Assembly (NCBI RefSeq): GCF_029245835.1
Contig: NZ_JAQWOO010000051.1
Span: forward strand, 1-60,068
Direction of reading: 5' to 3'
Length of the DNA: 60,068 bases
Source: Algibacter sp.
GTDB lineage: Bacteria; Bacteroidota; Bacteroidia; Flavobacteriales; Flavobacteriaceae
Shown: one piece after another, positions 1 through 60,068 of the stretch
Numbering within the stretch: position 1 is the first letter of the stretch
Layout: each line of letters begins with the position of its first letter
Program-made: the position numbers and the translations under genes
The notes under the pieces: generated by a model
Told to the model about the DNA's origin: nothing
Databases searched by the model: none
Seen by the model: the letters and a program-made list of their open reading frames with translations, nothing else

Positions 1-102
1 GTGAGTTTGGCGATATAGAAATCGCTTTGCTCTATTTTAACAACATTATTATTTACTATTAAAACAAAGAGCGTCAAAATAAAACCTAAATGACCAAAAA
101 TA

Positions 103-138
103 AAAAGATCGCCTAAATTGTTTTTAGACGACCTCTTT
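103..138 (-). terminator. Intrinsic terminator of the M14 peptidase gene
   Basis: Read on the minus strand, two arms (123-138 and 103-117) pair imperfectly around a short loop, with a two-base bulge, and the transcript then runs into a T-rich stretch. It lies about 20 bases beyond the peptidase stop codon, which is the expected place. Bases 1-100 hold nothing I can identify. Confidence 0.6.
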
Positions 139-157
139 TAATTTTAAAATTTAATTA

Positions 158-3100
158 TTAATATTTTATTAATTTCTTGAATGAAGTTAAACCTGTTTTG
201 GTGTTACTAATTTTAAACAAATAAAGCGCTTGATCTAACTTGTCTAGCTCATAAATTTTTATCTGATTATTTATACTGAAATATTTTCTATCTATCATTA
301 ACCTTCCATTTAAATCAAATACTTTAATGTTAAATTCACTATTGTTTAAACTTAAAGGAATTGTTATAGTGATTTTATTATTAAACGGATTTGGTGTCAC
401 AACTAAATCGTTAAGATTTAAATCATCAATATTCAAAGTAGTCTCATCAGACCCATTACAATCTTGATCAATACCATCATTTATTACCTCAGTAGCTCCC
501 GGGTAAATGGTATTATCGGTATCATCACAATCCGTATTATCAGCAACATATCCGGCTGGTTGAGATCCGGCTAACTGACTTACTTCAGGATTACCAAAGG
601 TATCAGAATCTAAATCTTGATACCATGCAGTTAAATTACTGTCTATATTAATAGTATAGTCTTCTACCTCCCCATCATAATTTGTAGCGCATGGACCTGC
701 AGGATCATTATTGTATCTCGCTGCTATTCTCATTCTAGTTTGTCCTGTTGGGAAAGCTGCACCAATCGGAAAGGAAATAGAAGGTGTAATACTTGTTTGA
801 GTGTTATCTCCAGTAATTGCCGTACCTAAATCAAATTCCTCTCCAGTATCATCAAAATCTCCATCAAAATTGAAATCTATCCAAGCAAAAGCATGTCCAG
901 TACCTCCATCTCTATCTACATTTACAGTTAATGTATGCGATGAACCTTGGGTTACAGTTGTCGACATAGAAAGAAAATCTTGATAACCATTATTCTCTCT
1001 ATTGTTTATATGCGAATTGGACAGGGTATTAAAAGATACTTGTGTTACACCGGTATCATAAGTGCCGTTCCCATTAGCATCACAATATGTGACAGGTGTA
1101 GTTGAAAAAGTTTTAGATATTGTATAATTAGAATCACTTGTTCCACATTTACTTCGTATTTGCACTTCGTAGTTTGTTGTAGCAGTCGAAGCTAGCAGTC
1201 CTGTTAAGTTATAAGTATTTGTTGATAAGTCTAATACGTCTATCCAAGTACCAGAATTTATTTCTTTGTATCTCAAATCATACGTTGCTGATGGGATGTT
1301 GTCCCAATTAACAGAAGCACTTGTTTCATCTACACTAGAAACTGATACATTGGTAGGCACATCAGTAACACAAGTGATTAGAGTAGTAAATGTTTGAGAT
1401 GTAGAATAAGAGGAAGTAGTTGAACCGCATCTTGTAGCAACTTGAACCTCATACTCTGTATTTCCTATTAGGCCAATTATGGTATACCAACTGTCTGAAA
1501 TATTAGTTATTTCATTCCAAGTACCAGAACTAACTTCTTTGTATCTAATATCATATGTTGCTGAAGGTTCTATTACCCAAGAGGCATCTGCAGAAACATC
1601 TGTAATATTAGTTGCTACTAGTCCTGTCGGAGCATTTACACTATCACAAGTTATTAAAGTATTACTTATAATTTTAAAATCATCAATAAAGAACCCTTCG
1701 GCATTTGCTGAGTAGTTTTCTAATTTATTGTCACCATCAGACCTAAATCTAAATCTAAACTCCGCATTAGTGGCTCCATATAGAAAACTATTATTACTAG
1801 CATCAATAACTATTTCTTCCATGATCCAATTGTCCATTTGATCTCCGTCATAGAGGCGACCAGAACTATTATTTTGTTGAAAGCTATGGCTTGTTGAGTT
1901 TTTATCTCCATGCTCATCTGTAGTTACAGAGAATGCTTTAGGTTTATTGTATTTTCCAACGAGTGATTGCCATGAAGAACCATCCGTAGAACCTTCAATT
2001 TCAACAAAATCAAAATTTCTTTCTAAATCCCATTTAGCATAAAATTGAACTAATATTTCTGTTGCTCCTGATAAATTATAAGAATTCTTTGTTGTTAAAG
2101 TACTCGTTGAATTATTTCCGTAAGACGTGATAGAATTACCACCAAGTTTCAAGCCTCTCGTTCCAGAATACTGAGTACCAGATGTATTCGATGTTGTCCA
2201 AGTTCCGGTTAGATTCCAATTTGTAGCAATAGAATTTAGATCTGGATTATCATTTAAAAGCAAAGTTGGTTGATAATATTTTTCAAAATTCACATTGTAA
2301 AATACATTAGTTCCATCTGATAATTTGACGTTGTATTCAATTTTATCATTTGGCTGTATGCTCCCGTTTAGTATAATTTGTGCTGTAATATTACGTTGCT
2401 CTAAAATAGTCATTCCTGTTTGTGCAGGTATAGTTGCTATTGAAGTTATATTAGATGAAATAGGTGTTATAACTACGTTAAAATCACTATTGGTTTGTCC
2501 TATTCGCTCTATTCCAAAAGTAAGCTCAGAAGTTAAATCGTCAATGTTTGATTGCGTTAAATCATGCAATTTTGCATATTTACCGCCATAATAGGCATTC
2601 ATCAAATTTATTCTTACGGCTCTTTTCGCAATAGGCGTAATTTGGGTCGTAGCAGGCCAGAATCCACTTTCAGTTTCCCAATCGCCATGTTCTGGAGTTG
2701 ATGCTAAAATGTTTTTACCCGATCCTACTGATGCGGGGCTAGAATCACTTGGATAAGGATTATTATTGTTACTAGTTGTGTTTCCATCATCAGCAGTTCC
2801 TCCTAACAACCAGTCGTCTGCAATACCATTAGCAGGGGTAAATATTGTAGCACCAGAAACATAGCGGTTGTATTTGGTCATATCTTCATGCCATTTATGC
2901 ATTTCATCTTCTCTACCAGAAATTTTGGTTGGAAGACCACCATAAGGATGAGGAATAGCATTTGCCGCAGAATGATGCATTAAAGCGGTTTCAAAGTTTC
3001 TAGCTAAAACAAAATCTCTAAGAATCTGAGATTCTGGTTCTGAAAAAGGATAAGGACCTCTATATGTATCTGAAGTTGGTAAATCAGAAGAACCACTTGA

Positions 3101-4120
3101 AAGTCCATCGGCACCCCATAAATAATCAAAATTTCTATTAATATCTACACCTCTAGCTGCAGTTGTATTACTAGTACTTCCTGTATTTGGACGTAAATTT
3201 TTTCTTTGATACGTACCACCGTTTGAATTTAAATGTTGATTCCATCTTAAACCATCAGGATTCACAATAGGTATAAAATAAAGCTCATTATTATCAACTA
3301 AGTTTTTTATTGCAGGGTCACTACTATAATTCTCTAGGATATACCACATGTAAAACATATTACTCATTAAGCTACTAACTTCCCTAGAATGTATCATAGA
3401 AGTATAAAGTATTTGAGGTTTTGTGCCCTCAAGACTCGTTTGGTCTCCTGTAATTCTTACATAATATATAGTTTTAGGGTCCCAAAATGTTGTTCCTTGT
3501 CCAGAATATGTAAGTCCATTATTTGTTATAGTACTTGCTGGATTTCCCCATGTTGTTTGGTTAGATGGAGACGCATCTGTTTTAGCAGAAATTAAATTAG
3601 GAAATAAAGCTCTCATTTGATCTAGTTCAGCTAAGGTTTCATCAACTGTTAAACATCCTTTGAATGAAGTACCAATATTATAGTTAGTGGGTGTTACCCA
3701 ATCTACTTCATCTTCAGCATTATATTGTAAGTAATTATCTAATATTGTACTGGATATAGATTTTTGAAAATTACTGTTTTTGCTACTTTTTTTTCTTAAT
3801 TTATCTTTGTTTAGTTCAGTTAATGCCCTTTGATAATCTTCATCAGCTCCTTCATTATAAAAAGAAGTTAAATCTTCGATTTTTACTATATATGGAATGT
3901 TTAGATCATCTAAACTAGCTATTTCAGTTGGAGAGAGTTCTAACTGAATACCGTTACCTTTAAATACGGCTCCACATCGTAAATCTATACCAGATTCGAG
4001 TATTTGATTTACAGTAGTTTGGGATTTACTTTGAACAATAATTCTCTTGTATGATTCTTGAGAGAAGGATAATTGTATAATTAATAACATAATTGTACAT
4101 GAGAGTGTAATATTTTTCAT
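158..4120 (-). CDS. Secreted M14 zinc carboxypeptidase with T9SS sorting domain
   Basis: This 1320-residue protein is a secreted metallocarboxypeptidase that should trim C-terminal residues from peptides outside the cell. Residues 1-20 are a signal peptide. The M14 domain spans about 150-510, with the zinc motif His244-x-x-Glu247, the [11 protein letters not shown] substrate-binding stretch near 326-336, His382/His383 as candidate third zinc ligand, and a catalytic Glu most likely in [16 protein letters not shown] (474-489). After it come a jelly-roll-like segment, two fibronectin type III repeats (about 820-1010), a GEVEDY-type domain, a MopE-like Asp-rich calcium-binding stretch ([12 protein letters not shown]), and a C-terminal type A sorting domain starting near [11 protein letters not shown]. 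The last is the type IX secretion signal, so cell-surface attachment or release is expected. It is transcribed alone. Confidence 0.95.
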
Positions 4121-4489
4121 CAGATTTGGGATTTTGAATGAATTTTATGGCGCTAATATATAATAAAAATCCATTAAACTCCATGAAACGCAAAAAAAAC
4201 CGATAAAATACATATTTTTTGATTATCGACCTAAGGATAATATGCTGAACTATTCTTTAACTTAGATTTATACCAACCAAGTATTGGTATAGAAATATTT
4301 AATTAAGTTAATTGTATTTAAGATTTATTAAGAGGTAGTTAGCCATTAAAATTTTATTACTCTATTTTGTATCTCAATCTTAAACTCCCTTTACTTCGTG
4401 GTTATAATAAATAACTTTTTATAATCATTAAAACTTATCTCAGGACTGTTCAATATTAAAATAATAGGTTATAAAAATTGCAAACAGAT
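4121..4489. other. Gene-free stretch upstream of the peptidase
   Basis: 369 bases between two minus-strand genes. It must contain the peptidase promoter. The only clear structure is an 8-bp-stem hairpin at 4269-4291 (TATACCAA / TTGGTATA). I see no TGATN4ATCA box, no short reading frame of quality and no repeat. Confidence 0.6.
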
Positions 4490-5443
4490 TTAGTGTTCAA
4501 TTTTTTTGTTAAGACCGTAGATGTCTTTCAAAACTAGGTTTTTACCATTTCTATCCATAACTTTTAAATCGTATCGAATTTTAATTTTTGTACCAATAGG
4601 TGCGTAATAATAAATAACCCAAGCATCAGCTTCTTTAGTCCCAATGCAGCCATTTGAATATGCTTTTTCTAAAGTAATAGGATTTGTTGTTGGGTGAATT
4701 AATTGACCATTTCTTAAGCCATTTATTTCAGTTTCTATAAATGGAATTTGAGGTAATTTGGTGATTTTATCATCATCTCTTTTAGTTACAAAATATTGAT
4801 GGCCGTTAACAGGGTTATAGTAACTAGGATTGCGAACATGTTTGACAATAATGCCACTGCCCGTTTTAGTTTTTAAATTTAAAACTCTACCCGCCATTTT
4901 CAGGTACTTTTTCTCATCTCTTCCAACGCGTATTGGAAACTCAAAAAGTTCAGTAGAATCTTTAAGAATGCGAAGTTTATATTCAGGAATATTAACATCT
5001 ATAGATATGTTTTTAAATGAATTTTGAAGTTTTATAGCTTTTAAAGAATCAGGAATAGTTATAATAGCGCCTTTGGGTAAAACAATCATTTTTTTTTGAT
5101 TATATACAAAAGAATCTCGCGCTTTCATTCTATAATAATCTGTATTTTGAAGTGTATCTATAATCCATGGGTTGGTTCTAACCAAAAGATGTTCGCTTAA
5201 TTTATATGGTACTAATGAATCGTATGTCTTTGTTATAGAATCTAGGAATTGAAAATAATTCTCGATAATAACATCATGACTTATTTTAATGTGTATTGGA
5301 AGTGTATTGGTCCTTATAGTTTTACTACCCCATGTATTTAAAGAAGCAAAATAAGTGCCCTCTTTTGGGCAACAAAACTTTAATAGTATTATTAGAGGTA
5401 TTAAAGCAAATAAAGCTAGTTTTAGTTTTAATACTAGTTTCAT
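4490..5443 (-). CDS. L,D-transpeptidase (YkuD)-like protein
   Basis: A 317-residue protein with an N-terminal membrane anchor (residues 5-22) and a YkuD catalytic domain at about 146-292. YkuD enzymes make 3-3 crosslinks in peptidoglycan or attach proteins to it in the periplasm. The histidine (His250 in QLIHPTT) and the Ser263-x-Gly-Cys266 motif are present. The arginine that normally follows the catalytic Cys (SxGC[IV]R) is replaced by Gly (SNGCIGT), so activity is not assured. The VLPKGAIITIP segment before the domain may form a LysM-like fold, but I am not sure of that. The gene stands alone with no TGATN4ATCA box, so it seems to be outside the neighbouring regulon. Confidence 0.85.
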   Translation of the reverse strand: MKLVLKLKLALFALIPLIILLKFCCPKEGTYFASLNTWGSKTIRTNTLPIHIKISHDVIIENYFQFLDSITKTYDSLVPYKLSEHLLVRTNPWIIDTLQNTDYYRMKARDSFVYNQKKMIVLPKGAIITIPDSLKAIKLQNSFKNISIDVNIPEYKLRILKDSTELFEFPIRVGRDEKKYLKMAGRVLNLKTKTGSGIIVKHVRNPSYYNPVNGHQYFVTKRDDDKITKLPQIPFIETEINGLRNGQLIHPTTNPITLEKAYSNGCIGTKEADAWVIYYYAPIGTKIKIRYDLKVMDRNGKNLVLKDIYGLNKKIEH

Positions 5444-5506
5444 AGTATTTAATTTGTAATTGTTAACTTATTTATATCCTTAATCGCACAATTACATCAA
5501 AAATGT

Positions 5507-5683
5507 TTAATTTTTTTTTCTTGAAAGTATTGAAGTGATTAATAAACCAAGTCCCAGTCCAAGAATAATAGACCCTACAAACATTAGAGCGGACTCTTCT
5601 AGAAAAAAGAAGCCAATTCCAAGACCTCCCAGAATACCACCACCAATAGCCCAATTTCTCTTATCTTCTTTGTTAGTCATCAT
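5507..5683 (-). CDS. Small glycine-rich membrane protein, 58 residues
   Basis: This short frame reads MMTNKEDKRNWAIGGGILGG at its start and ends in LSRKKN. It has two hydrophobic stretches (about 11-28 and 33-52) rich in Gly, Ile and Leu, joined by a short acidic turn, and charged ends. That is a two-helix hairpin membrane protein. It follows the HMA gene by 74 bases on the same strand and could be cotranscribed with it. A second Met follows the first, so the start may be one codon later. I do not know its function. A 19-base piece of its 5' part is repeated at 5741-5759. Confidence 0.7.
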   Translation of the reverse strand: MMTNKEDKRNWAIGGGILGGLGIGFFFLEESALMFVGSIILGLGLGLLITSILSRKKN

Positions 5684-5757
5684 TTTTATAAATATTTTTT
5701 TTAAAACCTCACTTAAAAAAGTGTCTTTGTCTTTTTTTATACCACCAATAGCCCAAT

Positions 5758-5997
5758 TTATATAAGACTTACCTTTTCAATTATTTCATTTTTTTCTTCT
5801 GATGGAGGATAGCCAATTCTTGATAATACGTGTTTTACCGCTTCAATATCTTTATTCGTTTCATATTCAAGTGTAATGGTGCCGTATTGAAGTTTAATAG
5901 ATATATTAGAGATGCCTTTTAGTGCAGAAATTCTATTTATTACAGAGGTTTCACATCCACCACATTTTAAGTTTTGTATGTATAAAGTAGTTTTCAT
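5758..5997 (-). CDS. Heavy-metal-associated (HMA) domain protein
   Basis: A 79-residue single-domain protein of the HMA/copper chaperone fold. The metal-binding Cys12-x-x-Cys15 sits in NLKCGGCETS, and the rest fits the beta-alpha-beta-beta-alpha-beta pattern of about 68 residues. It should bind Cu(I) or another soft metal and pass it to a partner. The P1B ATPase encoded at 16961-18964 lacks its own HMA domain and is a possible partner, but it belongs to a subgroup usually linked to Co or Fe, so this is only a guess. Its promoter carries a TGATN4ATCA box, so it belongs to the regulon. Confidence 0.9.
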   Translation of the reverse strand: MKTTLYIQNLKCGGCETSVINRISALKGISNISIKLQYGTITLEYETNKDIEAVKHVLSRIGYPPSEEKNEIIEKVSLI

Positions 5998-6020
5998 TAT
6001 GTACTTTTTACCTTTATTAA

Positions 6021-6063
6021 TAAAGATACATTTGATATAATAAAGACGAAATGATAAGCATCA
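6021..6063 (-). promoter_or_regulatory. Regulon promoter for the HMA gene
   Basis: Box TGATAAGCATCA at 6052-6063 is followed on the minus strand by a 23-nt spacer and the -7 element TATCTTTA (6021-6028). The start codon is 24 bases further on. Confidence 0.8.
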
Positions 6064-6077
6064 GTCTTGGTAGAATA

Positions 6078-6485
6078 TTATATGGTTTCTTCTAAGAAAA
6101 ATTTAATAATATCCGCAGTTGAAACAATGCCTACTATTTTCTTGTTTTCAAGAATTGGAATGGCATGGTAATACCCCTTTGCTAAAACTTTAGCAGCATC
6201 TTCTATAGTTGCAGCAGTTGTTAAATAAAAAGGTTTTTGAGTCATTATATCTTTAACTTTTAACTCTTTATATATTTTATGCTCATCACTAATTCCAGCT
6301 CCAGAGATATGATACATAAAGTCTATTAAACTAACCATGCCTACTAGTGCTTCATTTTTAATTACAGGAATGTGATGATGCCATTTTTTTTTCTCATAGA
6401 TATGCTTGACATCTAAAAGATATTGCTCTGGAGAAATGCACACCACATTTTTAGTCATTATTGTTATTATCGAATTGGTTTTCAT
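6078..6485 (-). CDS. Two-CBS-domain protein
   Basis: A 135-residue protein made of a CBS pair only (Bateman module): about 8-60 and 75-133, each with the HHIPVIKN or YHAIPILENK core and a following GMVS or GIVS strand. Such pairs bind adenosine nucleotides (AMP, ATP, SAM) and report energy state, usually by docking on a partner. No partner domain is fused here. It is transcribed from one side of a shared box with the divergent 6600 gene. Stand-alone CBS proteins often sit in stress and hypoxia clusters together with universal stress proteins, as here. Confidence 0.92.
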   Translation of the reverse strand: MKTNSIITIMTKNVVCISPEQYLLDVKHIYEKKKWHHHIPVIKNEALVGMVSLIDFMYHISGAGISDEHKIYKELKVKDIMTQKPFYLTTAATIEDAAKVLAKGYYHAIPILENKKIVGIVSTADIIKFFLEETI

Positions 6486-6514
6486 TGACGAGAAATTATT
6501 GTTTTAAACTACCT

Positions 6515-6588
6515 TAAAAGTAGGTGATTAGTACCTGATCCAAAATGATATTAATCATTTTGGAATACGTTATTTGTCTTTATATTTA
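6515..6588. promoter_or_regulatory. Divergent regulon promoter sharing one box
   Basis: The box TGATATTAATCA (6546-6557) lies in a longer palindrome, CCAAAATGATATTAATCATT and onward. Rightward, 23 nt separate it from TATATTTA (6581-6588) for the 6600 gene. Leftward, 23 nt separate it from TACTTTTA (6515-6522, minus) for the CBS gene. One dimer could serve both directions. Confidence 0.85.
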
Positions 6589-6599
6589 TTTAAATACAA

Positions 6600-6974
6600 A
6601 TGGTTATGAAAACAAAAACAATTTTAGAGTTACTTACCTTAAGTTCGAGTCTTTATTATTTAGCAAAAGACACAAAATTTCTAGATAAAATAAATGAGTT
6701 TTCAGAAAAAGGGAAAAATAATTTCAATAATATCATGTCTGAATCTCAATTAGACGACAATGGAAATGAATTGGAATTTGCAGACAAAATAATTTTAAAA
6801 ACCCATGAATTAAAGGAAGAGCTAGATGAAAAAATAGAAGAACTTATTGTTAAGTTTTATAAAAAAATAAATGTGGCACATTTAGATGAAATTAAAGCTT
6901 TAAATGAAAAACTTGAAACACTTGACGCAACTGTTGCCTTGTTAGAGGCTAGGCTAAATAAAATGAAAGCATAA
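6600..6974 (+). CDS. Helical coiled-coil protein, phasin-like
   Basis: A 124-residue protein of unknown function. It is almost all predicted helix: an amphipathic start (about 5-45), an acidic linker with DDNGNELEFADK, and a C-terminal coiled coil (about 68-122, ALNEKLETLDATVALLEARL). The size and layout recall phasin-like granule or membrane-surface proteins, and the next gene is a UbiB-family kinase 4 bases downstream, so they are surely cotranscribed. I do not see a motif that settles the family. The start could also be the second Met, at 6606. Confidence 0.75.
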   Translation: MVMKTKTILELLTLSSSLYYLAKDTKFLDKINEFSEKGKNNFNNIMSESQLDDNGNELEFADKIILKTHELKEELDEKIEELIVKFYKKINVAHLDEIKALNEKLETLDATVALLEARLNKMKA

Positions 6975-6978
6975 AACG

Positions 6979-8682
6979 ATGGGAATCCTTACAGGTATTG
7001 GAAAGAATTTTAGATCTATCTCTAGGTACAACGAAATTCTTAAAGTTTTAATAAAATATGGCTTTGAAGATTTGGTAGACTATTTAGAAGAGAATAATCA
7101 ATATGCGTTTATGCGAAAACTAATTCCCAAAGCTTCAAGAAAAAATGCCTTAGCCTACAGCAAATGGGCTAAAATGAGATTGGTATGCGAAGAGTTAGGA
7201 CCAACGTTTGTGAAATTCGGACAAATTTTAAGTAACAGACCCGATTTAGTACCTTTAGAATTAACTTTTGAGTTAGAAAAACTTCATGACAATGTGCCAC
7301 CAATGTTAGAAAGTGTTGCTAAACAAATTGTAGAAACAGAATTAAAAGATACCGTAGAAAACTTATTTGCTTGGTTTGAGCCATCACCTTTTGCATCGGC
7401 ATCAATTGCACAAGTGCATCATGTAACTTTACACTCTGGTAAGCGTGTTGCTTTAAAAATTCAAAGATATGGCATTCAAGATATTATAGTAGAAGATATT
7501 AAGGCCATGTATAAAATTGCAGAAGTTTTAGAAAACAGAATACCTTCCTTAAAAAGCTTTGACCCTATTGGAATTGTTGAAAACTTTGAAGAATCCATAC
7601 TAAAAGAAATTGATTTTGTTAATGAATCTATTAATATTCAAAGGTTTTATAATAATCTGGAAAATGATGATACTTTAGATCAATTTGCTGAAGCTCCTAA
7701 AGTATATTCAGCTTTTACAACTTCAAAAGTTTTAGCTATGGAGTTTATTTCTGGAATTAAAATCAATCAAATAGACGAGTTAAAAGCTAAAAATTACGAC
7801 ACTAAAGTTATTGCTAGAAGGCTTACGATTAGCTATTTTAAACAAATTTTTGAATATGGTTTCTTCCATGCTGATCCACATCCAGGGAATTTATTGGTAC
7901 TCCCTAATGGACATATTTGTTACTTAGACTTTGGCATGATGGGAAGTATGCTCCCTCGAGATATTTCAATTTTCGGCAAATTATTCGTTGCTATAACAAA
8001 CAAGGACGTTAAAAATATAATTAAAACTTTACAACAGCTATCAAATAATGCGCCTATTCCAAATATGAGAGAATTAGAGTTTGATATCAATGAATTTGTA
8101 GAAAAATATTATGTGAGAGATATCCATGAAAATGAAATGAGTACGGTTTTATTAGAACTAAAAGATATTATCATTGCTCATGGTTTAAAAGTGCCTACTT
8201 ATTTTTTCCTTTTTGCTAGATCTTTAGTAACTGTTGAAGGTGTTATTAACAACCTAGATGCTAACTTGGAACAATTTGAAATTGCAAAACCATACCTAAA
8301 AACAAGTATCACGAAAAAATATAACCCTTTAAAAATAGGTAAGAAAGTTGCAAATTCTATTGTAGAGCTTGCAGATTATATGGAAGATTTTCCGTCAGAT
8401 TTAAAGAATGCGATACGCAAAATTAATTCTGGTCAGATAAAAGTAGACTTAACACATAAGGGTATAGACCCTATGGTGCATACATTACAAAGAATTACGA
8501 AACAGCTTATTACAACTTTTATTATGGTAGCTTTAATAATTGGGGCTTCATTATTTATAGTTTTTGAAATTCACCCGCTTTGGAAAAGTATATCTATATT
8601 AGGAATTTTAAGTTTTATTTTAGCAGTAATCTTAGGGTTTGCTGTTGTAATGAATATAAAAAAAGGGGATTATGATTATTAA
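6979..8682 (+). CDS. UbiB/ABC1 (AarF) family atypical kinase
   Basis: A 567-residue membrane-anchored atypical kinase-like ATPase of the UbiB/COQ8 family, which supports isoprenoid-quinone synthesis or lipid-related functions. The family signature K79-x-x-Q82 (TFVKFGQ), the Ala-rich loop ASASIAQVH (139-147), the ATP-binding Lys160 in RVALKIQ, the GFFHADPHPGN catalytic loop and the YLDFGMMG metal-binding motif are all present. Two transmembrane helices close the protein (about 505-560), as in UbiB. It is cotranscribed with the coiled-coil gene from a TGATN4ATCA promoter. Regulon control suggests a stress-specific paralogue rather than the housekeeping copy. Confidence 0.93.
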   Translation: MGILTGIGKNFRSISRYNEILKVLIKYGFEDLVDYLEENNQYAFMRKLIPKASRKNALAYSKWAKMRLVCEELGPTFVKFGQILSNRPDLVPLELTFELEKLHDNVPPMLESVAKQIVETELKDTVENLFAWFEPSPFASASIAQVHHVTLHSGKRVALKIQRYGIQDIIVEDIKAMYKIAEVLENRIPSLKSFDPIGIVENFEESILKEIDFVNESINIQRFYNNLENDDTLDQFAEAPKVYSAFTTSKVLAMEFISGIKINQIDELKAKNYDTKVIARRLTISYFKQIFEYGFFHADPHPGNLLVLPNGHICYLDFGMMGSMLPRDISIFGKLFVAITNKDVKNIIKTLQQLSNNAPIPNMRELEFDINEFVEKYYVRDIHENEMSTVLLELKDIIIAHGLKVPTYFFLFARSLVTVEGVINNLDANLEQFEIAKPYLKTSITKKYNPLKIGKKVANSIVELADYMEDFPSDLKNAIRKINSGQIKVDLTHKGIDPMVHTLQRITKQLITTFIMVALIIGASLFIVFEIHPLWKSISILGILSFILAVILGFAVVMNIKKGDYDY

Positions 8683-8710
8683 TTTCCCAAATCAAGAGGC
8701 TTAATTCTTA

Positions 8711-8748
8711 TGTAAAAAAAACACAATTTGCATTGTGTTTTTTTTACA
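8711..8748. terminator. Bidirectional intrinsic terminator
   Basis: A perfect 17-bp inverted repeat (8711-8727 and 8732-8748) with a TTGC loop. The stem ends are A8/T8 runs, so it should stop transcription from both the UbiB-like gene and the converging 8761 gene. Confidence 0.92.
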
Positions 8749-8760
8749 TTAATAAGATAT

Positions 8761-9363
8761 TTAGGGTTTGGAAAATGCTTTTTTAAAATGATCAAAAGCT
8801 TCAGTAATTTCATTTTGAAAATGCTCTAGTTTTGTTTCTTCTTTTTTCTTTCCATACTTGCCTTTAAACTTATCAATAAACGAATTAAAATCCTTTTTTC
8901 CTTTTTCAAAAGTATCTTTAGCTTCAATTTTATCCTTATTAAACTTTTGTTCTAATATCTCTAATTGAATTTTAAATTGTTCTATTTCAATTAAAGTTAA
9001 AGCATACATTCTATTTAAAGTGTCATTAGTTTTTATTTTAACTTCAATATCATGCAGTATTAAAAGTATTTGCTTTTTTTGTTTTTTAAAAATCTCCTTA
9101 GTCTCAGCTTTTCCTAGGGCTAATTGTACACGTAGTTCATCAAATTTTGTATTAAGCTCTTCTATTTTTTCTTTAATACCTTTTATTTTAAACTCACTGT
9201 CGTGAATAAATAGGTTAAATTTCTTTTTAACCTCCTCATACTTATCTTGTGCATCTGCTTTTCCTAAAGTGGCTTTTACTTGAAACTCCTCTAACTCTAC
9301 TGCGGTTTTTCTAAGGGCTCCTATAACTTTATCAACAAATTGAATGTCTTGTGTCTTTTTCAT
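8761..9363 (-). CDS. Repetitive coiled-coil protein of unknown function
   Basis: A 200-residue, highly charged, all-helical protein. It seems to be built of about three related units of some 50-60 residues. Each has a Gly-Lys-Ala or Lys-Ala acidic turn followed by a Lys-rich run and a hydrophobic FIHD or ILHD-type core: TLGKADAQDKYEEVKKKF, ALGKAETKEIFKKQKKQI and KIEAKDTFEKGKKDF. No signal peptide or membrane segment is visible. This looks like an antiparallel helical bundle or long rod. It has its own regulon promoter and a strong terminator, so it is a single-gene unit. I do not recognise the family. Confidence 0.8.
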   Translation of the reverse strand: MKKTQDIQFVDKVIGALRKTAVELEEFQVKATLGKADAQDKYEEVKKKFNLFIHDSEFKIKGIKEKIEELNTKFDELRVQLALGKAETKEIFKKQKKQILLILHDIEVKIKTNDTLNRMYALTLIEIEQFKIQLEILEQKFNKDKIEAKDTFEKGKKDFNSFIDKFKGKYGKKKEETKLEHFQNEITEAFDHFKKAFSKP

Positions 9364-9387
9364 GATTACTAAGTTTTATTATTCTAT

Positions 9388-9430
9388 TAAATATATGAGT
9401 AAAACTTAAATCACTAAATGATGACCATCA
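9388..9430 (-). promoter_or_regulatory. Regulon promoter for the 9363 coiled-coil gene
   Basis: Box TGATGACCATCA (9419-9430, plus-strand reading), 23-nt spacer, -7 element TATATTTA (9388-9395, minus). The last three bases of the box are also the stop codon of the upstream patatin gene, so box and coding end overlap. Confidence 0.8.
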
Positions 9431-10204
9431 GTTTTTGAAATTTTTTATTAAAAACCTATCATTAACTAGTGCTTTTTTGGTAGCGTCATAGCCAATTTTA
9501 AATATATCTTCAAGATATTTTTTATCAAAAATCCCATAATTATTTATTTCCTCTGGGGAAATAACTAAATCACAATCAATAAACTTTTTTTGATCGTCTT
9601 TAACCGATTTTAATTTAAATGCCCGCTCTAAAACGTGATAGGAGTGTTTTAAGTCATTAATTTTTATGGTATCAAAACCATTAACATAAACCCCAATAAT
9701 TTTGTCGCATGTTGGTTTTAATAATTCCACTGGAAAATTATTTAAGGCGCCACCATCAACATAATATGAATCTTTAATTTTTACTGGTGTAAATATCCCT
9801 GGAATGGCGGCAGATGCTAAAATGGGTTTAATTAATTCACCTTTATCAAAAACTTCTAAATTTCCATTTAAAATATTAGTGGCGGTAATATTTAATTTTT
9901 TTTTTAGAAAAGAAAAATCATCATCCTTCATATAATTTTTAAAATCTGAATAAAATTTTTCAGCATCGATAAAACCTGGCTTGTTTAGAGCGTATTTCGT
10001 TATATCTAAAATTTGAATGCCTTTAAAAAATTTGAAAATATCCTCCCATTTATTACCATAGGCATAAAGCGCGCCCACTATAGCTCCTGCACTTGTACCA
10101 GCAATATGAGTTGGATATATGTTGTGCTCTTCTAAAGCTTTTATTGCCCCAATATGGGCAGCACCTCGCATCCCTCCTCCAGATAATACTAAACCTATAT
10201 TCAT
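9428..10204 (-). CDS. Patatin-like phospholipase
   Basis: A 258-residue patatin-family lipid acyl hydrolase. The oxyanion-hole motif LSGGGMRG is at 7-14, the nucleophile elbow is GTSAG (36-40, Ser38), and the catalytic Asp150 lies in YVDGGALNNFP, giving the Ser-Asp dyad. No signal peptide is visible, so it should act in the cytoplasm or on the inner membrane face, releasing fatty acids from phospholipids. It has its own box promoter beside that of the divergent Mla-like lipid transport operon, which points to coordinated membrane-lipid upkeep. Confidence 0.93.
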   Translation of the reverse strand: MNIGLVLSGGGMRGAAHIGAIKALEEHNIYPTHIAGTSAGAIVGALYAYGNKWEDIFKFFKGIQILDITKYALNKPGFIDAEKFYSDFKNYMKDDDFSFLKKKLNITATNILNGNLEVFDKGELIKPILASAAIPGIFTPVKIKDSYYVDGGALNNFPVELLKPTCDKIIGVYVNGFDTIKINDLKHSYHVLERAFKLKSVKDDQKKFIDCDLVISPEEINNYGIFDKKYLEDIFKIGYDATKKALVNDRFLIKNFKN

Positions 10205-10221
10205 ATATGATATTTAAATGT

Positions 10222-10316
10222 TAAAAGTAGGCCTAATTAGCCGCGAATACAATGATAAGCATCAGTAACTAAATGATTTTAATCATTTTATATCTAGTTG
10301 TGATGTTATAAATTTA
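10222..10316. promoter_or_regulatory. Back-to-back regulon promoters, two boxes
   Basis: Box A TGATAAGCATCA (10253-10264) gives, on the minus strand after 23 nt, TACTTTTA (10222-10229) for the patatin gene. Box B TGATTTTAATCA (10274-10285) gives, on the plus strand after 23 nt, TAAATTTA (10309-10316) for the lipid transporter operon. The box centres are 21 bp apart, two helical turns. Confidence 0.85.
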
Positions 10317-10336
10317 ATAACTATAATATCTGCTTT

Positions 10337-11107
10337 ATGCTGAAATTAACCAAAATAAAGGCGTTTTTAATTGAGATTGGTGAAATCACATATTTTGCTC
10401 GTCGGTTTTTTAAAGAACTATTTAAGAAGCCTTTCGAGTTTAATGAGTTATTAAGGCAGTGTTATAGTATAGGAAACAAATCCTTTTTACTGGTTGGCGT
10501 TACGGGTTTTATTATCGGTTTAGTAATAACCCTTCAAACGCGACCTACATTAGAAGAATTTGGAGCTGAATCTTGGATGCCTTCTATGGTAAGTATCTCA
10601 ATTATAAGAGAAATTGGCCCGGTAATAATAGCGTTAACTTTTGCAGGACGCATAGCCTCTGGAATAGGAGCAGAGTTAGGCTCTATGCGTGTTACTGAGC
10701 AAATTGATGCCATGGAAGTTTCGGGTACAAATCCTTTTAAATATTTAGTAGTTACAAGAATTTTAGCCACCACATTAATGCTGCCTATATTAGTCATTTT
10801 TGGAGATGCCATTGCACTTTATGGGGCTTTCATTATTGAAAACACCAAAGGAGATGTATCGTTTCAATTATTCTTTAATAAAGTATTTAATGCACTGGAA
10901 TTTGGAGATATTATTCCCGCAACTATTAAAACATATTTCTTTGGATTTGCTATCGGCCTTGTAGGGTGTTTTAAAGGTTATTACTGCAAAAAAGGAACTG
11001 TTGGTGTGGGTTTAGCAGCAAATTCCGCAGTGGTATTTTCATCCATGTTACTTTTTATAATTGACTTTATTGCGGTATTTATAACCGATATATTTTTTGA
11101 AATTTAA
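10337..11107 (+). CDS. MlaE-type ABC transporter permease
   Basis: A 256-residue integral membrane permease of the MlaE/YrbE family. It works with an MlaF-type ATPase and an MCE protein to move phospholipids between inner and outer membranes. Five to six hydrophobic helices are visible, with the family stretch REIGPVIIALTFAGRIASG (about 91-109) and ELGSMRVTEQIDAMEVSG right after it. The C-terminal FFGFAIGLVGCFKGYYCKKG also fits. It is first in a three-gene operon, 3 bases before the ATPase gene. Confidence 0.95.
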   Translation: MLKLTKIKAFLIEIGEITYFARRFFKELFKKPFEFNELLRQCYSIGNKSFLLVGVTGFIIGLVITLQTRPTLEEFGAESWMPSMVSISIIREIGPVIIALTFAGRIASGIGAELGSMRVTEQIDAMEVSGTNPFKYLVVTRILATTLMLPILVIFGDAIALYGAFIIENTKGDVSFQLFFNKVFNALEFGDIIPATIKTYFFGFAIGLVGCFKGYYCKKGTVGVGLAANSAVVFSSMLLFIIDFIAVFITDIFFEI

Positions 11108-11110
11108 AAG

Positions 11111-11890
11111 ATGATTCCAGATAAAAACATACAAGAAAAACAAGAAACAGTAATCTCTAAAAAGTTAATGCTTGAAATTAAAGATTTAAAAAAAACGTTT
11201 GGTAATAATCATGTTTTAAACGGATTTAATTTAGAACTATATGAAGGCGAAAACCTGGTAATAATGGGAAAATCGGGATCGGGAAAATCAGTTATGATTA
11301 AATGCTTAGTTGGTTTAATGCAAGCCGATTCAGGTAGCATCAAAGTTATGGGTAAAGATATTACTACTCTAAATAGGTTAGATTTAGATGAATTGCGTAC
11401 AGAGATAGGATTCCTATTTCAAGGTAGTGCTTTATATGATTCTATGACGGTGAGAGAGAATTTGGAGTTTCCTTTAAGACGACACAAACATAAATTTGGA
11501 AATATTACTGATACCTCTCAATTAGTTACAGAAGCCTTAGAAAGTGTTGGTTTAATGGATGCTATTGATTTAATGCCATCTGAACTTTCTGGAGGCATGC
11601 AAAGGCGCGTAGCATTAGCTAGGACTTTAATATTAAAACCAAAAGTAATTTTATATGATGAGCCTACTAGTGGTTTAGACCCTATAACTGCTAAAGAAAT
11701 TATCGAACTAATGCGGCGTATTCAAAACCAATATAAAACATCATCACTTATTATAACACATGATGTTGATTGTGCACGAGTAGTATCTGAACGTATGATA
11801 TTATTAGTTGATGGTATAAATTATGCTGAAGGTACTTTTTCTGAATTAAAAGCATCTAAAGATGACAAAGTAAAAGCGTTTTTTAAGTAA
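11111..11890 (+). CDS. MlaF-type ABC transporter ATPase
   Basis: A 259-residue ABC ATPase. Walker A is GKSGSGKS, the Q-loop region is FLFQGSALYDSMTV, the ABC signature is LSGGMQRR, Walker B is VILYDEPTSGLDP and the switch His is in IITHD. The length, the LSGGM variant and the position between an MlaE permease and an MCE gene identify it as the motor of a lipid transport system. The first 20 residues are an extra, polar N-terminal stretch; a later start at Met20 (KLMLEIKDL) would match the usual family start. Confidence 0.95.
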   Translation: MIPDKNIQEKQETVISKKLMLEIKDLKKTFGNNHVLNGFNLELYEGENLVIMGKSGSGKSVMIKCLVGLMQADSGSIKVMGKDITTLNRLDLDELRTEIGFLFQGSALYDSMTVRENLEFPLRRHKHKFGNITDTSQLVTEALESVGLMDAIDLMPSELSGGMQRRVALARTLILKPKVILYDEPTSGLDPITAKEIIELMRRIQNQYKTSSLIITHDVDCARVVSERMILLVDGINYAEGTFSELKASKDDKVKAFFK

Positions 11891-11996
11891 ATAAAATGTA
11901 ATAATCATGTAATGAGATATGCATGTAATTTAATATCAACAAATATGTTGAGTAACGAATTACATATAACAATTGAAAACCAATAAAAAAGACCAG

Positions 11997-12983
11997 ATGA
12001 AAAAAACAGCCAAAGAAAAACTAAAATTAGGGATTTTTGTTATTGTAGGATTACTCATTTTTATAGTAGCCATTTATTTTATTGGTCAACGTCAAAATAT
12101 ATTTGCTAAAACCTTTTCAATAAGCACCAATTTTAATAATGTTAATGGGTTGATACATGGTAACAATGTGCGTTATTCTGGTATTAATGTTGGTACAGTC
12201 AAGGCCATCACCATGATTAACGATTCTACTATAAACGTGGTGATGTTGATTGAAGAAAAAATGATAGATCATATTAAAAAGGATGCCATTGCAACTATTG
12301 GAACAGATGGATTGGTAGGGAATATGATTGTAAATATTATTCCCGGACGTGGAACTAATGGACCTATTTCATCTGGAGATGTTATTAAGTCATATACCAA
12401 AATAGGAACTTCAGATATGCTAAATACTTTGAGCGTTACCAATGAAAATGCTGCTTTATTAACCGCTAAATTATTGAAAATAGCCGATGCTATGTCTGAT
12501 AGTAAAGGCACATTTGGAATGCTTATAAATGATACTGTGGTGTCTAGTAATCTTAAACAAACTGTAAAACAATTGAAGACTACGAGTATTGAAGCATCAA
12601 AATCTATGAAAGAATTAAATAGTATTATTTCTTCAATCAACTTTAATCAAAGTATTGCTGGTACTTTATTGAATGATTCTTTGCAATCTCAAAAAATGAA
12701 AAACATCATGACTAATTTGGAAAATTCCAGCAACGATATAAAAAATGTTATTACTAATATGAATGCTGCTATTACCAATGTGAAAGAGGGCGAGGGCGCC
12801 TTAAATTACCTTTCAAATGATGCTGAATTTGTTGAAAGTCTTAAAGAAACTATTAAAAATATTAATGAAGGCACAGAAAAGTTCAACCAGAATATGGAAG
12901 CTTTAAAGCATAATTTTTTAACGCGTAGTTATTTTAGGAAATTAGAACGCGAACAAAAAAAATCAGCTAGAAAAAGTAAATAA
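11997..12983 (+). CDS. MlaD-type MCE domain lipid-binding protein
   Basis: A 328-residue periplasmic MCE protein anchored by one N-terminal helix (about 11-30). The MCE domain (about 38-115) has the typical GLIHGNNVRYSGINVGTVKAI pattern in two pieces, then helical segments with repeated Asn and Ser rich heptads (about 150-310). MCE proteins form hexameric rings that channel lipids. I chose the ATG at 11997; an in-frame TTG eight codons earlier has no support. It follows the ATPase by 106 bases and completes the operon. The extended helical tail is common in Bacteroidota MCE proteins. Confidence 0.92.
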   Translation: MKKTAKEKLKLGIFVIVGLLIFIVAIYFIGQRQNIFAKTFSISTNFNNVNGLIHGNNVRYSGINVGTVKAITMINDSTINVVMLIEEKMIDHIKKDAIATIGTDGLVGNMIVNIIPGRGTNGPISSGDVIKSYTKIGTSDMLNTLSVTNENAALLTAKLLKIADAMSDSKGTFGMLINDTVVSSNLKQTVKQLKTTSIEASKSMKELNSIISSINFNQSIAGTLLNDSLQSQKMKNIMTNLENSSNDIKNVITNMNAAITNVKEGEGALNYLSNDAEFVESLKETIKNINEGTEKFNQNMEALKHNFLTRSYFRKLEREQKKSARKSK

Positions 12984-13042
12984 GCCTTTAATTTTTTTAT
13001 CCGGTAGCTACCATTTATGTAATTAGTAACGCCTCTTTAAGG

Positions 13043-13930
13043 TTACACCAATATTTTTCTGTTATTTTCTAAATTAATCTTTTTTGAATTCGTGCTTTTT
13101 TTGCTAAAAGCTAATAATGGTATAGCAACTGAGGCCTCCATAGCTTTTACTAAATCTTTGTGAAAAAAGTTATTAAGATTACGATCTTGCTTACGTTCTA
13201 ACATTGCTAAGATATTAGCATTTTCATGCTTTAAAACGCTTTTTAAACCAGTTTTTACATCGGCCGATGCAATTTTTCTAAATACAATCTCTGGGTATGA
13301 AACCTCTTTGAAGAGTTTGTTTTTAAATTGCTCCGTGCTTTCTTTTGCAGAATTTTTATCCATTTCATAAACATGAATAATTTCTATAAGGGCTTCAAAT
13401 GGACTTGCAATTTCTACAAGCTTTTTAATAGATGAAATATCTTCTTGTTCAAGATCTGTTGCATAAACAATGGTTGAGAAACCATTATAATCTAAACCAT
13501 TTGGCACCATTAAAACGGGTATTTCAATTTTACCTAGTAGCGAATTAGCAATATTTCCTGCAAAAAATCCGCGATTACTATGCTTGTCTTTCATACCTAA
13601 AATTATCAAATCTGGAAATAGTACTTCAGAAATATCAACAATACTATCTACAATCGAATCGTTTTCAATAGCGTGAATTGTAAAAGGTTTTTGATGAAAT
13701 TCGTTTTTAAGATGGGTGGCACAGTATTTTTTTAAATTATCTTTTTGTTCGTTTTGCATGCGTTTCTTCAATAGCTCTTCGGGCTGAATAGTTGAAAATC
13801 TGATTGGAGGTAAATCATAAACGTGTAATACGTGTAAATGTGCTTTTAAAATAGAACATAAACGATATGCATATTTCAATGTTGATGCATCGTTATCAGT
13901 ACAATCTGTAGAATATAGTATTGTTTTCAT
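13043..13930 (-). CDS. Universal stress protein, tandem UspA domains
   Basis: A 295-residue protein with two UspA domains (about 1-145 and 150-275). The first starts MKTILYSTDCTDND and has the LGMKDKHSNRGFFAGNIANS nucleotide-loop pattern, close to the G-x2-G-x9-G-[ST] motif of ATP-binding Usps but with the first glycines changed. The second is diverged and ends in SVAIPLLAF. Usps bind ATP or other ligands and help survival in growth arrest and low oxygen. It is one of six such genes in the window and has its own box promoter. Confidence 0.92.
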   Translation of the reverse strand: MKTILYSTDCTDNDASTLKYAYRLCSILKAHLHVLHVYDLPPIRFSTIQPEELLKKRMQNEQKDNLKKYCATHLKNEFHQKPFTIHAIENDSIVDSIVDISEVLFPDLIILGMKDKHSNRGFFAGNIANSLLGKIEIPVLMVPNGLDYNGFSTIVYATDLEQEDISSIKKLVEIASPFEALIEIIHVYEMDKNSAKESTEQFKNKLFKEVSYPEIVFRKIASADVKTGLKSVLKHENANILAMLERKQDRNLNNFFHKDLVKAMEASVAIPLLAFSKKSTNSKKINLENNRKILV

Positions 13931-13949
13931 AATAAACTTTTTAACCTAT

Positions 13950-13992
13950 CAAATTTATAGTATTGCTAGAGTTGTTGAAATGATATTTATCA
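13950..13992 (-). promoter_or_regulatory. Regulon promoter for the 13930 Usp gene
   Basis: Box TGATATTTATCA (13981-13992), 23-nt spacer, and on the minus strand the perfect Bacteroidota -7 element TAAATTTG (13950-13957). Confidence 0.85.
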
Positions 13993-14114
13993 TGATTTAA
14001 TATGGTAAATATGGTCTGGTTTTAATTTTATGTTATTGTTTATCAATATTTTAAGTGTTATTGGTGTTTCTGTCCTCCAGTGGCTATATTTTAAATGTTT
14101 ATAAAAGTCAAGTT

Positions 14115-15224
14115 TTATTCATTTTCATAAAGCTGAGCTTTGTTATATGCAATATCAGTAATTTCTAATTTTAACCAGTTATAATCACCTGATTCAAGTT
14201 TCCAAGTAACTTCACATTTATTAGGTACTTTCAATCCATCAAACGTTTTGTAATCTAGTATTTTCACAACCCATTTTTCTAGTTTTGAATTTTCACTTCC
14301 ACCAAAATAGCGTTCGGTTTCAAAAGCAAGTATTTCGCCTTCACTATTAAATTTAAAGCATCCTGAAACGGATTGATTTTGATTTGTTAATATGGCTTTA
14401 GCTGAGGTTTTATCTATGGCTTCCCATGTTATATAATCGTTCAATGCTGCTGATGGGAACCAACACATTTCACTTAAAAACCGTTGCATACTCGCTGAAT
14501 TTAATTTAGAGTTTTCAGCTTCATTAACTACAGGAATTAATCCTTGTAATTTTATAAGCATTTCAGCTTTACCATCAGTATATTTATCTCTTCCCAAAGT
14601 ATGAATTAATGCGTTGTTATTAATTTTTGCACTCCAAATAAAAGCAGGTTTTTGGATGTTGAAATACTGTTGCGCAGAAAATGGCATCCACTTACCTCTT
14701 GGTTTGGTTTTTAATTGTCCCTTTTGTGTTAATCTGGCTGAAGTTATGTTTCCTTTGCTCGTAACTCCCGAATTGCTAATCCATTTTTGTACAATTTCAG
14801 GAAGCTGTTGAATCTCTTTTTTAGTAATCGTTTTCGCAGTTGAAATAGTTGTGCTTTTTAGCAATGTAGTGCCTTCCTTTTGGACCATTTGAGTAAACCT
14901 AAAACTGCCATAAGCCGATAAACTAAACAGTAAAATAAGAACATTAGCAATACTGCCAAACTTGGCTTCTTTCCATGCCGTTATAATTAGTATTTGGGAT
15001 ATACATACCGCAACTATAGCTATGTAAAACCACTTTTTGTTGTTTAAAAATAGTGATGCCGAAGAAGCCACAAACATGATAAAGGTGATAAGCCAAAGTG
15101 CACCTAAAGGGTTTGATATCCCTAACACTTGCAAGGGAGCTTCAGTTGAATAAAAAGCTTTTATAAAACCTAATAGGTGAATTATTCCATGGATTAATAT
15201 GATAACTCCAAATGCTAATTTCAT
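14115..15224 (-). CDS. Membrane protein of the DUF6544-like type
   Basis: A 369-residue protein with four predicted transmembrane helices in the first 115 residues (including GVIILIHGIIHLLGFIKAF) and a soluble beta-rich domain (about 130-365). The latter has the PRGKWMPFSAQQYFN and EMCWFPSAALNDYITWEAID stretches I associate with the DUF6544 family; I name it from memory of the pattern. Its function is unknown; the domain may bind lipid. It is third in an operon with two flavoprotein-like genes 16 bases upstream. Confidence 0.75.
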   Translation of the reverse strand: MKLAFGVIILIHGIIHLLGFIKAFYSTEAPLQVLGISNPLGALWLITFIMFVASSASLFLNNKKWFYIAIVAVCISQILIITAWKEAKFGSIANVLILLFSLSAYGSFRFTQMVQKEGTTLLKSTTISTAKTITKKEIQQLPEIVQKWISNSGVTSKGNITSARLTQKGQLKTKPRGKWMPFSAQQYFNIQKPAFIWSAKINNNALIHTLGRDKYTDGKAEMLIKLQGLIPVVNEAENSKLNSASMQRFLSEMCWFPSAALNDYITWEAIDKTSAKAILTNQNQSVSGCFKFNSEGEILAFETERYFGGSENSKLEKWVVKILDYKTFDGLKVPNKCEVTWKLESGDYNWLKLEITDIAYNKAQLYENE

Positions 15225-15240
15225 GTGACCTTGTTTTTAC

Positions 15241-15693
15241 TTAGCCCATTCTAGTTTTTCCTGTTATTTCTAACACTTTTATACGAAAAACAATGGGTTC
15301 TGTTTTGGCTGAAATCTTACTAGAAAAATCGGTTAGTAGGCTAGGGAATTTACCTTCCTTTGTAAACATTATTTTTTTTATTCCCAATGCAAATTTATGT
15401 AGCTGCTGTTTGGCGTGTGTGCCTACTAATTCTTCAAATTTACCATGGACTAATACAGTCTGCCAATTACGAATAGATTTTATATCTGCTATGTGAATAG
15501 AAACTGAATTATGTATGCGCATGGCATTTATTTTATGGCCTTCACCAGAATAACTTAGTATACAATGATCTTCTTCATTATAGTAATACGTAATTGGTAT
15601 GACATAAGGGGTGTTTTTCCATATATATGATAAATAACCAACATAATTATTCTTGAGAACATATATATTCTCATAGGGCTTTAAATCCTTCAT
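15241..15693 (-). CDS. PNPOx-like flavin-binding protein
   Basis: A 150-residue protein of the pyridoxamine 5'-phosphate oxidase-like split-barrel family. Such proteins bind FMN, F420 or heme and do redox or detoxification chemistry. The visible signature is YVGYLSYIWKNTPYVIPITYYYN near the start (given here in parts: YVGYLSYIWKN, PYVIPITYYYN), then GEGHKINAMR and the W-x-x-V-x-V-x-G strand (NWQTVLVHGKFEEL). It is a paralogue of the next gene upstream, from which it is separated by a one-base overlap (15693), so it arose by tandem duplication. Confidence 0.88.
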   Translation of the reverse strand: MKDLKPYENIYVLKNNYVGYLSYIWKNTPYVIPITYYYNEEDHCILSYSGEGHKINAMRIHNSVSIHIADIKSIRNWQTVLVHGKFEELVGTHAKQQLHKFALGIKKIMFTKEGKFPSLLTDFSSKISAKTEPIVFRIKVLEITGKTRMG

Positions 15694-16169
15694 TAATTTA
15701 TGGTGTTATGTGTTAATTGCTTTCTTTCCTTTCCTGTTATTTCTTCAATTTTAATTTGGTAAACTATAGGTATAGATTCAAAACTTGTTTTTCCGGAAAA
15801 CTCACGAATAAAATCAACAACTTTATTTTCTTTATTTGCAAGTATTTTTTTTATTCCAATTGAAAATTGATGTAAGTAGTGTTTTGCATTTGGTCCTGAT
15901 AATTCTTTGAAAGTACCATGCACTATTATAGATTGCCAATTGTTAATAGCAGTTATTTCTGCAACTTCGAGTGCAACAGCACTGTTAATTCGCAATGCAT
16001 TTGTTTTGTGTCCTTCGCCGGAATAGCCAACAATAGTTATGTTTTTTTTATCATAAAAATATGTAATGGGTACTATGAATGGAGCATTTTTATAAACATA
16101 AGCCAAGTGACCTATGTAATTATTTTGGAGTATTCTTAGACATTCCTGTTTTTCCAGATTTGATATCAT
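15693..16169 (-). CDS. PNPOx-like flavin-binding protein, first of a tandem pair
   Basis: A 158-residue split-barrel flavoprotein-like protein, paralogous to the downstream gene: YIGHLAYVYKNAPFIVPITY matches its YVGYLSYIWKN and PYVIPITYYYN, and both have GEGHKTNALR or GEGHKINAMR and a NWQ-x-x-x-VHG strand. A role in reductive protection or nitroimidazole-like detoxification would fit, but the substrate is unknown. It is first in a three-gene operon with a TGATN4ATCA promoter. Related genes are often found in Usp/CBS/Hsp20 clusters of other bacteria. Confidence 0.88.
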   Translation of the reverse strand: MISNLEKQECLRILQNNYIGHLAYVYKNAPFIVPITYFYDKKNITIVGYSGEGHKTNALRINSAVALEVAEITAINNWQSIIVHGTFKELSGPNAKHYLHQFSIGIKKILANKENKVVDFIREFSGKTSFESIPIVYQIKIEEITGKERKQLTHNTIN

Positions 16170-16187
16170 GGCTTAATGAATTAATAC

Positions 16188-16230
16188 CCAAGATATTTTA
16201 TAAACGTTTTTAATCCAATGATATAAATCA
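16188..16230 (-). promoter_or_regulatory. Regulon promoter for the PNPOx operon
   Basis: Box TGATATAAATCA (16219-16230), 23-nt spacer, -7 element TATCTTGG (16188-16195) on the minus strand. The start codon is 19 bases downstream of the -7 element. Confidence 0.8.
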
Positions 16231-16254
16231 GTCTAAATTATGTTCAGTAATAAT

Positions 16255-16866
16255 TTATGAAATATTTTTATTTCGATTAGTGGTTTTTTTTAATTGCCGT
16301 TTGTCACGTAATGCCCAATAAATGCCTTTTACATCAGAGGCCCAATTATCGTAAATAAAAATAAGAGTGATTTCCTCAATAGTTTCTAACAAACCAATTA
16401 TTAACATAATGTAAAATAATATGTATTCTGGGTTAAAGAATAGCGACCATAGTATAAATATACTTTGAAGCACTGCCGAAAGTTTAGCTAAATACGTATG
16501 AAAAGCTGTTGCTTTTCCATATTTAACATAGGCAATTACCATTTGAGTAATGTATGGTATAAATGCAATGCCTATTAATACAAGGTTCGTTTTAATAAAC
16601 TCATTTTCAAAATAAAACAAACCAATCAATCCAACAACAAGAGTTATTTGGTCGCCAAAAGAATCCAGTTGTGATCCTCTTGGACTTGTTATTTTTAATT
16701 TTCTTGCTAAATACCCATCAATAGCATCGGTAGAGTAGCTTATTAAAAGTAGCCATGTAAAAGCGAGACGTAAATCTAGCCAAATTAGAAGTAGTAAAAA
16801 AGGAGCAGCAAATATTCGATAAAATGAAAACCAATCCGCAATGTTGAAGTTTTTAAAGGTTAGCAT
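16255..16866 (-). CDS. CDP-alcohol phosphatidyltransferase
   Basis: A 203-residue integral membrane enzyme that joins a CDP-diacylglycerol (or CDP-alcohol) to a second alcohol, making a phospholipid head group. The full metal-binding signature D-x2-D-G-x2-A-R-x8-G-x3-D-x3-D is present as DAIDGYLARKLKITSPRG plus SQLDSFGD (about 47-73). About five or six hydrophobic helices follow. Which alcohol is used (glycerol phosphate, serine, inositol) cannot be told. A degenerate box with exact spacing lies upstream, so it may be a stress-induced lipid synthase alongside the patatin and the Mla-like system. Confidence 0.92.
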   Translation of the reverse strand: MLTFKNFNIADWFSFYRIFAAPFLLLLIWLDLRLAFTWLLLISYSTDAIDGYLARKLKITSPRGSQLDSFGDQITLVVGLIGLFYFENEFIKTNLVLIGIAFIPYITQMVIAYVKYGKATAFHTYLAKLSAVLQSIFILWSLFFNPEYILFYIMLIIGLLETIEEITLIFIYDNWASDVKGIYWALRDKRQLKKTTNRNKNIS

Positions 16867-16885
16867 AGTATGTTTTGAATTTCTC

Positions 16886-16928
16886 TAAAAATAAAGGATG
16901 TTTTTAAAAATATATATGAGGGAAGTCA
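16886..16928 (-). promoter_or_regulatory. Weak regulon promoter for the CDP-alcohol transferase
   Basis: TGAGGGAAGTCA (16917-16928) keeps only the TGA-N6-TCA core, but a -7 element TATTTTTA (16886-16893, minus) lies exactly 23 nt away, as in the good sites. The exact spacing is the reason I accept it. Confidence 0.6.
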
Positions 16929-16960
16929 TTTTTAGTTAATAATAAAAGAATTTCTATTAC

Positions 16961-18964
16961 TTATTTAATACATTCAGTTTCATATTCATCTATTTTATAA
17001 CGGAGTAGTCTTAAAGCATTAAGTACTACAACTATAGTAGAACCCTCATGAAAAGCAACAGCTAATCCTATATTAGTAAGCCCCATAATAGTTACAGGAA
17101 CTAATACTATCACGACGCCTAAACTTATCCAAATATTTTGTTTTATTATGCGTTTAGAAGCTCTGCTTAATCCTATTACAAAAGGTAAATTCTCAATTTT
17201 ATCAGACATTAAAGCCACATCGGCAGTTTCTAAAGCCACATCGCTACCAGCAGCTCCCATGGCTACGCTTACGGTGCTTAATGCCATAGCTGGCGCATCA
17301 TTTACACCATCACCAACCATGGCTATTTTTTTGTCTCTTTTAATTAATTTCTTTATTTCAGTGACTTTGTCTTCTGGCAGTAAATTTCCTTTTGCTTCAG
17401 TTAAACCTATCTGTTTTGCAATAGCATCACCAACGTTTTGATGATCTCCCGTAAGCATAACCATGTGTTTAATTCCAATTTCTTTTAGTCGTTTTAGTGT
17501 AGCTACTGCCGTTTTTCGAGGTAAATCCATCACGCTTATCAAACCTATAATGTCATCGTTATATGCTACAATCATGACTGTGTGTCCATTTTCTAAAAGA
17601 TTATCCATTTTAGAAACGATGCTTGTATCGACATTTATGCCTGAATCTTTCATCAACTTTACATTGCCTATGTATACTGTTTTACCATCGTAAATGGCAC
17701 GTATGCCTTTCCCTTGAATGGCATTAACATTAGTTGCTTTATTTTGATGGGCTATGTTATATTGTGTTTTTATATCTTTTGCTATAGCTTTTGCAAGTGG
17801 ATGATTACTTAAGCTTTCCACCTCAAGAACTAACTGAATAAACCTGTTTTTATCAAAATTGTTTAGCGGTATTATGTTTGTTAACTTTGGTTTTCCTTCG
17901 GTAAGTGTACCTGTTTTATCGAATGCAATGGTCGTGATTTCACCTAAATCTTCTAAAGCTCTTCCGCCTTTAATAAGCACACCTTTTTGTGCTGCTCTTG
18001 CAATACCACTAAGTACCGCGCTGGGTGTTGAAATAGCTAAAGCACAAGGACTTGCGGCTACTAATACCGTAATGGCACGATATAAACTTTGGTTAAAACT
18101 TTCGTTAATAATTAAATGCGCAAAGCATAATAAAAAGACCACAAGTATAACTATTGGGACATACCATTTTTCGAATTTTTTGGTGAGTCTTTGTGTAGGG
18201 GATTTTTGAGTTTCTACCTCACTTACCATTTTAATTAATCTGGAAACTGTAGAATCTTTACTTAGTTTAAGCGCTAAAACTTCAATAGTATTATCGCCGT
18301 TAATGGTTCCCGTAAATACCTTATGCTTTCTATCAATGTCTTTAAATAGTGGTAAATTATTTGTGCTTTCTATAAACACCTTGTCAACAGGGATACTTTC
18401 TCCAGTTATAGGGGCTTGATTAATACTGCTACTACCACTAATAATAACACCGTCTGCAGCAATTTTAGTGTTTGGTTTTACAACAATAACATCATTTATA
18501 CATAGATTTTTTATAGGTATTTCTTCAAGTTTACCCCCTTTCTTTACGAGCGCAATTTTTGGAGATAATTCACCTAAAGCTTCAATGGATTTTTTGGCTT
18601 TATTCATGGCGTAGTGCTCTAAAGCATGCCCTAAACTAAATAGAAATAAAAGCAATGCCCCTTCTGCCCATTTATCGATGTAGAATGCTCCTGCCGCTCC
18701 TGCTATCATTAAAAAATCGATATCAAAACCACCTTTAATGATTTTTTTATAGGCTTCAATGGTTATAAAGTAACTACCAAAAAAATAGGAGATGATATAA
18801 CTTAATAAAAAAAATAGGTTTGATAAACTTGTTAGTTTTTGAATTAAAAAGCCTAATAGAAGGAATACGCCACAAAGTATGGCGAAATAAAGTTCCGTTG
18901 TCTTTCCTAAACTTTTATTTTTTTTACTGATTTCATCTTCTTTATCGGTCATAATAATCTCCAT
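16961..18964 (-). CDS. P1B-4 type heavy-metal-exporting P-type ATPase
   Basis: A 667-residue P1B ATPase that pumps metal ions out of the cytoplasm. The metal-site helix carries S305-P306-C307 rather than CPC. With the late HEGST motif (His639, AFHEGSTIVVVLNALRLL) this is the P1B-4 signature, linked in known members (CtpD, CoaT, PfeT, FrvA) to Co(II) or Fe(II) export. The phosphorylated Asp349 is in DKTGTLTEG, with ITGES (actuator) and MVGDGVNDAPA (hinge) also present. It has no N-terminal HMA domain, as usual for the subgroup. Start could also be Met5. Its promoter lies unusually far upstream, leaving a leader of about 130 nt. Confidence 0.95.
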   Translation of the reverse strand: MEIIMTDKEDEISKKNKSLGKTTELYFAILCGVFLLLGFLIQKLTSLSNLFFLLSYIISYFFGSYFITIEAYKKIIKGGFDIDFLMIAGAAGAFYIDKWAEGALLLFLFSLGHALEHYAMNKAKKSIEALGELSPKIALVKKGGKLEEIPIKNLCINDVIVVKPNTKIAADGVIISGSSSINQAPITGESIPVDKVFIESTNNLPLFKDIDRKHKVFTGTINGDNTIEVLALKLSKDSTVSRLIKMVSEVETQKSPTQRLTKKFEKWYVPIVILVVFLLCFAHLIINESFNQSLYRAITVLVAASPCALAISTPSAVLSGIARAAQKGVLIKGGRALEDLGEITTIAFDKTGTLTEGKPKLTNIIPLNNFDKNRFIQLVLEVESLSNHPLAKAIAKDIKTQYNIAHQNKATNVNAIQGKGIRAIYDGKTVYIGNVKLMKDSGINVDTSIVSKMDNLLENGHTVMIVAYNDDIIGLISVMDLPRKTAVATLKRLKEIGIKHMVMLTGDHQNVGDAIAKQIGLTEAKGNLLPEDKVTEIKKLIKRDKKIAMVGDGVNDAPAMALSTVSVAMGAAGSDVALETADVALMSDKIENLPFVIGLSRASKRIIKQNIWISLGVVIVLVPVTIMGLTNIGLAVAFHEGSTIVVVLNALRLLRYKIDEYETECIK

Positions 18965-19097
18965 GTTTTTAAATTTAATTTTTTATCATGAAGTCATATT
19001 TTGAACAAATACAACCAGTAAATATATTTGGAGATGCTATATAATGTAGGTCTTTAAATAAGCATCCTTTAATAAATTCAATCTATTTCATATGCTA

Positions 19098-19140
19098 TAA
19101 AGCTAGTTAATAGATGTTTTAATACATATGACGAATATCA
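19098..19140 (-). promoter_or_regulatory. Regulon promoter for the P1B ATPase, long leader
   Basis: Box TGACGAATATCA (19129-19140, one outer base off), 23-nt spacer, -7 element TAGCTTTA (19098-19105, minus). The start codon is about 134 bases downstream. The sequence around this promoter resembles that at 22700-22742. Confidence 0.75.
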
Positions 19141-19176
19141 TTTCAAGTTTAATGGGGTACTAATAATAAGCTTTCT

Positions 19177-20124
19177 TTATTTTGCCAAGTATAAATTCTT
19201 ATCCATTTTAAAATGTTTCAAAACGCGTAAAGCTCTGAGTGTATTCCATCTGCTTGGTTGTCCTGCCTTTTCCATATCAAAATGTGTTTGCCCTGGATAT
19301 TTAGCTCGGAGATTCCAAGTACCTTCTTTATTACGTTTTTTTAATAAGGTTTCAATGGCTGGCCGCATACGCTCATCCCAATCGGTTTTTGAGTGTTGAA
19401 AATAATCTAAAGCACTCAAAATATCATAACGCCATCGTCTGGGGTAAGAGAACTTTAAAAAGTCTTGCTTGATTATTTCTCCTGTTCTGTCAGAGCGAAA
19501 TAACTGGTGCTTCAGAATAAATTCAAGGGCTGATTTTTTTGCCTTAACGAGTTCCTTTAGTCTATATTTATATGTGTTAAGTTCATATTCTGTTATGCCT
19601 TCCAATACTGATAATGTAGTATGCAAAGAACTGTGAATGGTTGGAAATCTATTAGACCTACAATTAAATCCGCCGTCAGGCATAGTTTGTGCCAATATAC
19701 AATCAATAACAGATTTTAAGTCACTTTCATTTGTTTTAAAATATGAAGCATAATTTAAGAACATGCCATTAATACATAAGTCGGTCAATTGAGTTTTACC
19801 AATAGGCAGAAGCCCTCCATCATCCGCTTTTTCATTTTCTAAGATCATCTTAATAGATTCTTTGATAAGAGGATTGTTGGGGGTAATACATAAATTCCGC
19901 AAATCAAAGAGAGTATAATGGGTAGACGTCCATTTTGGTTGATAAAATTTGATACCCCAATTTCCATCAGCTTTTCGTTTAGATAAAAATTTGGCTCCGA
20001 ATCCTTCTTTCGAAATCCTTTTCTGCAAATCCTCTCGTTCAGTTGCCAATAAATCTCTGTGTACTTGATATTGTATGGATACATCACCATTTAATAGCCA
20101 TTCTAGAACGCTTTTTCTTTCCAT
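19177..20124 (-). CDS. Prenyltransferase/terpene cyclase-fold protein
   Basis: A 315-residue soluble protein with the alpha/alpha-barrel repeats of the squalene-cyclase/prenyltransferase fold: DGNWGIKFYQPKW, DDGGLLPIG, MPDGGFNCRSN and KEGTWNLRAKYPG are the recurring Gly-Trp/Phe turns. No terpene-cyclase DxDD or prenyltransferase zinc site is evident, so it may be a binding or structural member rather than an enzyme. The function is unknown. It is last in a minus-strand group with the short zinc-ribbon frame and the GNAT/YoaP gene and has no box of its own. Confidence 0.8.
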   Translation of the reverse strand: MERKSVLEWLLNGDVSIQYQVHRDLLATEREDLQKRISKEGFGAKFLSKRKADGNWGIKFYQPKWTSTHYTLFDLRNLCITPNNPLIKESIKMILENEKADDGGLLPIGKTQLTDLCINGMFLNYASYFKTNESDLKSVIDCILAQTMPDGGFNCRSNRFPTIHSSLHTTLSVLEGITEYELNTYKYRLKELVKAKKSALEFILKHQLFRSDRTGEIIKQDFLKFSYPRRWRYDILSALDYFQHSKTDWDERMRPAIETLLKKRNKEGTWNLRAKYPGQTHFDMEKAGQPSRWNTLRALRVLKHFKMDKNLYLAK

Positions 20125-20139
20125 GACAAATTTTTATGA

Positions 20140-20241
20140 TTATTTCCAACGTTCTAATCTTGGAATATTTCTTGTAAATCCTAGTTGAGAGTCTTTCTTA
20201 ACAGGCATCCCACAGCTTTGACAAAATTTATTAGTTTTCAT
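20140..20241 (-). CDS. Truncated zinc-ribbon peptide, 33 residues
   Basis: A short frame reads MKTNKFCQSCGMPVKKDSQ at its start and ends RNIPRLERWK. The FCQSCGMP knuckle is the first half of the putative zinc-ribbon domain found in small stress-cluster proteins, where a second YC-x-x-C pair follows. Here the second pair is missing, so this is either a trimmed gene or a decayed one. It lies between the GNAT/YoaP gene and the 20124 gene on the same strand and is probably cotranscribed. Confidence 0.5.
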   Translation of the reverse strand: MKTNKFCQSCGMPVKKDSQLGFTRNIPRLERWK

Positions 20242-20278
20242 TTTAATTTTATTCTATTAGAAATTAATACCTATTAAC

Positions 20279-21043
20279 TTATTTTTCAAGTTCTTTTTTT
20301 AGAATATTTTTAAAACGAGTAGCACTTAAATAATGGTCTTCTAATAATTTACCATCATGCAAAAGACTAAATACTCCAAAACCTGATGGGGCATTTTTTG
20401 CTTCTTTAGCGGTATTTATTTGGGTTATTTTAAGGTCAATATCAAAATTCATGGCAACATTTAAAAGATTGGAAACAGACTTTTCATGCCATGGACATTG
20501 ATCAGCATACACTATATGCCAACCTTGGTATTTATTTTGTTGAGCGGTCCAATCAAAAAGTTTAGGGTTAGGTGCTTTAGCATCCCATTTCTTTGAAAAT
20601 AGTTCAAAACGACCTCTTTTATCGATTTCATTAAAACCATTTTGTTTAAAAATGCGTTTATCGGCAATCCAAGAGCCCTGACTTGTCATAGTACATACAC
20701 CAGCCATTTTTTTTGCTTTGGCATCTTTTTCCGCTTCATTTATCAGTAATTTTCCATATCCTTTATTTCTGTCTTTTTTAGAATATACCGCCATGCAATG
20801 TATAAACATAAAGTTGTTTGCATCTACTGGTCTCCATGCATCACATGCAGGAATGTATTCTATAAATCCAATCATTTTATTGCTTTCGTTTTTTAGGATT
20901 TTCAGTTTCAATCCTTCTTTATAACGTTTTTCAAACCATTGTTGTTTACTCTTAAAACCTGGTTTTTTGATGTCTTTTATGCAGAAAAATGTTTCTTCTT
21001 CAGCATTGTCTGGTGTGACGTTTATAATTTTTGTTGCACTCAT
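20279..21043 (-). CDS. GNAT acetyltransferase with C-terminal YoaP-like domain
   Basis: A 254-residue two-domain protein. Residues about 20-155 are a GNAT N-acetyltransferase, with the acetyl-CoA loop KKDRNKGYGKLLINEAEKDA (96-115). Residues about 165-254 are a YoaP-like domain with a thioredoxin-like look: VYADQCPWHEKSVSNLL gives a CPW-H site, then ITQINTAKEAKNAP and FSLLHDGKLLEDHYLS. The acceptor substrate is unknown. It has a perfect box promoter. This family is often found in the same clusters as Usps and zinc-ribbon peptides, and the zinc-ribbon frame follows it here. Confidence 0.88.
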   Translation of the reverse strand: MSATKIINVTPDNAEEETFFCIKDIKKPGFKSKQQWFEKRYKEGLKLKILKNESNKMIGFIEYIPACDAWRPVDANNFMFIHCMAVYSKKDRNKGYGKLLINEAEKDAKAKKMAGVCTMTSQGSWIADKRIFKQNGFNEIDKRGRFELFSKKWDAKAPNPKLFDWTAQQNKYQGWHIVYADQCPWHEKSVSNLLNVAMNFDIDLKITQINTAKEAKNAPSGFGVFSLLHDGKLLEDHYLSATRFKNILKKELEK

Positions 21044-21064
21044 TTACTTTGGAACTATAGAGTA

Positions 21065-21107
21065 TAAAGTTAAGATTGAAAATGTGTTTACGAAATGATA
21101 TATATCA
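21065..21107 (-). promoter_or_regulatory. Regulon promoter for the GNAT/YoaP gene
   Basis: Box TGATATATATCA (21096-21107), 23-nt spacer, -7 element TAACTTTA (21065-21072, minus). Rightward at 23 nt there is only TTGTTTTG, so I do not claim a divergent promoter for the 21352 gene. Confidence 0.85.
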
Positions 21108-21351
21108 TTGGTTATAAGGTGTATATGAGCTTGTTTTGTTAAGTATCAAAATAATGATAATCATTGTTTATAACACCTGATAAAACATTTAGTTACGTAA
21201 TGGCGAAGGTCTAATTTCTTGTTAAAATATTATATTATGGCTTACTAAAAAACGTTCGTTTAGATTCAAGAAATATAGAATATACTTTTTTTAGGTAAGG
21301 AGCTAAAGATGAATACGTGGCCTATTTATTCTAGAACGATTGCTAAATAAT

Positions 21352-21993
21352 ATGAACACAAAAACTGGGTTTCCAAAACCTTACATACTATTTTTGCCTT
21401 TAATAGGAATGGGATTATTTCTGTTTTTATATATACTTGCAGCACTAAATTACCCCGGAGGTTCTTGGGCTTTTACAAATCAATCTGGATTCAGTTTTTG
21501 GCATAATTATTTATGTGATCTACTTGATGATTATGCAATAAATGGTAAGGTAAATAGCGCTCGCTTTTTTGCACGTGCAGCACTTGGTGTTTTATGCTCC
21601 AGTATTTTTTTTATATGGTTTTTTTTACCAAAATTATATACCATAAAAAGCATCAATCTTATTATTATGAGGTTGTCTGGACTGTTGTCTCTTATAATTA
21701 CACTATTTCTTGCATCTGGTACTCATGACCTTATTGTTCGAATTGCTGGAATTTTTGGAGTCATTGCGGTTATAACCTGTCTAGTAGAACTCTATAAAGC
21801 TAAATATTACAAGCTTTTAATGCTAGGTGTATTTTGTTTAATTGTCTTTTTCGTAAATTTTTTTATTTACGAAACAGGCTATCATATAAAAATACTTCCA
21901 GTACTTCAAAAAATAACTTTTATTAGTTTTATTGTATGGTTTGTGTTTTTAGATATCCAATTATACAAAAAGTTGAAATTTTATAATATTTAG
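21352..21993 (+). CDS. Multi-pass membrane protein (DUF998-like)
   Basis: A 213-residue integral membrane protein with about six hydrophobic helices. The loop FSFWHNYLCDLLDDYAINGK between helices 1 and 2, and small-residue helices after it, resemble DUF998-type proteins; the function is unknown. I chose the ATG at 21352; an in-frame TTG at 21340 is less likely. It is a lone plus-strand gene between two minus-strand regulon genes, with no convincing box upstream. Confidence 0.75.
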   Translation: MNTKTGFPKPYILFLPLIGMGLFLFLYILAALNYPGGSWAFTNQSGFSFWHNYLCDLLDDYAINGKVNSARFFARAALGVLCSSIFFIWFFLPKLYTIKSINLIIMRLSGLLSLIITLFLASGTHDLIVRIAGIFGVIAVITCLVELYKAKYYKLLMLGVFCLIVFFVNFFIYETGYHIKILPVLQKITFISFIVWFVFLDIQLYKKLKFYNI

Positions 21994-22061
21994 CCCTTTC
22001 CCATAACTTAGTTTGGGGATTTGTACGCCTTAAAAGGAAACAGTATCTGGTTTAATATTTA

Positions 22062-22568
22062 TCATTTAACACCAACAGATAGGGAAGCCATACCTTCGCC
22101 ACCCATAACGATAACCACATAATCACCTTGTTCTGCGGTAATATGCCCTTTTGTATTTCCCATTGAGATTGTACTGACCTTAAAACCTTTCTTTTTAAGT
22201 TTGGTTTCATATTCAGTAAGAGCATTTTCAGAGACATTTTCAAAAAGCAAAGTCCAGTTTTTATTTCCATCTACAATTCGTGTAGAAACATTAACTACTT
22301 TACCATCTTTAAATTCTGGAACATCATCAGGGATTTCTTTAGGCCAATTTTTAATAGTTGAATCAGAAGTAAAAGTTCCTTCATCTGTTTTAATAACTAT
22401 TTTTTCATCATCAATATCTACATCTGCACCATGGCCAATGGACGTTTCAATAAGTTTTTCTCCTGTTTTCTCTGATGCTTTTTTACAAGAATCAAAAACG
22501 AACATTACAATAATAGCAAGCGTTAATGTAAATATTTGCTTTAAGTTAATTGAATTAAAAGTTTTCAT
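22062..22568 (-). CDS. Lipoprotein of unknown function
   Basis: A 168-residue exported lipoprotein. The N-terminal segment is hydrophobic and ends in a lipobox-like FDSCKKASEKTGE, so Cys28 should be lipidated. The mature part has an acidic linker (DVDIDDEKIVIKTDEGTF) and a compact C-terminal domain (about 88-168: WPKEIPDDVPEFKDGKV, then an alternating beta/alpha pattern and a final GDYVVIVMGGEGMASLSV). I do not recognise the family with certainty. Its regulon promoter lies about 130 bases upstream, leaving a long leader that contains a short frame ending one base before this start. Confidence 0.8.
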   Translation of the reverse strand: MKTFNSINLKQIFTLTLAIIVMFVFDSCKKASEKTGEKLIETSIGHGADVDIDDEKIVIKTDEGTFTSDSTIKNWPKEIPDDVPEFKDGKVVNVSTRIVDGNKNWTLLFENVSENALTEYETKLKKKGFKVSTISMGNTKGHITAEQGDYVVIVMGGEGMASLSVGVK

Positions 22569-22569
22569 T

Positions 22570-22641
22570 TTATCGATATTTAAAATTGATTAATAATTCT
22601 TTTATGATAAATTCGTCATTTATTTGGGTAAACAATTCCAT
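22570..22641 (-). CDS. Possible 23-residue leader peptide
   Basis: Within the long 5' leader of the lipoprotein gene, a frame reads MELFTQINDEFIIKELLIN and ends KYR. Its stop codon is one base from the lipoprotein ATG, which would allow translational coupling. The frame stays open further upstream without an ATG, so this could also be the end of a decayed gene. I offer it only as a candidate. Confidence 0.3.
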   Translation of the reverse strand: MELFTQINDEFIIKELLINFKYR

Positions 22642-22699
22642 ATAATAATGCCCTACTTCTTTTGCACATTTTAAGGTATACAATCCCTTTCATATTTTA

Positions 22700-22742
22700 T
22701 AAAGTTAGCTGATAGATGTTATACTAAAAATGATAGATATCA
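22700..22742 (-). promoter_or_regulatory. Regulon promoter for the lipoprotein gene, long leader
   Basis: Box TGATAGATATCA (22731-22742), 23-nt spacer, -7 element TAACTTTA (22700-22707, minus). About 132 bases separate it from the start codon. Flanks resemble those of the ATPase promoter at 19098-19140. Confidence 0.8.
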
Positions 22743-22798
22743 ATTCAAGTTTAATTATGTTACATAAAAAAAATCAGATTATTAATTATAAACCATCG

Positions 22799-23098
22799 TT
22801 AGCTATCAAATCTTTCAAGTTTATTGTATAATTCTACAATGTCATTATTAAGTGATTCAACTTTTTTAAGCAGGTTAAAAATAGCATCCATCCCTTCAAA
22901 GTTTATGTCCAACTCATAATGCAAACGCATCATTTTTTCAATGTTTTTTATCTGGGTTACATCAATACAAGCAGTGTTTTGTACTAAAAATATTTCTATT
23001 AACTCATAGTCATGTAAAGCACTTATAAAGGACTTTGGGATTTTATAATGTGTGCAAATCTGTTGTATTGAAATAAAATTTTCAGTTTTCATAATCAT
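22799..23098 (-). CDS. cbpM: CbpM-like chaperone modulator
   Basis: A 99-residue protein with a MerR-like helix-turn-helix start ([20 protein letters not shown]) and a helical tail (about 40-98), the layout of CbpM. CbpM binds the J-domain of CbpA and blocks its co-chaperone action. Its ATG overlaps the TGA of the CbpA-like gene (ATGA), the expected cbpA-cbpM arrangement. A second Met two codons later is an alternative start. It is the last gene of the four-gene operon that begins at 24653. Confidence 0.85.
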
Positions 23099-23979
23099 CT
23101 TAATTTATCTAATTCTGAAAATAGTTCCTTCTCTTTATTAGACAGTTTTGTTGGAAGTTTTATTTTATAGGTTACATACAAGTCTCCAAACTGACCTTCT
23201 TTTTTATATTTAGGAAACCCTTTGCCTTTAAGTTTTACTTTCGTTCCGTTTTGAGTTTCTGGTTTTATTTTGAGTTTTACTTTTCCATAGAAGGCATCTA
23301 CTGTAATGTCGCCACCTAGTAAGGCCTTGTATAAATCTAAATCTACAGTTAAATAAAGATTTTCCTTATCTCTTTTAAATTTTGAATGGTTTACAATTGA
23401 AAACTGAATCAATAAATCACCATTAGGTCCGCCGTTTACACCTTTTCCTCCATGCCCTTTTATTTTTATGATTTGGCCATTTTCTATACCTGCAGGAATA
23501 GTAATTCGGATGTTTTTATTGTTGACAGTTAAAGTGCGTTTATGTGTGGTGTAAACATCTTTTAAGTTGAGTTGTAATTCGGCATTAAAATCCTGTCCTC
23601 TAAATTTCACCTGTCTGCTACGACCTCTTGAAGATTGGCCACCAAACATGTTTTCAAAGAAATCTGAAAAGTCTTCTTCTGAATAACCTCCAGTTGCACC
23701 TTGATAACTTTGCTGGTATTGGTTTTGTTGTTTCGCTTTCTCGTATTCCTCAGCATGTTGCCAATGCTCGCCATATTGGTCGTATTTTTTTCTGTTTTCA
23801 GGATTGCTTAATACTTCATTGGCCTCATTAATTTCCTTGAATTTCTTTTCGGCATTTTTATCATTGGGGTTTAAATCTGGATGATATTTACGCGCGAGTT
23901 TTCTATACGCTTTTTTAATATCATTTTCTGAAGCAGTTTTAGACAAACCAAGTATTTTATAATAGTCTACAAAAGCCAT
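23095..23979 (-). CDS. cbpA: CbpA-type DnaJ co-chaperone
   Basis: A 294-residue class B J-protein. The J-domain (about 4-68) has His33-Pro34-Asp35 in [11 protein letters not shown] Gly/Gln-rich linker follows (about 75-118, with [14 protein letters not shown]), then two C-terminal substrate-binding domains (about 125-285, starting [13 protein letters not shown] and including [18 protein letters not shown]). No Cys-rich zinc finger is present, which separates CbpA/DnaJ-like B members from DnaJ. It stimulates DnaK and binds unfolded proteins. It is encoded with its inhibitor CbpM and two small helical proteins under a box promoter. Confidence 0.95.
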
Positions 23980-24192
23980 CTATTTCTTTTTATGGGTTTC
24001 AATATGATGTTTTAATAATTGTTTTAAACTTTCAATGTAATCTTCCATGACTTTTATATTAATATCTGGAGCATTAACAGACGGGATGGTTATAGGGGTT
24101 TCTTCTAAAAATATATATAATTCTGGGTACTCTGTATTTATTAGAGTAGTTAACCTAATTATTTCGTTTTCTATATTTTGTAACAGATTCAT
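23980..24192 (-). CDS. Small helical protein, 70 residues
   Basis: I chose the ATG at 24192, since the frame before it opens only with a TTG. The protein starts MNLLQNIENEIIRLTTLIN, has a central proline-rich turn (EETPITIPSVNAPDINI) and ends in a basic helix (HHIETHKKK). It is likely a two-helix unit. The stop codon touches the CbpA-like start (23979), so it is translated in the same operon. I do not recognise it; a role as partner of the chaperone pair is only suggested by position. Confidence 0.65.
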   Translation of the reverse strand: MNLLQNIENEIIRLTTLINTEYPELYIFLEETPITIPSVNAPDINIKVMEDYIESLKQLLKHHIETHKKK

Positions 24193-24200
24193 GAAAATTA

Positions 24201-24653
24201 TCAATTAAACAGCCATACATTTTTTGACTTTTTAGATTTAAAAACCTCTTTAATCATAATAAAAATGTTTCTTCTAAGTTCTCGTTCATTATCAATAAAT
24301 ACTTCAATGTTATCCTCAAGATGTTGGATCTCCACTCTAAATTTAGAGGTATCATCAGGGAAATTGTTATTAATTATATCTATGATACTTTCCCTATTAT
24401 TTTGGATGCATGCTAGTATATATTCGCATTGATTTTGTAATTCAAAAACCTCCATTTGTAACTCCCTCAATTCATCTAGATTTTGGCAAGCTAATAGTTC
24501 TGAAAAATGATTTTCAACTAGATTATTTAAAAACTTAATATCAAAAAAATAGAATTCTAAATCTGTTTTCCAGTTTTCAAGTAAAAGGTACAGTGCCTCC
24601 CAGCTAGCGTTTTGGATATAATTTCCTTTAGGGCGTTTTCTTAAATTATACAT
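24201..24653 (-). CDS. Helical protein of unknown function, 150 residues
   Basis: An all-helical protein that starts with a basic YNLRKRPKGNYIQ and a W-E-A-L-Y-L-L-L-E-N-W core, then long helices (about 60-140, QMEVFELQNQCEYILACIQ and HLEDNIEVFIDNERELRR). Its size and pattern (N-terminal Trp-containing helix, a helix with F-L-x-N-L, then a coiled coil) recall the proteins at 42289 and 43465, so they may be distant relatives. It opens the operon that continues with CbpA and CbpM and has a box promoter. The function is unknown. Confidence 0.7.
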   Translation of the reverse strand: MYNLRKRPKGNYIQNASWEALYLLLENWKTDLEFYFFDIKFLNNLVENHFSELLACQNLDELRELQMEVFELQNQCEYILACIQNNRESIIDIINNNFPDDTSKFRVEIQHLEDNIEVFIDNERELRRNIFIMIKEVFKSKKSKNVWLFN

Positions 24654-24679
24654 AGACGTAATTTTTAATGATTACTTGT

Positions 24680-24722
24680 TAAAAATAATTTTTAAAAAGT
24701 TCATCTGAAATGAGATATATCA
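24680..24722 (-). promoter_or_regulatory. Regulon promoter for the CbpA/CbpM operon
   Basis: Box TGAGATATATCA (24711-24722, one outer base off), 23-nt spacer, -7 element TATTTTTA (24680-24687, minus). The start codon is 27 bases further on. Confidence 0.75.
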
Positions 24723-24799
24723 GCTATGTAAACTTAAAGTAGATTAAAATATCAGTTCGAGTAATTCTGTTAAAGCCGAATAGTATCGAGAACATTTAT

Positions 24800-25474
24800 T
24801 TATGTAAGAATGTTACCATCCGCCATTTGAATAATGCGGTCGGTTTTATTTGCAAAATCTTCATCATGAGTTACAACTAAGAGTGACAACCCCTGCTCAT
24901 CACTTAATTGTTTGAAAATATTAAACACGTTTTCGGCATTATAACTGTCTAAATTTCCAGTAGGTTCATCGCCCATAATTATTAAAGGGTTATTAATCAA
25001 CGCTCTTGCAATAGCAATACGTTGTTTTTCGCCACCAGAAACTCTTGAGGCTCGTTTTTTTGCTAGGTGCTCAATGTTTAACATTTTTAATTTTTCAAAA
25101 GCATCATGTTCTATTTCTTGATGTGATTTTTCGGCTAGTTTTTTAGCAGGAAGCATCACATTTTCTAAAACTGAAAATTCTGATAATAAATAATGAAATT
25201 GAAATACAAACCCAATATGTTTATTTCTGATGTATGAGAGATGGTCTCTACTTTGATTGGTTATTAATTGATTATTTAAAAGAAGCTCACCTTCATAATC
25301 GGTATCCATTGTTGATAAAATGTAGAGTAAGGTAGATTTTCCACAACCCGATTTCCCCATTATAGACACAAATTCCCCTTTTTTAATCTGAAAATTGATA
25401 TCCTTTAAAACATGAAATAATACAGGCTTTTTAAAATATTTATTTATATGTTTTGCTTCTAATACGATGCTCAT
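24800..25474 (-). CDS. ABC exporter ATPase, LolD/MacB type
   Basis: A 224-residue ABC ATPase of the LolD/MacB/FtsE group. Walker A is GKSGCGKS, the Q-loop is FVFQFHYLLSEFSVLENV, the signature is VSGGEKQR, Walker B is LIIMGDEPTGNLD and the switch is VVTHDE. It is the last of three genes on this strand, after a membrane fusion protein and an FtsX-like permease, with 1 base between it and the permease. Together they form a DevBCA- or MacAB-like system that uses ATP in the cytoplasm to expel a substrate or lipoprotein across the periplasm. No box is seen upstream of the operon. Confidence 0.95.
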   Translation of the reverse strand: MSIVLEAKHINKYFKKPVLFHVLKDINFQIKKGEFVSIMGKSGCGKSTLLYILSTMDTDYEGELLLNNQLITNQSRDHLSYIRNKHIGFVFQFHYLLSEFSVLENVMLPAKKLAEKSHQEIEHDAFEKLKMLNIEHLAKKRASRVSGGEKQRIAIARALINNPLIIMGDEPTGNLDSYNAENVFNIFKQLSDEQGLSLLVVTHDEDFANKTDRIIQMADGNILT

Positions 25475-25475
25475 G

Positions 25476-26738
25476 TTATTGACCTCTTATAATTTTTACA
25501 GGATCTATTTTTTTTGCTTTTTTTGAAGGAAGATATCCTGCCAAAAAAGTTGAAAGCATCGCAAAGGAAAACCCTATGATAAAAAATAAAGGATTTAAAT
25601 TTATTGGATAAGTTTCAACCGTTGGAAGCGCTTCTGTTTTAAACGGAATAGTATCAATGATACTTACTAACCCAAAACCAACTAATAAGCCTAAAACACC
25701 ACCAACAAAACCAATAATCATGGCTTGACTCATAAAAATAAGTTGTACATCTTTACCCGAAAAGCCAGTAGCTTTTAAAATGGCTATATCGTTCATTTTT
25801 TCATAAATAAGCATATTTAGAATATTGTAAATACCAAATCCAGCCACTATAAGGAGGGTGATTGAAACGGCATAGGTAATAAGATTTCTTATGGTTGTTC
25901 CAGTTTCAAATTGAGCATTTGCAGTTTTAATATCAATAGCTGTTAAATTAAATTGTTGCTCAATTTTTTTTGATAGGGGTATAGCTTGTTCTATATCATA
26001 TAACTTGATATTAATGTCTGTTATATAATTTTTTGCTTTGCCTAAAATGCGTTGTATGGTTTTTATATTGGTAAAGCTTTGAATAGCATCTAAATCTGCA
26101 ATGCCACTTTGGTATAATCCAACTATTTTTAATGGAAATATACCGCCGTTAATTGGGCTTACCTGAACGCGGTCGCCAACTTTTAAAGACATTTTTTTTG
26201 CAATACCAATACCTAATAAAATACCATTATCTGTGTTTTGTAAAGCTTCAGCAGAACCTTCAACTATATAATCGCCCATGTTAAACAACCTTGCTTCATC
26301 AACGGGGTTAATACCTGTTATATTACCACCTAATTCAATAGAACCAGCTATGTAAAATATTTGAGTTTTTACTTGCGGAAGTGCTCCACGAACGGCTTCC
26401 TTTTCTTCTAAATACTTAATAATAGGTAAGGCGTTATGAATCTTTTTTTGAGTAAGTTTTGGTTTTATAGAATGCACCACATTAAAACTATCTTCTATAT
26501 TAGCGTATAAAGAAATAGGCTGTTTCTCAGAAGGTTCTATCTCATTGTATATATGTATATGCGGGGTTTGGTTGAGAATTAAATCGTCGAGCATTGCGTT
26601 TAAACCCGTCATGAAACACACCAAGGTGATGTAAGCTCCAATACCAAAAGTTACACCAAGAGCTGCCGTAGCGGTTTGCTTTATTTTAGTAAGCAAATGC
26701 GTTTTGGCAATGTTTAAAATCACGTTCCAATTGGTCAT
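25476..26738 (-). CDS. FtsX-like ABC exporter permease
   Basis: A 420-residue permease with the MacB/DevC topology: one N-terminal helix (about 18-45), a large periplasmic domain (about 46-285, MacB_PCD type) and three C-terminal helices (about 287-410) carrying the FtsX motif region IAILKATGFSGKDVQLIF. The ending LPSKKAKKIDPVKIIRG is typical. It pairs with the ATPase encoded next and the fusion protein encoded before. Its ATG shares one base with the stop of the fusion-protein gene (TAATG), so translation is coupled. Confidence 0.95.
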   Translation of the reverse strand: MTNWNVILNIAKTHLLTKIKQTATAALGVTFGIGAYITLVCFMTGLNAMLDDLILNQTPHIHIYNEIEPSEKQPISLYANIEDSFNVVHSIKPKLTQKKIHNALPIIKYLEEKEAVRGALPQVKTQIFYIAGSIELGGNITGINPVDEARLFNMGDYIVEGSAEALQNTDNGILLGIGIAKKMSLKVGDRVQVSPINGGIFPLKIVGLYQSGIADLDAIQSFTNIKTIQRILGKAKNYITDINIKLYDIEQAIPLSKKIEQQFNLTAIDIKTANAQFETGTTIRNLITYAVSITLLIVAGFGIYNILNMLIYEKMNDIAILKATGFSGKDVQLIFMSQAMIIGFVGGVLGLLVGFGLVSIIDTIPFKTEALPTVETYPINLNPLFFIIGFSFAMLSTFLAGYLPSKKAKKIDPVKIIRGQ

Positions 26739-27817
26739 TATTCAGGTTTGTAAATTTGTGTGTCTTTAGTTATTCCAGATAGTACTTCAATGTATTCCAT
26801 GTTTTGCATGCCGGTTGAAATTGGTGTTAGCCCGTCATCTGTTTTTACCTTATTACCTTCTATTAAATACGCTTTTGGAATGGTTAAAACCCTGTCTTTT
26901 TTTGCTATAATAATGTTGGCTTCACCAGAAAGTCCAGGATATAAAATATGTGGTGGATTTTCAAAAACAGCTTCAACCTTAAAGGTTTGATTACGCTCGT
27001 CTTTTTTTGGATAAATTTTGGACACTCTTCCTTTGAAAACTTCATCCTTATACGCATCTAAATGTATAATAACTTCTTGGTTTTTTGAGATGCTTACAAT
27101 ATCGACCTCATCAACAAGCATGTTAATAACAAAATGAGTAGCACTACCAATAGATGCTAGAGGTTCCATAGTCGTTACAATTTCGCCAGCTTCTTTATAC
27201 AAGGCATACACTTTACCATTAATCTTGCTTTTAACCATAAAATCTTTAGTGTTTATTAATGCCGATTGATAATTGTTTTGTGCTTGTTTTACTGCCGTAT
27301 GCAGTTCGTTTTTTGTGCTGTTGTATTTATTCTGTAAAAGTTTTAAACTGTTTGATGCCAGTTCATAATTAAGTTTGCGAGTATCAAATTCTACTTTTGA
27401 ACCAATTCTTTGGTCCCAGAGATTCTTTTGCCTAAAATAATTTATAGAGTCGTTTTTGTATTTAAGTTTCGCTGCTGCTATTTCTTCAAGAATACTGTTA
27501 AGAACAGCAGCGTTTCCATTATAGTTTTCTTTAGCCAGATTTAAAGTGAATTTTGCATTTTGCGCATTAAGTTTAGGTGTGCTATTTGTAATTTGAATAA
27601 GTGTTTTGTTTTTTAAAACGACATCGCCTTCTTCTACTAAATTATTGTCTAAAATACCGGCAACAATAGCATAAGCCTGATATAAACTATCTGGTTGTAT
27701 GGTGATTGAAGAATAAACGGATTCTGTTAAAGGTCTTTCCGTTGGAAATATTTTATCCTCATTTTTAAAACAGGAGACTATGATGAAAAAGAGCATTAAA
27801 TACCTAAATGATTTCAT
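26738..27817 (-). CDS. Periplasmic membrane fusion protein (HlyD/MacA type)
   Basis: A 359-residue adaptor subunit that bridges the inner-membrane permease to an outer-membrane channel. The N-terminal LFFIIVSCFKNED looks like a lipobox (Cys16), so it may be a lipoprotein. The order is a first lipoyl half (YQAYAIVAGILDNN), a helical hairpin of about 100 residues (about 85-185, AKFTLNLAKENYNGNAAVL), a second lipoyl half (SKINGKVYALYKEAGEIV), then a beta-barrel and proximal domain. It opens the three-gene export operon. No outer-membrane channel gene is found in the window. Confidence 0.92.
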   Translation of the reverse strand: MKSFRYLMLFFIIVSCFKNEDKIFPTERPLTESVYSSITIQPDSLYQAYAIVAGILDNNLVEEGDVVLKNKTLIQITNSTPKLNAQNAKFTLNLAKENYNGNAAVLNSILEEIAAAKLKYKNDSINYFRQKNLWDQRIGSKVEFDTRKLNYELASNSLKLLQNKYNSTKNELHTAVKQAQNNYQSALINTKDFMVKSKINGKVYALYKEAGEIVTTMEPLASIGSATHFVINMLVDEVDIVSISKNQEVIIHLDAYKDEVFKGRVSKIYPKKDERNQTFKVEAVFENPPHILYPGLSGEANIIIAKKDRVLTIPKAYLIEGNKVKTDDGLTPISTGMQNMEYIEVLSGITKDTQIYKPE

Positions 27818-27908
27818 GTGTTTATATCTGTTATTTTTTATTGGTTACATGTAGCATCCATTTTACCAACTCCCTGGGAGTCAATATTTAGTTATGGATG
27901 TTTCATAA

Positions 27909-28994
27909 TCAATATGCTAGTTTTGCTTGTAGTAATATGTATTCGTTTAAATTAATTTGGTCAATAGCACCAACAAGTTTATTGTTTTCTAAAACTGGAA
28001 AAAACGGATGTTTTTCACTATGTGTAAGTTTGTATATTTCATCAAGATTATCATGACTATCAACTGTTTTGAAATTTGTATTCATAATATCTTTAACTAA
28101 TATAATCTTATTAGAATTATCAATAATATCTTGGTGATATAGTAAGCCTTTAATCTTTTTATTTTCAACTATAACAAAGTTGTTTTCTGTACTGGATATC
28201 AATTTGTTTACCACTAAATCTAAGGTGTCTTCGGGATTAAAGGTTGTAATGTTTAGCATCATAGCTTCTTCAACGCTATGTCCTTTAAGTAAAGCTAATT
28301 GTTGTGTTATTTGGTTTTCACTATAAGCTCCTAAAAATATAAAGAGTGCAATTAAAATTAAAAAAGGGTTATATAATAAGCCTATTAATAAGAAGAAAAC
28401 CGCAATAAACTGACCAATGCTTGAAGCTATTTGCGTCGCTTTTACACGATTCATTTTCATAGCAAGTAAGGCTCTTAAAATACGTCCACCATCCATTGGG
28501 AAAGCCGGTATAATATTAAAAATTACTAAACCCACATTCACTACAAATAAAAGAAACAGGAAGTTTTGCCAAGTGAAACTCATTAATGCTTCAAAGGTTT
28601 CCGTAAAATTTAAATGTATAAATTCATTTATTGGTACAATAAAATAAAGGAATATAGCTATAATAACATTTACCAACGGACCTGCTAGTGTTACTATAAG
28701 CTCTTGTTTAGGCGATTCTGGGATACGCTCTAAACTTGCCATACCACCAATAGGGAGTAGGGTTATTTTTTTAGTGTCTATACCAAAACGTTTTGCCGTT
28801 AATGCATGCCCTAATTCGTGTAATACGACACAAAAAAAAGCAGCCAGAACCAGTGCAACATTAAACAAAATACTTTCGTTAGTTCCGCCACGTTTTAATT
28901 CACTAAATACAACCCAAGCTATTAAAAAAAAGAAGGTCCAATGTACTATAATTTTAATACCAGAAATACTACCTAACTTAAGATTTGCTTTCAT
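27909..28994 (-). CDS. Site-2 protease (M50) with CBS domains
   Basis: A 361-residue intramembrane zinc metalloprotease with about six hydrophobic helices. The HExxH motif is His59-Glu60-x-x-His63 in VVLHELGHALTA, and the third ligand lies in NIIPAFPMDGGRILRALL. A C-terminal CBS pair (about 245-350) should sense nucleotides, as in other FstM/Rip3-like members. It probably cleaves a membrane-bound regulator or signal peptide remnant. Its ATG overlaps the TGA of the WG-repeat gene (28991-28994), so both are made from one box-controlled mRNA. Confidence 0.95.
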   Translation of the reverse strand: MKANLKLGSISGIKIIVHWTFFFLIAWVVFSELKRGGTNESILFNVALVLAAFFCVVLHELGHALTAKRFGIDTKKITLLPIGGMASLERIPESPKQELIVTLAGPLVNVIIAIFLYFIVPINEFIHLNFTETFEALMSFTWQNFLFLLFVVNVGLVIFNIIPAFPMDGGRILRALLAMKMNRVKATQIASSIGQFIAVFFLLIGLLYNPFLILIALFIFLGAYSENQITQQLALLKGHSVEEAMMLNITTFNPEDTLDLVVNKLISSTENNFVIVENKKIKGLLYHQDIIDNSNKIILVKDIMNTNFKTVDSHDNLDEIYKLTHSEKHPFFPVLENNKLVGAIDQINLNEYILLQAKLAY

Positions 28995-29593
28995 TTTACA
29001 GATTTAATAACCCATTTACTATTCTCGTTAATTATAGCAACCAATTCATCTGAAAGAAGTTTAGATGTTATTTTTGGAGGTTTATTAAGGAATTTTTTGT
29101 CTAAAACAACATTTATACCTTTTGGGTTTAAGTAGTCTTTTACACTCCCTGTTGTATCAATGGTAACCTCAAAGTATTTATTAATGACAACAGGTTTATC
29201 CAATATGTTATTAGTGCCTATAGTTTTAGATATTATTTTTAAAGCTAAAGCCACATTATTATTGAAATTTGTAGCATTTAAGAATTTTGTATCTATCACT
29301 TTTTTACCTTTTTTATCGATATATCCATAATATAGAATGCCATCTTTTTTTTCTGAAATTAAACATCTGTTATTATGAAATATAGGATACTTACCATAAT
29401 CAGTTTCAGTTAAAACCAAGTCATCTCTAAAAGCTATAATAATAGCGCCTTTATCATTTATAAATCCCCAGGAGTTGTCTTTCTCAATAGCTGCAACACC
29501 AGCATTAAAAGGGGCTATAAAATCTAGTTCTTCAAGTGTTTGAGTTATAGCAAAAACAGGAATTAATAGTAATGTAATTAGTGCTTTTTTCAT
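28991..29593 (-). CDS. Secreted WG-repeat protein
   Basis: A 200-residue exported protein. I chose the ATG at 29593; an in-frame TTG two codons earlier is less likely. Residues 1-17 are a signal peptide (MKKALITLLLIPVFAIT). The mature part contains WG-type repeats: DNSWGFINDKGAIIIAF and YYGYIDKKGKKVIDTKF, which form short beta modules of unknown binding function. It is first in a two-gene operon with the site-2 protease and has a box promoter. A substrate or partner role for the protease is possible but unproven. Confidence 0.8.
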   Translation of the reverse strand: MKKALITLLLIPVFAITQTLEELDFIAPFNAGVAAIEKDNSWGFINDKGAIIIAFRDDLVLTETDYGKYPIFHNNRCLISEKKDGILYYGYIDKKGKKVIDTKFLNATNFNNNVALALKIISKTIGTNNILDKPVVINKYFEVTIDTTGSVKDYLNPKGINVVLDKKFLNKPPKITSKLLSDELVAIINENSKWVIKSVK

Positions 29594-29617
29594 GATCAAA
29601 TATTTTATAATAGTAAT

Positions 29618-29660
29618 CTAAAATAATGTCTTTAAATCTATTACAAAATGATATTCATCA
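29618..29660 (-). promoter_or_regulatory. Regulon promoter for the WG/site-2 protease operon
   Basis: Box TGATATTCATCA (29649-29660), 23-nt spacer, -7 element TATTTTAG (29618-29625, minus). It lies in the short gap after the thioredoxin stop codon. Confidence 0.8.
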
Positions 29661-29672
29661 GCAAGAAAGCGT

Positions 29673-29972
29673 TTAGGTATGTTTTTTTATAATTGAAATA
29701 ATATCGTTTTTTTGAAGCACTCCAGATTGTCGCCAAACTTGTTTTCCATTTTTGAAAAGCAGCATGGTTGGCACCCCCCTAACTTGGTATTTTGCTGCTA
29801 GAGGTTGGTTTTTATCCACATCAATTTTTATAATTTTTATGGCATCTTCAAGTGTTTCTTTAACTTCTTTTAAAATAGGGGCTAGCGTTTTGCATGGTCC
29901 ACACCAGTTGGCATGAAAATCTATTAATACTGGTATTTCAGATTGTATTATGGTGTTGAAATTAGTTTTCAT
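29673..29972 (-). CDS. Thioredoxin
   Basis: A 99-residue thioredoxin with the active site Cys24-Gly-Pro-Cys27 in FHANWCGPCKTLAP and the cis-proline in RGVPTMLLF. It reduces disulfides in the cytoplasm. I start it at the ATG 29972; a longer frame exists (17 extra residues, MPKLLVQNSKTLSKTLI) but would overlap the DUF302 gene by about 60 bases and has no family support. The chosen ATG overlaps the end of the DUF302 gene by 11 bases, so coupling is likely. It is the third gene of the TerB-DUF302-thioredoxin operon. Confidence 0.93.
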   Translation of the reverse strand: MKTNFNTIIQSEIPVLIDFHANWCGPCKTLAPILKEVKETLEDAIKIIKIDVDKNQPLAAKYQVRGVPTMLLFKNGKQVWRQSGVLQKNDIISIIKKHT

Positions 29973-30366
29973 TATTAATGTTTTTGATAACGTTTTTGAG
30001 TTTTGTACTAACAACTTTGGCAACTTCGTCTAGTTGCTTATTATTTACAGCTTGCATAGAAATTAGAGGATTAACAGCAGATACTTCAATTGTATTTAGC
30101 GACTTTTCTTGTACTATAATATTGCATGGTAACATAGTGCCTATTTTGTTTTCAGCCTGTAAAGCTTTGTAAGCAAAAGGTGGGTTGCAAGCTCCTAAGA
30201 TTTTATACTTTTTAAAATCAACATTCAATTTGTTTTTTAAAACTTCCTGCATGTTAATTTCTGTAAGTATACCAAAGCCTTCATCTGTTAGTAAGCCTTT
30301 AACTTTCTCCTCTATAGTTTCAAAACTTCCTTTTGTAATAGTGGTAAAATAATAGTTCATAATCAT
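29962..30366 (-). CDS. DUF302 family protein
   Basis: A 134-residue protein of the DUF302 family. The core TKGSFETIEEKVKGLLTDEG, then LTEINMQEVLKNKL, ILGACNPPFAYKAL and GTMLPCNIIVQE are typical; the Cys in ILGACNP and the Pro-Cys in LPCNIIV are conserved in these proteins. The fold is a small dimeric beta/alpha sheet of unknown function, often found with thioredoxin-like and sulfur genes. Its ATG overlaps the TGA of the TerB-like gene (ATGA). It is in the operon opposite the LOV kinase. Confidence 0.9.
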   Translation of the reverse strand: MIMNYYFTTITKGSFETIEEKVKGLLTDEGFGILTEINMQEVLKNKLNVDFKKYKILGACNPPFAYKALQAENKIGTMLPCNIIVQEKSLNTIEVSAVNPLISMQAVNNKQLDEVAKVVSTKLKNVIKNINNEN

Positions 30367-30773
30367 GTTTTTTTTAATTCTAAATCTAATTTAGCAAGCA
30401 TAATCAATTCTGATTTATTCAAGCCAGCAAAAGAATTGGCAACCGCTCTTGCCGTTTTTAAAATTAATTTTTTTATAGGTTTTGTAAATAAATGGGGTTG
30501 GTCATTTTTATAATTAATGAAAGCTTCAAAATATTCCTTTGAATTTAAAAGCTCTTGTTTGTTTAGCCAGTCGAAAACAATTTCTATTTGGTATGCAGCA
30601 TCAGTATGGTAATCATCTTCAAGCGCGTCAATATCTAACCATTGTTTTTTTACTACCGCTTTAAGTTTATCAAACTCGGCACTTTGCACGTTCAAATCTG
30701 CAGCAGCTATAGCATAAAACAACTTCCCCAAGTTTTGGTAAAACTTTAGAGTCATTTTCTTTTTTGTTTTCAT
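30363..30773 (-). CDS. TerB-like helical protein
   Basis: A 136-residue helical protein. KLFYAIAAADLNVQSAEFDKL matches the TerB-type pattern in which a helix holds an A-x-A-D-x-x-V-x-x-x-E-x acidic turn (here AAADLNVQSAEF), then long helices. TerB-like domains are found in tellurite-resistance and stress modules and may bind metal or membranes. This is my reading of the pattern, not a certain assignment. It is the first gene after the divergent box promoter shared with the LOV kinase. Confidence 0.7.
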   Translation of the reverse strand: MKTKKKMTLKFYQNLGKLFYAIAAADLNVQSAEFDKLKAVVKKQWLDIDALEDDYHTDAAYQIEIVFDWLNKQELLNSKEYFEAFINYKNDQPHLFTKPIKKLILKTARAVANSFAGLNKSELIMLAKLDLELKKT

Positions 30774-30794
30774 TTTTATTAAAGTTTAACGAAT

Positions 30795-30869
30795 TAAAGT
30801 TACATACTTTTTAACATAATATATATGATATAAATCAGTATAATTAATGACAATTTTTTCGTACTTTTA
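30795..30869. promoter_or_regulatory. Divergent regulon promoter of the LOV kinase and the TerB operon
   Basis: Box TGATATAAATCA (30826-30837). Leftward, 23 nt to TAACTTTA (30795-30802, minus) for TerB/DUF302/thioredoxin. Rightward, 24 nt to TACTTTTA (30862-30869) for the kinase and its regulator; this is the only 24-nt case in the set. The regulator therefore probably controls its own synthesis. Confidence 0.8.
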
Positions 30870-30894
30870 AGCCTGTTTATATATGTAGATTTTT

Positions 30895-32775
30895 ATGTTT
30901 AAACAAGACCAAGAAATATTCAATATTCTTCTAGAAACTGTTTCTGAGGCGGTTATTATTGTTGATAATCACCAAAAAATAATGGAAGTAAATATAGCTG
31001 CAGAAGACATTTTTGGTTACAAAAAAAAGGAGTTTATTGGCAAGGAATTAAACTTGCTTATGCCATCACATTACCATGATAGTCTTTTAGAGTATTTTGA
31101 AAAATTTATTCATAGAGGCAAGCGTCGAAAAATGGGTGCTGCTACAGATATTTATGGCTTAAAAAAAGATGCTACTATTTTTCCAATTGAGGTTGAATTA
31201 AACCCGTTTTCCATTTATAACAAAACCTATGTTATGGCTTTGGTTAAAGATGTGTCTGAAAAGAAAAGCATAGAAAAAAAATTGTTGCTAAAAAGTAGAG
31301 CGTTAGAATCTGTTAACAACGGAATTATTATAACAGATGCTTTAAAAAAAGATAATCCTGTTATTTATTTTAATTCGGCTTCTCAAAAGCTTACCGGTTA
31401 CCCTAGTGAAGAAATACTTAATAATAATTGTAGAATTTTACAAGGTAAAGATAGGAACCAAATACCTCTTAAAAAGCTTAGAAAGGCCATTAAAAATGGA
31501 GAAAGTTGTCAAGTCACTTTACGTAATTATAAAAAAGACGGTACACTGTTTTGGAACGATTTATACATTATGCCTATTATTAATAATGAAGGTGTTGTTA
31601 CAAATTTTATTGGAATACAGAATGATGTTACAAGTCGTAAAAAAGCTGAAGATGAGCGCCAACATCTGGCTACCATTTTTGATGAATCATTAAATGAAAT
31701 TCATGTTTTTGATGCAGAAACATTAAATTTTATAAATGTGAATTTTGGTGCCCAAAAGAATCTTGGATATACTATGGATGAATTAATTAATATGACACCT
31801 TTAGATATAACACCATACAAAGATGAATTTGAATTTAGAGAGACAATTGATGTTTTATTTGATAAGAATGTTGAAAAATTAGAGATTGAATCGATTCAAC
31901 GACGAAAAGATGGCACCAAGTATCCTGTTGAAGTTCATTTACAGCTATCAAATTTAGGAGAAAAAAAGGTTTTTGTTGCCATCCTTTTGGATATTACAGA
32001 GCGGAAAAATTACACGAGCAAGCTTGAAAACAAAGTAGAAGAAAGAACAGAGCAACTAAAAATGGCTTTAAGTAAAGAAAAAGAACTCAATGAGCTAAAA
32101 ACAAAATTTTTGTCTTTAGTCTCTCATGAATTTAAAACACCCTTAAGCGGGATTTTAACATCGAGCCAGCTACTTAGTAAATATCAATTAACCGAACAAC
32201 AAGAAAAACGCGATAAACACATAAAAAGAATAACCGATAAAGTTCATTTTTTAGATAATATTCTAAACGATTTTTTATCCATTGAAAATTTAAACACTGG
32301 GAAAGTAAATTATAGGTTTATTCATTTTAAAATAAGTAAAGTTGTTAATGAGGTGGTATATAATGCTAATATGCTTTTAAAAGAAGGGCAGCAAATAAAT
32401 TACCCTGAAAATATAGACGATTTATCACTTTATCAAGATGAAAAAATCATTCAATTAATATGCTCAAATTTATTACATAATGCTATAAAATATTCTCCAG
32501 AAGGTACTGTTATAGATTTACATATTAAACAAGACGATAAGTTTACTACCTTAACAATAAAAGACGAAGGGATGGGTATTCCAGAAAAAGACCAGAAACA
32601 TATTTTTGAACGTTATTTTAGAGCTGAAAATGTTATGAATACTCAAGGTACAGGCATTGGTTTAAACATAGCTAAAACACATTTAGAAAACTTAGGCGGA
32701 ACTATTTCTTTTGAAAGTATAGAAAATAAAGGCACAACATTCATTATAACGCTTCCTAATATTGTAGCACAATGA
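30895..32775 (+). CDS. LOV/PAS sensor histidine kinase
   Basis: A 626-residue cytoplasmic histidine kinase with no transmembrane helix. It has three PAS-type domains: PAS1 (about 7-125), a LOV domain (about 135-250) and PAS3 (about 255-370), then a coiled coil, HisKA with phospho-acceptor His411 (LVSHEFKTPLS), and an ATPase domain with NLLHNAIKYSP, DEGMGIP and GTGIGLNIAK. The LOV domain has NCRILQG with the photoactive Cys179, Arg180, Gln183, Arg196, Asn211 and Asn221, and Gln242 in GIQNDVT; these match the FMN-contacting positions of known LOV proteins such as YtvA. So it should sense blue light, and perhaps flavin redox state. Its stop overlaps the regulator gene start (32772). Confidence 0.95.
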   Translation: MFKQDQEIFNILLETVSEAVIIVDNHQKIMEVNIAAEDIFGYKKKEFIGKELNLLMPSHYHDSLLEYFEKFIHRGKRRKMGAATDIYGLKKDATIFPIEVELNPFSIYNKTYVMALVKDVSEKKSIEKKLLLKSRALESVNNGIIITDALKKDNPVIYFNSASQKLTGYPSEEILNNNCRILQGKDRNQIPLKKLRKAIKNGESCQVTLRNYKKDGTLFWNDLYIMPIINNEGVVTNFIGIQNDVTSRKKAEDERQHLATIFDESLNEIHVFDAETLNFINVNFGAQKNLGYTMDELINMTPLDITPYKDEFEFRETIDVLFDKNVEKLEIESIQRRKDGTKYPVEVHLQLSNLGEKKVFVAILLDITERKNYTSKLENKVEERTEQLKMALSKEKELNELKTKFLSLVSHEFKTPLSGILTSSQLLSKYQLTEQQEKRDKHIKRITDKVHFLDNILNDFLSIENLNTGKVNYRFIHFKISKVVNEVVYNANMLLKEGQQINYPENIDDLSLYQDEKIIQLICSNLLHNAIKYSPEGTVIDLHIKQDDKFTTLTIKDEGMGIPEKDQKHIFERYFRAENVMNTQGTGIGLNIAKTHLENLGGTISFESIENKGTTFIITLPNIVAQ

Positions 32776-33827
32776 AAACAATTTTACTCATAGAAGATGA
32801 TGCGGTTTTAAGAGAAAACACAGCAGAGCTTTTGGAATTATCTAGTTATAAAGTTATAACAGCTTCAAATGGAAAAACAGGAGTTATATTAGCTAAAAAA
32901 CATCAGCCTGATATTATAGTTTGTGATATCATGATGCCCGAACTTGATGGTTACGGCACTCTTAAAAAGCTTTCAAAAAGCAAACATACAAAGTCTATTC
33001 CTTTCATTTTTTTATCTGCTAAAACAGAGCGTAGCGATGTTAGAAAAGGGATGAATTTAGGTGCAGACGATTATATAACAAAACCATTTTCAGAAGATGA
33101 CCTTATAAGTGCTATTGAGAGTCGTTTAGCAAAAGTTTCCATTTTAAAAGAATTGAATAACAATGAAGCGAGTTATCCTATTTTAAACGATGAGAATGAA
33201 ATAAAAACACTTAACGATTTAAAAAATTTCTTTGATGATTTTGGTACTGAATTCCCTTTTAATACAGAGGATATTATTTACCATGAAGGCGATCATTCTA
33301 ATTATATTTACTTAATTAGCTATGGCACCGTAAAATGTTATAGGATAGATGAACAAGGAAAAGAATTGGTAACTGCACTCTACAAAGAAGATGATTTATT
33401 TGGATATATCTCTTTTACGCAAAACATACCGCACCAAGAAACAGCAACAGCATTAGCAAATACTAAATTATTAGGGATTTCAATTATTGATTTTAATAAC
33501 TTACTCAGTAAAAATCATAAGGTTCTTATGGAGCTTATAGAGCTTTTAACAGGCGATTTATCTCTAGCTAAAGAACAACTACTCCATATGGCTTATGCTA
33601 CAGTTAACAAAAAAACAGCAGCTACAATTTTAAAATTTGCCGAAAAAATAAACCGTAAACCAGACGACGTTATAAAAATTTCTAGAAACGATTTAGCCAG
33701 TGTTGCAGGAATTGCTACCGAAACATTAATAAGAGCACTTGCTGAATTTAAAAAACAAGGCATCATAAAATCTGAAGGCAGAAATATTAAAGTCGTAGAT
33801 ATTCAAAAATTAAAAAGTATCATGTAG
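32772..33827 (+). CDS. Response regulator: receiver plus Crp/Fnr-type DNA-binding module
   Basis: A 351-residue transcription factor. The receiver domain (about 2-120) has Asp9/Asp10, phospho-acceptor Asp52 (VCDIMMPELDG), Ser82 and Lys104. A cyclic-nucleotide-binding fold follows (about 155-245), then a helix-turn-helix of Crp/Fnr type (about 303-335, ISRNDLASVAGIATETLIR). The recognition helix has Glu317 and Arg321 at the positions of FNR Glu209 and Arg213, while Ile320 stands where FNR has Ser212. There are only two Cys residues, so an FNR-type iron-sulfur cluster is excluded. It overlaps the LOV kinase gene by 4 bases and is the obvious reader of the TGATN4ATCA boxes. Confidence 0.95.
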   Translation: MKTILLIEDDAVLRENTAELLELSSYKVITASNGKTGVILAKKHQPDIIVCDIMMPELDGYGTLKKLSKSKHTKSIPFIFLSAKTERSDVRKGMNLGADDYITKPFSEDDLISAIESRLAKVSILKELNNNEASYPILNDENEIKTLNDLKNFFDDFGTEFPFNTEDIIYHEGDHSNYIYLISYGTVKCYRIDEQGKELVTALYKEDDLFGYISFTQNIPHQETATALANTKLLGISIIDFNNLLSKNHKVLMELIELLTGDLSLAKEQLLHMAYATVNKKTAATILKFAEKINRKPDDVIKISRNDLASVAGIATETLIRALAEFKKQGIIKSEGRNIKVVDIQKLKSIM

Positions 33828-33850
33828 TTGCACTGCTCAATATTTCAAAA

Positions 33851-33893
33851 TGATTAATATCATTTTGTGTCTAACAACTTCACTTTAAATTAG
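33851..33893 (+). promoter_or_regulatory. Regulon promoter for the 33915 Usp gene
   Basis: Box TGATTAATATCA (33851-33862), 23-nt spacer, -7 element TAAATTAG (33886-33893). It begins 24 bases after the regulator stop codon. Confidence 0.85.
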
Positions 33894-33914
33894 TACCAAT
33901 AAAGATGCTGTTAG

Positions 33915-34751
33915 ATGAAAAATATATTATTACCCACTGATTTTTCTGAAAATTCATGGAACGCCATTAAATATGCTATTCGTTTTTTTGAAAAAGAAAG
34001 CTGCAATTTTTATTTACTCCATATATACACATTAAGTCATGTTATTCTGAACGATTCAGCGCAAGATGTTTTAGTAAATGTTGATACCCAACCAGCAAAA
34101 ATAAAACTTCGAAAAGTTTTAAAACGTATAGGAAAAGTTTTTACAACTAATAAAAAACATAGATTTTATACACTTTTCGATTATAATTTTTTTATTGAAT
34201 CGATAAGAAAACATGTTGAAGAGAAAAAAATAGATTGCATTGTTATGGGTACTAAAGGTGCTTCAGGTTTAAAGAAAATTATTGTGGGTAGCAATACGGG
34301 CGATGTTATTACCAAAGTAAAATGTACCACCTTGGTTGTGCCTGAAGATGCGCAACTTGTAAAACTTAAAGAGATAGCGTTTCCCACAGATTTTGCGCTA
34401 TCAAACAATATCCAAATATTAGATCCGCTTTCAGAAATCTTAGAAAAAAATCAATCTGCATTAAGAATTCTTCATATAAGTAAAAAGAAAGCAGAGTTGA
34501 ATAGGGATCAAAATAAAAGTAAAGAATTATTAGAGGATTATTTTAGTCACTTATACCATAGTTTTCATTATTTAACTAATAAAAAAGTAGAAGATGCAGT
34601 ACAGTGTTTTATTGAAAGTAGAAATATAAATATGATTTGTATGGTAGCTAAAAACCTTAATTATTTTCAACAAATCTTATTTCATTCAAAGGTTGAGGCC
34701 ATTAGTTATCATACCGAAATACCTTTTTTAGTACTTCACGAAAAACAATAG
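33915..34751 (+). CDS. Universal stress protein, tandem UspA domains
   Basis: A 278-residue protein with two UspA domains (about 1-142 and 150-278). It begins MKNILLPTDFSENSWNAIKY, and the first domain has the ATP-binding loop GTKGASGLKKIIVGSNTG with all glycines of the G-x2-G-x9-G-[ST] motif. The second is diverged, with a shorter loop. It starts a line of five Usp genes (33915-39344) and is 3 bases upstream of a small membrane protein. Its start is 22 bases after the -7 element of its promoter. Confidence 0.93.
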   Translation: MKNILLPTDFSENSWNAIKYAIRFFEKESCNFYLLHIYTLSHVILNDSAQDVLVNVDTQPAKIKLRKVLKRIGKVFTTNKKHRFYTLFDYNFFIESIRKHVEEKKIDCIVMGTKGASGLKKIIVGSNTGDVITKVKCTTLVVPEDAQLVKLKEIAFPTDFALSNNIQILDPLSEILEKNQSALRILHISKKKAELNRDQNKSKELLEDYFSHLYHSFHYLTNKKVEDAVQCFIESRNINMICMVAKNLNYFQQILFHSKVEAISYHTEIPFLVLHEKQ

Positions 34752-34754
34752 ATT

Positions 34755-35141
34755 ATGGACAATTCAATTTTTTTAGCAAAGTTTTGGGGATGGTATCTCA
34801 TCATATTTTTTATGATATTAAGTTTTAATCCAAAACGGATAAAGCAGATTTTTAATGATTTAGAAGACGAGAAATTTCTAATAATTTCGTCTTTTATGGC
34901 CATTAACGTGGGATTACTAAATGTTTTGTTCCATAATATATGGGAGCCAAACTGGAAGCTTATTATTACCCTTATAGGTTGGATTTCACTATATATAGGA
35001 TTGTCTCTATTTATACTTCCTAAGCGAACCACTGCGGTATTAAAGTTTATTAATATAAAATTAGTCCAGGTTATTTACACCTTATTATTTTTAATAGGTT
35101 TGTTTTTGTTGAATATTGTATATGAAATTGTACCTATATAA
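34755..35141 (+). CDS. Four-helix membrane protein of unknown function
   Basis: A 128-residue protein with four predicted transmembrane helices (about 9-24, 44-62, 68-88 and 103-124), separated by short basic or acidic loops (RIKQIFNDLEDEKF, LPKRTTAVLKF). It lies 3 bases after the Usp stop codon, so it is cotranscribed. I recognise no family. Nothing suggests a transporter or enzyme, so I leave the function open. Confidence 0.7.
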   Translation: MDNSIFLAKFWGWYLIIFFMILSFNPKRIKQIFNDLEDEKFLIISSFMAINVGLLNVLFHNIWEPNWKLIITLIGWISLYIGLSLFILPKRTTAVLKFINIKLVQVIYTLLFLIGLFLLNIVYEIVPI

Positions 35142-35152
35142 CTTTACAAAAC

Positions 35153-35195
35153 TGATGGATATCATTTTGTATTAAGATTTTGTAATGTAAATTAG
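35153..35195 (+). promoter_or_regulatory. Orphan regulon promoter with no gene behind it
   Basis: Box TGATGGATATCA (35153-35164), 23-nt spacer, -7 element TAAATTAG (35188-35195). It fully fits the regulon pattern but the next annotated gene is 600 bases away and has its own promoter. Confidence 0.8.
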
Positions 35196-35199
35196 CACT

Positions 35200-35420
35200 A
35201 TAATTAAAACGTTCTTATCGCATATTAGAAGTCTAAAAAAAAAAATCTAGGTGTTGTTGTTGCAAAACAATAATGCCGAAACAAAGTGTTTGAAGCTATT
35301 GTTTGGCAGGAAAACCCAGATATTATGTTTAGTAATAAATGTAATATTGTAGAAAACCGAAAGCTCAATGATGACATTAAATACTTTGGAAAAACAGGAG
35401 GTTTCGACGTCCTGTTTTTT
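35200..35420 (+). ncRNA. Candidate regulon-controlled small RNA
   Basis: The stretch between the orphan promoter (35153-35195) and the hairpin terminator (35391-35420) would give a transcript of about 220 nt. It carries no convincing coding frame. The start at about 35200 is inferred from the promoter, not seen directly. It is either a small RNA or a poorly visible small protein gene. Confidence 0.5.
35391..35420 (+). terminator. Intrinsic terminator 1 of the gene-free stretch
   Basis: Stem AAAACAGGA / TCCTGTTTT (35391-35399 and 35410-35418), 10-nt loop, then T-run. It would end the orphan transcript. Confidence 0.75.
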
Positions 35421-35567
35421 AAAAAAAAGCAGCGTTTTTCATTGTAAAATGTTTAATACTGTTTAGAGATGTTTGGCGGTATAAATTTACTGAAGATTTA
35501 GTATAACTTTATTAGGGATATTAATGATTAGAAAAGGTTAGTTAATAAAATCAAACATTTCAAAAAG

Positions 35568-35595
35568 GAAACAGGAAGTTTAGGCTTCCTGTTTC
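35568..35595 (+). terminator. Hairpin 2 of the gene-free stretch
   Basis: Stem GAAACAGGAAG / CTTCCTGTTTC (35568-35578 and 35585-35595) with a 6-nt loop. It has almost the same core sequence as hairpin 1, so the two may be duplicates. The following T-run is weak. Confidence 0.6.
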
Positions 35596-35643
35596 TTACA
35601 TTTAAAGGGTGGCTATTAATCAATTCACATATTAAATGTGAAT

Positions 35644-35679
35644 AAAAAAGGGAATGTTTTTTTAACAATTCCCTTTTTT
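35644..35679. terminator. Hairpin 3, strong intrinsic terminator
   Basis: Stem AAAAAAGGGAAT / ATTCCCTTTTTT (35644-35655 and 35668-35679), 12 bp perfect, with long T-runs on one side. It isolates the next Usp promoter from upstream transcription. The 35142-35792 gap holds no other gene I can support. Confidence 0.85.
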
Positions 35680-35729
35680 TTTTAAAACCAAATTGTTACT
35701 ACCAAAAGCAAGTTAGTAATGATGTAATC

Positions 35730-35772
35730 TGATATATATCATTGTAATAAGTCCGTTAAGTATGTAATTTGG
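35730..35772 (+). promoter_or_regulatory. Regulon promoter for the Usp pair at 35793
   Basis: Box TGATATATATCA (35730-35741), 23-nt spacer, -7 element TAATTTGG (35765-35772). Confidence 0.85.
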
Positions 35773-35792
35773 GTCATAATAATTTATGAGCC

Positions 35793-36641
35793 ATGAGAAA
35801 AATACTTATTCCTACCGATTTTTCCGAAAATGCTACAAATGCTATAAAGTATGCTTTAGAATTATTTAAATATGAGGTTAGCGAGTTTTATGTGATGCAT
35901 GCTTATCAAGATGATATTTATGCCAAAGATGATTCAATAACCAGAAAAAACCTAGATAATATTACAACCTTAGTAAGTAATGAATCTTCTAAAAAGTTAA
36001 AGGATACATTAAAAATTATTAACGAGCTATCTCCAAATCCTAGACATACTTATAATATAATTTCGGCAAATAATTTGCTTTTAGATGAAGCTGATACCAT
36101 TGTAGATGAGCAAAATATCGATATTATAGTAATGGGAACCAAAGGGAAAACCAATGATAAAAAAATAACCTTTGGTAGCCATACACTTCAAGTTTTAAAG
36201 TATGTTCAATGCCCAGTATTGGCAATTCCAGAAAACTATAAATACACACAGCCAAAATATATTCTTTTCCCAACTGATTATATGATACCCTATAAGAGGC
36301 GAGAACTAAAACTACTCTGCGAAATGGTTTCGCCTTATAGAGCGGTAATAGATATGCTTTATATCTCTAAAAGTGATAAACTATCATTAAGACAAGAGGA
36401 TAATATGGCATTTATAGAAGGGCATTTATGTAAAAACAAACTTAATTTTAATATTGAAAATAGCAAGCATATTATCAATACCATCTATAAATATATTAAA
36501 GAAAAAAGCATAGATATGTTAGTTATGGTAAACACAAGACATTCTTTTTTAGAGAATATTTTGTTTCAATCTACTGTAGATGAATTGAGTTTGCATCTAG
36601 ACATTCCATTTTTAGGATTGCAAAATATAAAACGTTACTAA
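35793..36641 (+). CDS. Universal stress protein, tandem UspA domains
   Basis: A 282-residue two-domain Usp that starts MRKILIPTDFSENATNAIKY. In the first domain the nucleotide loop is GTKGKTNDKKITFGSHTLQV, where the second glycine of the G-x2-G-x9-G-[ST] motif has been replaced (G-T-K-G then T-N), so ATP binding may be weak. The second domain (about 145-282) is diverged. It is followed after 10 bases by another Usp gene in the same operon. The reason for having five such genes in a row is not visible in the sequence. Confidence 0.92.
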   Translation: MRKILIPTDFSENATNAIKYALELFKYEVSEFYVMHAYQDDIYAKDDSITRKNLDNITTLVSNESSKKLKDTLKIINELSPNPRHTYNIISANNLLLDEADTIVDEQNIDIIVMGTKGKTNDKKITFGSHTLQVLKYVQCPVLAIPENYKYTQPKYILFPTDYMIPYKRRELKLLCEMVSPYRAVIDMLYISKSDKLSLRQEDNMAFIEGHLCKNKLNFNIENSKHIINTIYKYIKEKSIDMLVMVNTRHSFLENILFQSTVDELSLHLDIPFLGLQNIKRY

Positions 36642-36651
36642 ATTTACTATC

Positions 36652-37494
36652 ATGAAAAACATTCTACTTCCTACCGATTTTTCAGAGAATTCTTGGAATG
36701 CTATAGTCTACGCTTTAAAATTATTTAAAAATGAGACTTGTAAAATTTATTTGTTAAACACTTATACACCAGTAATTTATCATGTAGAGTATGTGCTAAT
36801 TGATCCTGCACAATATGGTTTAGGCGATGCCGTTAGGGAAACGTCATTAAAAAATCTAGATCATTTAGAAACCAGAATAAAAAAGGAATTTAATAATCCA
36901 AAGCATACTATAGAGAGTATTGCAGCATTTAACAACTTGATATCTGAAATTGTAGACATTGTTGAGGCTAAACCTATAGATTTTATAGTTATGGGAACAA
37001 AAGGCGCAACAGGTTTAGCAGAGGTTTTGTTTGGATCTAATACGGTGCATGCTTTTAAAAACGTAAAGTGCCCCATAATAGCCATACCAGATGGTTTTGG
37101 TTTTGAAAAGCCTCATGAAGTTTTATTTCCAACAGATTATGAAATCGATTATCAAGACCATCATATAAATCCCATATTAGATATCATATCGCTTTATAAC
37201 ACTAGAGTCAACATACTACATGCTTCTTATGGATATGATTTATCTGAAGCCCAAGAAAAAAACAAAAAAATATTAGAGCACTATTTTAAAAAATCAGCAC
37301 ACTTATTTCATAGTGTTAGTAACCAAACTGTTGAAGAGGGAATTACTAATTTTCAATTAAAATCGCGTGTTAATTTATTGGTTATGATTAATAATAAACA
37401 TTCGTTTTTCGAGAATTTATTTTTCAAGAATACAATAAACCAAATAGGATTTCATTTAAACATTCCATTTTTAGTTATTCCTTCAAAAACATAG
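36652..37494 (+). CDS. Universal stress protein, tandem UspA domains
   Basis: A 280-residue Usp with start MKNILLPTDFSENSWNAIVY, nearly identical at its first 17 residues to the protein of 33915. The loop GTKGATGLAEVLFGSNTVHA keeps the intact G-x2-G-x9-G-[ST] motif, so ATP binding is likely. It is the second gene of the 35793 operon and has no box of its own. The first domain's insert YHVEYVLIDPAQYGLGDA differs from its paralogues, which suggests different ligands. Confidence 0.93.
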   Translation: MKNILLPTDFSENSWNAIVYALKLFKNETCKIYLLNTYTPVIYHVEYVLIDPAQYGLGDAVRETSLKNLDHLETRIKKEFNNPKHTIESIAAFNNLISEIVDIVEAKPIDFIVMGTKGATGLAEVLFGSNTVHAFKNVKCPIIAIPDGFGFEKPHEVLFPTDYEIDYQDHHINPILDIISLYNTRVNILHASYGYDLSEAQEKNKKILEHYFKKSAHLFHSVSNQTVEEGITNFQLKSRVNLLVMINNKHSFFENLFFKNTINQIGFHLNIPFLVIPSKT

Positions 37495-37590
37495 ATTGTA
37501 AAAAGAGCCATAGTCGTAATTTGATATCAAACAAAAATGTTTAGAGACGAATTACAGCTGAAAATTAGAAAACAAGAAAAACAACTACAG

Positions 37591-38418
37591 ATGAAACGAA
37601 AAATTTTATTACCCACAGATTTTTCAGATAATGCCTGGAGCGCTGCTGTTTATGCCTTAAAACTTTATACAGATGAAGAATGTTCGTTCTATTTTTTACA
37701 CGCTTTAATTATAGTAGGTGCACCCTTCGAAGACCTTTCAAACAAACTTTTAAAAACAATGGAGGAAGATGCTATGAATGAGTTATTAGATTTGAAAGCA
37801 TTGGCAGAACGTGGAAACGCTAATGCAAATCATGATTTTCATATCATTTTAAGTACTAAGGATTTAAATACGGCCATTAAGGATGCGATTAAAAAACATG
37901 ATATTAACTTAATAATTATGGGCACTAAAGGGGCAACAGGAGCAAAAGAATTTTTCTTTGGAAGCAATACCGTTCGGGTTATTAATAAAGCTAATTGTCC
38001 TGTTTTATTAATACCAGAGGACTATGATTTTATTGAACCAAAACAAATTGCTTTCCCAACAGATTATAACCGGTTTTATGATATTAAGGAAATTGAACCT
38101 TTAGTGCAGTTAACCAATTTATATGATTCAAAAATAAGGATTGTACACATTAATGAGAAAGAGGAACTCAATGATGTTCAAGATTATAATTTAATGGAAC
38201 TCCAAAGCCATTTAAACGATTATGATTATAGCTTGCATTGGATGCCAAATTACGCTAAAAAAGTAGTAGAAATCAATGATTTTATTGAAGAATTAGATAT
38301 TGATATACTAGTCATGGTAAATTATAAACATAGTTTTATTGAAAAAATAGTCAAGGAGCCTGTAATAAAAAAAATAGGATTCCAATCTAAAATTCCGTTT
38401 TTGGTTATCCCAGAATGA
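37591..38418 (+). CDS. Universal stress protein, tandem UspA domains
   Basis: A 275-residue Usp. I start it at ATG 37591 (MKRKILLPTDFSDNAWSA), because the longer in-frame start at 37537 adds a charged N-terminal stretch not found in any of the paralogues. The first domain keeps the GTKGATGAKEFFFGSNTVRV loop. It follows the previous Usp by 96 bases with no box promoter, so it is most likely read through from the 35793 promoter. Its stop codon is 3 bases before the box of the next Usp promoter. Confidence 0.92.
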   Translation: MKRKILLPTDFSDNAWSAAVYALKLYTDEECSFYFLHALIIVGAPFEDLSNKLLKTMEEDAMNELLDLKALAERGNANANHDFHIILSTKDLNTAIKDAIKKHDINLIIMGTKGATGAKEFFFGSNTVRVINKANCPVLLIPEDYDFIEPKQIAFPTDYNRFYDIKEIEPLVQLTNLYDSKIRIVHINEKEELNDVQDYNLMELQSHLNDYDYSLHWMPNYAKKVVEINDFIEELDIDILVMVNYKHSFIEKIVKEPVIKKIGFQSKIPFLVIPE

Positions 38419-38420
38419 AC

Positions 38421-38463
38421 TGATAGATATCATTGTTAACTACAATTTGTAAAGGTAAATTTA
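38421..38463 (+). promoter_or_regulatory. Regulon promoter for the 38490 Usp gene
   Basis: Box TGATAGATATCA (38421-38432), 23-nt spacer, -7 element TAAATTTA (38456-38463). It starts right after the stop codon of the preceding Usp gene. Confidence 0.85.
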
Positions 38464-38489
38464 GGTGATTCACTTATAAAAAGAAACCC

Positions 38490-39344
38490 ATGAAACGCAA
38501 AATATTACTACCTACAGATTTTTCTAAAAATGCTTGGCATGCTATAATTTACGCCTTAGAGTTGTATAAGAATGAGCATGTAGATTTTTATATTTTGAAT
38601 GTTTTTTTTCCTGCGGATAGCATTATGAGTAGTTTGATAAATATGGAACCAGGTAGCGAAATGTATGAAACTGCAAAATTAAATTCTGAAAACAGTTTGG
38701 CTAAAGTTATGGATATGATAGCTTTTAGAGATTATGACAACTCCAAACATCATTTTGAAACTATTTCGAAGTTTAACGGTGTAGTTGAAGTTATTAAAAA
38801 TGTAGTTGAAGAAAAAGATATAGAACTCATTATTATGGGGACTAAGGGTAAGACAGATTCTAAAGCAAAAGTTTTTGGTGGTGTGGCTATTCACATAATG
38901 GAAAAAGTAAGAAACTGCCCGGTTATAGTCGTGCCAGAACAAGCAAAACATCACTTACCAAAAGAAATTGTTTTCCCTACTAGTTTTAAAACTCATATCA
39001 AGAGAAGAGAACTTAGTTATTTGATTGATTTGACTAAAAATTGCAATGCCTCTATTAGGATTTTGCATGTAGCTAATGAAAACAAATTGAGCAAAAAACA
39101 ACTCAGTAATAAAACTTTATTAAAAGAATATTTTGAAGGTATACCGCATACATTCCACACGCTAAGTCATATAGAAATACCTGCTGCTATCATTTGCTTT
39201 ATTGAAAGTAGAGAAAGTGATATGGTAGCCTTTATAAATAAGAAACACGCTTTTTTTGGAAGTATACTAAGCAACCCATTGGTTAAGAAAATTGGTTACG
39301 AATCTAAGGTTCCCATATTCGTAATGCACGATTTAAGAAACTGA
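38490..39344 (+). CDS. Universal stress protein, tandem UspA domains
   Basis: A 284-residue Usp that starts MKRKILLPTDFSKNAWHAII. The loop is GTKGKTDSKAKVFGGVAIHI, so the second Gly and the final Ser/Thr of the ATP motif are changed. It is the most diverged of the five tandem paralogues in that loop. It may lead an operon into the release-factor-like gene (66 bases downstream) and further genes. It has its own box promoter. Confidence 0.92.
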   Translation: MKRKILLPTDFSKNAWHAIIYALELYKNEHVDFYILNVFFPADSIMSSLINMEPGSEMYETAKLNSENSLAKVMDMIAFRDYDNSKHHFETISKFNGVVEVIKNVVEEKDIELIIMGTKGKTDSKAKVFGGVAIHIMEKVRNCPVIVVPEQAKHHLPKEIVFPTSFKTHIKRRELSYLIDLTKNCNASIRILHVANENKLSKKQLSNKTLLKEYFEGIPHTFHTLSHIEIPAAIICFIESRESDMVAFINKKHAFFGSILSNPLVKKIGYESKVPIFVMHDLRN

Positions 39345-39410
39345 ATACGAATTTTAGTTTAAAATAAGCGTTCAAGGCAGATGATAATTTAAAAGTAAAA
39401 ACGAGACAAA

Positions 39411-39824
39411 ATGAAACGAACAGGAATATGGTTAGACAAAGAAAAAGCCATTATTGTAACGCAATATAATGGCGATTTAAGCGTAAACACAATACTATCT
39501 AATGTGGAGAATTTTCATGTTCATGGTGGTTCAGGAACACGATTAAAAGGTGGTCCACAGGATGTTGTTCAAGATAGCAAATATTTAGAACGAGAAAAAC
39601 TTCAGTTAAAAAGGTATTTTCAAAATTTAGTTTCAGAAATTAAAGATGTAGATGAGATAGTTCTTTTTGGTCCAGCTGAAGCTAAAAATAAATTTTATAA
39701 AGAGTTAAACATAGCTTATAAAGATTTAAGTGCTAAAGTTAAAGATATTGTAAAAACGGATAAAATGACCAAAAGACAAGTAAAATCTTGGGTTAAAGCC
39801 TTTTTTAAAACAGAAAAATTGTAG
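39411..39824 (+). CDS. eRF1-domain-like (release-factor family) small protein
   Basis: A 137-residue protein of the group of bacterial proteins related to the C-terminal domain of archaeal/eukaryotic release factor eRF1 and Dom34. The signature is the opening GIWLDKEKAIIVTQ, then a Gly-rich stretch (HVHGGSGTRLKGGPQD), YFQNLVSEI, and IVLFGPAEAKNKFYKEL, followed by KTDKMTKRQVKSWVKAFF. Such proteins are thought to act at ribosomes, but no clear role is known for the bacterial ones. The assignment is from pattern memory. It is inside the stress island, next to a nuclease-like gene and a beta-CASP ribonuclease, which points to translation or RNA maintenance under stress. Confidence 0.75.
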   Translation: MKRTGIWLDKEKAIIVTQYNGDLSVNTILSNVENFHVHGGSGTRLKGGPQDVVQDSKYLEREKLQLKRYFQNLVSEIKDVDEIVLFGPAEAKNKFYKELNIAYKDLSAKVKDIVKTDKMTKRQVKSWVKAFFKTEKL

Positions 39825-39864
39825 CTTTTATTTAGGAGTCTATTCAAATTTTACAACACTAAAA

Positions 39865-40707
39865 ATGGAAACAAGCACAATAGATATTATTAAATCATCG
39901 GGTAAAAAAGTAAAATTTTCATTGGATAAATTAAAGATATCTTTAAACCGATCGGGTGCAGATCAGCAAACAGTAAATCAAATTCTAGATAAAGTAAGAG
40001 ATGAGTTATATCAAGGTATTTCAACAAAAGAAATCTACAATAGGGCATTTGCATTACTAAAAAAGAAGAAAAGTTATTTGGCTTCAAAGTATAAACTAAA
40101 AAAAGCGATTTATGAATTGGGACCTACAGGATTTCCTTTTGAGCGTTTTATTGGAGCCATATTAAAATATTCAGGATATAAAACCCAAATAGGAGTTGTT
40201 TTGCAAGGGCAATGTGTAACACACGAAGTTGATGTTATGGCACAAAAAAATGGTGAAACCAGTGTTATAGAATGTAAATTTCATAATGAAGAGGGTCTTA
40301 ATTGTAACGTAAAGATTCCACTTTATATAAATTCAAGATACCATGATATTAAAGTATTTTGGAAAAGTAACGCTAAAAATAAATCTACCTTAACTAAAGG
40401 GTGGGTGGTAACTAACACACGTTTTACCGAAGACGCTATAAAATATGGTAACTGTGTTAATTTGTATTTGTTAAGTTGGGATTATCCTAAAAATGATGGT
40501 TTAAAAGATCGTATAGACCGCTTAGGACTCTATCCTATTACGGTGTCTACCTTATTAACCAATAGAGAAAAACAGTTTTTATTAAGTCGAGATGTGGTAT
40601 TGTGTAGAGCGTTAATTGGCGATGTTTTTTATTTAGACCATTTGGGGATTTCTGAAACAAGAAAAGAAAAAATACTGAATGAAATAAAAATGCTTTGTAA
40701 TCATTAA
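39865..40707 (+). CDS. ATP-cone protein with Mrr-like nuclease domain
   Basis: A 280-residue protein. Residues about 5-88 are an ATP-cone (IIKSSGKKVKFSLDKLKISL), the nucleotide-sensing module of ribonucleotide reductases. Residues about 90-220 are a PD-(D/E)xK nuclease domain of the Mrr type, with Asp123 in HEVDVMAQ and Glu136-x-Lys138 in VIECKFH. It should cut or bind nucleic acid in a nucleotide-dependent way. The tail (about 225-280) is helical, with a helix-hairpin-like GDVFYLDHLGISETRKEKIL. The exact substrate is unknown. It is the second gene in the group after the Usp at 38490 and lies 189 bases before the ribonuclease gene. Confidence 0.85.
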   Translation: METSTIDIIKSSGKKVKFSLDKLKISLNRSGADQQTVNQILDKVRDELYQGISTKEIYNRAFALLKKKKSYLASKYKLKKAIYELGPTGFPFERFIGAILKYSGYKTQIGVVLQGQCVTHEVDVMAQKNGETSVIECKFHNEEGLNCNVKIPLYINSRYHDIKVFWKSNAKNKSTLTKGWVVTNTRFTEDAIKYGNCVNLYLLSWDYPKNDGLKDRIDRLGLYPITVSTLLTNREKQFLLSRDVVLCRALIGDVFYLDHLGISETRKEKILNEIKMLCNH

Positions 40708-40896
40708 GGCTAAACTTATATTTTTATTTGAGAGTCATTTTTTATGAAGTAAGCGTATAATAGGTGTAATAATTAAATGGACTTTTAAATTTAAGAAGTT
40801 TTTAATCGTTTATATTTTTTTCTATTAGTTTTTAGTTTAGCTGTATGCTTGAGAGGATTTTAGGATTTTTTTTAAATAAGAAGAAGATATGTTAAC

Positions 40897-42270
40897 ATGA
40901 AAAAATTTGTTAAAATACATTTTTTAGGAGCATCAGGTGTGGTTACGGGGTCTAAATTTCTTATTGAAACTTCAGAAAAAAACATCTTGATAGATTGTGG
41001 TATGTTTCAAGGTTTAAAAGAATTAAGGGCACTTAATTGGAGTGATTTACCCGTTAATGTTAATAAAATAGATACCGTATTGCTTACCCATGGGCATTTG
41101 GATCATGTTGGCTATTTACCACGATTATTAAAACAAGGTTTTACAGGTAAAATTATAGGAACTGCACCCACACTGGCTATTGCAGAAATAATATTGAAAG
41201 ACAGCGCTAAAATTCATGAAGAAGAAGCCAAAAAAGCCAATAAAGAGAAATACACCAAGCACAATCCTGCATTACCTTTTTATACCAAATTTGAAGCTGA
41301 AAAGATTATAAGACAATTTCATGTTGAAATGCTTAATACATGGATACCGCTTTCAGAAAATATATCCTATCGTTTTCAGTATAACGGACATATTATTGGC
41401 GCAACTTTTATTGAATTGGATATCAACGGAAAACGATTTGTGTTTTCTGGAGATATTGGTAGACCTCATGATTATTTATTAGATAATCCTAAGAAACCCG
41501 AATGGGCAGACTATTTGTTTATTGAAAGCACCTACGGAAACAAATTGCATCCCGATGAAAATATTGAAGACGTTCTAACTCAAATTATTACCGAAATCAT
41601 TCATAAAAAAGGAAATTTAATCATTCCTAGTTTTGCTGTAGAGCGTTTACAAACACTCATGTATGTGCTTTGGCAACTCTATAAAAAAAATAAGATACCA
41701 AACATTCCCATTTTTATTGATAGCCCAATGGGAAATAATGTTTTAGAAGTTTTTAAGCGATTTCCTAAATGGCATAAATTATCAATGGCAGATTATAATG
41801 CCATGTGCAGCCATATAAATATTATTCAATCTTATAAAGAAACCTGGGAAACCATTGACGATAAACGTTCTAAAATAATTATTGCAGGTAGCGGTATGGT
41901 AACAGGTGGTCGCGTTTTAACTTATTTACAACAACTTATTGATGAGCCATCAACTACTGTGCTTCTAGTAGGCTATCAAGCGGAAGGCACCAGAGGGAGA
42001 CAATTACAAGAAGGCGTGCACGAAATACGCTTTTTTGGTAAATACTACCCCGTAAAAGCAACGATAAAAAATATAGAAAGTTTATCGGCACATGCAGACC
42101 AAAACGATTTATTAAACTGGATGAGTGCCATTAAAAATATTCCAGAACAGGTGTTTTTAATTCATGGTGAATCAACTGCTTTAGATGCCTTTCGATTAAA
42201 AATACAAGATACTTACAACTGGCAGGTTACCATTCCAAAACTTACAGACGTTAAAAAAGTGATGATATAA
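40897..42270 (+). CDS. MBL-fold/beta-CASP ribonuclease
   Basis: A 457-residue metallo-beta-lactamase-fold nuclease of the CPSF/Ysh1 and RNase J relatives. Zinc ligands are His65-x-His67-x-Asp69-His70 (LLTHGHLDHVG), a downstream GHIIGATFIELD, FSGDIGRPHD, and HADQNDLLNW near the end. The beta-CASP domain includes IPSFAVERLQTLMYVL and IIAGSGMVTGGR. It should cleave RNA, 5'-3' or as an endonuclease. Stand-alone enzymes of this type are common in stress clusters with Usps and Hsp20. It is 18 bases upstream of the next, unknown gene. Confidence 0.95.
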   Translation: MKKFVKIHFLGASGVVTGSKFLIETSEKNILIDCGMFQGLKELRALNWSDLPVNVNKIDTVLLTHGHLDHVGYLPRLLKQGFTGKIIGTAPTLAIAEIILKDSAKIHEEEAKKANKEKYTKHNPALPFYTKFEAEKIIRQFHVEMLNTWIPLSENISYRFQYNGHIIGATFIELDINGKRFVFSGDIGRPHDYLLDNPKKPEWADYLFIESTYGNKLHPDENIEDVLTQIITEIIHKKGNLIIPSFAVERLQTLMYVLWQLYKKNKIPNIPIFIDSPMGNNVLEVFKRFPKWHKLSMADYNAMCSHINIIQSYKETWETIDDKRSKIIIAGSGMVTGGRVLTYLQQLIDEPSTTVLLVGYQAEGTRGRQLQEGVHEIRFFGKYYPVKATIKNIESLSAHADQNDLLNWMSAIKNIPEQVFLIHGESTALDAFRLKIQDTYNWQVTIPKLTDVKKVMI

Positions 42271-42288
42271 TCTTCAAACATCAAAATC

Positions 42289-42705
42289 ATGGAAACAATA
42301 AAAACTTATAAAAGCTTTACAGAGCATAAATCTATAGAAGAATTGCAATACAATATATTAACAGATTTAACCAGTATTGAAAATATAAAATTTGAGCTTA
42401 AATTTTACAAATTATTATTAGAAAAACCCATTTTTAAATCTCATGTATTTAATTTATATGAAACGCTTGTTAGGTTTAAAAAAGAAATAAAGACGTTAGA
42501 GGAAAATAGTCAGGATTTACTAAATCAATTAAACTCGCATGCCAAACAACTTAGAGTTAAAATGGAATGCGAAGATATGGTTTGCGATAATTTTTTCATT
42601 AAAACACATGATGCAATAAAACAAAAAACATTCAACTTTAAGACTACAGTTTTCAATTTTAAATTTAGACTATTTCAGTATGTAGAAGGTGTAATTATTA
42701 ATTAA
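42289..42705 (+). CDS. Small helical protein of unknown function
   Basis: A 138-residue all-helical protein with a pattern of amphipathic heptads: YKSFTEHKSIEELQYNIL, then NIKFELKFYKLLLEKPIF, a coiled coil (ETLVRFKKEIKTLEENSQDL) and a C-terminal helix with FNFKTTVFNFKFRLFQYVE. It has no signal or membrane segment. It resembles the proteins at 24201 and 43465 in size and layout but identity is low, so a family link is only a possibility. It is cotranscribed with the ribonuclease gene. Confidence 0.7.
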   Translation: METIKTYKSFTEHKSIEELQYNILTDLTSIENIKFELKFYKLLLEKPIFKSHVFNLYETLVRFKKEIKTLEENSQDLLNQLNSHAKQLRVKMECEDMVCDNFFIKTHDAIKQKTFNFKTTVFNFKFRLFQYVEGVIIN

Positions 42706-42744
42706 AAGTTATAAATAAAAACTTCAATAAATCACTTTTCTGAC

Positions 42745-42787
42745 TGATATATATCATTGTAAAAACCTGTTTATGTAAGTATATTAA
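42745..42787 (+). promoter_or_regulatory. Regulon promoter for the Hsp20 gene
   Basis: Box TGATATATATCA (42745-42756), 23-nt spacer, -7 element TATATTAA (42780-42787). The start codon is 36 bases downstream. Confidence 0.8.
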
Positions 42788-42822
42788 TGTATCAAAATTA
42801 GTTTAACTTAAATTATAATATC

Positions 42823-43341
42823 ATGACAACATTAATGAAAAGGAGAAGACGAAATGGTTTGAGACCATTAGAAAATCAATTACTTACGCCTTGGGGTAAT
42901 AATCTGTTAAGACCTTGGGGGAATAGATTCTTTAATTCTAACTTAAATAATCTTACAAGAATTGACGACATTTTTAATGATGATTTCTTAGAAGAAAATA
43001 GCTTAATGCCTGCAATGAATGTGCAAGAACACGAAAAAGATTTTGAAATTGAATTTGCAGCACCAAGCTTTAATAAGAAAGATTTTGAAGTTTTTATTGA
43101 AGACGATGTACTTCATGTTTGTGCGGAAAAAGAAGCAAAAGAAGCGCGTAAAGAAGAGGGTTATTCTCGTAAAGAATTTAGTTATAAATCCTTTGAAAAA
43201 TCGTTAGCACTTCCGCCTTCTATTGATTTAGAGCAAGATGTAAAAGCCGTTTATAAAAATGGTGTTCTAAATATTAAATTATTGAAAAAAGAAGAAGCCA
43301 TTGTGAAAGAAGTTCCTAAAAAAGTTATCGAAGTTCTTTAA
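42823..43341 (+). CDS. Hsp20/alpha-crystallin small heat-shock protein
   Basis: A 172-residue small heat-shock protein, an ATP-independent holdase that stops aggregation of unfolding proteins. The alpha-crystallin domain (about 63-155) has the typical start MNVQEHEKDFEIEFAAPSF, the strands DFEVFIEDDVLHVCAEKE, and the conserved ALPPSIDLEQDVKAVYKNGVL pair (here ALPPSID and YKNGVLNI). The N-terminal part repeats a motif: LLTPWGNN and LLRPWGNR, about 12 residues apart. It is the target of a box promoter and ends in a terminator. Confidence 0.96.
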   Translation: MTTLMKRRRRNGLRPLENQLLTPWGNNLLRPWGNRFFNSNLNNLTRIDDIFNDDFLEENSLMPAMNVQEHEKDFEIEFAAPSFNKKDFEVFIEDDVLHVCAEKEAKEARKEEGYSRKEFSYKSFEKSLALPPSIDLEQDVKAVYKNGVLNIKLLKKEEAIVKEVPKKVIEVL

Positions 43342-43355
43342 CTTTTTATCTAGAG

Positions 43356-43445
43356 CAGAAAGTAATCATACCTAACGAGTTTAATCCATTATTTTGAAGT
43401 TTATTAGGTATTACCCTCATAAAGATTACTTTCTGTTTTTTTTTA
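43356..43445 (+). terminator. Terminator downstream of the Hsp20 gene
   Basis: CAGAAAGTAATC (43356-43367) and GATTACTTTCTG (43424-43435) pair perfectly around a long inner loop that can itself fold, and a run of ten T follows. The wide spacing makes it less certain than a compact terminator. Confidence 0.65.
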
Positions 43446-43464
43446 AATTTTAAAACAATTCAAA

Positions 43465-43911
43465 ATGAAAACAAAACAAGCTAAAGTAAAAAAATATGAA
43501 GCCTGGTTGAGCACAGAAACGATGCATAAGGGCTCACTTAAATGGTTATCTGAATTAAGATTTGCTAAAGATGAGCAACTATTTTTTGACGATTTGATAA
43601 AATCATACACGCTTCAGCTCATTGATTCAAAACATTTTTTGCGCAGTAAAAAAATTATTGATCGATTAAGTATCCAGCAAAAAGAAACCGAAATATTGAT
43701 TAATACCATAATAAATCATGAAAAAGGACTTAAAATCATGGTAGATGGCATAAACCAACTTAAAGAAGAAAACGCTTATAAGAAGGAACATGGAAAACTC
43801 ATCCTTAAAGTAAGTCGTTTTCTAGAAGATTATAGAACTTTAAAATCTCAACTTTTTGAGCTTATAAAAAGCATCATAAAAGAAGGAAAGCAAAAACGCC
43901 TACTTCAATAA
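43465..43911 (+). CDS. Small helical protein of unknown function, 148 residues
   Basis: A charged, all-helical protein with a Trp-rich start (KKYEAWLSTETMHKGSLKWL), then FDDLIKSYTLQL, and a long coiled coil (about 60-145, with IDRLSIQQKETEILINTII). No family is recognised. Similar layout (short first helix with W, second with F-x-x-x-L, then coiled coil) is seen in the proteins at 24201 and 42289. It is separated from Hsp20 by the terminator and has no box of its own, so its promoter is unclear. It is 13 bases before the lipoprotein gene. Confidence 0.7.
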   Translation: MKTKQAKVKKYEAWLSTETMHKGSLKWLSELRFAKDEQLFFDDLIKSYTLQLIDSKHFLRSKKIIDRLSIQQKETEILINTIINHEKGLKIMVDGINQLKEENAYKKEHGKLILKVSRFLEDYRTLKSQLFELIKSIIKEGKQKRLLQ

Positions 43912-43924
43912 AATCAAAGTACTA

Positions 43925-44593
43925 ATGAAACCTTTTAAAATCTTAGCAATTTGCTTCTTAATTTTTTCTTGCTCTTCAACAGAGCTCGTAAAAAACTGGA
44001 AAAATCCAGATATTATTGAGTATAATCCTAATAAAGTGCTTGTTGTGGGCATGACTTCAAACCTTAAGGCAAGACAAAAATTCGAAAAACAATTACAGGA
44101 AGAATATATCTCTAGAGGTATAGAGGCTGTAATGAGTTCAGATTTTTTTGAACCCAATTTTACCTCAGAAAAAAAGACAGAAGAAGAACTAAGAGCACTA
44201 GAAGGTGATCTTATAATGGATGGATTTGATACTGTTTTATTCACAAAAGTAATAGGCGTAGAAGATAGAATTATTTACAAGAAAAATTACGATGGATTTG
44301 ATAGTACACATAGGAGGTTTACAGAAGATTATTTAATGTATCAAGATGCCTTTTATAACGAAGATTATTATGAGGAATATACAGTGTATCATACAGAAAC
44401 AGCTATGTATTGTATTTGTCCTACTAAAGACAGGGAACTCATCTGGAAAGGCTATATAGATGTTATGGATCCACAATCAATTAACGAGACTGTAAATGAT
44501 TATGTAAGACTTGTTATTGTGGTTTTAGAAGAGCAACAACTTATTAGCCTAAAAACAGAAAGATATACACCAGAAGAAGAAGCAATCAAATAA
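43925..44593 (+). CDS. Lipoprotein of unknown function, DUF4136-like
   Basis: A 222-residue exported protein whose signal peptide ends in a lipobox (LIFSCSS, Cys17 lipidated). The N-terminal VKNWKNPDIIEYNPNKVLVV followed by a Rossmann-like strand and helix (MTSNLKARQKFEKQLQEEYI) and FDTVLFTKVIGVEDR recall DUF4136-like lipoproteins. A Tyr-rich stretch (about 140-160, DAFYNEDYYEEYTVYHTETA) follows. It is likely in the inner leaflet of the outer membrane or in the periplasm. It is the last gene of the stress island. Confidence 0.75.
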   Translation: MKPFKILAICFLIFSCSSTELVKNWKNPDIIEYNPNKVLVVGMTSNLKARQKFEKQLQEEYISRGIEAVMSSDFFEPNFTSEKKTEEELRALEGDLIMDGFDTVLFTKVIGVEDRIIYKKNYDGFDSTHRRFTEDYLMYQDAFYNEDYYEEYTVYHTETAMYCICPTKDRELIWKGYIDVMDPQSINETVNDYVRLVIVVLEEQQLISLKTERYTPEEEAIK

Positions 44594-44882
44594 TGGTCAC
44601 ATCATTTCGAAAAGGATAGCATTAAGGCAGGCCATTAAATTAAAACTATAGCGTGCATATATTGTTATGGAAGAACGCTCATCCTCATGATTTGGAAGTA
44701 AATCCACTTAATAATAAAAAAATCAGAAATCATATAAAAGTTGAGTTCAACTCGTAAGTGCAACACATTAAATTAGTATCACTAGTTTCATGTGTTGTTT
44801 AGTCTTTTTAATTATTAATATTTAGGCAAGGGGCTTTGCGACTTCTATTTAACAGGCGTTTTAAACATTCCTTTTATAATCA
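44594..44882. other. Gene-free stretch at the island edge
   Basis: No gene. At about 44740-44775 a string, GTTCAACTCGTAAGTGCAAC, resembles the ends of IS30-family elements as I remember them; no transposase or second end is visible. This and the two pseudogenes after it mark a decayed border. Confidence 0.35.
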
Positions 44883-45275
44883 TGTTATTTCAAATTGAAA
44901 AAAAGTCATTCAACTTTGCAAATAATAAGTAAAAGTCTTTCAGTTACCTGGTACCTTGTGGATAGTAAAGAGTGGATGAATATGATTATTGCTTAAGTAA
45001 AAGTATCCTCTAATGAAAAAAATGAAGCTTCACTTAATAAAACCTTATTATAAGGCAAGGTAGTTAATAAGGTTATAAAAGTAAAAAGCAAACTCGTTGT
45101 TCCATTTTTTAAGTTAACAGGTGATATGTATATGGTTACAGATTATTTCCCTGAAATGAAATTACTTTATAACGAACGCTCTTTAGGCATCTTTTTAAAA
45201 GAAACCAAAGATTTGGTTCAAATGGGTAGAGGCGATATTATTGATATCCACGAGTATTTTTTTGATAATGATTAA
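44883..45275 (+). pseudogene. Decayed gene of unknown family
   Basis: In one frame the DNA reads as a protein-like sequence, with stop codons at 44994 and 45051 inside it. The best part (45054-45275) runs KVVNKVIKVKSKLVVPFF, then GDMYMVTDYFPEM, SLGIFLKETKDLVQMG and ends IHEYFFDND. No ATG start is found. The residue pattern is that of a real protein rather than chance, so it is a relic. I do not recognise the family. Confidence 0.6.
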
Positions 45276-45286
45276 AACTGGAAATA

Positions 45287-45654
45287 AATTATCAAAAAAG
45301 CAATTCTATTTTTGGTTATAGTTCCCTCTTTTTATCAACTAAAAGCCCAATCTTGCGATAAAATGATGGAATTTGTAAAATCTAAAAGTTATGGAACAAC
45401 TTATAATAGTTACAGCAGTACAGCAATCTCTAAAGTAACCTTTTATAAATGTGACCATTGATTATCAAACCTATTATTTCGCCATAGTGTGTTTTAAAAA
45501 AGAATAGTCTTATAGCTGTAACGAATATATCTATCAAGTAGGCTCAAGTACCAAAATGTATTATTCCATGAATTATTTGGATAGTGCCGGAAAGGCATTC
45601 TGGAAATATATCTAGCCTTATAATGAGAGTTTAGACTGCGCTCCTAATTTTTAA
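45287..45654 (+). pseudogene. Decayed secreted KTSC-like protein gene
   Basis: The first part reads like a signal peptide and mature start (FLVIVPSFYQLKAQSCDKMM), then KSYGTTYNSYSSTAISKVTF. A stop at 45459 and a frameshift follow; then YQTYYFAIVCFKKE, stop, SYSCNEYIYQVGSSTKMYYS, AGKAFWKYI, stop, and PYNESLDCAPNF. The tail SMNYLDSAGKAFWKYI matches the KTSC-type pattern as I know it. The initiation codon is gone. The reading is clear, but the family name is from memory. Confidence 0.7.
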
Positions 45655-45724
45655 TAATTACAATTTATACCTCTAAGAAATTTCAATCATTATGAGGTGG
45701 TTTTCAAATTCTTTCATAACTTTA

Positions 45725-45773
45725 AAAACTCTCTTAAAAGAGTTTGTAATAGCGACTTTCTAAGGTCGCTATT
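45725..45773 (+). other. Tandem hairpins in the hsdM leader
   Basis: Two stems lie 35 bases before the hsdM start: an imperfect AAACTCT / AGAGTTT hairpin (about 45726-45745) and a perfect 9-bp AATAGCGAC / GTCGCTATT hairpin (45748-45756 and 45765-45773). No T-run follows, so this is not a terminator. It could be a leftover terminator of the decayed gene, an mRNA control element, or a protein-binding palindrome. Confidence 0.5.
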
Positions 45774-45807
45774 ATGTATAAATATAATAAGTAAGAAGAA
45801 GATTTAA

Positions 45808-47412
45808 ATGACCGAACAAACCCAACAAATACAAACCCAACTCTGGAACATCGCCAACACCCTTCGAGGTAAAATGGATGCCGATGATTTTAGAGACTAC
45901 ATACTAGGTTTCATATTCTATAAGTATTTAAGTAGAAAAATGGAACTCTATGCCAACGAAATTCTTGAACCCGATAATCTCACTTTCAATCAAGTAGAAG
46001 GTCACGAACAAGAAACCGCATTAATCGACGCTATTAAAGACGCCGCACTCGATAAATTGGGCTATTTCCTGCTCCCATCAGAATTATTTAGTGAATTGGC
46101 TAGACGCGGCAACGCAGGCGGGAAGCACCAATTCATTTTAGGCGACTTAGCCAAAGTACTCACTCATATCGAGCAAAGCACCATGGGGTCTGAAAGTGAA
46201 GAAGACTTTGGTAACCTGTTTGAAGATTTAGATTTAACCAGCTCCAAACTCGGCAAATCCGAAAACGATAAAAACGAACTCATCGTAAAAGTACTCTCGC
46301 ATTTAGACGAGATAGATTTCGATTTAGAAAATACCGAAAGCGATGTGTTGGGTGATGCTTACGAATATCTCATAGGGCAATTTGCCAGTGGCGCAGGCAA
46401 GAAGGCAGGCGAGTTTTACACCCCACAACAAGTATCAAACGTGTTAGCACAATTGGTAACTATGGGAAAAGACAAACTAAAATCGGTGTACGACCCTACC
46501 TGTGGCTCAGGCTCTCTGCTATTGCGCGTCGCCAAACAAGTAAAAGAAGTAAGTGCGTTTTACGGGCAAGAAATGAACCCTACCACGTACAACCTGTGCC
46601 GCATGAACATGATTATGCACGATGTACATTACAAACGTTTCGATATAAAAAACGAAGATACCCTAGAGCGTCCACAACATGCAAACCAACAATTTGAAGC
46701 CATTGTAGCCAATCCGCCATTCTCAGCAAAATGGAGCGCCAGCCCTTTGTTTATGAGCGACAACCGTTTTTCTAACTACGGCAAACTAGCACCAAGCTCT
46801 AAGGCCGATTTTGCCTTTGTGCAACACATGGTACATCAGTTAGCCGATAACGGCACCATGGCAGTCGTGCTACCACATGGCGTATTGTTTAGAGGCGCAG
46901 CCGAAGGGCACATCCGTAAGTACCTCATAGCAGACCGCAACTACCTAGATGCCGTAATAGGTTTGCCAGCCAACATTTTTTATGGTACCAGTATACCAAC
47001 TTGCATTCTGGTGCTTAAGAAAGATAGAGCAAGTCATGCTGAGCGCAGTCAAAGTATCCTGTTTATAGACGCCAGCCAACATTTCGAGAAAGTAAAAACC
47101 CAAAACTACTTGCGCGAAGCAGACATCAATAAAATCATAGAAACCTACAAAACATACACGTGTCATTCAGAGCAAAGCGAAGAATCTCAAGCCAACATAG
47201 ATAAATATGCCTATGTAGCAACCTTAAATGAAATAGCAGAAAACGACTATAACCTAAACATACCCCGTTATGTAGATACTTTTGAAGAAGAAGAACCTGT
47301 AGATCTGGCAGAAGTTTCTAAGGCACTTAAAACCTTAGATGCAGACATGGCTACTACCGATGCAACCATAGCCGATTTTTGTAACCAATTAGATATAGAC
47401 ACACCCTTCTAA
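45808..47412 (+). CDS. hsdM: Type I restriction-modification DNA methyltransferase subunit
   Basis: A 534-residue HsdM. It methylates adenine in the recognition site and is a core of both methylase and restriction complexes. The N-terminal helical domain opens LWNIANTLRGKMDADDFRDY, the SAM site is DPTCGSGSLLLRV (229-241), the catalytic NPPF is 302-305. Near the C-terminus residues 451-462 read TCHSEQSEESQA: a short palindromic repeat copy (GTCATTCAGAGCAAAGCGAA, 47162-47181, and following bases) inserted in frame. The gene begins the operon hsdM, hsdS, GIY-YIG, fic, hsdR, helicase fusion. Confidence 0.97.
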   Translation: MTEQTQQIQTQLWNIANTLRGKMDADDFRDYILGFIFYKYLSRKMELYANEILEPDNLTFNQVEGHEQETALIDAIKDAALDKLGYFLLPSELFSELARRGNAGGKHQFILGDLAKVLTHIEQSTMGSESEEDFGNLFEDLDLTSSKLGKSENDKNELIVKVLSHLDEIDFDLENTESDVLGDAYEYLIGQFASGAGKKAGEFYTPQQVSNVLAQLVTMGKDKLKSVYDPTCGSGSLLLRVAKQVKEVSAFYGQEMNPTTYNLCRMNMIMHDVHYKRFDIKNEDTLERPQHANQQFEAIVANPPFSAKWSASPLFMSDNRFSNYGKLAPSSKADFAFVQHMVHQLADNGTMAVVLPHGVLFRGAAEGHIRKYLIADRNYLDAVIGLPANIFYGTSIPTCILVLKKDRASHAERSQSILFIDASQHFEKVKTQNYLREADINKIIETYKTYTCHSEQSEESQANIDKYAYVATLNEIAENDYNLNIPRYVDTFEEEEPVDLAEVSKALKTLDADMATTDATIADFCNQLDIDTPF

Positions 47413-47431
47413 CCGTTATTGCTAGCTACAC

Positions 47432-47561
47432 CGTCATTGCGAGGAGGCACGACGTGGCAATCTCATGATAGGAACGTTATTGCGAACATAGTGAAGCAAA
47501 CTCATGAAAAAAAGTACAAACATTAAACAGATTGCCACGCCAAAAAAGCCTCGCAAAGACG
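47432..47561. repeat. Palindromic repeats downstream of hsdM
   Basis: Three copies of a 30-35 bp element: direct at 47432-47467 (CGTCATTGCGAGGAGGCACG and on), direct at 47474-47507, and inverted at 47529-47561 (reverse complement begins CGTCTTTGCGAGG). Ends read CGTCATTGCGA... and ...GCAATCTCATG. This resembles a repetitive extragenic palindrome that can fold as one hairpin. Confidence 0.85.
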
Positions 47562-47604
47562 AAAAAATTAAAAAATGAAAAACGAATTACAAACATATAA
47601 ATTT

Positions 47605-47693
47605 GGGCACGCCCTTTCAGGTCAGGCTATCACTACTCGCTTCCCGATGAAAAATCGGGAGAGCTCAAACAAACCGTTCTATCCTTCGTGCAG
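47605..47693 (+). repeat. Second repeat type, GGGCACGCCC...CCTTCGTGC
   Basis: A different repeat-like block between hsdM and hsdS: GGGCACGCCCTTTCAGGTCA, GGCTATCACTACTCGCTTCC, the palindrome TCCCGATGAAAAATCGGGA, then CCGTTCTATCCTTCGTGCAG. From memory this pattern recurs in many Bacteroidota genomes as a non-coding repeat. It is present once here. Confidence 0.55.
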
Positions 47694-47696
47694 CTT

Positions 47697-49292
47697 ATGA
47701 GTACCAAAAAAGCAACGTCATTACGAGGTACGAAGCAATCTTATGATAGGAACGTCATTGCGAAGGTAGTGAAGCAACCTGCTAAAAATACCACGTCATT
47801 ACAAGGAACAAAGCAATCTACCAAAAACACCACGTCAATGCGAGAAATAAAGCAATCAGTCAAAAAAACAACGTCATTACGAGGTACGAAGCAATCTACC
47901 AAAAATACCACGTCAATGCGAGAAACAAAGCAATCAGTCAAAAAAACAACGTCATTGCGAGAAACAAAGCAATCAGTCAAAAAAACAACGTCATTGCGAG
48001 GTACGAAGCAATCTGCCCCTTTAATACCTAAATTACGATTCAAGGAGTTTGACGGCGATTGGAATAATAAACAACTAAAGGAAATATGCTCTTTCTTTTC
48101 AGGAGGTACACCTACAAGTTCGAATAAAGAGTATTATAATGGAGGCATCCCTTTCATTGGGTCAGGAAATATTTTTGATTCAAATGTTACGAATTATATA
48201 ACAGAAGAAGCCTTAAATAATTCTTCTGCTAAAATTGTTGAAGTTGGCGATTTATTATATGCTCTTTATGGTGCAAATAGTGGTGAAGTTGGAATCTCCA
48301 AAATGTCTGGAGCAATAAATCAAGCTATATTATGCATTAGAACAGAATCTGAAAAAATTGAATTTATACATTGTTTACTAGTTTTAAATAAGGATAAAAT
48401 TGTTGGGAAGTATTTACAAGGAGGTCAAGGCAACTTGTCTGCGAATATTGTGAAGAAATTAAAATATCATTTCCCCACCCTCCCCGAACAACAAAAAATA
48501 GCATCCTTTTTATCTGCGGTAGATGAAAAAATACAGCAGCTCACCAAAAAGAAGGCCTTGTTGGAGGAGTACAAAAAAGGTGTCATGCAACAACTCTTTT
48601 CTGGCAAGCGCCGCTTTAAACCAGATCCCCACAACGAAACGTCATTGCGAGCTAGTCATTTCGAGGACAAAGAACGAAGCAAACTGAAGCAATCTGTGCA
48701 AATGGAAACGGAATACCCAGATTGGGAGGAGGCTGTTATGCAAGATGTCTTTGAAAGAATAAAAGAGAAGAATAAAGAAAACAATCAGAATGTAATGTCA
48801 ATCTCTGCTCAAATGGGACTAATTAATCAATTAGAATATTTTAATAGATCAGTCTCAGCCAAAGATGTAACTAATTATTACTTACTCAAAAAAGGAGATT
48901 TTGCATATAACAAAAGTTATTCAAAAGGCTACCCAATGGGAGCTATTAAGAGATTAGAGTTTTATGATAAAGGAGTTGTTTCAACTTTATATATCTGTTT
49001 TAGGATTAAAGAAAATGATGATTCTACATTCTATAAAGAGTTTTTAGACCATGGAGGAATCAATAAAGAGTTACACAAAATAGCACAAGAAGGAGCTAGA
49101 AATCATGGCTTATTAAACATGAGTGTGATTGAATTTTTTAGAGATATTAAAATTCCAAGGCCTTCTACCGAAGAGCAAATTGTTATAGGGAAGTTTTTAA
49201 AAGATTTATCATTTAAAATAGAATCAGCGAAAGAACAAATAACCCAAACGCAAACCTTTAAAAAAGGGCTGTTGCAGCAACTATTTGTATAA
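47697..49292 (+). CDS. hsdS: Type I restriction-modification specificity subunit with repeat-derived N-terminus
   Basis: A 531-residue HsdS. It provides the DNA target-recognition domains of the type I complex: TRD1 about 107-310 (GTPTSSNKEYYNGGIPFIGS) and TRD2 about 340-525, each followed by a coiled-coil spacer (PEQQKIASFLSAVDEKI and EEQIVIGKFLKDL). I start it at ATG 47697; a GTG three codons earlier is possible. The first 106 residues are not ancestral: they are made of 13-residue tandem copies of a 39-bp DNA repeat (see the repeat entry), for example TTSLRGTKQSTKN and TTSMRETKQSVKK. A third repeat-like insert sits in the TRD linker. Typical HsdS proteins begin near PKLRFKEFDGDW, here residue 109. 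Confidence 0.95.
   Translation: MSTKKATSLRGTKQSYDRNVIAKVVKQPAKNTTSLQGTKQSTKNTTSMREIKQSVKKTTSLRGTKQSTKNTTSMRETKQSVKKTTSLRETKQSVKKTTSLRGTKQSAPLIPKLRFKEFDGDWNNKQLKEICSFFSGGTPTSSNKEYYNGGIPFIGSGNIFDSNVTNYITEEALNNSSAKIVEVGDLLYALYGANSGEVGISKMSGAINQAILCIRTESEKIEFIHCLLVLNKDKIVGKYLQGGQGNLSANIVKKLKYHFPTLPEQQKIASFLSAVDEKIQQLTKKKALLEEYKKGVMQQLFSGKRRFKPDPHNETSLRASHFEDKERSKLKQSVQMETEYPDWEEAVMQDVFERIKEKNKENNQNVMSISAQMGLINQLEYFNRSVSAKDVTNYYLLKKGDFAYNKSYSKGYPMGAIKRLEFYDKGVVSTLYICFRIKENDDSTFYKEFLDHGGINKELHKIAQEGARNHGLLNMSVIEFFRDIKIPRPSTEEQIVIGKFLKDLSFKIESAKEQITQTQTFKKGLLQQLFV
47715..48014 (+). repeat. In-frame 39-bp tandem repeats inside hsdS
   Basis: Five perfect-length 39-bp units (47793-47831, 47832-47870, 47871-47909, 47910-47948, 47949-47987) and a 27-bp partial (47988-48014), preceded by two looser copies at 47715 and 47752. 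Each unit starts ACGTCA[AT]T[GA]CGAG and has AAGCAATC in its middle. 39 is a multiple of 3, so the frame is kept and copy number can change without breaking the gene. Confidence 0.95.
48639..48695 (+). repeat. Repeat insert in the hsdS linker between TRDs
   Basis: ACGTCATTGCGAGC followed by a longer variant and ending GAAGCAATCT, in frame. It encodes residues about 315-333 (TSLRASHFEDKERSKLKQS), just after the first coiled-coil spacer and before TRD2. Confidence 0.85.
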
Positions 49293-49688
49293 CGTCATTG
49301 CGAGGGAGGCATGACGGCGGCAATCTCATGAAAGGAGCGTCATTACGAACATAGTGAAGCAATCTCATAAAGAGGAGTACACGCATTAACCAGATTGCTT
49401 CGTTCCACTCGCAATGACAATTGAACCGTCATTGCGAACGTAGTGAAGCAATCTCATAAAGAGGAGCACACGCATTAACCAGATTGCTTCGTTCCACTCG
49501 CAATGACAATTGTACCGTCATTGCGAACATAGTGAAGCAATCCCATAAAGAGGAGTACACGCAACAACCAGATTGCTTCGTTTCACTCGCAATGACAATT
49601 GAACCGTCATTGCGAACATAGTGAAGCAATCTCATAAAGAGGAGTACACGCAACAAACAGATTGCTTCGTTCCACTCGCAATGACAAA
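49292..49688. repeat. 89-bp tandem palindromic units next to the GIY-YIG gene
   Basis: After a single element at 49292-49331, four units follow with exact 89-bp period: starts at 49338, 49427, 49516 and 49605, the last cut short at 49688. Each unit has CGTCATTGCGAAC...GAAGCAATC at its left and AGATTGCTTCG...CGCAATGAC at its right, so each is an inverted repeat with a spacer. The hsdS stop codon overlaps the first base of the block. Confidence 0.95.
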
Positions 49689-49693
49689 TAATT

Positions 49694-49993
49694 ATGAAAC
49701 CAGGCTATATATACATACTAACCAATAAAAACAATACCACACTTTATGTGGGGGTAACCGCTTACTTAAAAGAGCGTATTACTCAGCATAAAGAAAAACA
49801 CGATAAAAAGTCGTTTACGGCGCGGTATAATTTAAACAAGTTGGTGTATTATGAAGCCTATCAAGATATTGGAGAAGCCATAGGACGAGAAAAACAATTA
49901 AAAGCCGGCAGTAGAGCAAAGAAAATAATACTAATAGAAAAGGAAAATCCTGATTGGAAGGATTTATATGACGTCATTACGAGGGAAGCATAA
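49694..49993 (+). CDS. GIY-YIG nuclease family protein flanked by repeats
   Basis: A 99-residue single-domain GIY-YIG endonuclease. The motif halves are GYIYILTNKN and LYVGVTAYL, with the catalytic Arg in LKERITQHKEK, a Glu in GEAIGREKQLKAG and the C-terminal ENPDWKDLYD. It should nick or cut DNA. The ATG is 5 bases after the 89-bp repeat array, and the last codons (DVITREA and the stop) are supplied by the next repeat copy (from 49971). So the whole gene sits inside the repeat cluster and may be the agent that spreads or maintains the repeats. It has no box promoter. Confidence 0.92.
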   Translation: MKPGYIYILTNKNNTTLYVGVTAYLKERITQHKEKHDKKSFTARYNLNKLVYYEAYQDIGEAIGREKQLKAGSRAKKIILIEKENPDWKDLYDVITREA

Positions 49994-50090
49994 CCGCTGC
50001 AGTCTCATGAATGAACCGTCATTGCGAACGTAGTGAAGCAAACTCATGAAGAGAACCTAAACATTAAGCAGATTGCTTCACTGCATTGAC
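49971..50090. repeat. Palindromic repeats at the 3' end of the GIY-YIG gene
   Basis: A copy starts at 49971 inside the gene's last codons (ACGTCATTACGAGGGAAGCA), a second direct copy is at 50017-50048, and an inverted arm is at 50070-50090 (AGATTGCTTCACTGCATTGA). Confidence 0.9.
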
Positions 50091-50101
50091 CAATGGCCTC
50101 T

Positions 50102-50237
50102 TGCGCGCGTTTTTATGATAATTGGAATTTTGCGCACGTTTTTTTTTCATGACGCACATTTTTTATTTTAAATTTTGCGCACATTTTTTTTAAAAAACTC
50201 AAATAGCGCACGTATTTTTAAATTAGCGCATATTTTT
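50102..50237 (+). promoter_or_regulatory. Six-copy GCGCAC-T-run array before fic
   Basis: The gap before the Fic gene has six copies of a short motif: a GCGCAC-like core (GCGCGC, GCGCAC, ACGCAC, GCGCAC, GCGCAC, GCGCAT at about 50103, 50132, 50152, 50177, 50206 and 50226), each followed by a T-rich run. Spacings are 29, 20, 25, 29 and 20. TGCGCA is self-complementary, so a dimeric protein could bind each. It is either an operator array or AT-rich iterons. Confidence 0.6.
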
Positions 50238-50275
50238 TTAACTATATTTGAATACAACTTATAGAAATTTAAACC

Positions 50276-51817
50276 ATGGATATAATAATACCATCAATTA
50301 AAACATCCATATTTCAGGGTAATACCACTCCAGAAAAAGGAAAAATAGTGGGTTATGGTGCTATTATAGAAGGCTTAAAACTGCCTATACCTTTTCCAAA
50401 TGTATTATCTCTAATTACTGAAAAAAGCAAAAAATATAATACTGGAGATTGGAATGTATTTCCAGCTTCATACCAACCAGAAGAAACATTATATAAACAA
50501 CTGGTATTTGCCATTAAATATGAAGGTATAAATTTATTATTGTTTAAATCCCTATTTAATACCATACCTAAAAAAGATATACAAGCTATACTGAATATTG
50601 AGCCTACCGGACAATATAGCCGAAAAATATGGTTTTTATATGAATGGCTGCAACAAGAGGAAATTGATGTGCAGGTAGATTTAAAAAAGCGTAAATACAT
50701 TCCTTTGTTAGATGTAAACATGCAATACGCCATAGAAGGACAGGAGTCTGTACGACAAAAAATCACTAATAACCTTCCTGGAACCAGAGATTATTGTCCA
50801 TTAATATTTAAAACAAAAAAACTAGAAAAACACATAAGTGCCAATATATCAGGCAAGAAAAATACCTTCTTAAAAAGTATTCATAAAGATGTATTACAAC
50901 GTGCATCTTCTTTTCTATTGTTAAAAGATTCGAAAGCATCTTTTACTATAGAGGGGGAAAATCCAGGAAATAATCGGGCGATGCGTTGGGGAAAGGCTAT
51001 TGGTCAAGCAGGTCAAAAACCATTAAGCGTAGAAGAGTTAATTCGCTTGCAGCAAATAGTCATAGAAAACAGTAGGTTTATAGATATGGGCTTGCGAAAA
51101 AAAGGTGGATTTGTTGGAGCACATGACCGCACTACAGGAGCGCCAATTCCGGACCATATTTCTGCCAAAGCAGGAGATATTGAACAGCTATTAAAAGGAT
51201 TAATTGCTACCAATGAGGTGTTGCAAGATCAAAGCTACGATGCCGTACTAGCCGCAGCTAACATAGCGTTTGGTTTTGTTTTTATTCACCCTTTTATTGA
51301 TGGAAATGGCCGTTTACATCGCTATATTATTCATCATGTTTTGGCGAAAAAAGCCTACACACAGCAAGGTGTGATTTTCCCCGTGTCGTCATCAATATTA
51401 GACCACATTGATGATTATAAAACCGTTTTAGAATCATATTCACACCCGTTGTTAGATTATATTAATTGGAAAGAAACCGAAGATCATAATGTTGAGGTTA
51501 CAAATAATACTATTAACTTATATCGTTATTTTGATGCCACAAAACAAGCAGAGTTTTTATATGATTGTGTAGAAGATACTTTAGAACGTGTTATCCCAGA
51601 AGAAGTAACGTATTTACAAAACTATGATGCATTTAAAAGATATATAGATAATCATTTTGAAATGCCAGATAAGATGGTTGCAATACTAGTTCGGTTTTTA
51701 GAGCAAAATAATGGGGTTTTATCAAAAAGAGCGTTGGCAAAAGAATTTTCGGCTTTAAAAGAAAAAGAAATTAAGGACATAGAAATGAATTATAAAACCA
51801 TTTTTTTAGAAGTATAG
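50276..51817 (+). CDS. Fic domain protein (probable AMPylase)
   Basis: A 513-residue Fic protein. The Fic motif is HPFIDGNGRLHR with catalytic His338 and the phosphate-binding Arg346; Fic enzymes transfer AMP (or another group) from nucleotide to target hydroxyls. Upstream, Ser222-x-x-x-Glu226-Gly227 (SFTIEG) is the inhibitory helix motif [ST]xxxE[GN], so this is an autoinhibited class II Fic. The N-terminal 200 residues are an extra, unassigned domain; the C-terminal part (about 440-513) has a winged-helix-like RALAKEFSALKEKEI. It lies between hsdS and hsdR, 1 base upstream of hsdR (ATG follows TAG directly), so it is cotranscribed and presumably linked to the restriction system. Confidence 0.93.
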   Translation: MDIIIPSIKTSIFQGNTTPEKGKIVGYGAIIEGLKLPIPFPNVLSLITEKSKKYNTGDWNVFPASYQPEETLYKQLVFAIKYEGINLLLFKSLFNTIPKKDIQAILNIEPTGQYSRKIWFLYEWLQQEEIDVQVDLKKRKYIPLLDVNMQYAIEGQESVRQKITNNLPGTRDYCPLIFKTKKLEKHISANISGKKNTFLKSIHKDVLQRASSFLLLKDSKASFTIEGENPGNNRAMRWGKAIGQAGQKPLSVEELIRLQQIVIENSRFIDMGLRKKGGFVGAHDRTTGAPIPDHISAKAGDIEQLLKGLIATNEVLQDQSYDAVLAAANIAFGFVFIHPFIDGNGRLHRYIIHHVLAKKAYTQQGVIFPVSSSILDHIDDYKTVLESYSHPLLDYINWKETEDHNVEVTNNTINLYRYFDATKQAEFLYDCVEDTLERVIPEEVTYLQNYDAFKRYIDNHFEMPDKMVAILVRFLEQNNGVLSKRALAKEFSALKEKEIKDIEMNYKTIFLEV

Positions 51818-54718
51818 ATGAGCACCCAATCTGAAGCCAAATTAGAAAACAACTTAATCCAACAATTGGTTGGTTTAGGTTATACATCTGTAAAAATACT
51901 AGATGGTAACGCATTAGTTGCAAATCTAAAAAACCAATTAGAAGCGTTTAATAAATCAACCTATACAGACAAAGCGTTTGATGCCATTCTCAATCATTTA
52001 GCCAAAGGCAATGTGTTTGAAAAAGCCAAAACCTTAAGAGACCGTTTTAGTTTTACCAAAGAAAATGGAGACATCGCTTATGTGCGTTTCTTCGATTCAG
52101 AAAACTGGAATAACAATTTGTTTCAAGTTACTAATCAAGTCACTCAAGAAGGACATTATAAAAACCGCTACGACGTTACGCTTTTAGTAAATGGTTTACC
52201 GCTCGTTCAAATAGAACTCAAACGCCGAGGGATTGAAATTAAAGAGGCCTTTAATCAAATCAATCGTTATCAACTGCATTCGTTTTGGAGCAACCATGGC
52301 TTGTTTCAATATGTACAATTGTTCGTTATTAGTAATGGTGGCAATACCAAGTATTTGGCAAATAACAAACTGCAATCGGTTAAGCAAACCTTCTTTTGGG
52401 CAGATTCAAAAAATAAAAATATTACAGCGCTTAGCAATTTTGCAGCTTCATTTTTAAACCCAAACCATTTGGGTAAAATGATAGCGCATTATATTGTAAT
52501 TAACGAAACACATAAAATTTTAATGGTGTTGCGTCCGTATCAATACTTTGCTACAGAAGCCATTATTAACCAAGTACAAACAAATACCAATAACGGTTAT
52601 ATCTGGCATACTACAGGTTCTGGTAAAACCCTAACATCTTTTAAAGCAAGCCAGATTTTAATGGAAGTGCCTACTGTTTATAAAGTGGTATTTGTAGTAG
52701 ACCGTAAAGATTTAGATTACCAAACCATGAAAGAGTTTAATGCCTTTAAAGCGGGTAGTGTAGACTCCACTAATAATACAACCAGTTTGGTGAATCAGTT
52801 TCTAGGTACCTTTAAAGACAAAAAAGGCGTGCGTAAAGATTCCGATTTAATTATTACCACCATTCAGAAATTAAACAATGCCATTTCAGGGCATTATCGC
52901 AACCAATTAGAGCCTTTAAAAAACGAACGTTTTGTGTTTATTTTTGATGAGTGCCACCGTTCTCAGTTTGGTGATACGCATGCGCGAATCACTAAGTTTT
53001 TTAGTAAAAGTCAGCTTTTTGGTTTTACAGGAACTCCCATTTTTGCAGATAATGCTTCTAAAAATGAATTGGGTAAACGTACCACTAAAGATTTGTTTGG
53101 TACCTGTTTGCACAAATACGTGATTACAGATGCTATAAGGGATGAAAATGTACTGCGTTTTGGTATTGAATATGTAGGTAAGTATAAAAATAAAAGCAAT
53201 GCTTTTTTTGATATAGAAGTTGAGGATATTGATAAGAAAGAGGTCTTTGATGCCCCAAAGCGTCTCACAAAAATTGTAGATTACATTATAGCGCTTCATT
53301 CGCAAAAAACATTTAGTAAAGATTATTCCGCATTGTTTGCTGTGAGTAGTATTGATAATGCCATTAAGTATTACGATATATTTCAACAGAAAAAAGAAGC
53401 AGGAGAACATGATTTGCGCATTGCAACCATATTTACTTATGGTGCTAATGAAGATAATGCCTTTGCACAGGATTATCTTCCAGACCATGAGATGTCTAAG
53501 GCAGCTGAGCCTGCTTCGAAATACCAATTAAGCCACACCAGGAATAAACTTGAAGCGTATATTGGTCATTATAACAATATGTATAATACCAACTTTACCA
53601 CTAAAGATCAGCAACAATTTGAGAATTACTTTAAAGACATTAGTAAGCGTTTAAAGGAACGCGAGAAAGTAACGTTTAATGAGGAGAAGGATAGGCTGGA
53701 TATTGTAATTGTTGTTAATATGATGTTGACTGGTTTTGATGCCAAAAAGGTAAACACATTGTATGTAGATAAGAATTTGAAGCAACACGGATTAATACAA
53801 GCCTTTTCGCGTACTAACAGGACCTTAGGAGAGCAGAAGTCGCAAGGAAACATTTTGTGCTTCCGCAACCTTAAAAAAGCCACTGATGATGCCATCACGC
53901 TGTTTTCTAATAAAGAGGCTATAGAAGTGGTTACTATGCCAGATTATGAAAAGATTGCCGAGAAATTTGATGAAGCCCTTAATGCGCTTAAAGCTATAGC
54001 GCCAACCTACCAAAGCGTTAACGATTTACAAAGTGAAGAAGACGAGGCCGCTTTTGTCCAAGCCTTTAGGAAGCTTTTACGAAATATGAACGTCCTGCAA
54101 TCATACACTGATTTTGACTGGGATGATTTACCTATAGATGAGCAGGAGTTTGAAGATTATAAAGGCAAATACTTGGATCTATATGAGAAGGTAAAACGTG
54201 AGTCTGCCAAAGAAAAAACATCTATTCTTGATGATATTGATTTTGAGTTAGAATTGATTCACAGAGATAGAATTAATGTGGCTTATATCTTAAAATTACT
54301 TGCCAAATTAAAAGACAGTAAATCAGATGAAGCCAAGGCACAGAAAAAAGCCATTATTGATTTATTAGGTGGAGATATTAAGTTAAGAAGCAAACGTGAG
54401 CTCATTGAAAAGTTTATTGAAGAGAACTTACCACATATTAGTGACGTAAACCAAATAGAAGAGGAGTTTGAGCAGTACTGGCAAGACCAAAAAGTATTAG
54501 CCTTAGGAAAATTGTGTGAAGAAGAGCATTTGGACAAAGCCCAATTTAAAGCTTTAATAGATGCCTATATTTATAGTGGCCAAGAACCTATTCGCGATGA
54601 GGTTTTTAAATGTTTAGATAACCGTCCAAGTATTTTAAAAGCACGTGAAATTGGAGAACGCATCCTTAATAAAATGAAGGAGTTTGTTGAGGTGTTTATT
54701 AATGGTATGGTGGGGTAA
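51818..54718 (+). CDS. hsdR: Type I restriction endonuclease subunit
   Basis: A 966-residue HsdR, the ATP-driven translocase and nuclease of the type I complex. The N-terminal PD-(D/E)xK nuclease has Asp119 (YDVTLLV) and Glu133-x-Lys135 (VQIELKRRG). The helicase core has Walker A HTTGSGKT (264-271), DECH (377-380), and FGFTGTP (motif III region), then LMTGFD-type FDAKKVNTLYVDKNL and AFSRTNRT. The C-terminal part (about 740-960) is helical and docks on HsdM. The gene starts directly after the fic stop. Conserved motifs suggest it is functional. Confidence 0.97.
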   Translation: MSTQSEAKLENNLIQQLVGLGYTSVKILDGNALVANLKNQLEAFNKSTYTDKAFDAILNHLAKGNVFEKAKTLRDRFSFTKENGDIAYVRFFDSENWNNNLFQVTNQVTQEGHYKNRYDVTLLVNGLPLVQIELKRRGIEIKEAFNQINRYQLHSFWSNHGLFQYVQLFVISNGGNTKYLANNKLQSVKQTFFWADSKNKNITALSNFAASFLNPNHLGKMIAHYIVINETHKILMVLRPYQYFATEAIINQVQTNTNNGYIWHTTGSGKTLTSFKASQILMEVPTVYKVVFVVDRKDLDYQTMKEFNAFKAGSVDSTNNTTSLVNQFLGTFKDKKGVRKDSDLIITTIQKLNNAISGHYRNQLEPLKNERFVFIFDECHRSQFGDTHARITKFFSKSQLFGFTGTPIFADNASKNELGKRTTKDLFGTCLHKYVITDAIRDENVLRFGIEYVGKYKNKSNAFFDIEVEDIDKKEVFDAPKRLTKIVDYIIALHSQKTFSKDYSALFAVSSIDNAIKYYDIFQQKKEAGEHDLRIATIFTYGANEDNAFAQDYLPDHEMSKAAEPASKYQLSHTRNKLEAYIGHYNNMYNTNFTTKDQQQFENYFKDISKRLKEREKVTFNEEKDRLDIVIVVNMMLTGFDAKKVNTLYVDKNLKQHGLIQAFSRTNRTLGEQKSQGNILCFRNLKKATDDAITLFSNKEAIEVVTMPDYEKIAEKFDEALNALKAIAPTYQSVNDLQSEEDEAAFVQAFRKLLRNMNVLQSYTDFDWDDLPIDEQEFEDYKGKYLDLYEKVKRESAKEKTSILDDIDFELELIHRDRINVAYILKLLAKLKDSKSDEAKAQKKAIIDLLGGDIKLRSKRELIEKFIEENLPHISDVNQIEEEFEQYWQDQKVLALGKLCEEEHLDKAQFKALIDAYIYSGQEPIRDEVFKCLDNRPSILKAREIGERILNKMKEFVEVFINGMVG

Positions 54719-54728
54719 ATGAACTGAT

Positions 54729-57700
54729 ATGCAAAACATCCTTTTTTTAGACATTGAGACCAACCCTAGGAGTAAAAGGGTAGATTATGGTGCAACTTTC
54801 AAAGGGCAGGAATTACATGAAAGTAGCACCGTTAAATTGTTGCAATGGATAAAAGAAGCCAAATATATATGCGGACATAATATTCTTAATCATGATATTC
54901 CAGAGTTAAAAAAGAAACTAGGTAATCAGGTTTTTGTAGGTAAAAAATATATAGATACTTTACTATGGTCACCTCTACTATTTGTGAAGCGGCCTAACCA
55001 TAAACTTACAAAAGGATATCGCATTGTAAACGCATCAGAGGTCAATAATCCACTGTCAGATTGTAAACTAACAGAAGATTATTTAGTGCGAGAGTTGAAT
55101 AGGTTCAATGAGATAAGTGTTAAAGAAAAAAGTGTCTTGTACAACTTACTTAAAAATGAAGCTAGTTTTAATGTCTTTTTTGAGTTAGCAAGGTTCGATG
55201 ATTCTAAAATTGTTGAATCTAGTTTAGCTGATTTGTTGGGTAAAGACATTTGTGCAAATGTAGATCTGGATTATTATATGAATCAATACCCTGTAAGTTT
55301 AGCGTATGTGTTTACGCTTCTTAGGTTAGGAGATGTTGACGCTGTATTACCCCAATGGGTTAGGCATGAATATCCGGATTCAGAAAAAATCCTGAATGAA
55401 ATTCGATTTGAATCCTGTACTGCTGCTGATTGCCACTATTGTTCAAATAAATTGAATCCAAGAAAAGCACTTCTTGAATATTTTAATTATAATGACTTCA
55501 GGAAATTTGATGAATATAGAACCATCAGTTTGCAAGAAGAAGCGGTAAGGGCAGGTTTACAGAAGAAGTCTTTTGTGGCAGTATTTCCAACTGGTGGAGG
55601 AAAATCGTTAACCTTTCAATTACCAGCTCTTATGAGGGGGATGTCTACTAGGCATCTGACAATTGTGATTTCTCCGTTGATTTCACTTATGAAAGATCAG
55701 GTCGATAATCTAAGAGATCGTTTTGGTATAACAAAAGCAGTAGCCATAAATGGATTGTTGTCTCCTTTAGAACGCCAGGAAGCATTTGAAATGGTAAGTG
55801 ATGGAACAGCAGATTTACTTTATTTATCTCCAGAATCGTTAAGATCTCCTTCCATTTTTAAGTTAATACTTTCACGTTCGGTTGGAAGAGTAGTTATTGA
55901 TGAAGCCCACTGTTTTTCAAGTTGGGGTCAAGACTTTAGAGTTGATTACCTATTTATTGCCGATTTTATTAAAAAAATAGAAACCGAAAAGAATGTTTCT
56001 CAAATTCCTGTGTCTTGTTTTACTGCAACAGCAAAATTACAAGTAATAAAAGATATAAAACATTATTTTGAAGATCGTCTTGGCTTGGAGTTGGATGAGT
56101 TTATTTCGAATAAAGGAAGAACAAATCTTTCGTATGAGGTAGTTAATGTAGATAACCCAGATAGAAAGATGAGTTATTTGCTAAACATACTTCAGGATTG
56201 TGAAAAGCCCGCAATAATTTATGCATCTAGGACAAAGCAGGTTGAGCAGGTTAGTACTTTAATAAATGAGGCTGGATTTGATTCTACTTTCTTTCATGGT
56301 AAGTTAGATAAGGATGAAAAGAAGGCCAATATGAACGCTTTTATGAACGATCAAAAGCAAATCATAGTGGCTACATCTGCTTTTGGTATGGGGGTTGATA
56401 AGGACAATGTAAAATCAGTGATTCATTATAATATTTCAGATTCCCTAGAAAATTATGTTCAAGAATCGGGAAGGGCAGGAAGAGACGAAAAAATTGAAGC
56501 AAAGTGCTATATATTATATACTGAAGAAGATTTAAATAAGCACTTTAGTTTATTGCAACAAACCAAGCTCAATCACAAGGAAATAAAAGACATTTGGAGA
56601 GCTATAAAGGGGCAAGCTAAATATAGAGATAAAATTAGTCAGTCTGCATTGGAGATCGCAAAAAAATCTGGCTGGGATTCAGAGATGTTGGATCTAGAAA
56701 CCAAAGTTAAAACAGCTATTTCTGCGCTCGAGGATCAGGGTTTTTTAGTTAGATCATTAAATTCACCTAGGGTGTTTGCTGATAGCTTATTAGTAAAAAG
56801 CTTTGGTAGTGGGCAGGAGATTCTTCATAATAGTGATAAGATTACAGATCAAGATAAGAAGGATTGTGCTATTGTTTTAAAGAGAATAATCACGGATACT
56901 GAAACTCGGGTAGATTATCTTGCTAATATTACAGAGTTATCTGCCAAAAGAATTCAAGATGTAATAAGAATATTAAGAGATCATTTTATATTAGGAGATG
57001 CCAAGGATTTAACTGCATTTTTAAGTCTTTTACAATCGAAAAATGGATCGAAAAAGGTATTAGAATCTTATTTGAAAATTGAAAAGGGCATATTTGAAAA
57101 CATAAAATCCCAAAAATTAGTTATTCCTTTAAGAGAATTAAATCAAAAGTTACTCGATACTGGTGGAATCGAATCAAACGTTGAACATATTAGGTCGCTT
57201 TTAACGTATTGGGATAAGAGAAGGTTTGTAAAGAAACGTAGAAAAGATAAAGAAAAAGATATTTATGAAATAGAATTTATTAGGTATAAAGACCTTCAAG
57301 AAGACATAAATTGGCGTCATAATCTATCATTATCAACATTTGGATACTTAGAGAATTTAGCAATTAATAATAAAGACCACAAGGGTAGAAAGGAAGAAGT
57401 GCCCGTTTCTTTTTCCCTTCTTGAACTGAAAAAATCTAACCAGTTCATGGGGAAATTAGTCGAAGAAAACACTAAGAAATATGAAAGATGTTTGCTATAC
57501 TTAAATGATATAAAGGCCATAAAATTGGAAGGTGGGTTTATGGTGTCATATAATAAATTAAATATTTCGGATGTAGATAAAAATAAGAAAGTATTTACTT
57601 TAGATAATTACAGTAAGATGGAGGAATTTTATCTTCATAAAACGGAACAAATACATATTGTAGGGGAGTATGCTAAGAAATGTGTTGAGAATTATGAATC

Positions 57701-59564
57701 AGCATTAGCTTATGTTAATAATTATTTCACTTTAGATTATAAAGAGTTTCTATCCCGATATTTTCCTCGTAACAAAAAGAAGGAAATACAAAGATCCATT
57801 ACTCCTAAGCGTTTTATAGAAATCATTGGTAATCTAGATACTGATCAAAGTAAAGTTGTAAACGATAATAAATCAGACAGCATATTGGTTTATGCCGGAC
57901 CAGGCAGTGGTAAGACCAAGGTCTTAGTTCATAAAATTGCGAGTTTATTGCTAATTGAAGATATAAAGCCCGAGCAATTCATGATGCTAACATTTTCTAA
58001 GGCTGCTGCTTTAGAATTTAAACAGAGGGTTAGAAAATTAGTGCCTGAATATTCGGGGCTAATTAAGATAACCACATTTCACGGTTTTTGCTTTCAGTTA
58101 CTTGGTCAACTTGGGGATCTTTTTAAGTCTAAAAATGTAATTCAAGATTGTATTAAGGCCATTAAAGAGGGCGAAATAGATATTACATCCATAGAGAATA
58201 AGAGTATATTGATGTTTGATGAATTCCAAGATATTAATCAAGAAGAGTGGGAACTTATTGATTTGATAATAGAAAAAGCCGAAAACCCTAGAGTCATAGC
58301 TGTAGGAGATGATGATCAAAATATATATAGTTTCAGAGGGTCTTCAAATGCTTTCATGACCAAGTTCAAAAAAGACTATTCCGCGACATTGTATACACTT
58401 CCAAGGAATTATAGAAGTTATTCTGAAATAGTAGAATTTAATAACCATGTTCTTGATTATCTTAAAAATAGACTTAAAAAACAAAGATTAATCGCTAACA
58501 ATACCAGAGGGGAAGGGAATGTTAATATCATTAAGTATAACGGGAAATATTTGGAAGAACCCTTAGTTAAGTATTTGAATAAATTTAATTTACCTGGTAG
58601 TAAAGCTGTTTTAACTAGATCTAATATGCAAGCCTTACACATTAGTTCTATGCTAAGAGAACTAGGTTATAAGGTAAGACTGATGGCGGGGTTTGATGGA
58701 TTTCGCGTTTCAGATTTATTTGAAATAAGAAGTTTTGAAAATCAATTAAATAATAATGTAGGAGAGTCTGGTATTATATTAGAAACCTCTTGGGAGTTAA
58801 GCATTGAGTGGTTTAGAGATAATTTTAAAGGGTCCATGCATTATGAAATCTGTATGGGGTTGATTAAGAATTTTAACTATTCTAATCCTGACAAGAAACT
58901 AATGGTAGATTGGAGGGAGTATTGTCGTGAAATTAATATGGAAGATGCTGTAAAGGCTAACTCTGAAATTGTTATTGTTTCAACAATGCATAAAGCTAAG
59001 GGTAAGGAATACGATCATGTTTATATGTTGGTGGAGGATTATGATTATACTTCAAGTGAATCGAGGAGATTATTGTACGTTGCGAGTTCAAGAGCTAAAA
59101 AGTCATTACACATTCATACTAATGTGAACTTTTATGATGGAATTGATTCTAATAAAATTAATAGAAAAATATTTGAAGGAGAATTACATCAACCCTTTAA
59201 GTATGAAATGATATTAAGCCATAGAGATGTTAGTTTAAGTTCTCAGAGATACCCTGGACCTTTATATATATTGAAATCTATCAAAACAGGAGATATACTT
59301 GAAAAGGACATGATGACTTTCGGAGATAATAAGGCACCTGGTTTACAGAAAAAAGGACAAGGAAATCTATTGTTGTTTTCAAGAAAATTTGTTAAAGAAC
59401 AATATGCACCAATGATTAATAGAGGGTATGAAATGGTAGGGTCTAGCGTTGAATATATTGTGTATTGGTATGATAAAGAAAAAGCGAAAGAATATAAGAT
59501 TGTTTTACCGAGATTAAGGTTTGAGAAAAAGGATGGAGATAATTCACAATTAATTGGGAAGTAA
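54729..59564 (+). CDS. Exonuclease-RecQ-UvrD fusion, probable defence helicase
   Basis: A 1611-residue fusion. Residues 1-115 resemble a DEDD 3'-5' exonuclease (Asp8-x-Glu10 in LFLDIETN; CGHNILNHDIPEL), perhaps inactive or diverged. After a Cys-rich region (230-238, CTAADCHYC) comes a RecQ helicase (about 260-620: Walker A FPTGGGKS, DEAHCFSSWGQDFR, VQESGRAGRDE), then a helical RQC/HRDC-like and linker region, and a UvrD-type superfamily 1 helicase (about 1030-1530: YAGPGSGKT at 1055-1063, DEFQD at 1164-1168, GDDDQNIYSFRGS, MHKAKGKEYDH from 1420, LLYVASSRAKKS). It lies 11 bases after hsdR in the same operon. Two motor types in one protein suggests anti-phage or plasmid-defence work, but the activity is not known. 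Confidence 0.9.
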   Translation: MQNILFLDIETNPRSKRVDYGATFKGQELHESSTVKLLQWIKEAKYICGHNILNHDIPELKKKLGNQVFVGKKYIDTLLWSPLLFVKRPNHKLTKGYRIVNASEVNNPLSDCKLTEDYLVRELNRFNEISVKEKSVLYNLLKNEASFNVFFELARFDDSKIVESSLADLLGKDICANVDLDYYMNQYPVSLAYVFTLLRLGDVDAVLPQWVRHEYPDSEKILNEIRFESCTAADCHYCSNKLNPRKALLEYFNYNDFRKFDEYRTISLQEEAVRAGLQKKSFVAVFPTGGGKSLTFQLPALMRGMSTRHLTIVISPLISLMKDQVDNLRDRFGITKAVAINGLLSPLERQEAFEMVSDGTADLLYLSPESLRSPSIFKLILSRSVGRVVIDEAHCFSSWGQDFRVDYLFIADFIKKIETEKNVSQIPVSCFTATAKLQVIKDIKHYFEDRLGLELDEFISNKGRTNLSYEVVNVDNPDRKMSYLLNILQDCEKPAIIYASRTKQVEQVSTLINEAGFDSTFFHGKLDKDEKKANMNAFMNDQKQIIVATSAFGMGVDKDNVKSVIHYNISDSLENYVQESGRAGRDEKIEAKCYILYTEEDLNKHFSLLQQTKLNHKEIKDIWRAIKGQAKYRDKISQSALEIAKKSGWDSEMLDLETKVKTAISALEDQGFLVRSLNSPRVFADSLLVKSFGSGQEILHNSDKITDQDKKDCAIVLKRIITDTETRVDYLANITELSAKRIQDVIRILRDHFILGDAKDLTAFLSLLQSKNGSKKVLESYLKIEKGIFENIKSQKLVIPLRELNQKLLDTGGIESNVEHIRSLLTYWDKRRFVKKRRKDKEKDIYEIEFIRYKDLQEDINWRHNLSLSTFGYLENLAINNKDHKGRKEEVPVSFSLLELKKSNQFMGKLVEENTKKYERCLLYLNDIKAIKLEGGFMVSYNKLNISDVDKNKKVFTLDNYSKMEEFYLHKTEQIHIVGEYAKKCVENYESALAYVNNYFTLDYKEFLSRYFPRNKKKEIQRSITPKRFIEIIGNLDTDQSKVVNDNKSDSILVYAGPGSGKTKVLVHKIASLLLIEDIKPEQFMMLTFSKAAALEFKQRVRKLVPEYSGLIKITTFHGFCFQLLGQLGDLFKSKNVIQDCIKAIKEGEIDITSIENKSILMFDEFQDINQEEWELIDLIIEKAENPRVIAVGDDDQNIYSFRGSSNAFMTKFKKDYSATLYTLPRNYRSYSEIVEFNNHVLDYLKNRLKKQRLIANNTRGEGNVNIIKYNGKYLEEPLVKYLNKFNLPGSKAVLTRSNMQALHISSMLRELGYKVRLMAGFDGFRVSDLFEIRSFENQLNNNVGESGIILETSWELSIEWFRDNFKGSMHYEICMGLIKNFNYSNPDKKLMVDWREYCREINMEDAVKANSEIVIVSTMHKAKGKEYDHVYMLVEDYDYTSSESRRLLYVASSRAKKSLHIHTNVNFYDGIDSNKINRKIFEGELHQPFKYEMILSHRDVSLSSQRYPGPLYILKSIKTGDILEKDMMTFGDNKAPGLQKKGQGNLLLFSRKFVKEQYAPMINRGYEMVGSSVEYIVYWYDKEKAKEYKIVLPRLRFEKKDGDNSQLIGK

Positions 59565-59617
59565 TAATATTTAATTTAAACAATTCCTTGAGGCTCTGTG
59601 TCGGGGTAAAAGTGGAA

Positions 59618-59647
59618 AGTTTGAAAACCATAGGTTTTTATCAAACT
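59618..59647 (+). terminator. Hairpin after the helicase fusion
   Basis: AGTTTGAAAACC / GGTTTTTATCAAACT (59618-59629 and 59633-59647) forms a strong stem around ATA, followed by an AT-rich stretch with T-run at 59655-59661. It is 54 bases beyond the stop codon, so it should end the defence operon. Confidence 0.7.
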
Positions 59648-59671
59648 TAAAAAGTTTTTTTCCGTTGAATA

Positions 59672-59693
59672 CCCCTATGGCTCTGCCTCGGGG
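59672..59693. other. GC-rich hairpin repeated in this gap
   Basis: CCCCTATGGCTCTGCCTCGGGG folds as a nested hairpin, and a related string GAGGCTCTGTGTCGGGG occurs at about 59590-59606. They look like copies of one short palindrome. The 59565-60023 gap has no gene. Confidence 0.5.
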
Positions 59694-59747
59694 ATTCTTT
59701 ATTAGAAAAAGGACTTTGTTGTTATTAATGTTCTACCTAAAACAAAA

Positions 59748-59772
59748 AAACCAAGATTCATATCTTGGGTTT
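59748..59772 (+). terminator. Hairpin AAACCAAGAT / ATCTTGGGTTT
   Basis: A stem of about 10 bp with one bulged base, TCAT loop, followed by TTCC. Intrinsic-terminator-like, between the helicase gene and the tRNA-like fragment. Confidence 0.55.
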
Positions 59773-59788
59773 TCCTTTGTTTCCTATG

Positions 59789-59829
59789 TAGCGAGAGGGG
59801 GCACTATCCCCCGACCTCCGAGTTATGAA
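59789..59829 (-). other. tRNA 3'-half-like fragment
   Basis: On the minus strand the bases from about 59829 down to 59789 read CATAACTCGGAGGTCGGGGG and then CCCCCTCTCGCTACAT, the anticodon loop to acceptor end of a CAT-anticodon (Met-type) tRNA as I know it from this group. The T-loop between the arms is ATAGTG instead of TTCGA-like, and the 5' half does not fold. So this is a fragment or relic, not a working tRNA. Confidence 0.5.
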
Positions 59830-59961
59830 GGAATTTAATAATTCCTAAAGCGCCTGTTTATATGGCTTTCCGGATGCTTGTGTTCTAAATCGTGTTCAAA
59901 AACATGTTCAGTTCGTGTTCACTAATTAATAGGCAGTATCTCATAAACTGTGTAAGTTTTA

Positions 59962-59992
59962 AAATCTCAGGTTAATATTTAGCCTGAGATTT
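59962..59992 (+). terminator. Hairpin in the IS left end
   Basis: AAATCTCAGG / CCTGAGATTT (59962-59971 and 59983-59992) with T-run after it. It probably stops outside transcription from entering the transposase gene. Confidence 0.75.
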
Positions 59993-60023
59993 TTTATTTA
60001 TTAATTTTAAATTTTACACATTT

Positions 60024-60068
60024 ATGAAACCAGAAGATTTATTGAACGAAGATTTTTTAAAGCAATTT
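60024..60068 (+). CDS. IS256-family transposase, N-terminal fragment at the window edge
   Basis: Fifteen codons are visible and read MKPEDLLNEDFLKQF. This closely fits the start of Bacteroidota mutator-type (IS256) transposases, in which [KP]E[DE]LL...[ED]FLKQF is common. The gene continues beyond the window. The fragment is short, but it is backed by the inverted-repeat-like end just upstream. Confidence 0.7.
   Translation, partial: MKPEDLLNEDFLKQF

Follow-up and report, generated by a model that had tools for sequence, protein, structure and literature searches.

The locus raises the question of which regulator reads a palindromic box, TGATN4ATCA, that recurs in the window (the whole 60,068-nt stretch of DNA analysed here), and how far its control extends. 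Perfect boxes number 16 against 1.86 expected; dinucleotide shuffles gave a mean of 1.86 and a maximum of 6, and 16 or more were reached in 0 of 100. The 32 oriented perfect boxes give 17 TAnnTT elements at 23 nt and one at 24 nt, whereas no other spacing between 5 and 59 nt has more than 3. Since 0.38 are expected at one given distance, the Poisson probability of the 23-nt count is ~2e-22. The initial annotation of this DNA had reported the same 16 coordinates, two bidirectional boxes (6546 and 30826), a 24-nt spacing at the kinase promoter and a spacing too constant for chance, and all of this was confirmed; the 24-nt exception even recurs at kinase promoters of relatives. Inclusion of three imperfect boxes (16917, 19129, 24711) brings the window to 21 promoters (Table 1). 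As promoters these three are weaker: for boxes with one or two mismatches, TAnnTT lies at 22, 23 and 24 nt in 10, 15 and 12 cases (37 listed), an excess of just a few, and 19129 (TGAT..GTCA) is the only one of the three to fit the wider box of relatives, TGAYN4RTCA.

The same geometry is found outside the window. In 80 related loci, 238 box-TAnnTT pairs are spaced by 23 nt, the other distances averaging 8.7, and for 212 of these 238 promoters the TA of the -7 element precedes the ATG by a median of 31 nt (middle half 27-36). The proposed class II Crp/Fnr-like architecture is thus genuine, with predicted transcription starts; the box centre near -41.5 follows from the -7 convention, which we assume to hold for TAnnTT. 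The link of the boxes to stress operons is also supported. Left of 6000 and right of 42800, the window contains no box promoter in the perfect or the wider form, so that the peptidase and the restriction (defence) island lie outside the regulon, as had been annotated.

Table 1. Box promoters, regulatory genes and RNA elements of the window
Position	Strand	Feature	Remarks
6052..6063	-	Box, 23 nt to TATCTT	Next ORF 79 aa, 31 nt past start of -7 element
6546..6557	both	Bidirectional box	CBS protein 6078-6485 (-); 6600-8682 (+), 124-aa protein and ABC1 kinase
9419..9430	-	Box of 8761-9363	200 aa, without Pfam match
10253..10264	-	Box of patatin-like protein 9428-10204	
10274..10285	+	Box of MlaE/ABC ATPase/MlaD-like operon 10337-12983	
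13981..13992	-	Box of Usp 13043-13930	
16219..16230	-	Box of two PNPOx-like proteins and DUF6920 protein, 16169 to 14115	
16917..16928	-	Imperfect box, weak; CDP-alcohol phosphatidyltransferase 16255-16866	2 mismatches
19129..19140	-	Box TGAT..GTCA ahead of P-type ATPase 16961-18964	Fits TGAYN4RTCA
21096..21107	-	Box of GNAT/YoaP-like protein 20279-21043	
22731..22742	-	Box of 22062-22568	Gene start 139 nt past start of -7 element
24711..24722	-	Imperfect box, weak; 24201-24653	1 mismatch
29649..29660	-	Box of WG-repeat protein and M50-CBS protease, 29599 to 27909	
30826..30837	both	Bidirectional box	(-) 30363-30773 and DUF302 29962-30366, 23 nt; (+) kinase-regulator operon, 24 nt
30895..32775	+	Sensor histidine kinase PAS-LOV-PAS-HisKA-HATPase, 626 aa	Pfam; H-box His411
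31291-31638	+	LOV domain, ~residues 133-248 of kinase	LOV matches, best E 6e-32
32772..33827	+	Response regulator REC (Asp52), cNMP-binding fold, HTH_Crp_2, 351 aa	Pfam
33851..33862	+	Box of Usp 33915-34751 and of 34755-35141	
35153..35193	+	Box TGATGGATATCA, 23 nt, TAAATT	ncRNA array promoter
35211-35216	+	Leader motif GTTCTT of ncRNA array	
35245..35424	+	ncRNA unit 1: 5' hairpin, long interrupted stem, terminator hairpin (~35393-35420)	Fold z -4.94 (35194-35425); model R2 E 2.4e-29 (model includes unit 1)
35427..35601	+	ncRNA unit 2: architecture as unit 1, own terminator	Fold z -6.55 (35425-35600); model R2 E 6.3e-24 (model includes unit 2)
35611..35685	+	Third conserved array element: GGCTATTAATC and terminator	Fold z -3.55 (35600-35695); motif in 11/20 sources scanned
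35730..35741	+	Box of three Usp genes, 35793-38418	
38421..38432	+	Box of Usp 38490-39344	Operon perhaps extends over the ATP-cone/Mrr-like and beta-CASP genes as far as 42705
42745..42756	+	Box of Hsp20 42823-43341	

The kinase-regulator pair of the window provides a candidate for the reader of these boxes. The regulator gene shares its first 4 nt with the end of the kinase gene, and its product belongs to the Crp/Fnr superfamily (PF00027 and PF13545); the receiver with Asp52 and the adjoining kinase gene define it as a two-component response regulator. It is not an Fe-S FNR: the N-terminus is the receiver, the N-terminal cysteine cluster is absent and the 351 residues include 2 Cys. Nor does it look like a cAMP receptor. 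CRP contacts cAMP through Glu72, Arg82 and Ser83, and a PDB alignment read by eye has other residues at these positions. Its recognition helix, E..R, aligns with that of FNR in an FNR/CRP alignment. The synteny is conserved, a kinase-like ORF ending at the regulator start in 79 of 80 relatives (just a 143-aa ORF at that start in L066; none found in L100). We consider the 32772 protein the likely activator of the window boxes, and its earlier designation as prime candidate is strengthened by the co-occurrence of REC-CRP and box sites across family genomes. The E-x-x-I-R helix is shared by 4 of the 7 HTH_Crp_2 proteins of the genome (loci L122 and L124 are without it), hence the window promoters are not assignable by sequence alone.

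We put at roughly 0.7 the probability that this PAS-LOV-PAS kinase and REC-CRP/FNR regulator control the island as a class II activator system. Phosphorylated presumably at Asp52, the regulator would bind TGATN4ATCA centred near -41.5 and activate the Bacteroidota-type TAnnTT promoter, with 23 nt from the box downstream to the start of the -7 element. Genes for Usp, Hsp20, lipid transport and redox functions would be switched on, together with the RNA array and the regulator's own operon, for which box 30826 makes autoregulation possible. Against this reading, a box promoter was found at only 19 of the 77 kinase genes in relatives. Class II activation by FNR and CRP of Escherichia coli is a close comparison, with the same palindromic TGAT half-site, centre near -41.5 and E..R helix, whereas the present regulator carries a receiver and neither Fe-S cysteines nor cAMP residues, and acts on a Bacteroidota TAnnTT promoter. 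In its gene content the system resembles the mycobacterial DosR/DevR dormancy regulon, in which two-component control likewise extends to many Usp genes, Hsp20 and CBS proteins. DosR is a LuxR/NarL-type regulator with heme kinases and another box, in contrast to the CRP/FNR fold and LOV kinase found here, and the HTH_Crp_2 domain (Pfam) rules out membership of the DosR regulon proper. If our reading is true, Bacteroidota possess a DosR-like regulon defined at the sequence level by a box and an exact distance, the members of which can therefore be listed in any genome.

The initial annotation did not mention the LOV domain of the kinase. Alignment with relatives identifies Cys179, Asn211, Asn221 and Gln242, which we take to be the adduct cysteine and the three flavin contacts, so that the four residues expected of a LOV photoreceptor are present. 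Blue light, or the flavin redox state, is on these grounds likely to be an additional input through this domain. Combination of a blue-light receptor architecture with FNR-type transcription control is, to our knowledge, unusual. In Brucella and other Alphaproteobacteria, LOV histidine kinases are likewise reported to be tied to stress response, but there the output passes through the general stress response rather than an adjoining REC-CRP regulator. PhyR is part of that output.

Instead of sensing light, the domain might be a relic or a flavin module with a redox or structural role, a reading we rank lower and still take seriously. Kinases paired with close relatives have a LOV domain with the cysteine in only 13 of 79 cases, most having just one or two PAS domains; the LOV-type kinase of L042 is devoid of the adduct cysteine, and Leu replaces the glutamine in L039, L040 and L047. 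Because LOV is absent from most kinases and L042 has lost the cysteine, light is not the core signal of the family. On the other side, the four photochemical residues are kept both in the window kinase and in that of a second system of the same genome (see below), and the LOV cysteine motif is present in 9 of 11 kinases adjoining type-2-like regulators. Heme sensing was considered for the first PAS domain of the window kinase, which resembles DosP/FixL (best E 6.7e-13); it reads Leu, by eye, at what we take to be the position of the proximal heme histidine of FixL, so that this ligand seems to be missing.

Over the whole genome, the pattern TGATN4ATCA-23 nt-TAnnTT has 40 sites, and the reversed-pattern control 2. 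The window, 1.8% of the genome, holds 17 of the 40; this density of 17 sites in 60 kb compares with 23 in the remaining 3.3 Mb, in contrast to the equal density elsewhere that would have spoken against a regulon. With the wider box TGAYN4RTCA at 23 nt the genome has 80 sites, 18 of them in the window and 25 in a second island on another contig, which surrounds a paralogous LOV-kinase/REC-CRP pair and has its own RNA array. Around the two REC-CRP genes, TGATN4ATCA sites number 17 (window) and 6 (second island). The form TGACN4GTCA, of which TGACCTAGGTCA is the commonest box in the second island, accounts for 13 of the 25 wider-box sites there versus 0 of 18 in the window; it also occurs at 8 of 37 sites outside both islands, thus is not exclusive to the second. 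Given the genome-wide sites and the second island with its regulator, the regulon is wider than the single 37-kb unit initially described. The paralogous pair would run its island in parallel, and such paralogous systems with partly different boxes allow a direct test of how Crp/Fnr specificity evolves.

The box is not exclusive to the 32772 regulator. The genome also encodes an ordinary FNR-like protein whose N-terminus bears cysteines and whose helix is compatible; of 149 family genomes, counting this one, 91 have such a protein. The island could be part of an ordinary O2-sensing Fe-S FNR regulon, REC-CRP binding elsewhere or at few sites, and PFOR/Kor-ferredoxin, CBS, HPF-like and Usp-like genes are indeed seen, by eye, among 30 site loci taken from eight genomes that lack REC-CRP. 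Across the same 149 genomes, the median number of 23-nt sites is 1.5 with neither regulator (n=28), 7.0 with FNR only (n=55), 9.5 with REC-CRP only (n=30) and 13.5 with both (n=36). Genomes with REC-CRP only differ from those with neither (P 1e-6), which, together with the clustering of sites at both REC-CRP genes, makes FNR control alone unlikely. Against the two-component reading, G048, G138 and G147 have 10-15 sites each with neither regulator found. The flanks point the same way: window boxes share the flank ATCATT, and +13 is T at 94% of their 17 sites versus 45% of those 20 outside sites (out of 23) in which +12 is T. As a signature separating REC-CRP from FNR sites, the +13 and -1 difference is too small for single-site assignment. 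We retain the two-component reading and, since this box and distance also accompany a separate FNR across the family, control is probably shared; low-oxygen control would then overlap.

Promoter 35153 had been listed with the others. It leads to no protein gene: two covarying RNA units in tandem occupy 35245-35601. Covariation comprises 41 pairs, with 93.5% of cells paired and 141 both-side changes versus 44.7 in shuffled and at most 41 in slid controls. The alignment (A7) has 32 rows, sixteen weaker units being left out, among them the C61 unit; L068 and L211 have an identical unit and neither is in A7. At gathering score, neither the window nor any of 6 related loci matched an Rfam family; 18 weak matches below this score, many on terminators or the opposite strand, were taken as chance. 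The family is found in 18 of 149 family genomes (including G138, in which no REC-CRP was found), under stricter filters that lose weak matches. Of 35 copies, 27 lie ≤3 kb from a REC-CRP gene, the 35 being retained from 46 listed rows after removal of ten on the opposite strand, which for models R1 and R2 are echoes of palindromic terminators, and of a short one on another contig (G124:C22). These batch counts are lower bounds, the 17-source R2 search having failed to list the two window units that another R2 search finds at E 2e-29 and 6e-24.

Rather than trans-acting RNAs, the units might be a repeat element, or a stretch that terminates or attenuates transcription between Usp operons. Their position between two Usp transcription units and their terminators might suggest this, but it is quite improbable: a class II promoter of their own precedes them, as is the case at 30 of 33 RNA loci examined (chosen from match lists; at least L099, L113, L131, L209/L224, L218 and L219 also had matches and are not among the 33), helices 1-4, which form the stem and hairpin ahead of the terminator, show covariation by themselves, the longest plus-strand ATG frame of the array is 34 aa, and matches better than E 0.2 in the own genome lie solely beside the two REC-CRP genes, so that the units are not a dispersed repeat. 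In our view these terminator-ended RNAs would be a set of sibling small regulators working in trans. FnrS of enterobacteria is likewise a small RNA activated by FNR; unlike FnrS, the RNAs here are branched, covarying and arranged in tandem, each with its terminator. The family they form is well supported, has no Rfam match and, in the genomes that have it, largely keeps its promoter, its partner regulator and its genomic place. The titles and abstract beginnings retrieved, by queries that often yielded little, contained nothing on the regulon, the RNA family or the REC-CRP/LOV pair. Among the named relatives, LOV and RNA array occur together in 9 of 13 LOV loci versus 5 of 64 others, these rows being close kin without independence (L059 and L066, with incomplete kinases, and L100, with none found, are excluded).

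Of 447 box promoters in the 80 loci, 13 have GTTCTTT 16-21 nt past the end of TAnnTT (chance expectation ~5 anywhere in the 60-nt stretch), and all 13 have an RNA-model match close downstream, weak in L083 (E 0.007) and L113 (E 0.003). A resemblance of this leader motif to boxA is suggestive only. Speculatively, and we would sooner bet against the whole, light-tuned two-component FNR-like master regulators of Flavobacteriaceae might drive a dormancy-type regulon together with the sibling RNA array, the boxA-like leader passing polymerase through the internal terminators, so that light or oxygen would determine both the choice of stress proteins and the number of RNA siblings made; the paralogues would partly split TGATN4ATCA from TGACCTAGGTCA and keep the 23 nt. 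A search of the own genome for 16S gave no match. The window copy of the leader reads GTTCTTA, and in nine rrn leaders of four relatives GTTCAT-type motifs stand 113-162 nt ahead of 16S.

All 16 perfect TGATN4ATCA boxes listed by the initial annotation were found at the coordinates it gave, where 1.86 would be expected. The constant spacing that it claimed was also recovered: a TAnnTT element (the -7 element) lies 23 nt from 17 of the 32 oriented boxes and 24 nt from one, which is the kinase promoter, as had been noted. No other distance between 5 and 59 nt gave more than three (Poisson probability at a single distance ~2e-22). Three imperfect boxes included in the same set are less secure, the class with 1-2 mismatches giving 10 cases at 22 nt, 15 at 23 nt and 12 at 24 nt; the one at 19129 alone also matches TGAYN4RTCA, the wider box seen in relatives. 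The window also contains a block of type I restriction-modification genes that is free of box promoters, in which a Fic-domain gene separates HsdS from HsdR.

We then consider the source genome (3.36 Mb in 100 contigs, the window being one, C27). Perfect boxes occur at 146 places and the reversed pattern at 83, and the whole-genome scan that the annotation had called for gave the 23-nt architecture 40 times (control, 2), 17 of them inside the window. Among the 23 outside, a site on C16 within a 615-aa frame is probably due to chance, and C61:80296 overlaps the start of a called frame. Targets beyond the window include Usp genes, 2-oxoacid:ferredoxin oxidoreductases with ferredoxin, and pyruvate phosphate dikinase-like, CBS-bearing ligase-like and channel-like proteins, all named by eye, together with a flavin reductase, whose name does not rest on such reading. 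With the wider box, 80 sites were obtained (control, 2): 18 on C27, 25 in one island of C61 and 37 elsewhere. The proposed single 37-kb regulon is thus not borne out.

The architecture was examined in 80 loci (1.56 Mb) around relatives of REC-CRP, the response regulator of the window, which joins a receiver domain to a Crp-type DNA-binding domain; they are the best 80 of 582, from named Flavobacteriaceae or close. Here, 606 oriented boxes have TAnnTT 238 times at 23 nt, 18 times at 24 nt and on average 8.7 times at other distances. For five control palindromes, far less frequent at 62-84 oriented occurrences each, the number at 23 nt is 0-3. The logo is aaCTGATaaATATCATttt-N-TAnnTTt[A/G], with a T immediately 3′ of the box in 96%. 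At 23 nt, wider forms contribute a further 50 (TGAC..GTCA) and, for the mixed forms, 71 and 89. The median TA-to-ATG distance is 31 nt, computed for the 212 of 238 promoters where a gene was found. In a random draw of 148 from 208 distinct first genes (sizes up to 700 aa), 58 encode Usp, 6 DnaJ/CbpA-like, 6 Hsp20, 4 MlaE and 3 ribosome-hibernation S30AE proteins; the programme shared by these loci is therefore dormancy- or stress-like.

Which regulator uses the box was approached through regulator content. Four of the seven HTH_Crp_2 matches in the source genome carry an E-x-x-I-R helix, namely the two REC-CRPs, one in the window and one on C61, plus two free-standing proteins that bear cysteines near the N-terminus; the other three are without it. 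Across 149 family genomes, including this one, median sites per genome, as raw counts irrespective of genome size and completeness, are 1.5 with neither regulator (n=28), 7.0 with only the cysteine-bearing FNR-like protein, here FNR (n=55), 9.5 with REC-CRP only (n=30) and 13.5 with both (n=36). The reversed-pattern control averages 1.2 per genome with REC-CRP and 1.5 without. REC-CRP and FNR therefore appear to share one box at one position. Three genomes (G048, G138, G147) have 10-15 sites though neither regulator was found, so additional or missed regulators exist. REC-CRP also occurs beyond Flavobacteriaceae; in a sample of 296 genomes of the phylum, this one included, 43 carry it (E 1e-60).

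On C61, the 25 wider-box promoters surround a paralogous LOV-kinase/REC-CRP pair with its own RNA array (loci L125, L126 and L127 cover C61 60000-110244). Island genes include, by Pfam, PPDK, BON, flavin reductase, DUF2267 and CheB/CheR and, by eye, Usp-like genes. TGACN4GTCA stands at 23 nt in 13 of these 25 sites, six reading TGACCTAGGTCA, in 8 of the 37 elsewhere and in 0 of 18 in the window (window vs C61, Fisher P 1.6e-4). In the C61 array, TGACCTAGGTCA is the box of two promoters, and a third promoter carries a variant of 13 bases. Thus the paralogous systems have kept the geometry with different commonest boxes.

The window kinase reads PAS-LOV-PAS-HisKA-HATPase. Its LOV part, a ~115-aa insert that separates two PAS domains in relatives' kinases, matches blue-light receptors (E 6e-32) and has the adduct Cys179, Asn211, Asn221 and Gln242. 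Of the 79 kinase ORFs found, a few of them truncated by a contig end, 13 have the cysteine motif. The LOV label requires 5 changes on a 100-regulator tree when the Aestuariibaculum locus L042, whose adduct cysteine is lost, is scored as LOV; L039, L040 and L047 have leucine instead of the glutamine. The C61 kinase (969 aa) also carries LOV. Among 13 loci whose regulators lie at about the distance of the C61 one, an adjacent kinase was found in ten; 8 of these kinases have the motif, or 9 of 11 when C61 is counted. The exceptions, L132 and L133, also separate on the regulator tree. At L147, a kinase ORF of only 496 aa is without the cysteine motif and has a box promoter ~460 nt upstream; its frame is interrupted or mis-called.

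From promoter 35153 to the next promoter there is no reading frame of at least 60 aa (longest, 53 aa), and the folding of the stretch is far more stable than that of shuffled sequences (z -4.9 and -6.6). Within it lie two units of a single RNA family, both made up of a hairpin, a long interrupted stem and a terminator. A MAFFT alignment of 32 units from the window and relatives (pairwise identity 45-91%) supports 41 pairs, 26 with changes on both sides, and 93.5% of cells are paired. Both-side cells number 141, against 44.7 shuffled and 25-41 slid; deriving the structure from the same alignment gives it some advantage in this test, and the excess is large. Rfam gave no match at gathering score. 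The motif of the third element also occurs in L040-L045, L053, L059, L143 and L149; in L042 it lies behind the corresponding promoter, where an RNA unit was not found.

Coordinates of features of the box-promoter systems and their surroundings
Feature	Location	Remarks
HsdM, HsdS, HsdR	window 45808-54718	type I restriction-modification
Third element	window 35611-35685	GGCTATTAAT[CT], often with terminator behind; ends arrays
Second island	C61:51183-103706	
Second RNA array	C61:72647-73650	adjoins second REC-CRP
Array in G125	C1:3867110-3867945 (L203)	four RNA units
Short kinase ORF	L147:13969-15459	
12-nt kinase promoters	L076, L089, L093, L094, L099, L102, L103, L106, L108, L111	

In the source genome, the only RNA matches better than E 0.2 are the arrays of the window and of C61; weaker ones (E >=0.2; C59, C46, C39, C9) look like chance. 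At E up to 1e-3 the family occurs in 18 of the 149 genomes, and REC-CRP is present in 17 of these (Fisher P 3e-6). Of the 35 copies counted, 27 are no more than 3 kb from a REC-CRP gene. Exceptions are G125 (479 kb), G120 (37 kb), G108 (9 kb) and G138, where no REC-CRP was found. The G125 array, ~480 kb from the regulator gene, retains a box promoter upstream and is a relocated one. Of the 33 RNA loci examined, 30 have a wider-form promoter (23 nt) no more than 330 nt ahead of their first unit; L044, L136 (contig edge) and L139 are without it. Two of these loci represent the same array and two share an identical unit. The RNA model gave no match at E 0.1 in 38 other loci (sites of REC-CRP-less genomes, rRNA loci, sites of the source genome) and a plus-strand match at E 0.01 in 15 of the 80 named loci, which makes the array a frequent companion but not a universal one.

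The box, its spacing, the domain make-up, the covariation and the synteny are results of computation. The kinase would respond to blue light and to a second PAS signal and phosphorylate Asp52 of the regulator; the latter, once signalled, would bind and activate class II promoters at the predicted starts. FNR may add oxygen control via the common box, and the RNA array may spread the response post-transcriptionally. Taken singly, Crp/Fnr activation, two-component control, LOV kinases and small RNAs are all familiar kinds of part. In the literature searched, which comprised open papers only, neither their combination nor this RNA family nor the partial split in specificity was found.

Finally, the unusual spacing of the kinase promoter recurs: a box promoter precedes 19 of 77 tested kinase operons, 15 at 24 nt, 3 at 23 and 1 at 22. 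In ten of those at 24 nt (six Aquimarina, three Flavobacteriaceae, one Bacteroidia MAG), TAnnTT begins just 12 nt ahead of an ATG, and another in-frame ATG does not follow for 219-243 nt; the mRNAs of these kinases are therefore probably leaderless.
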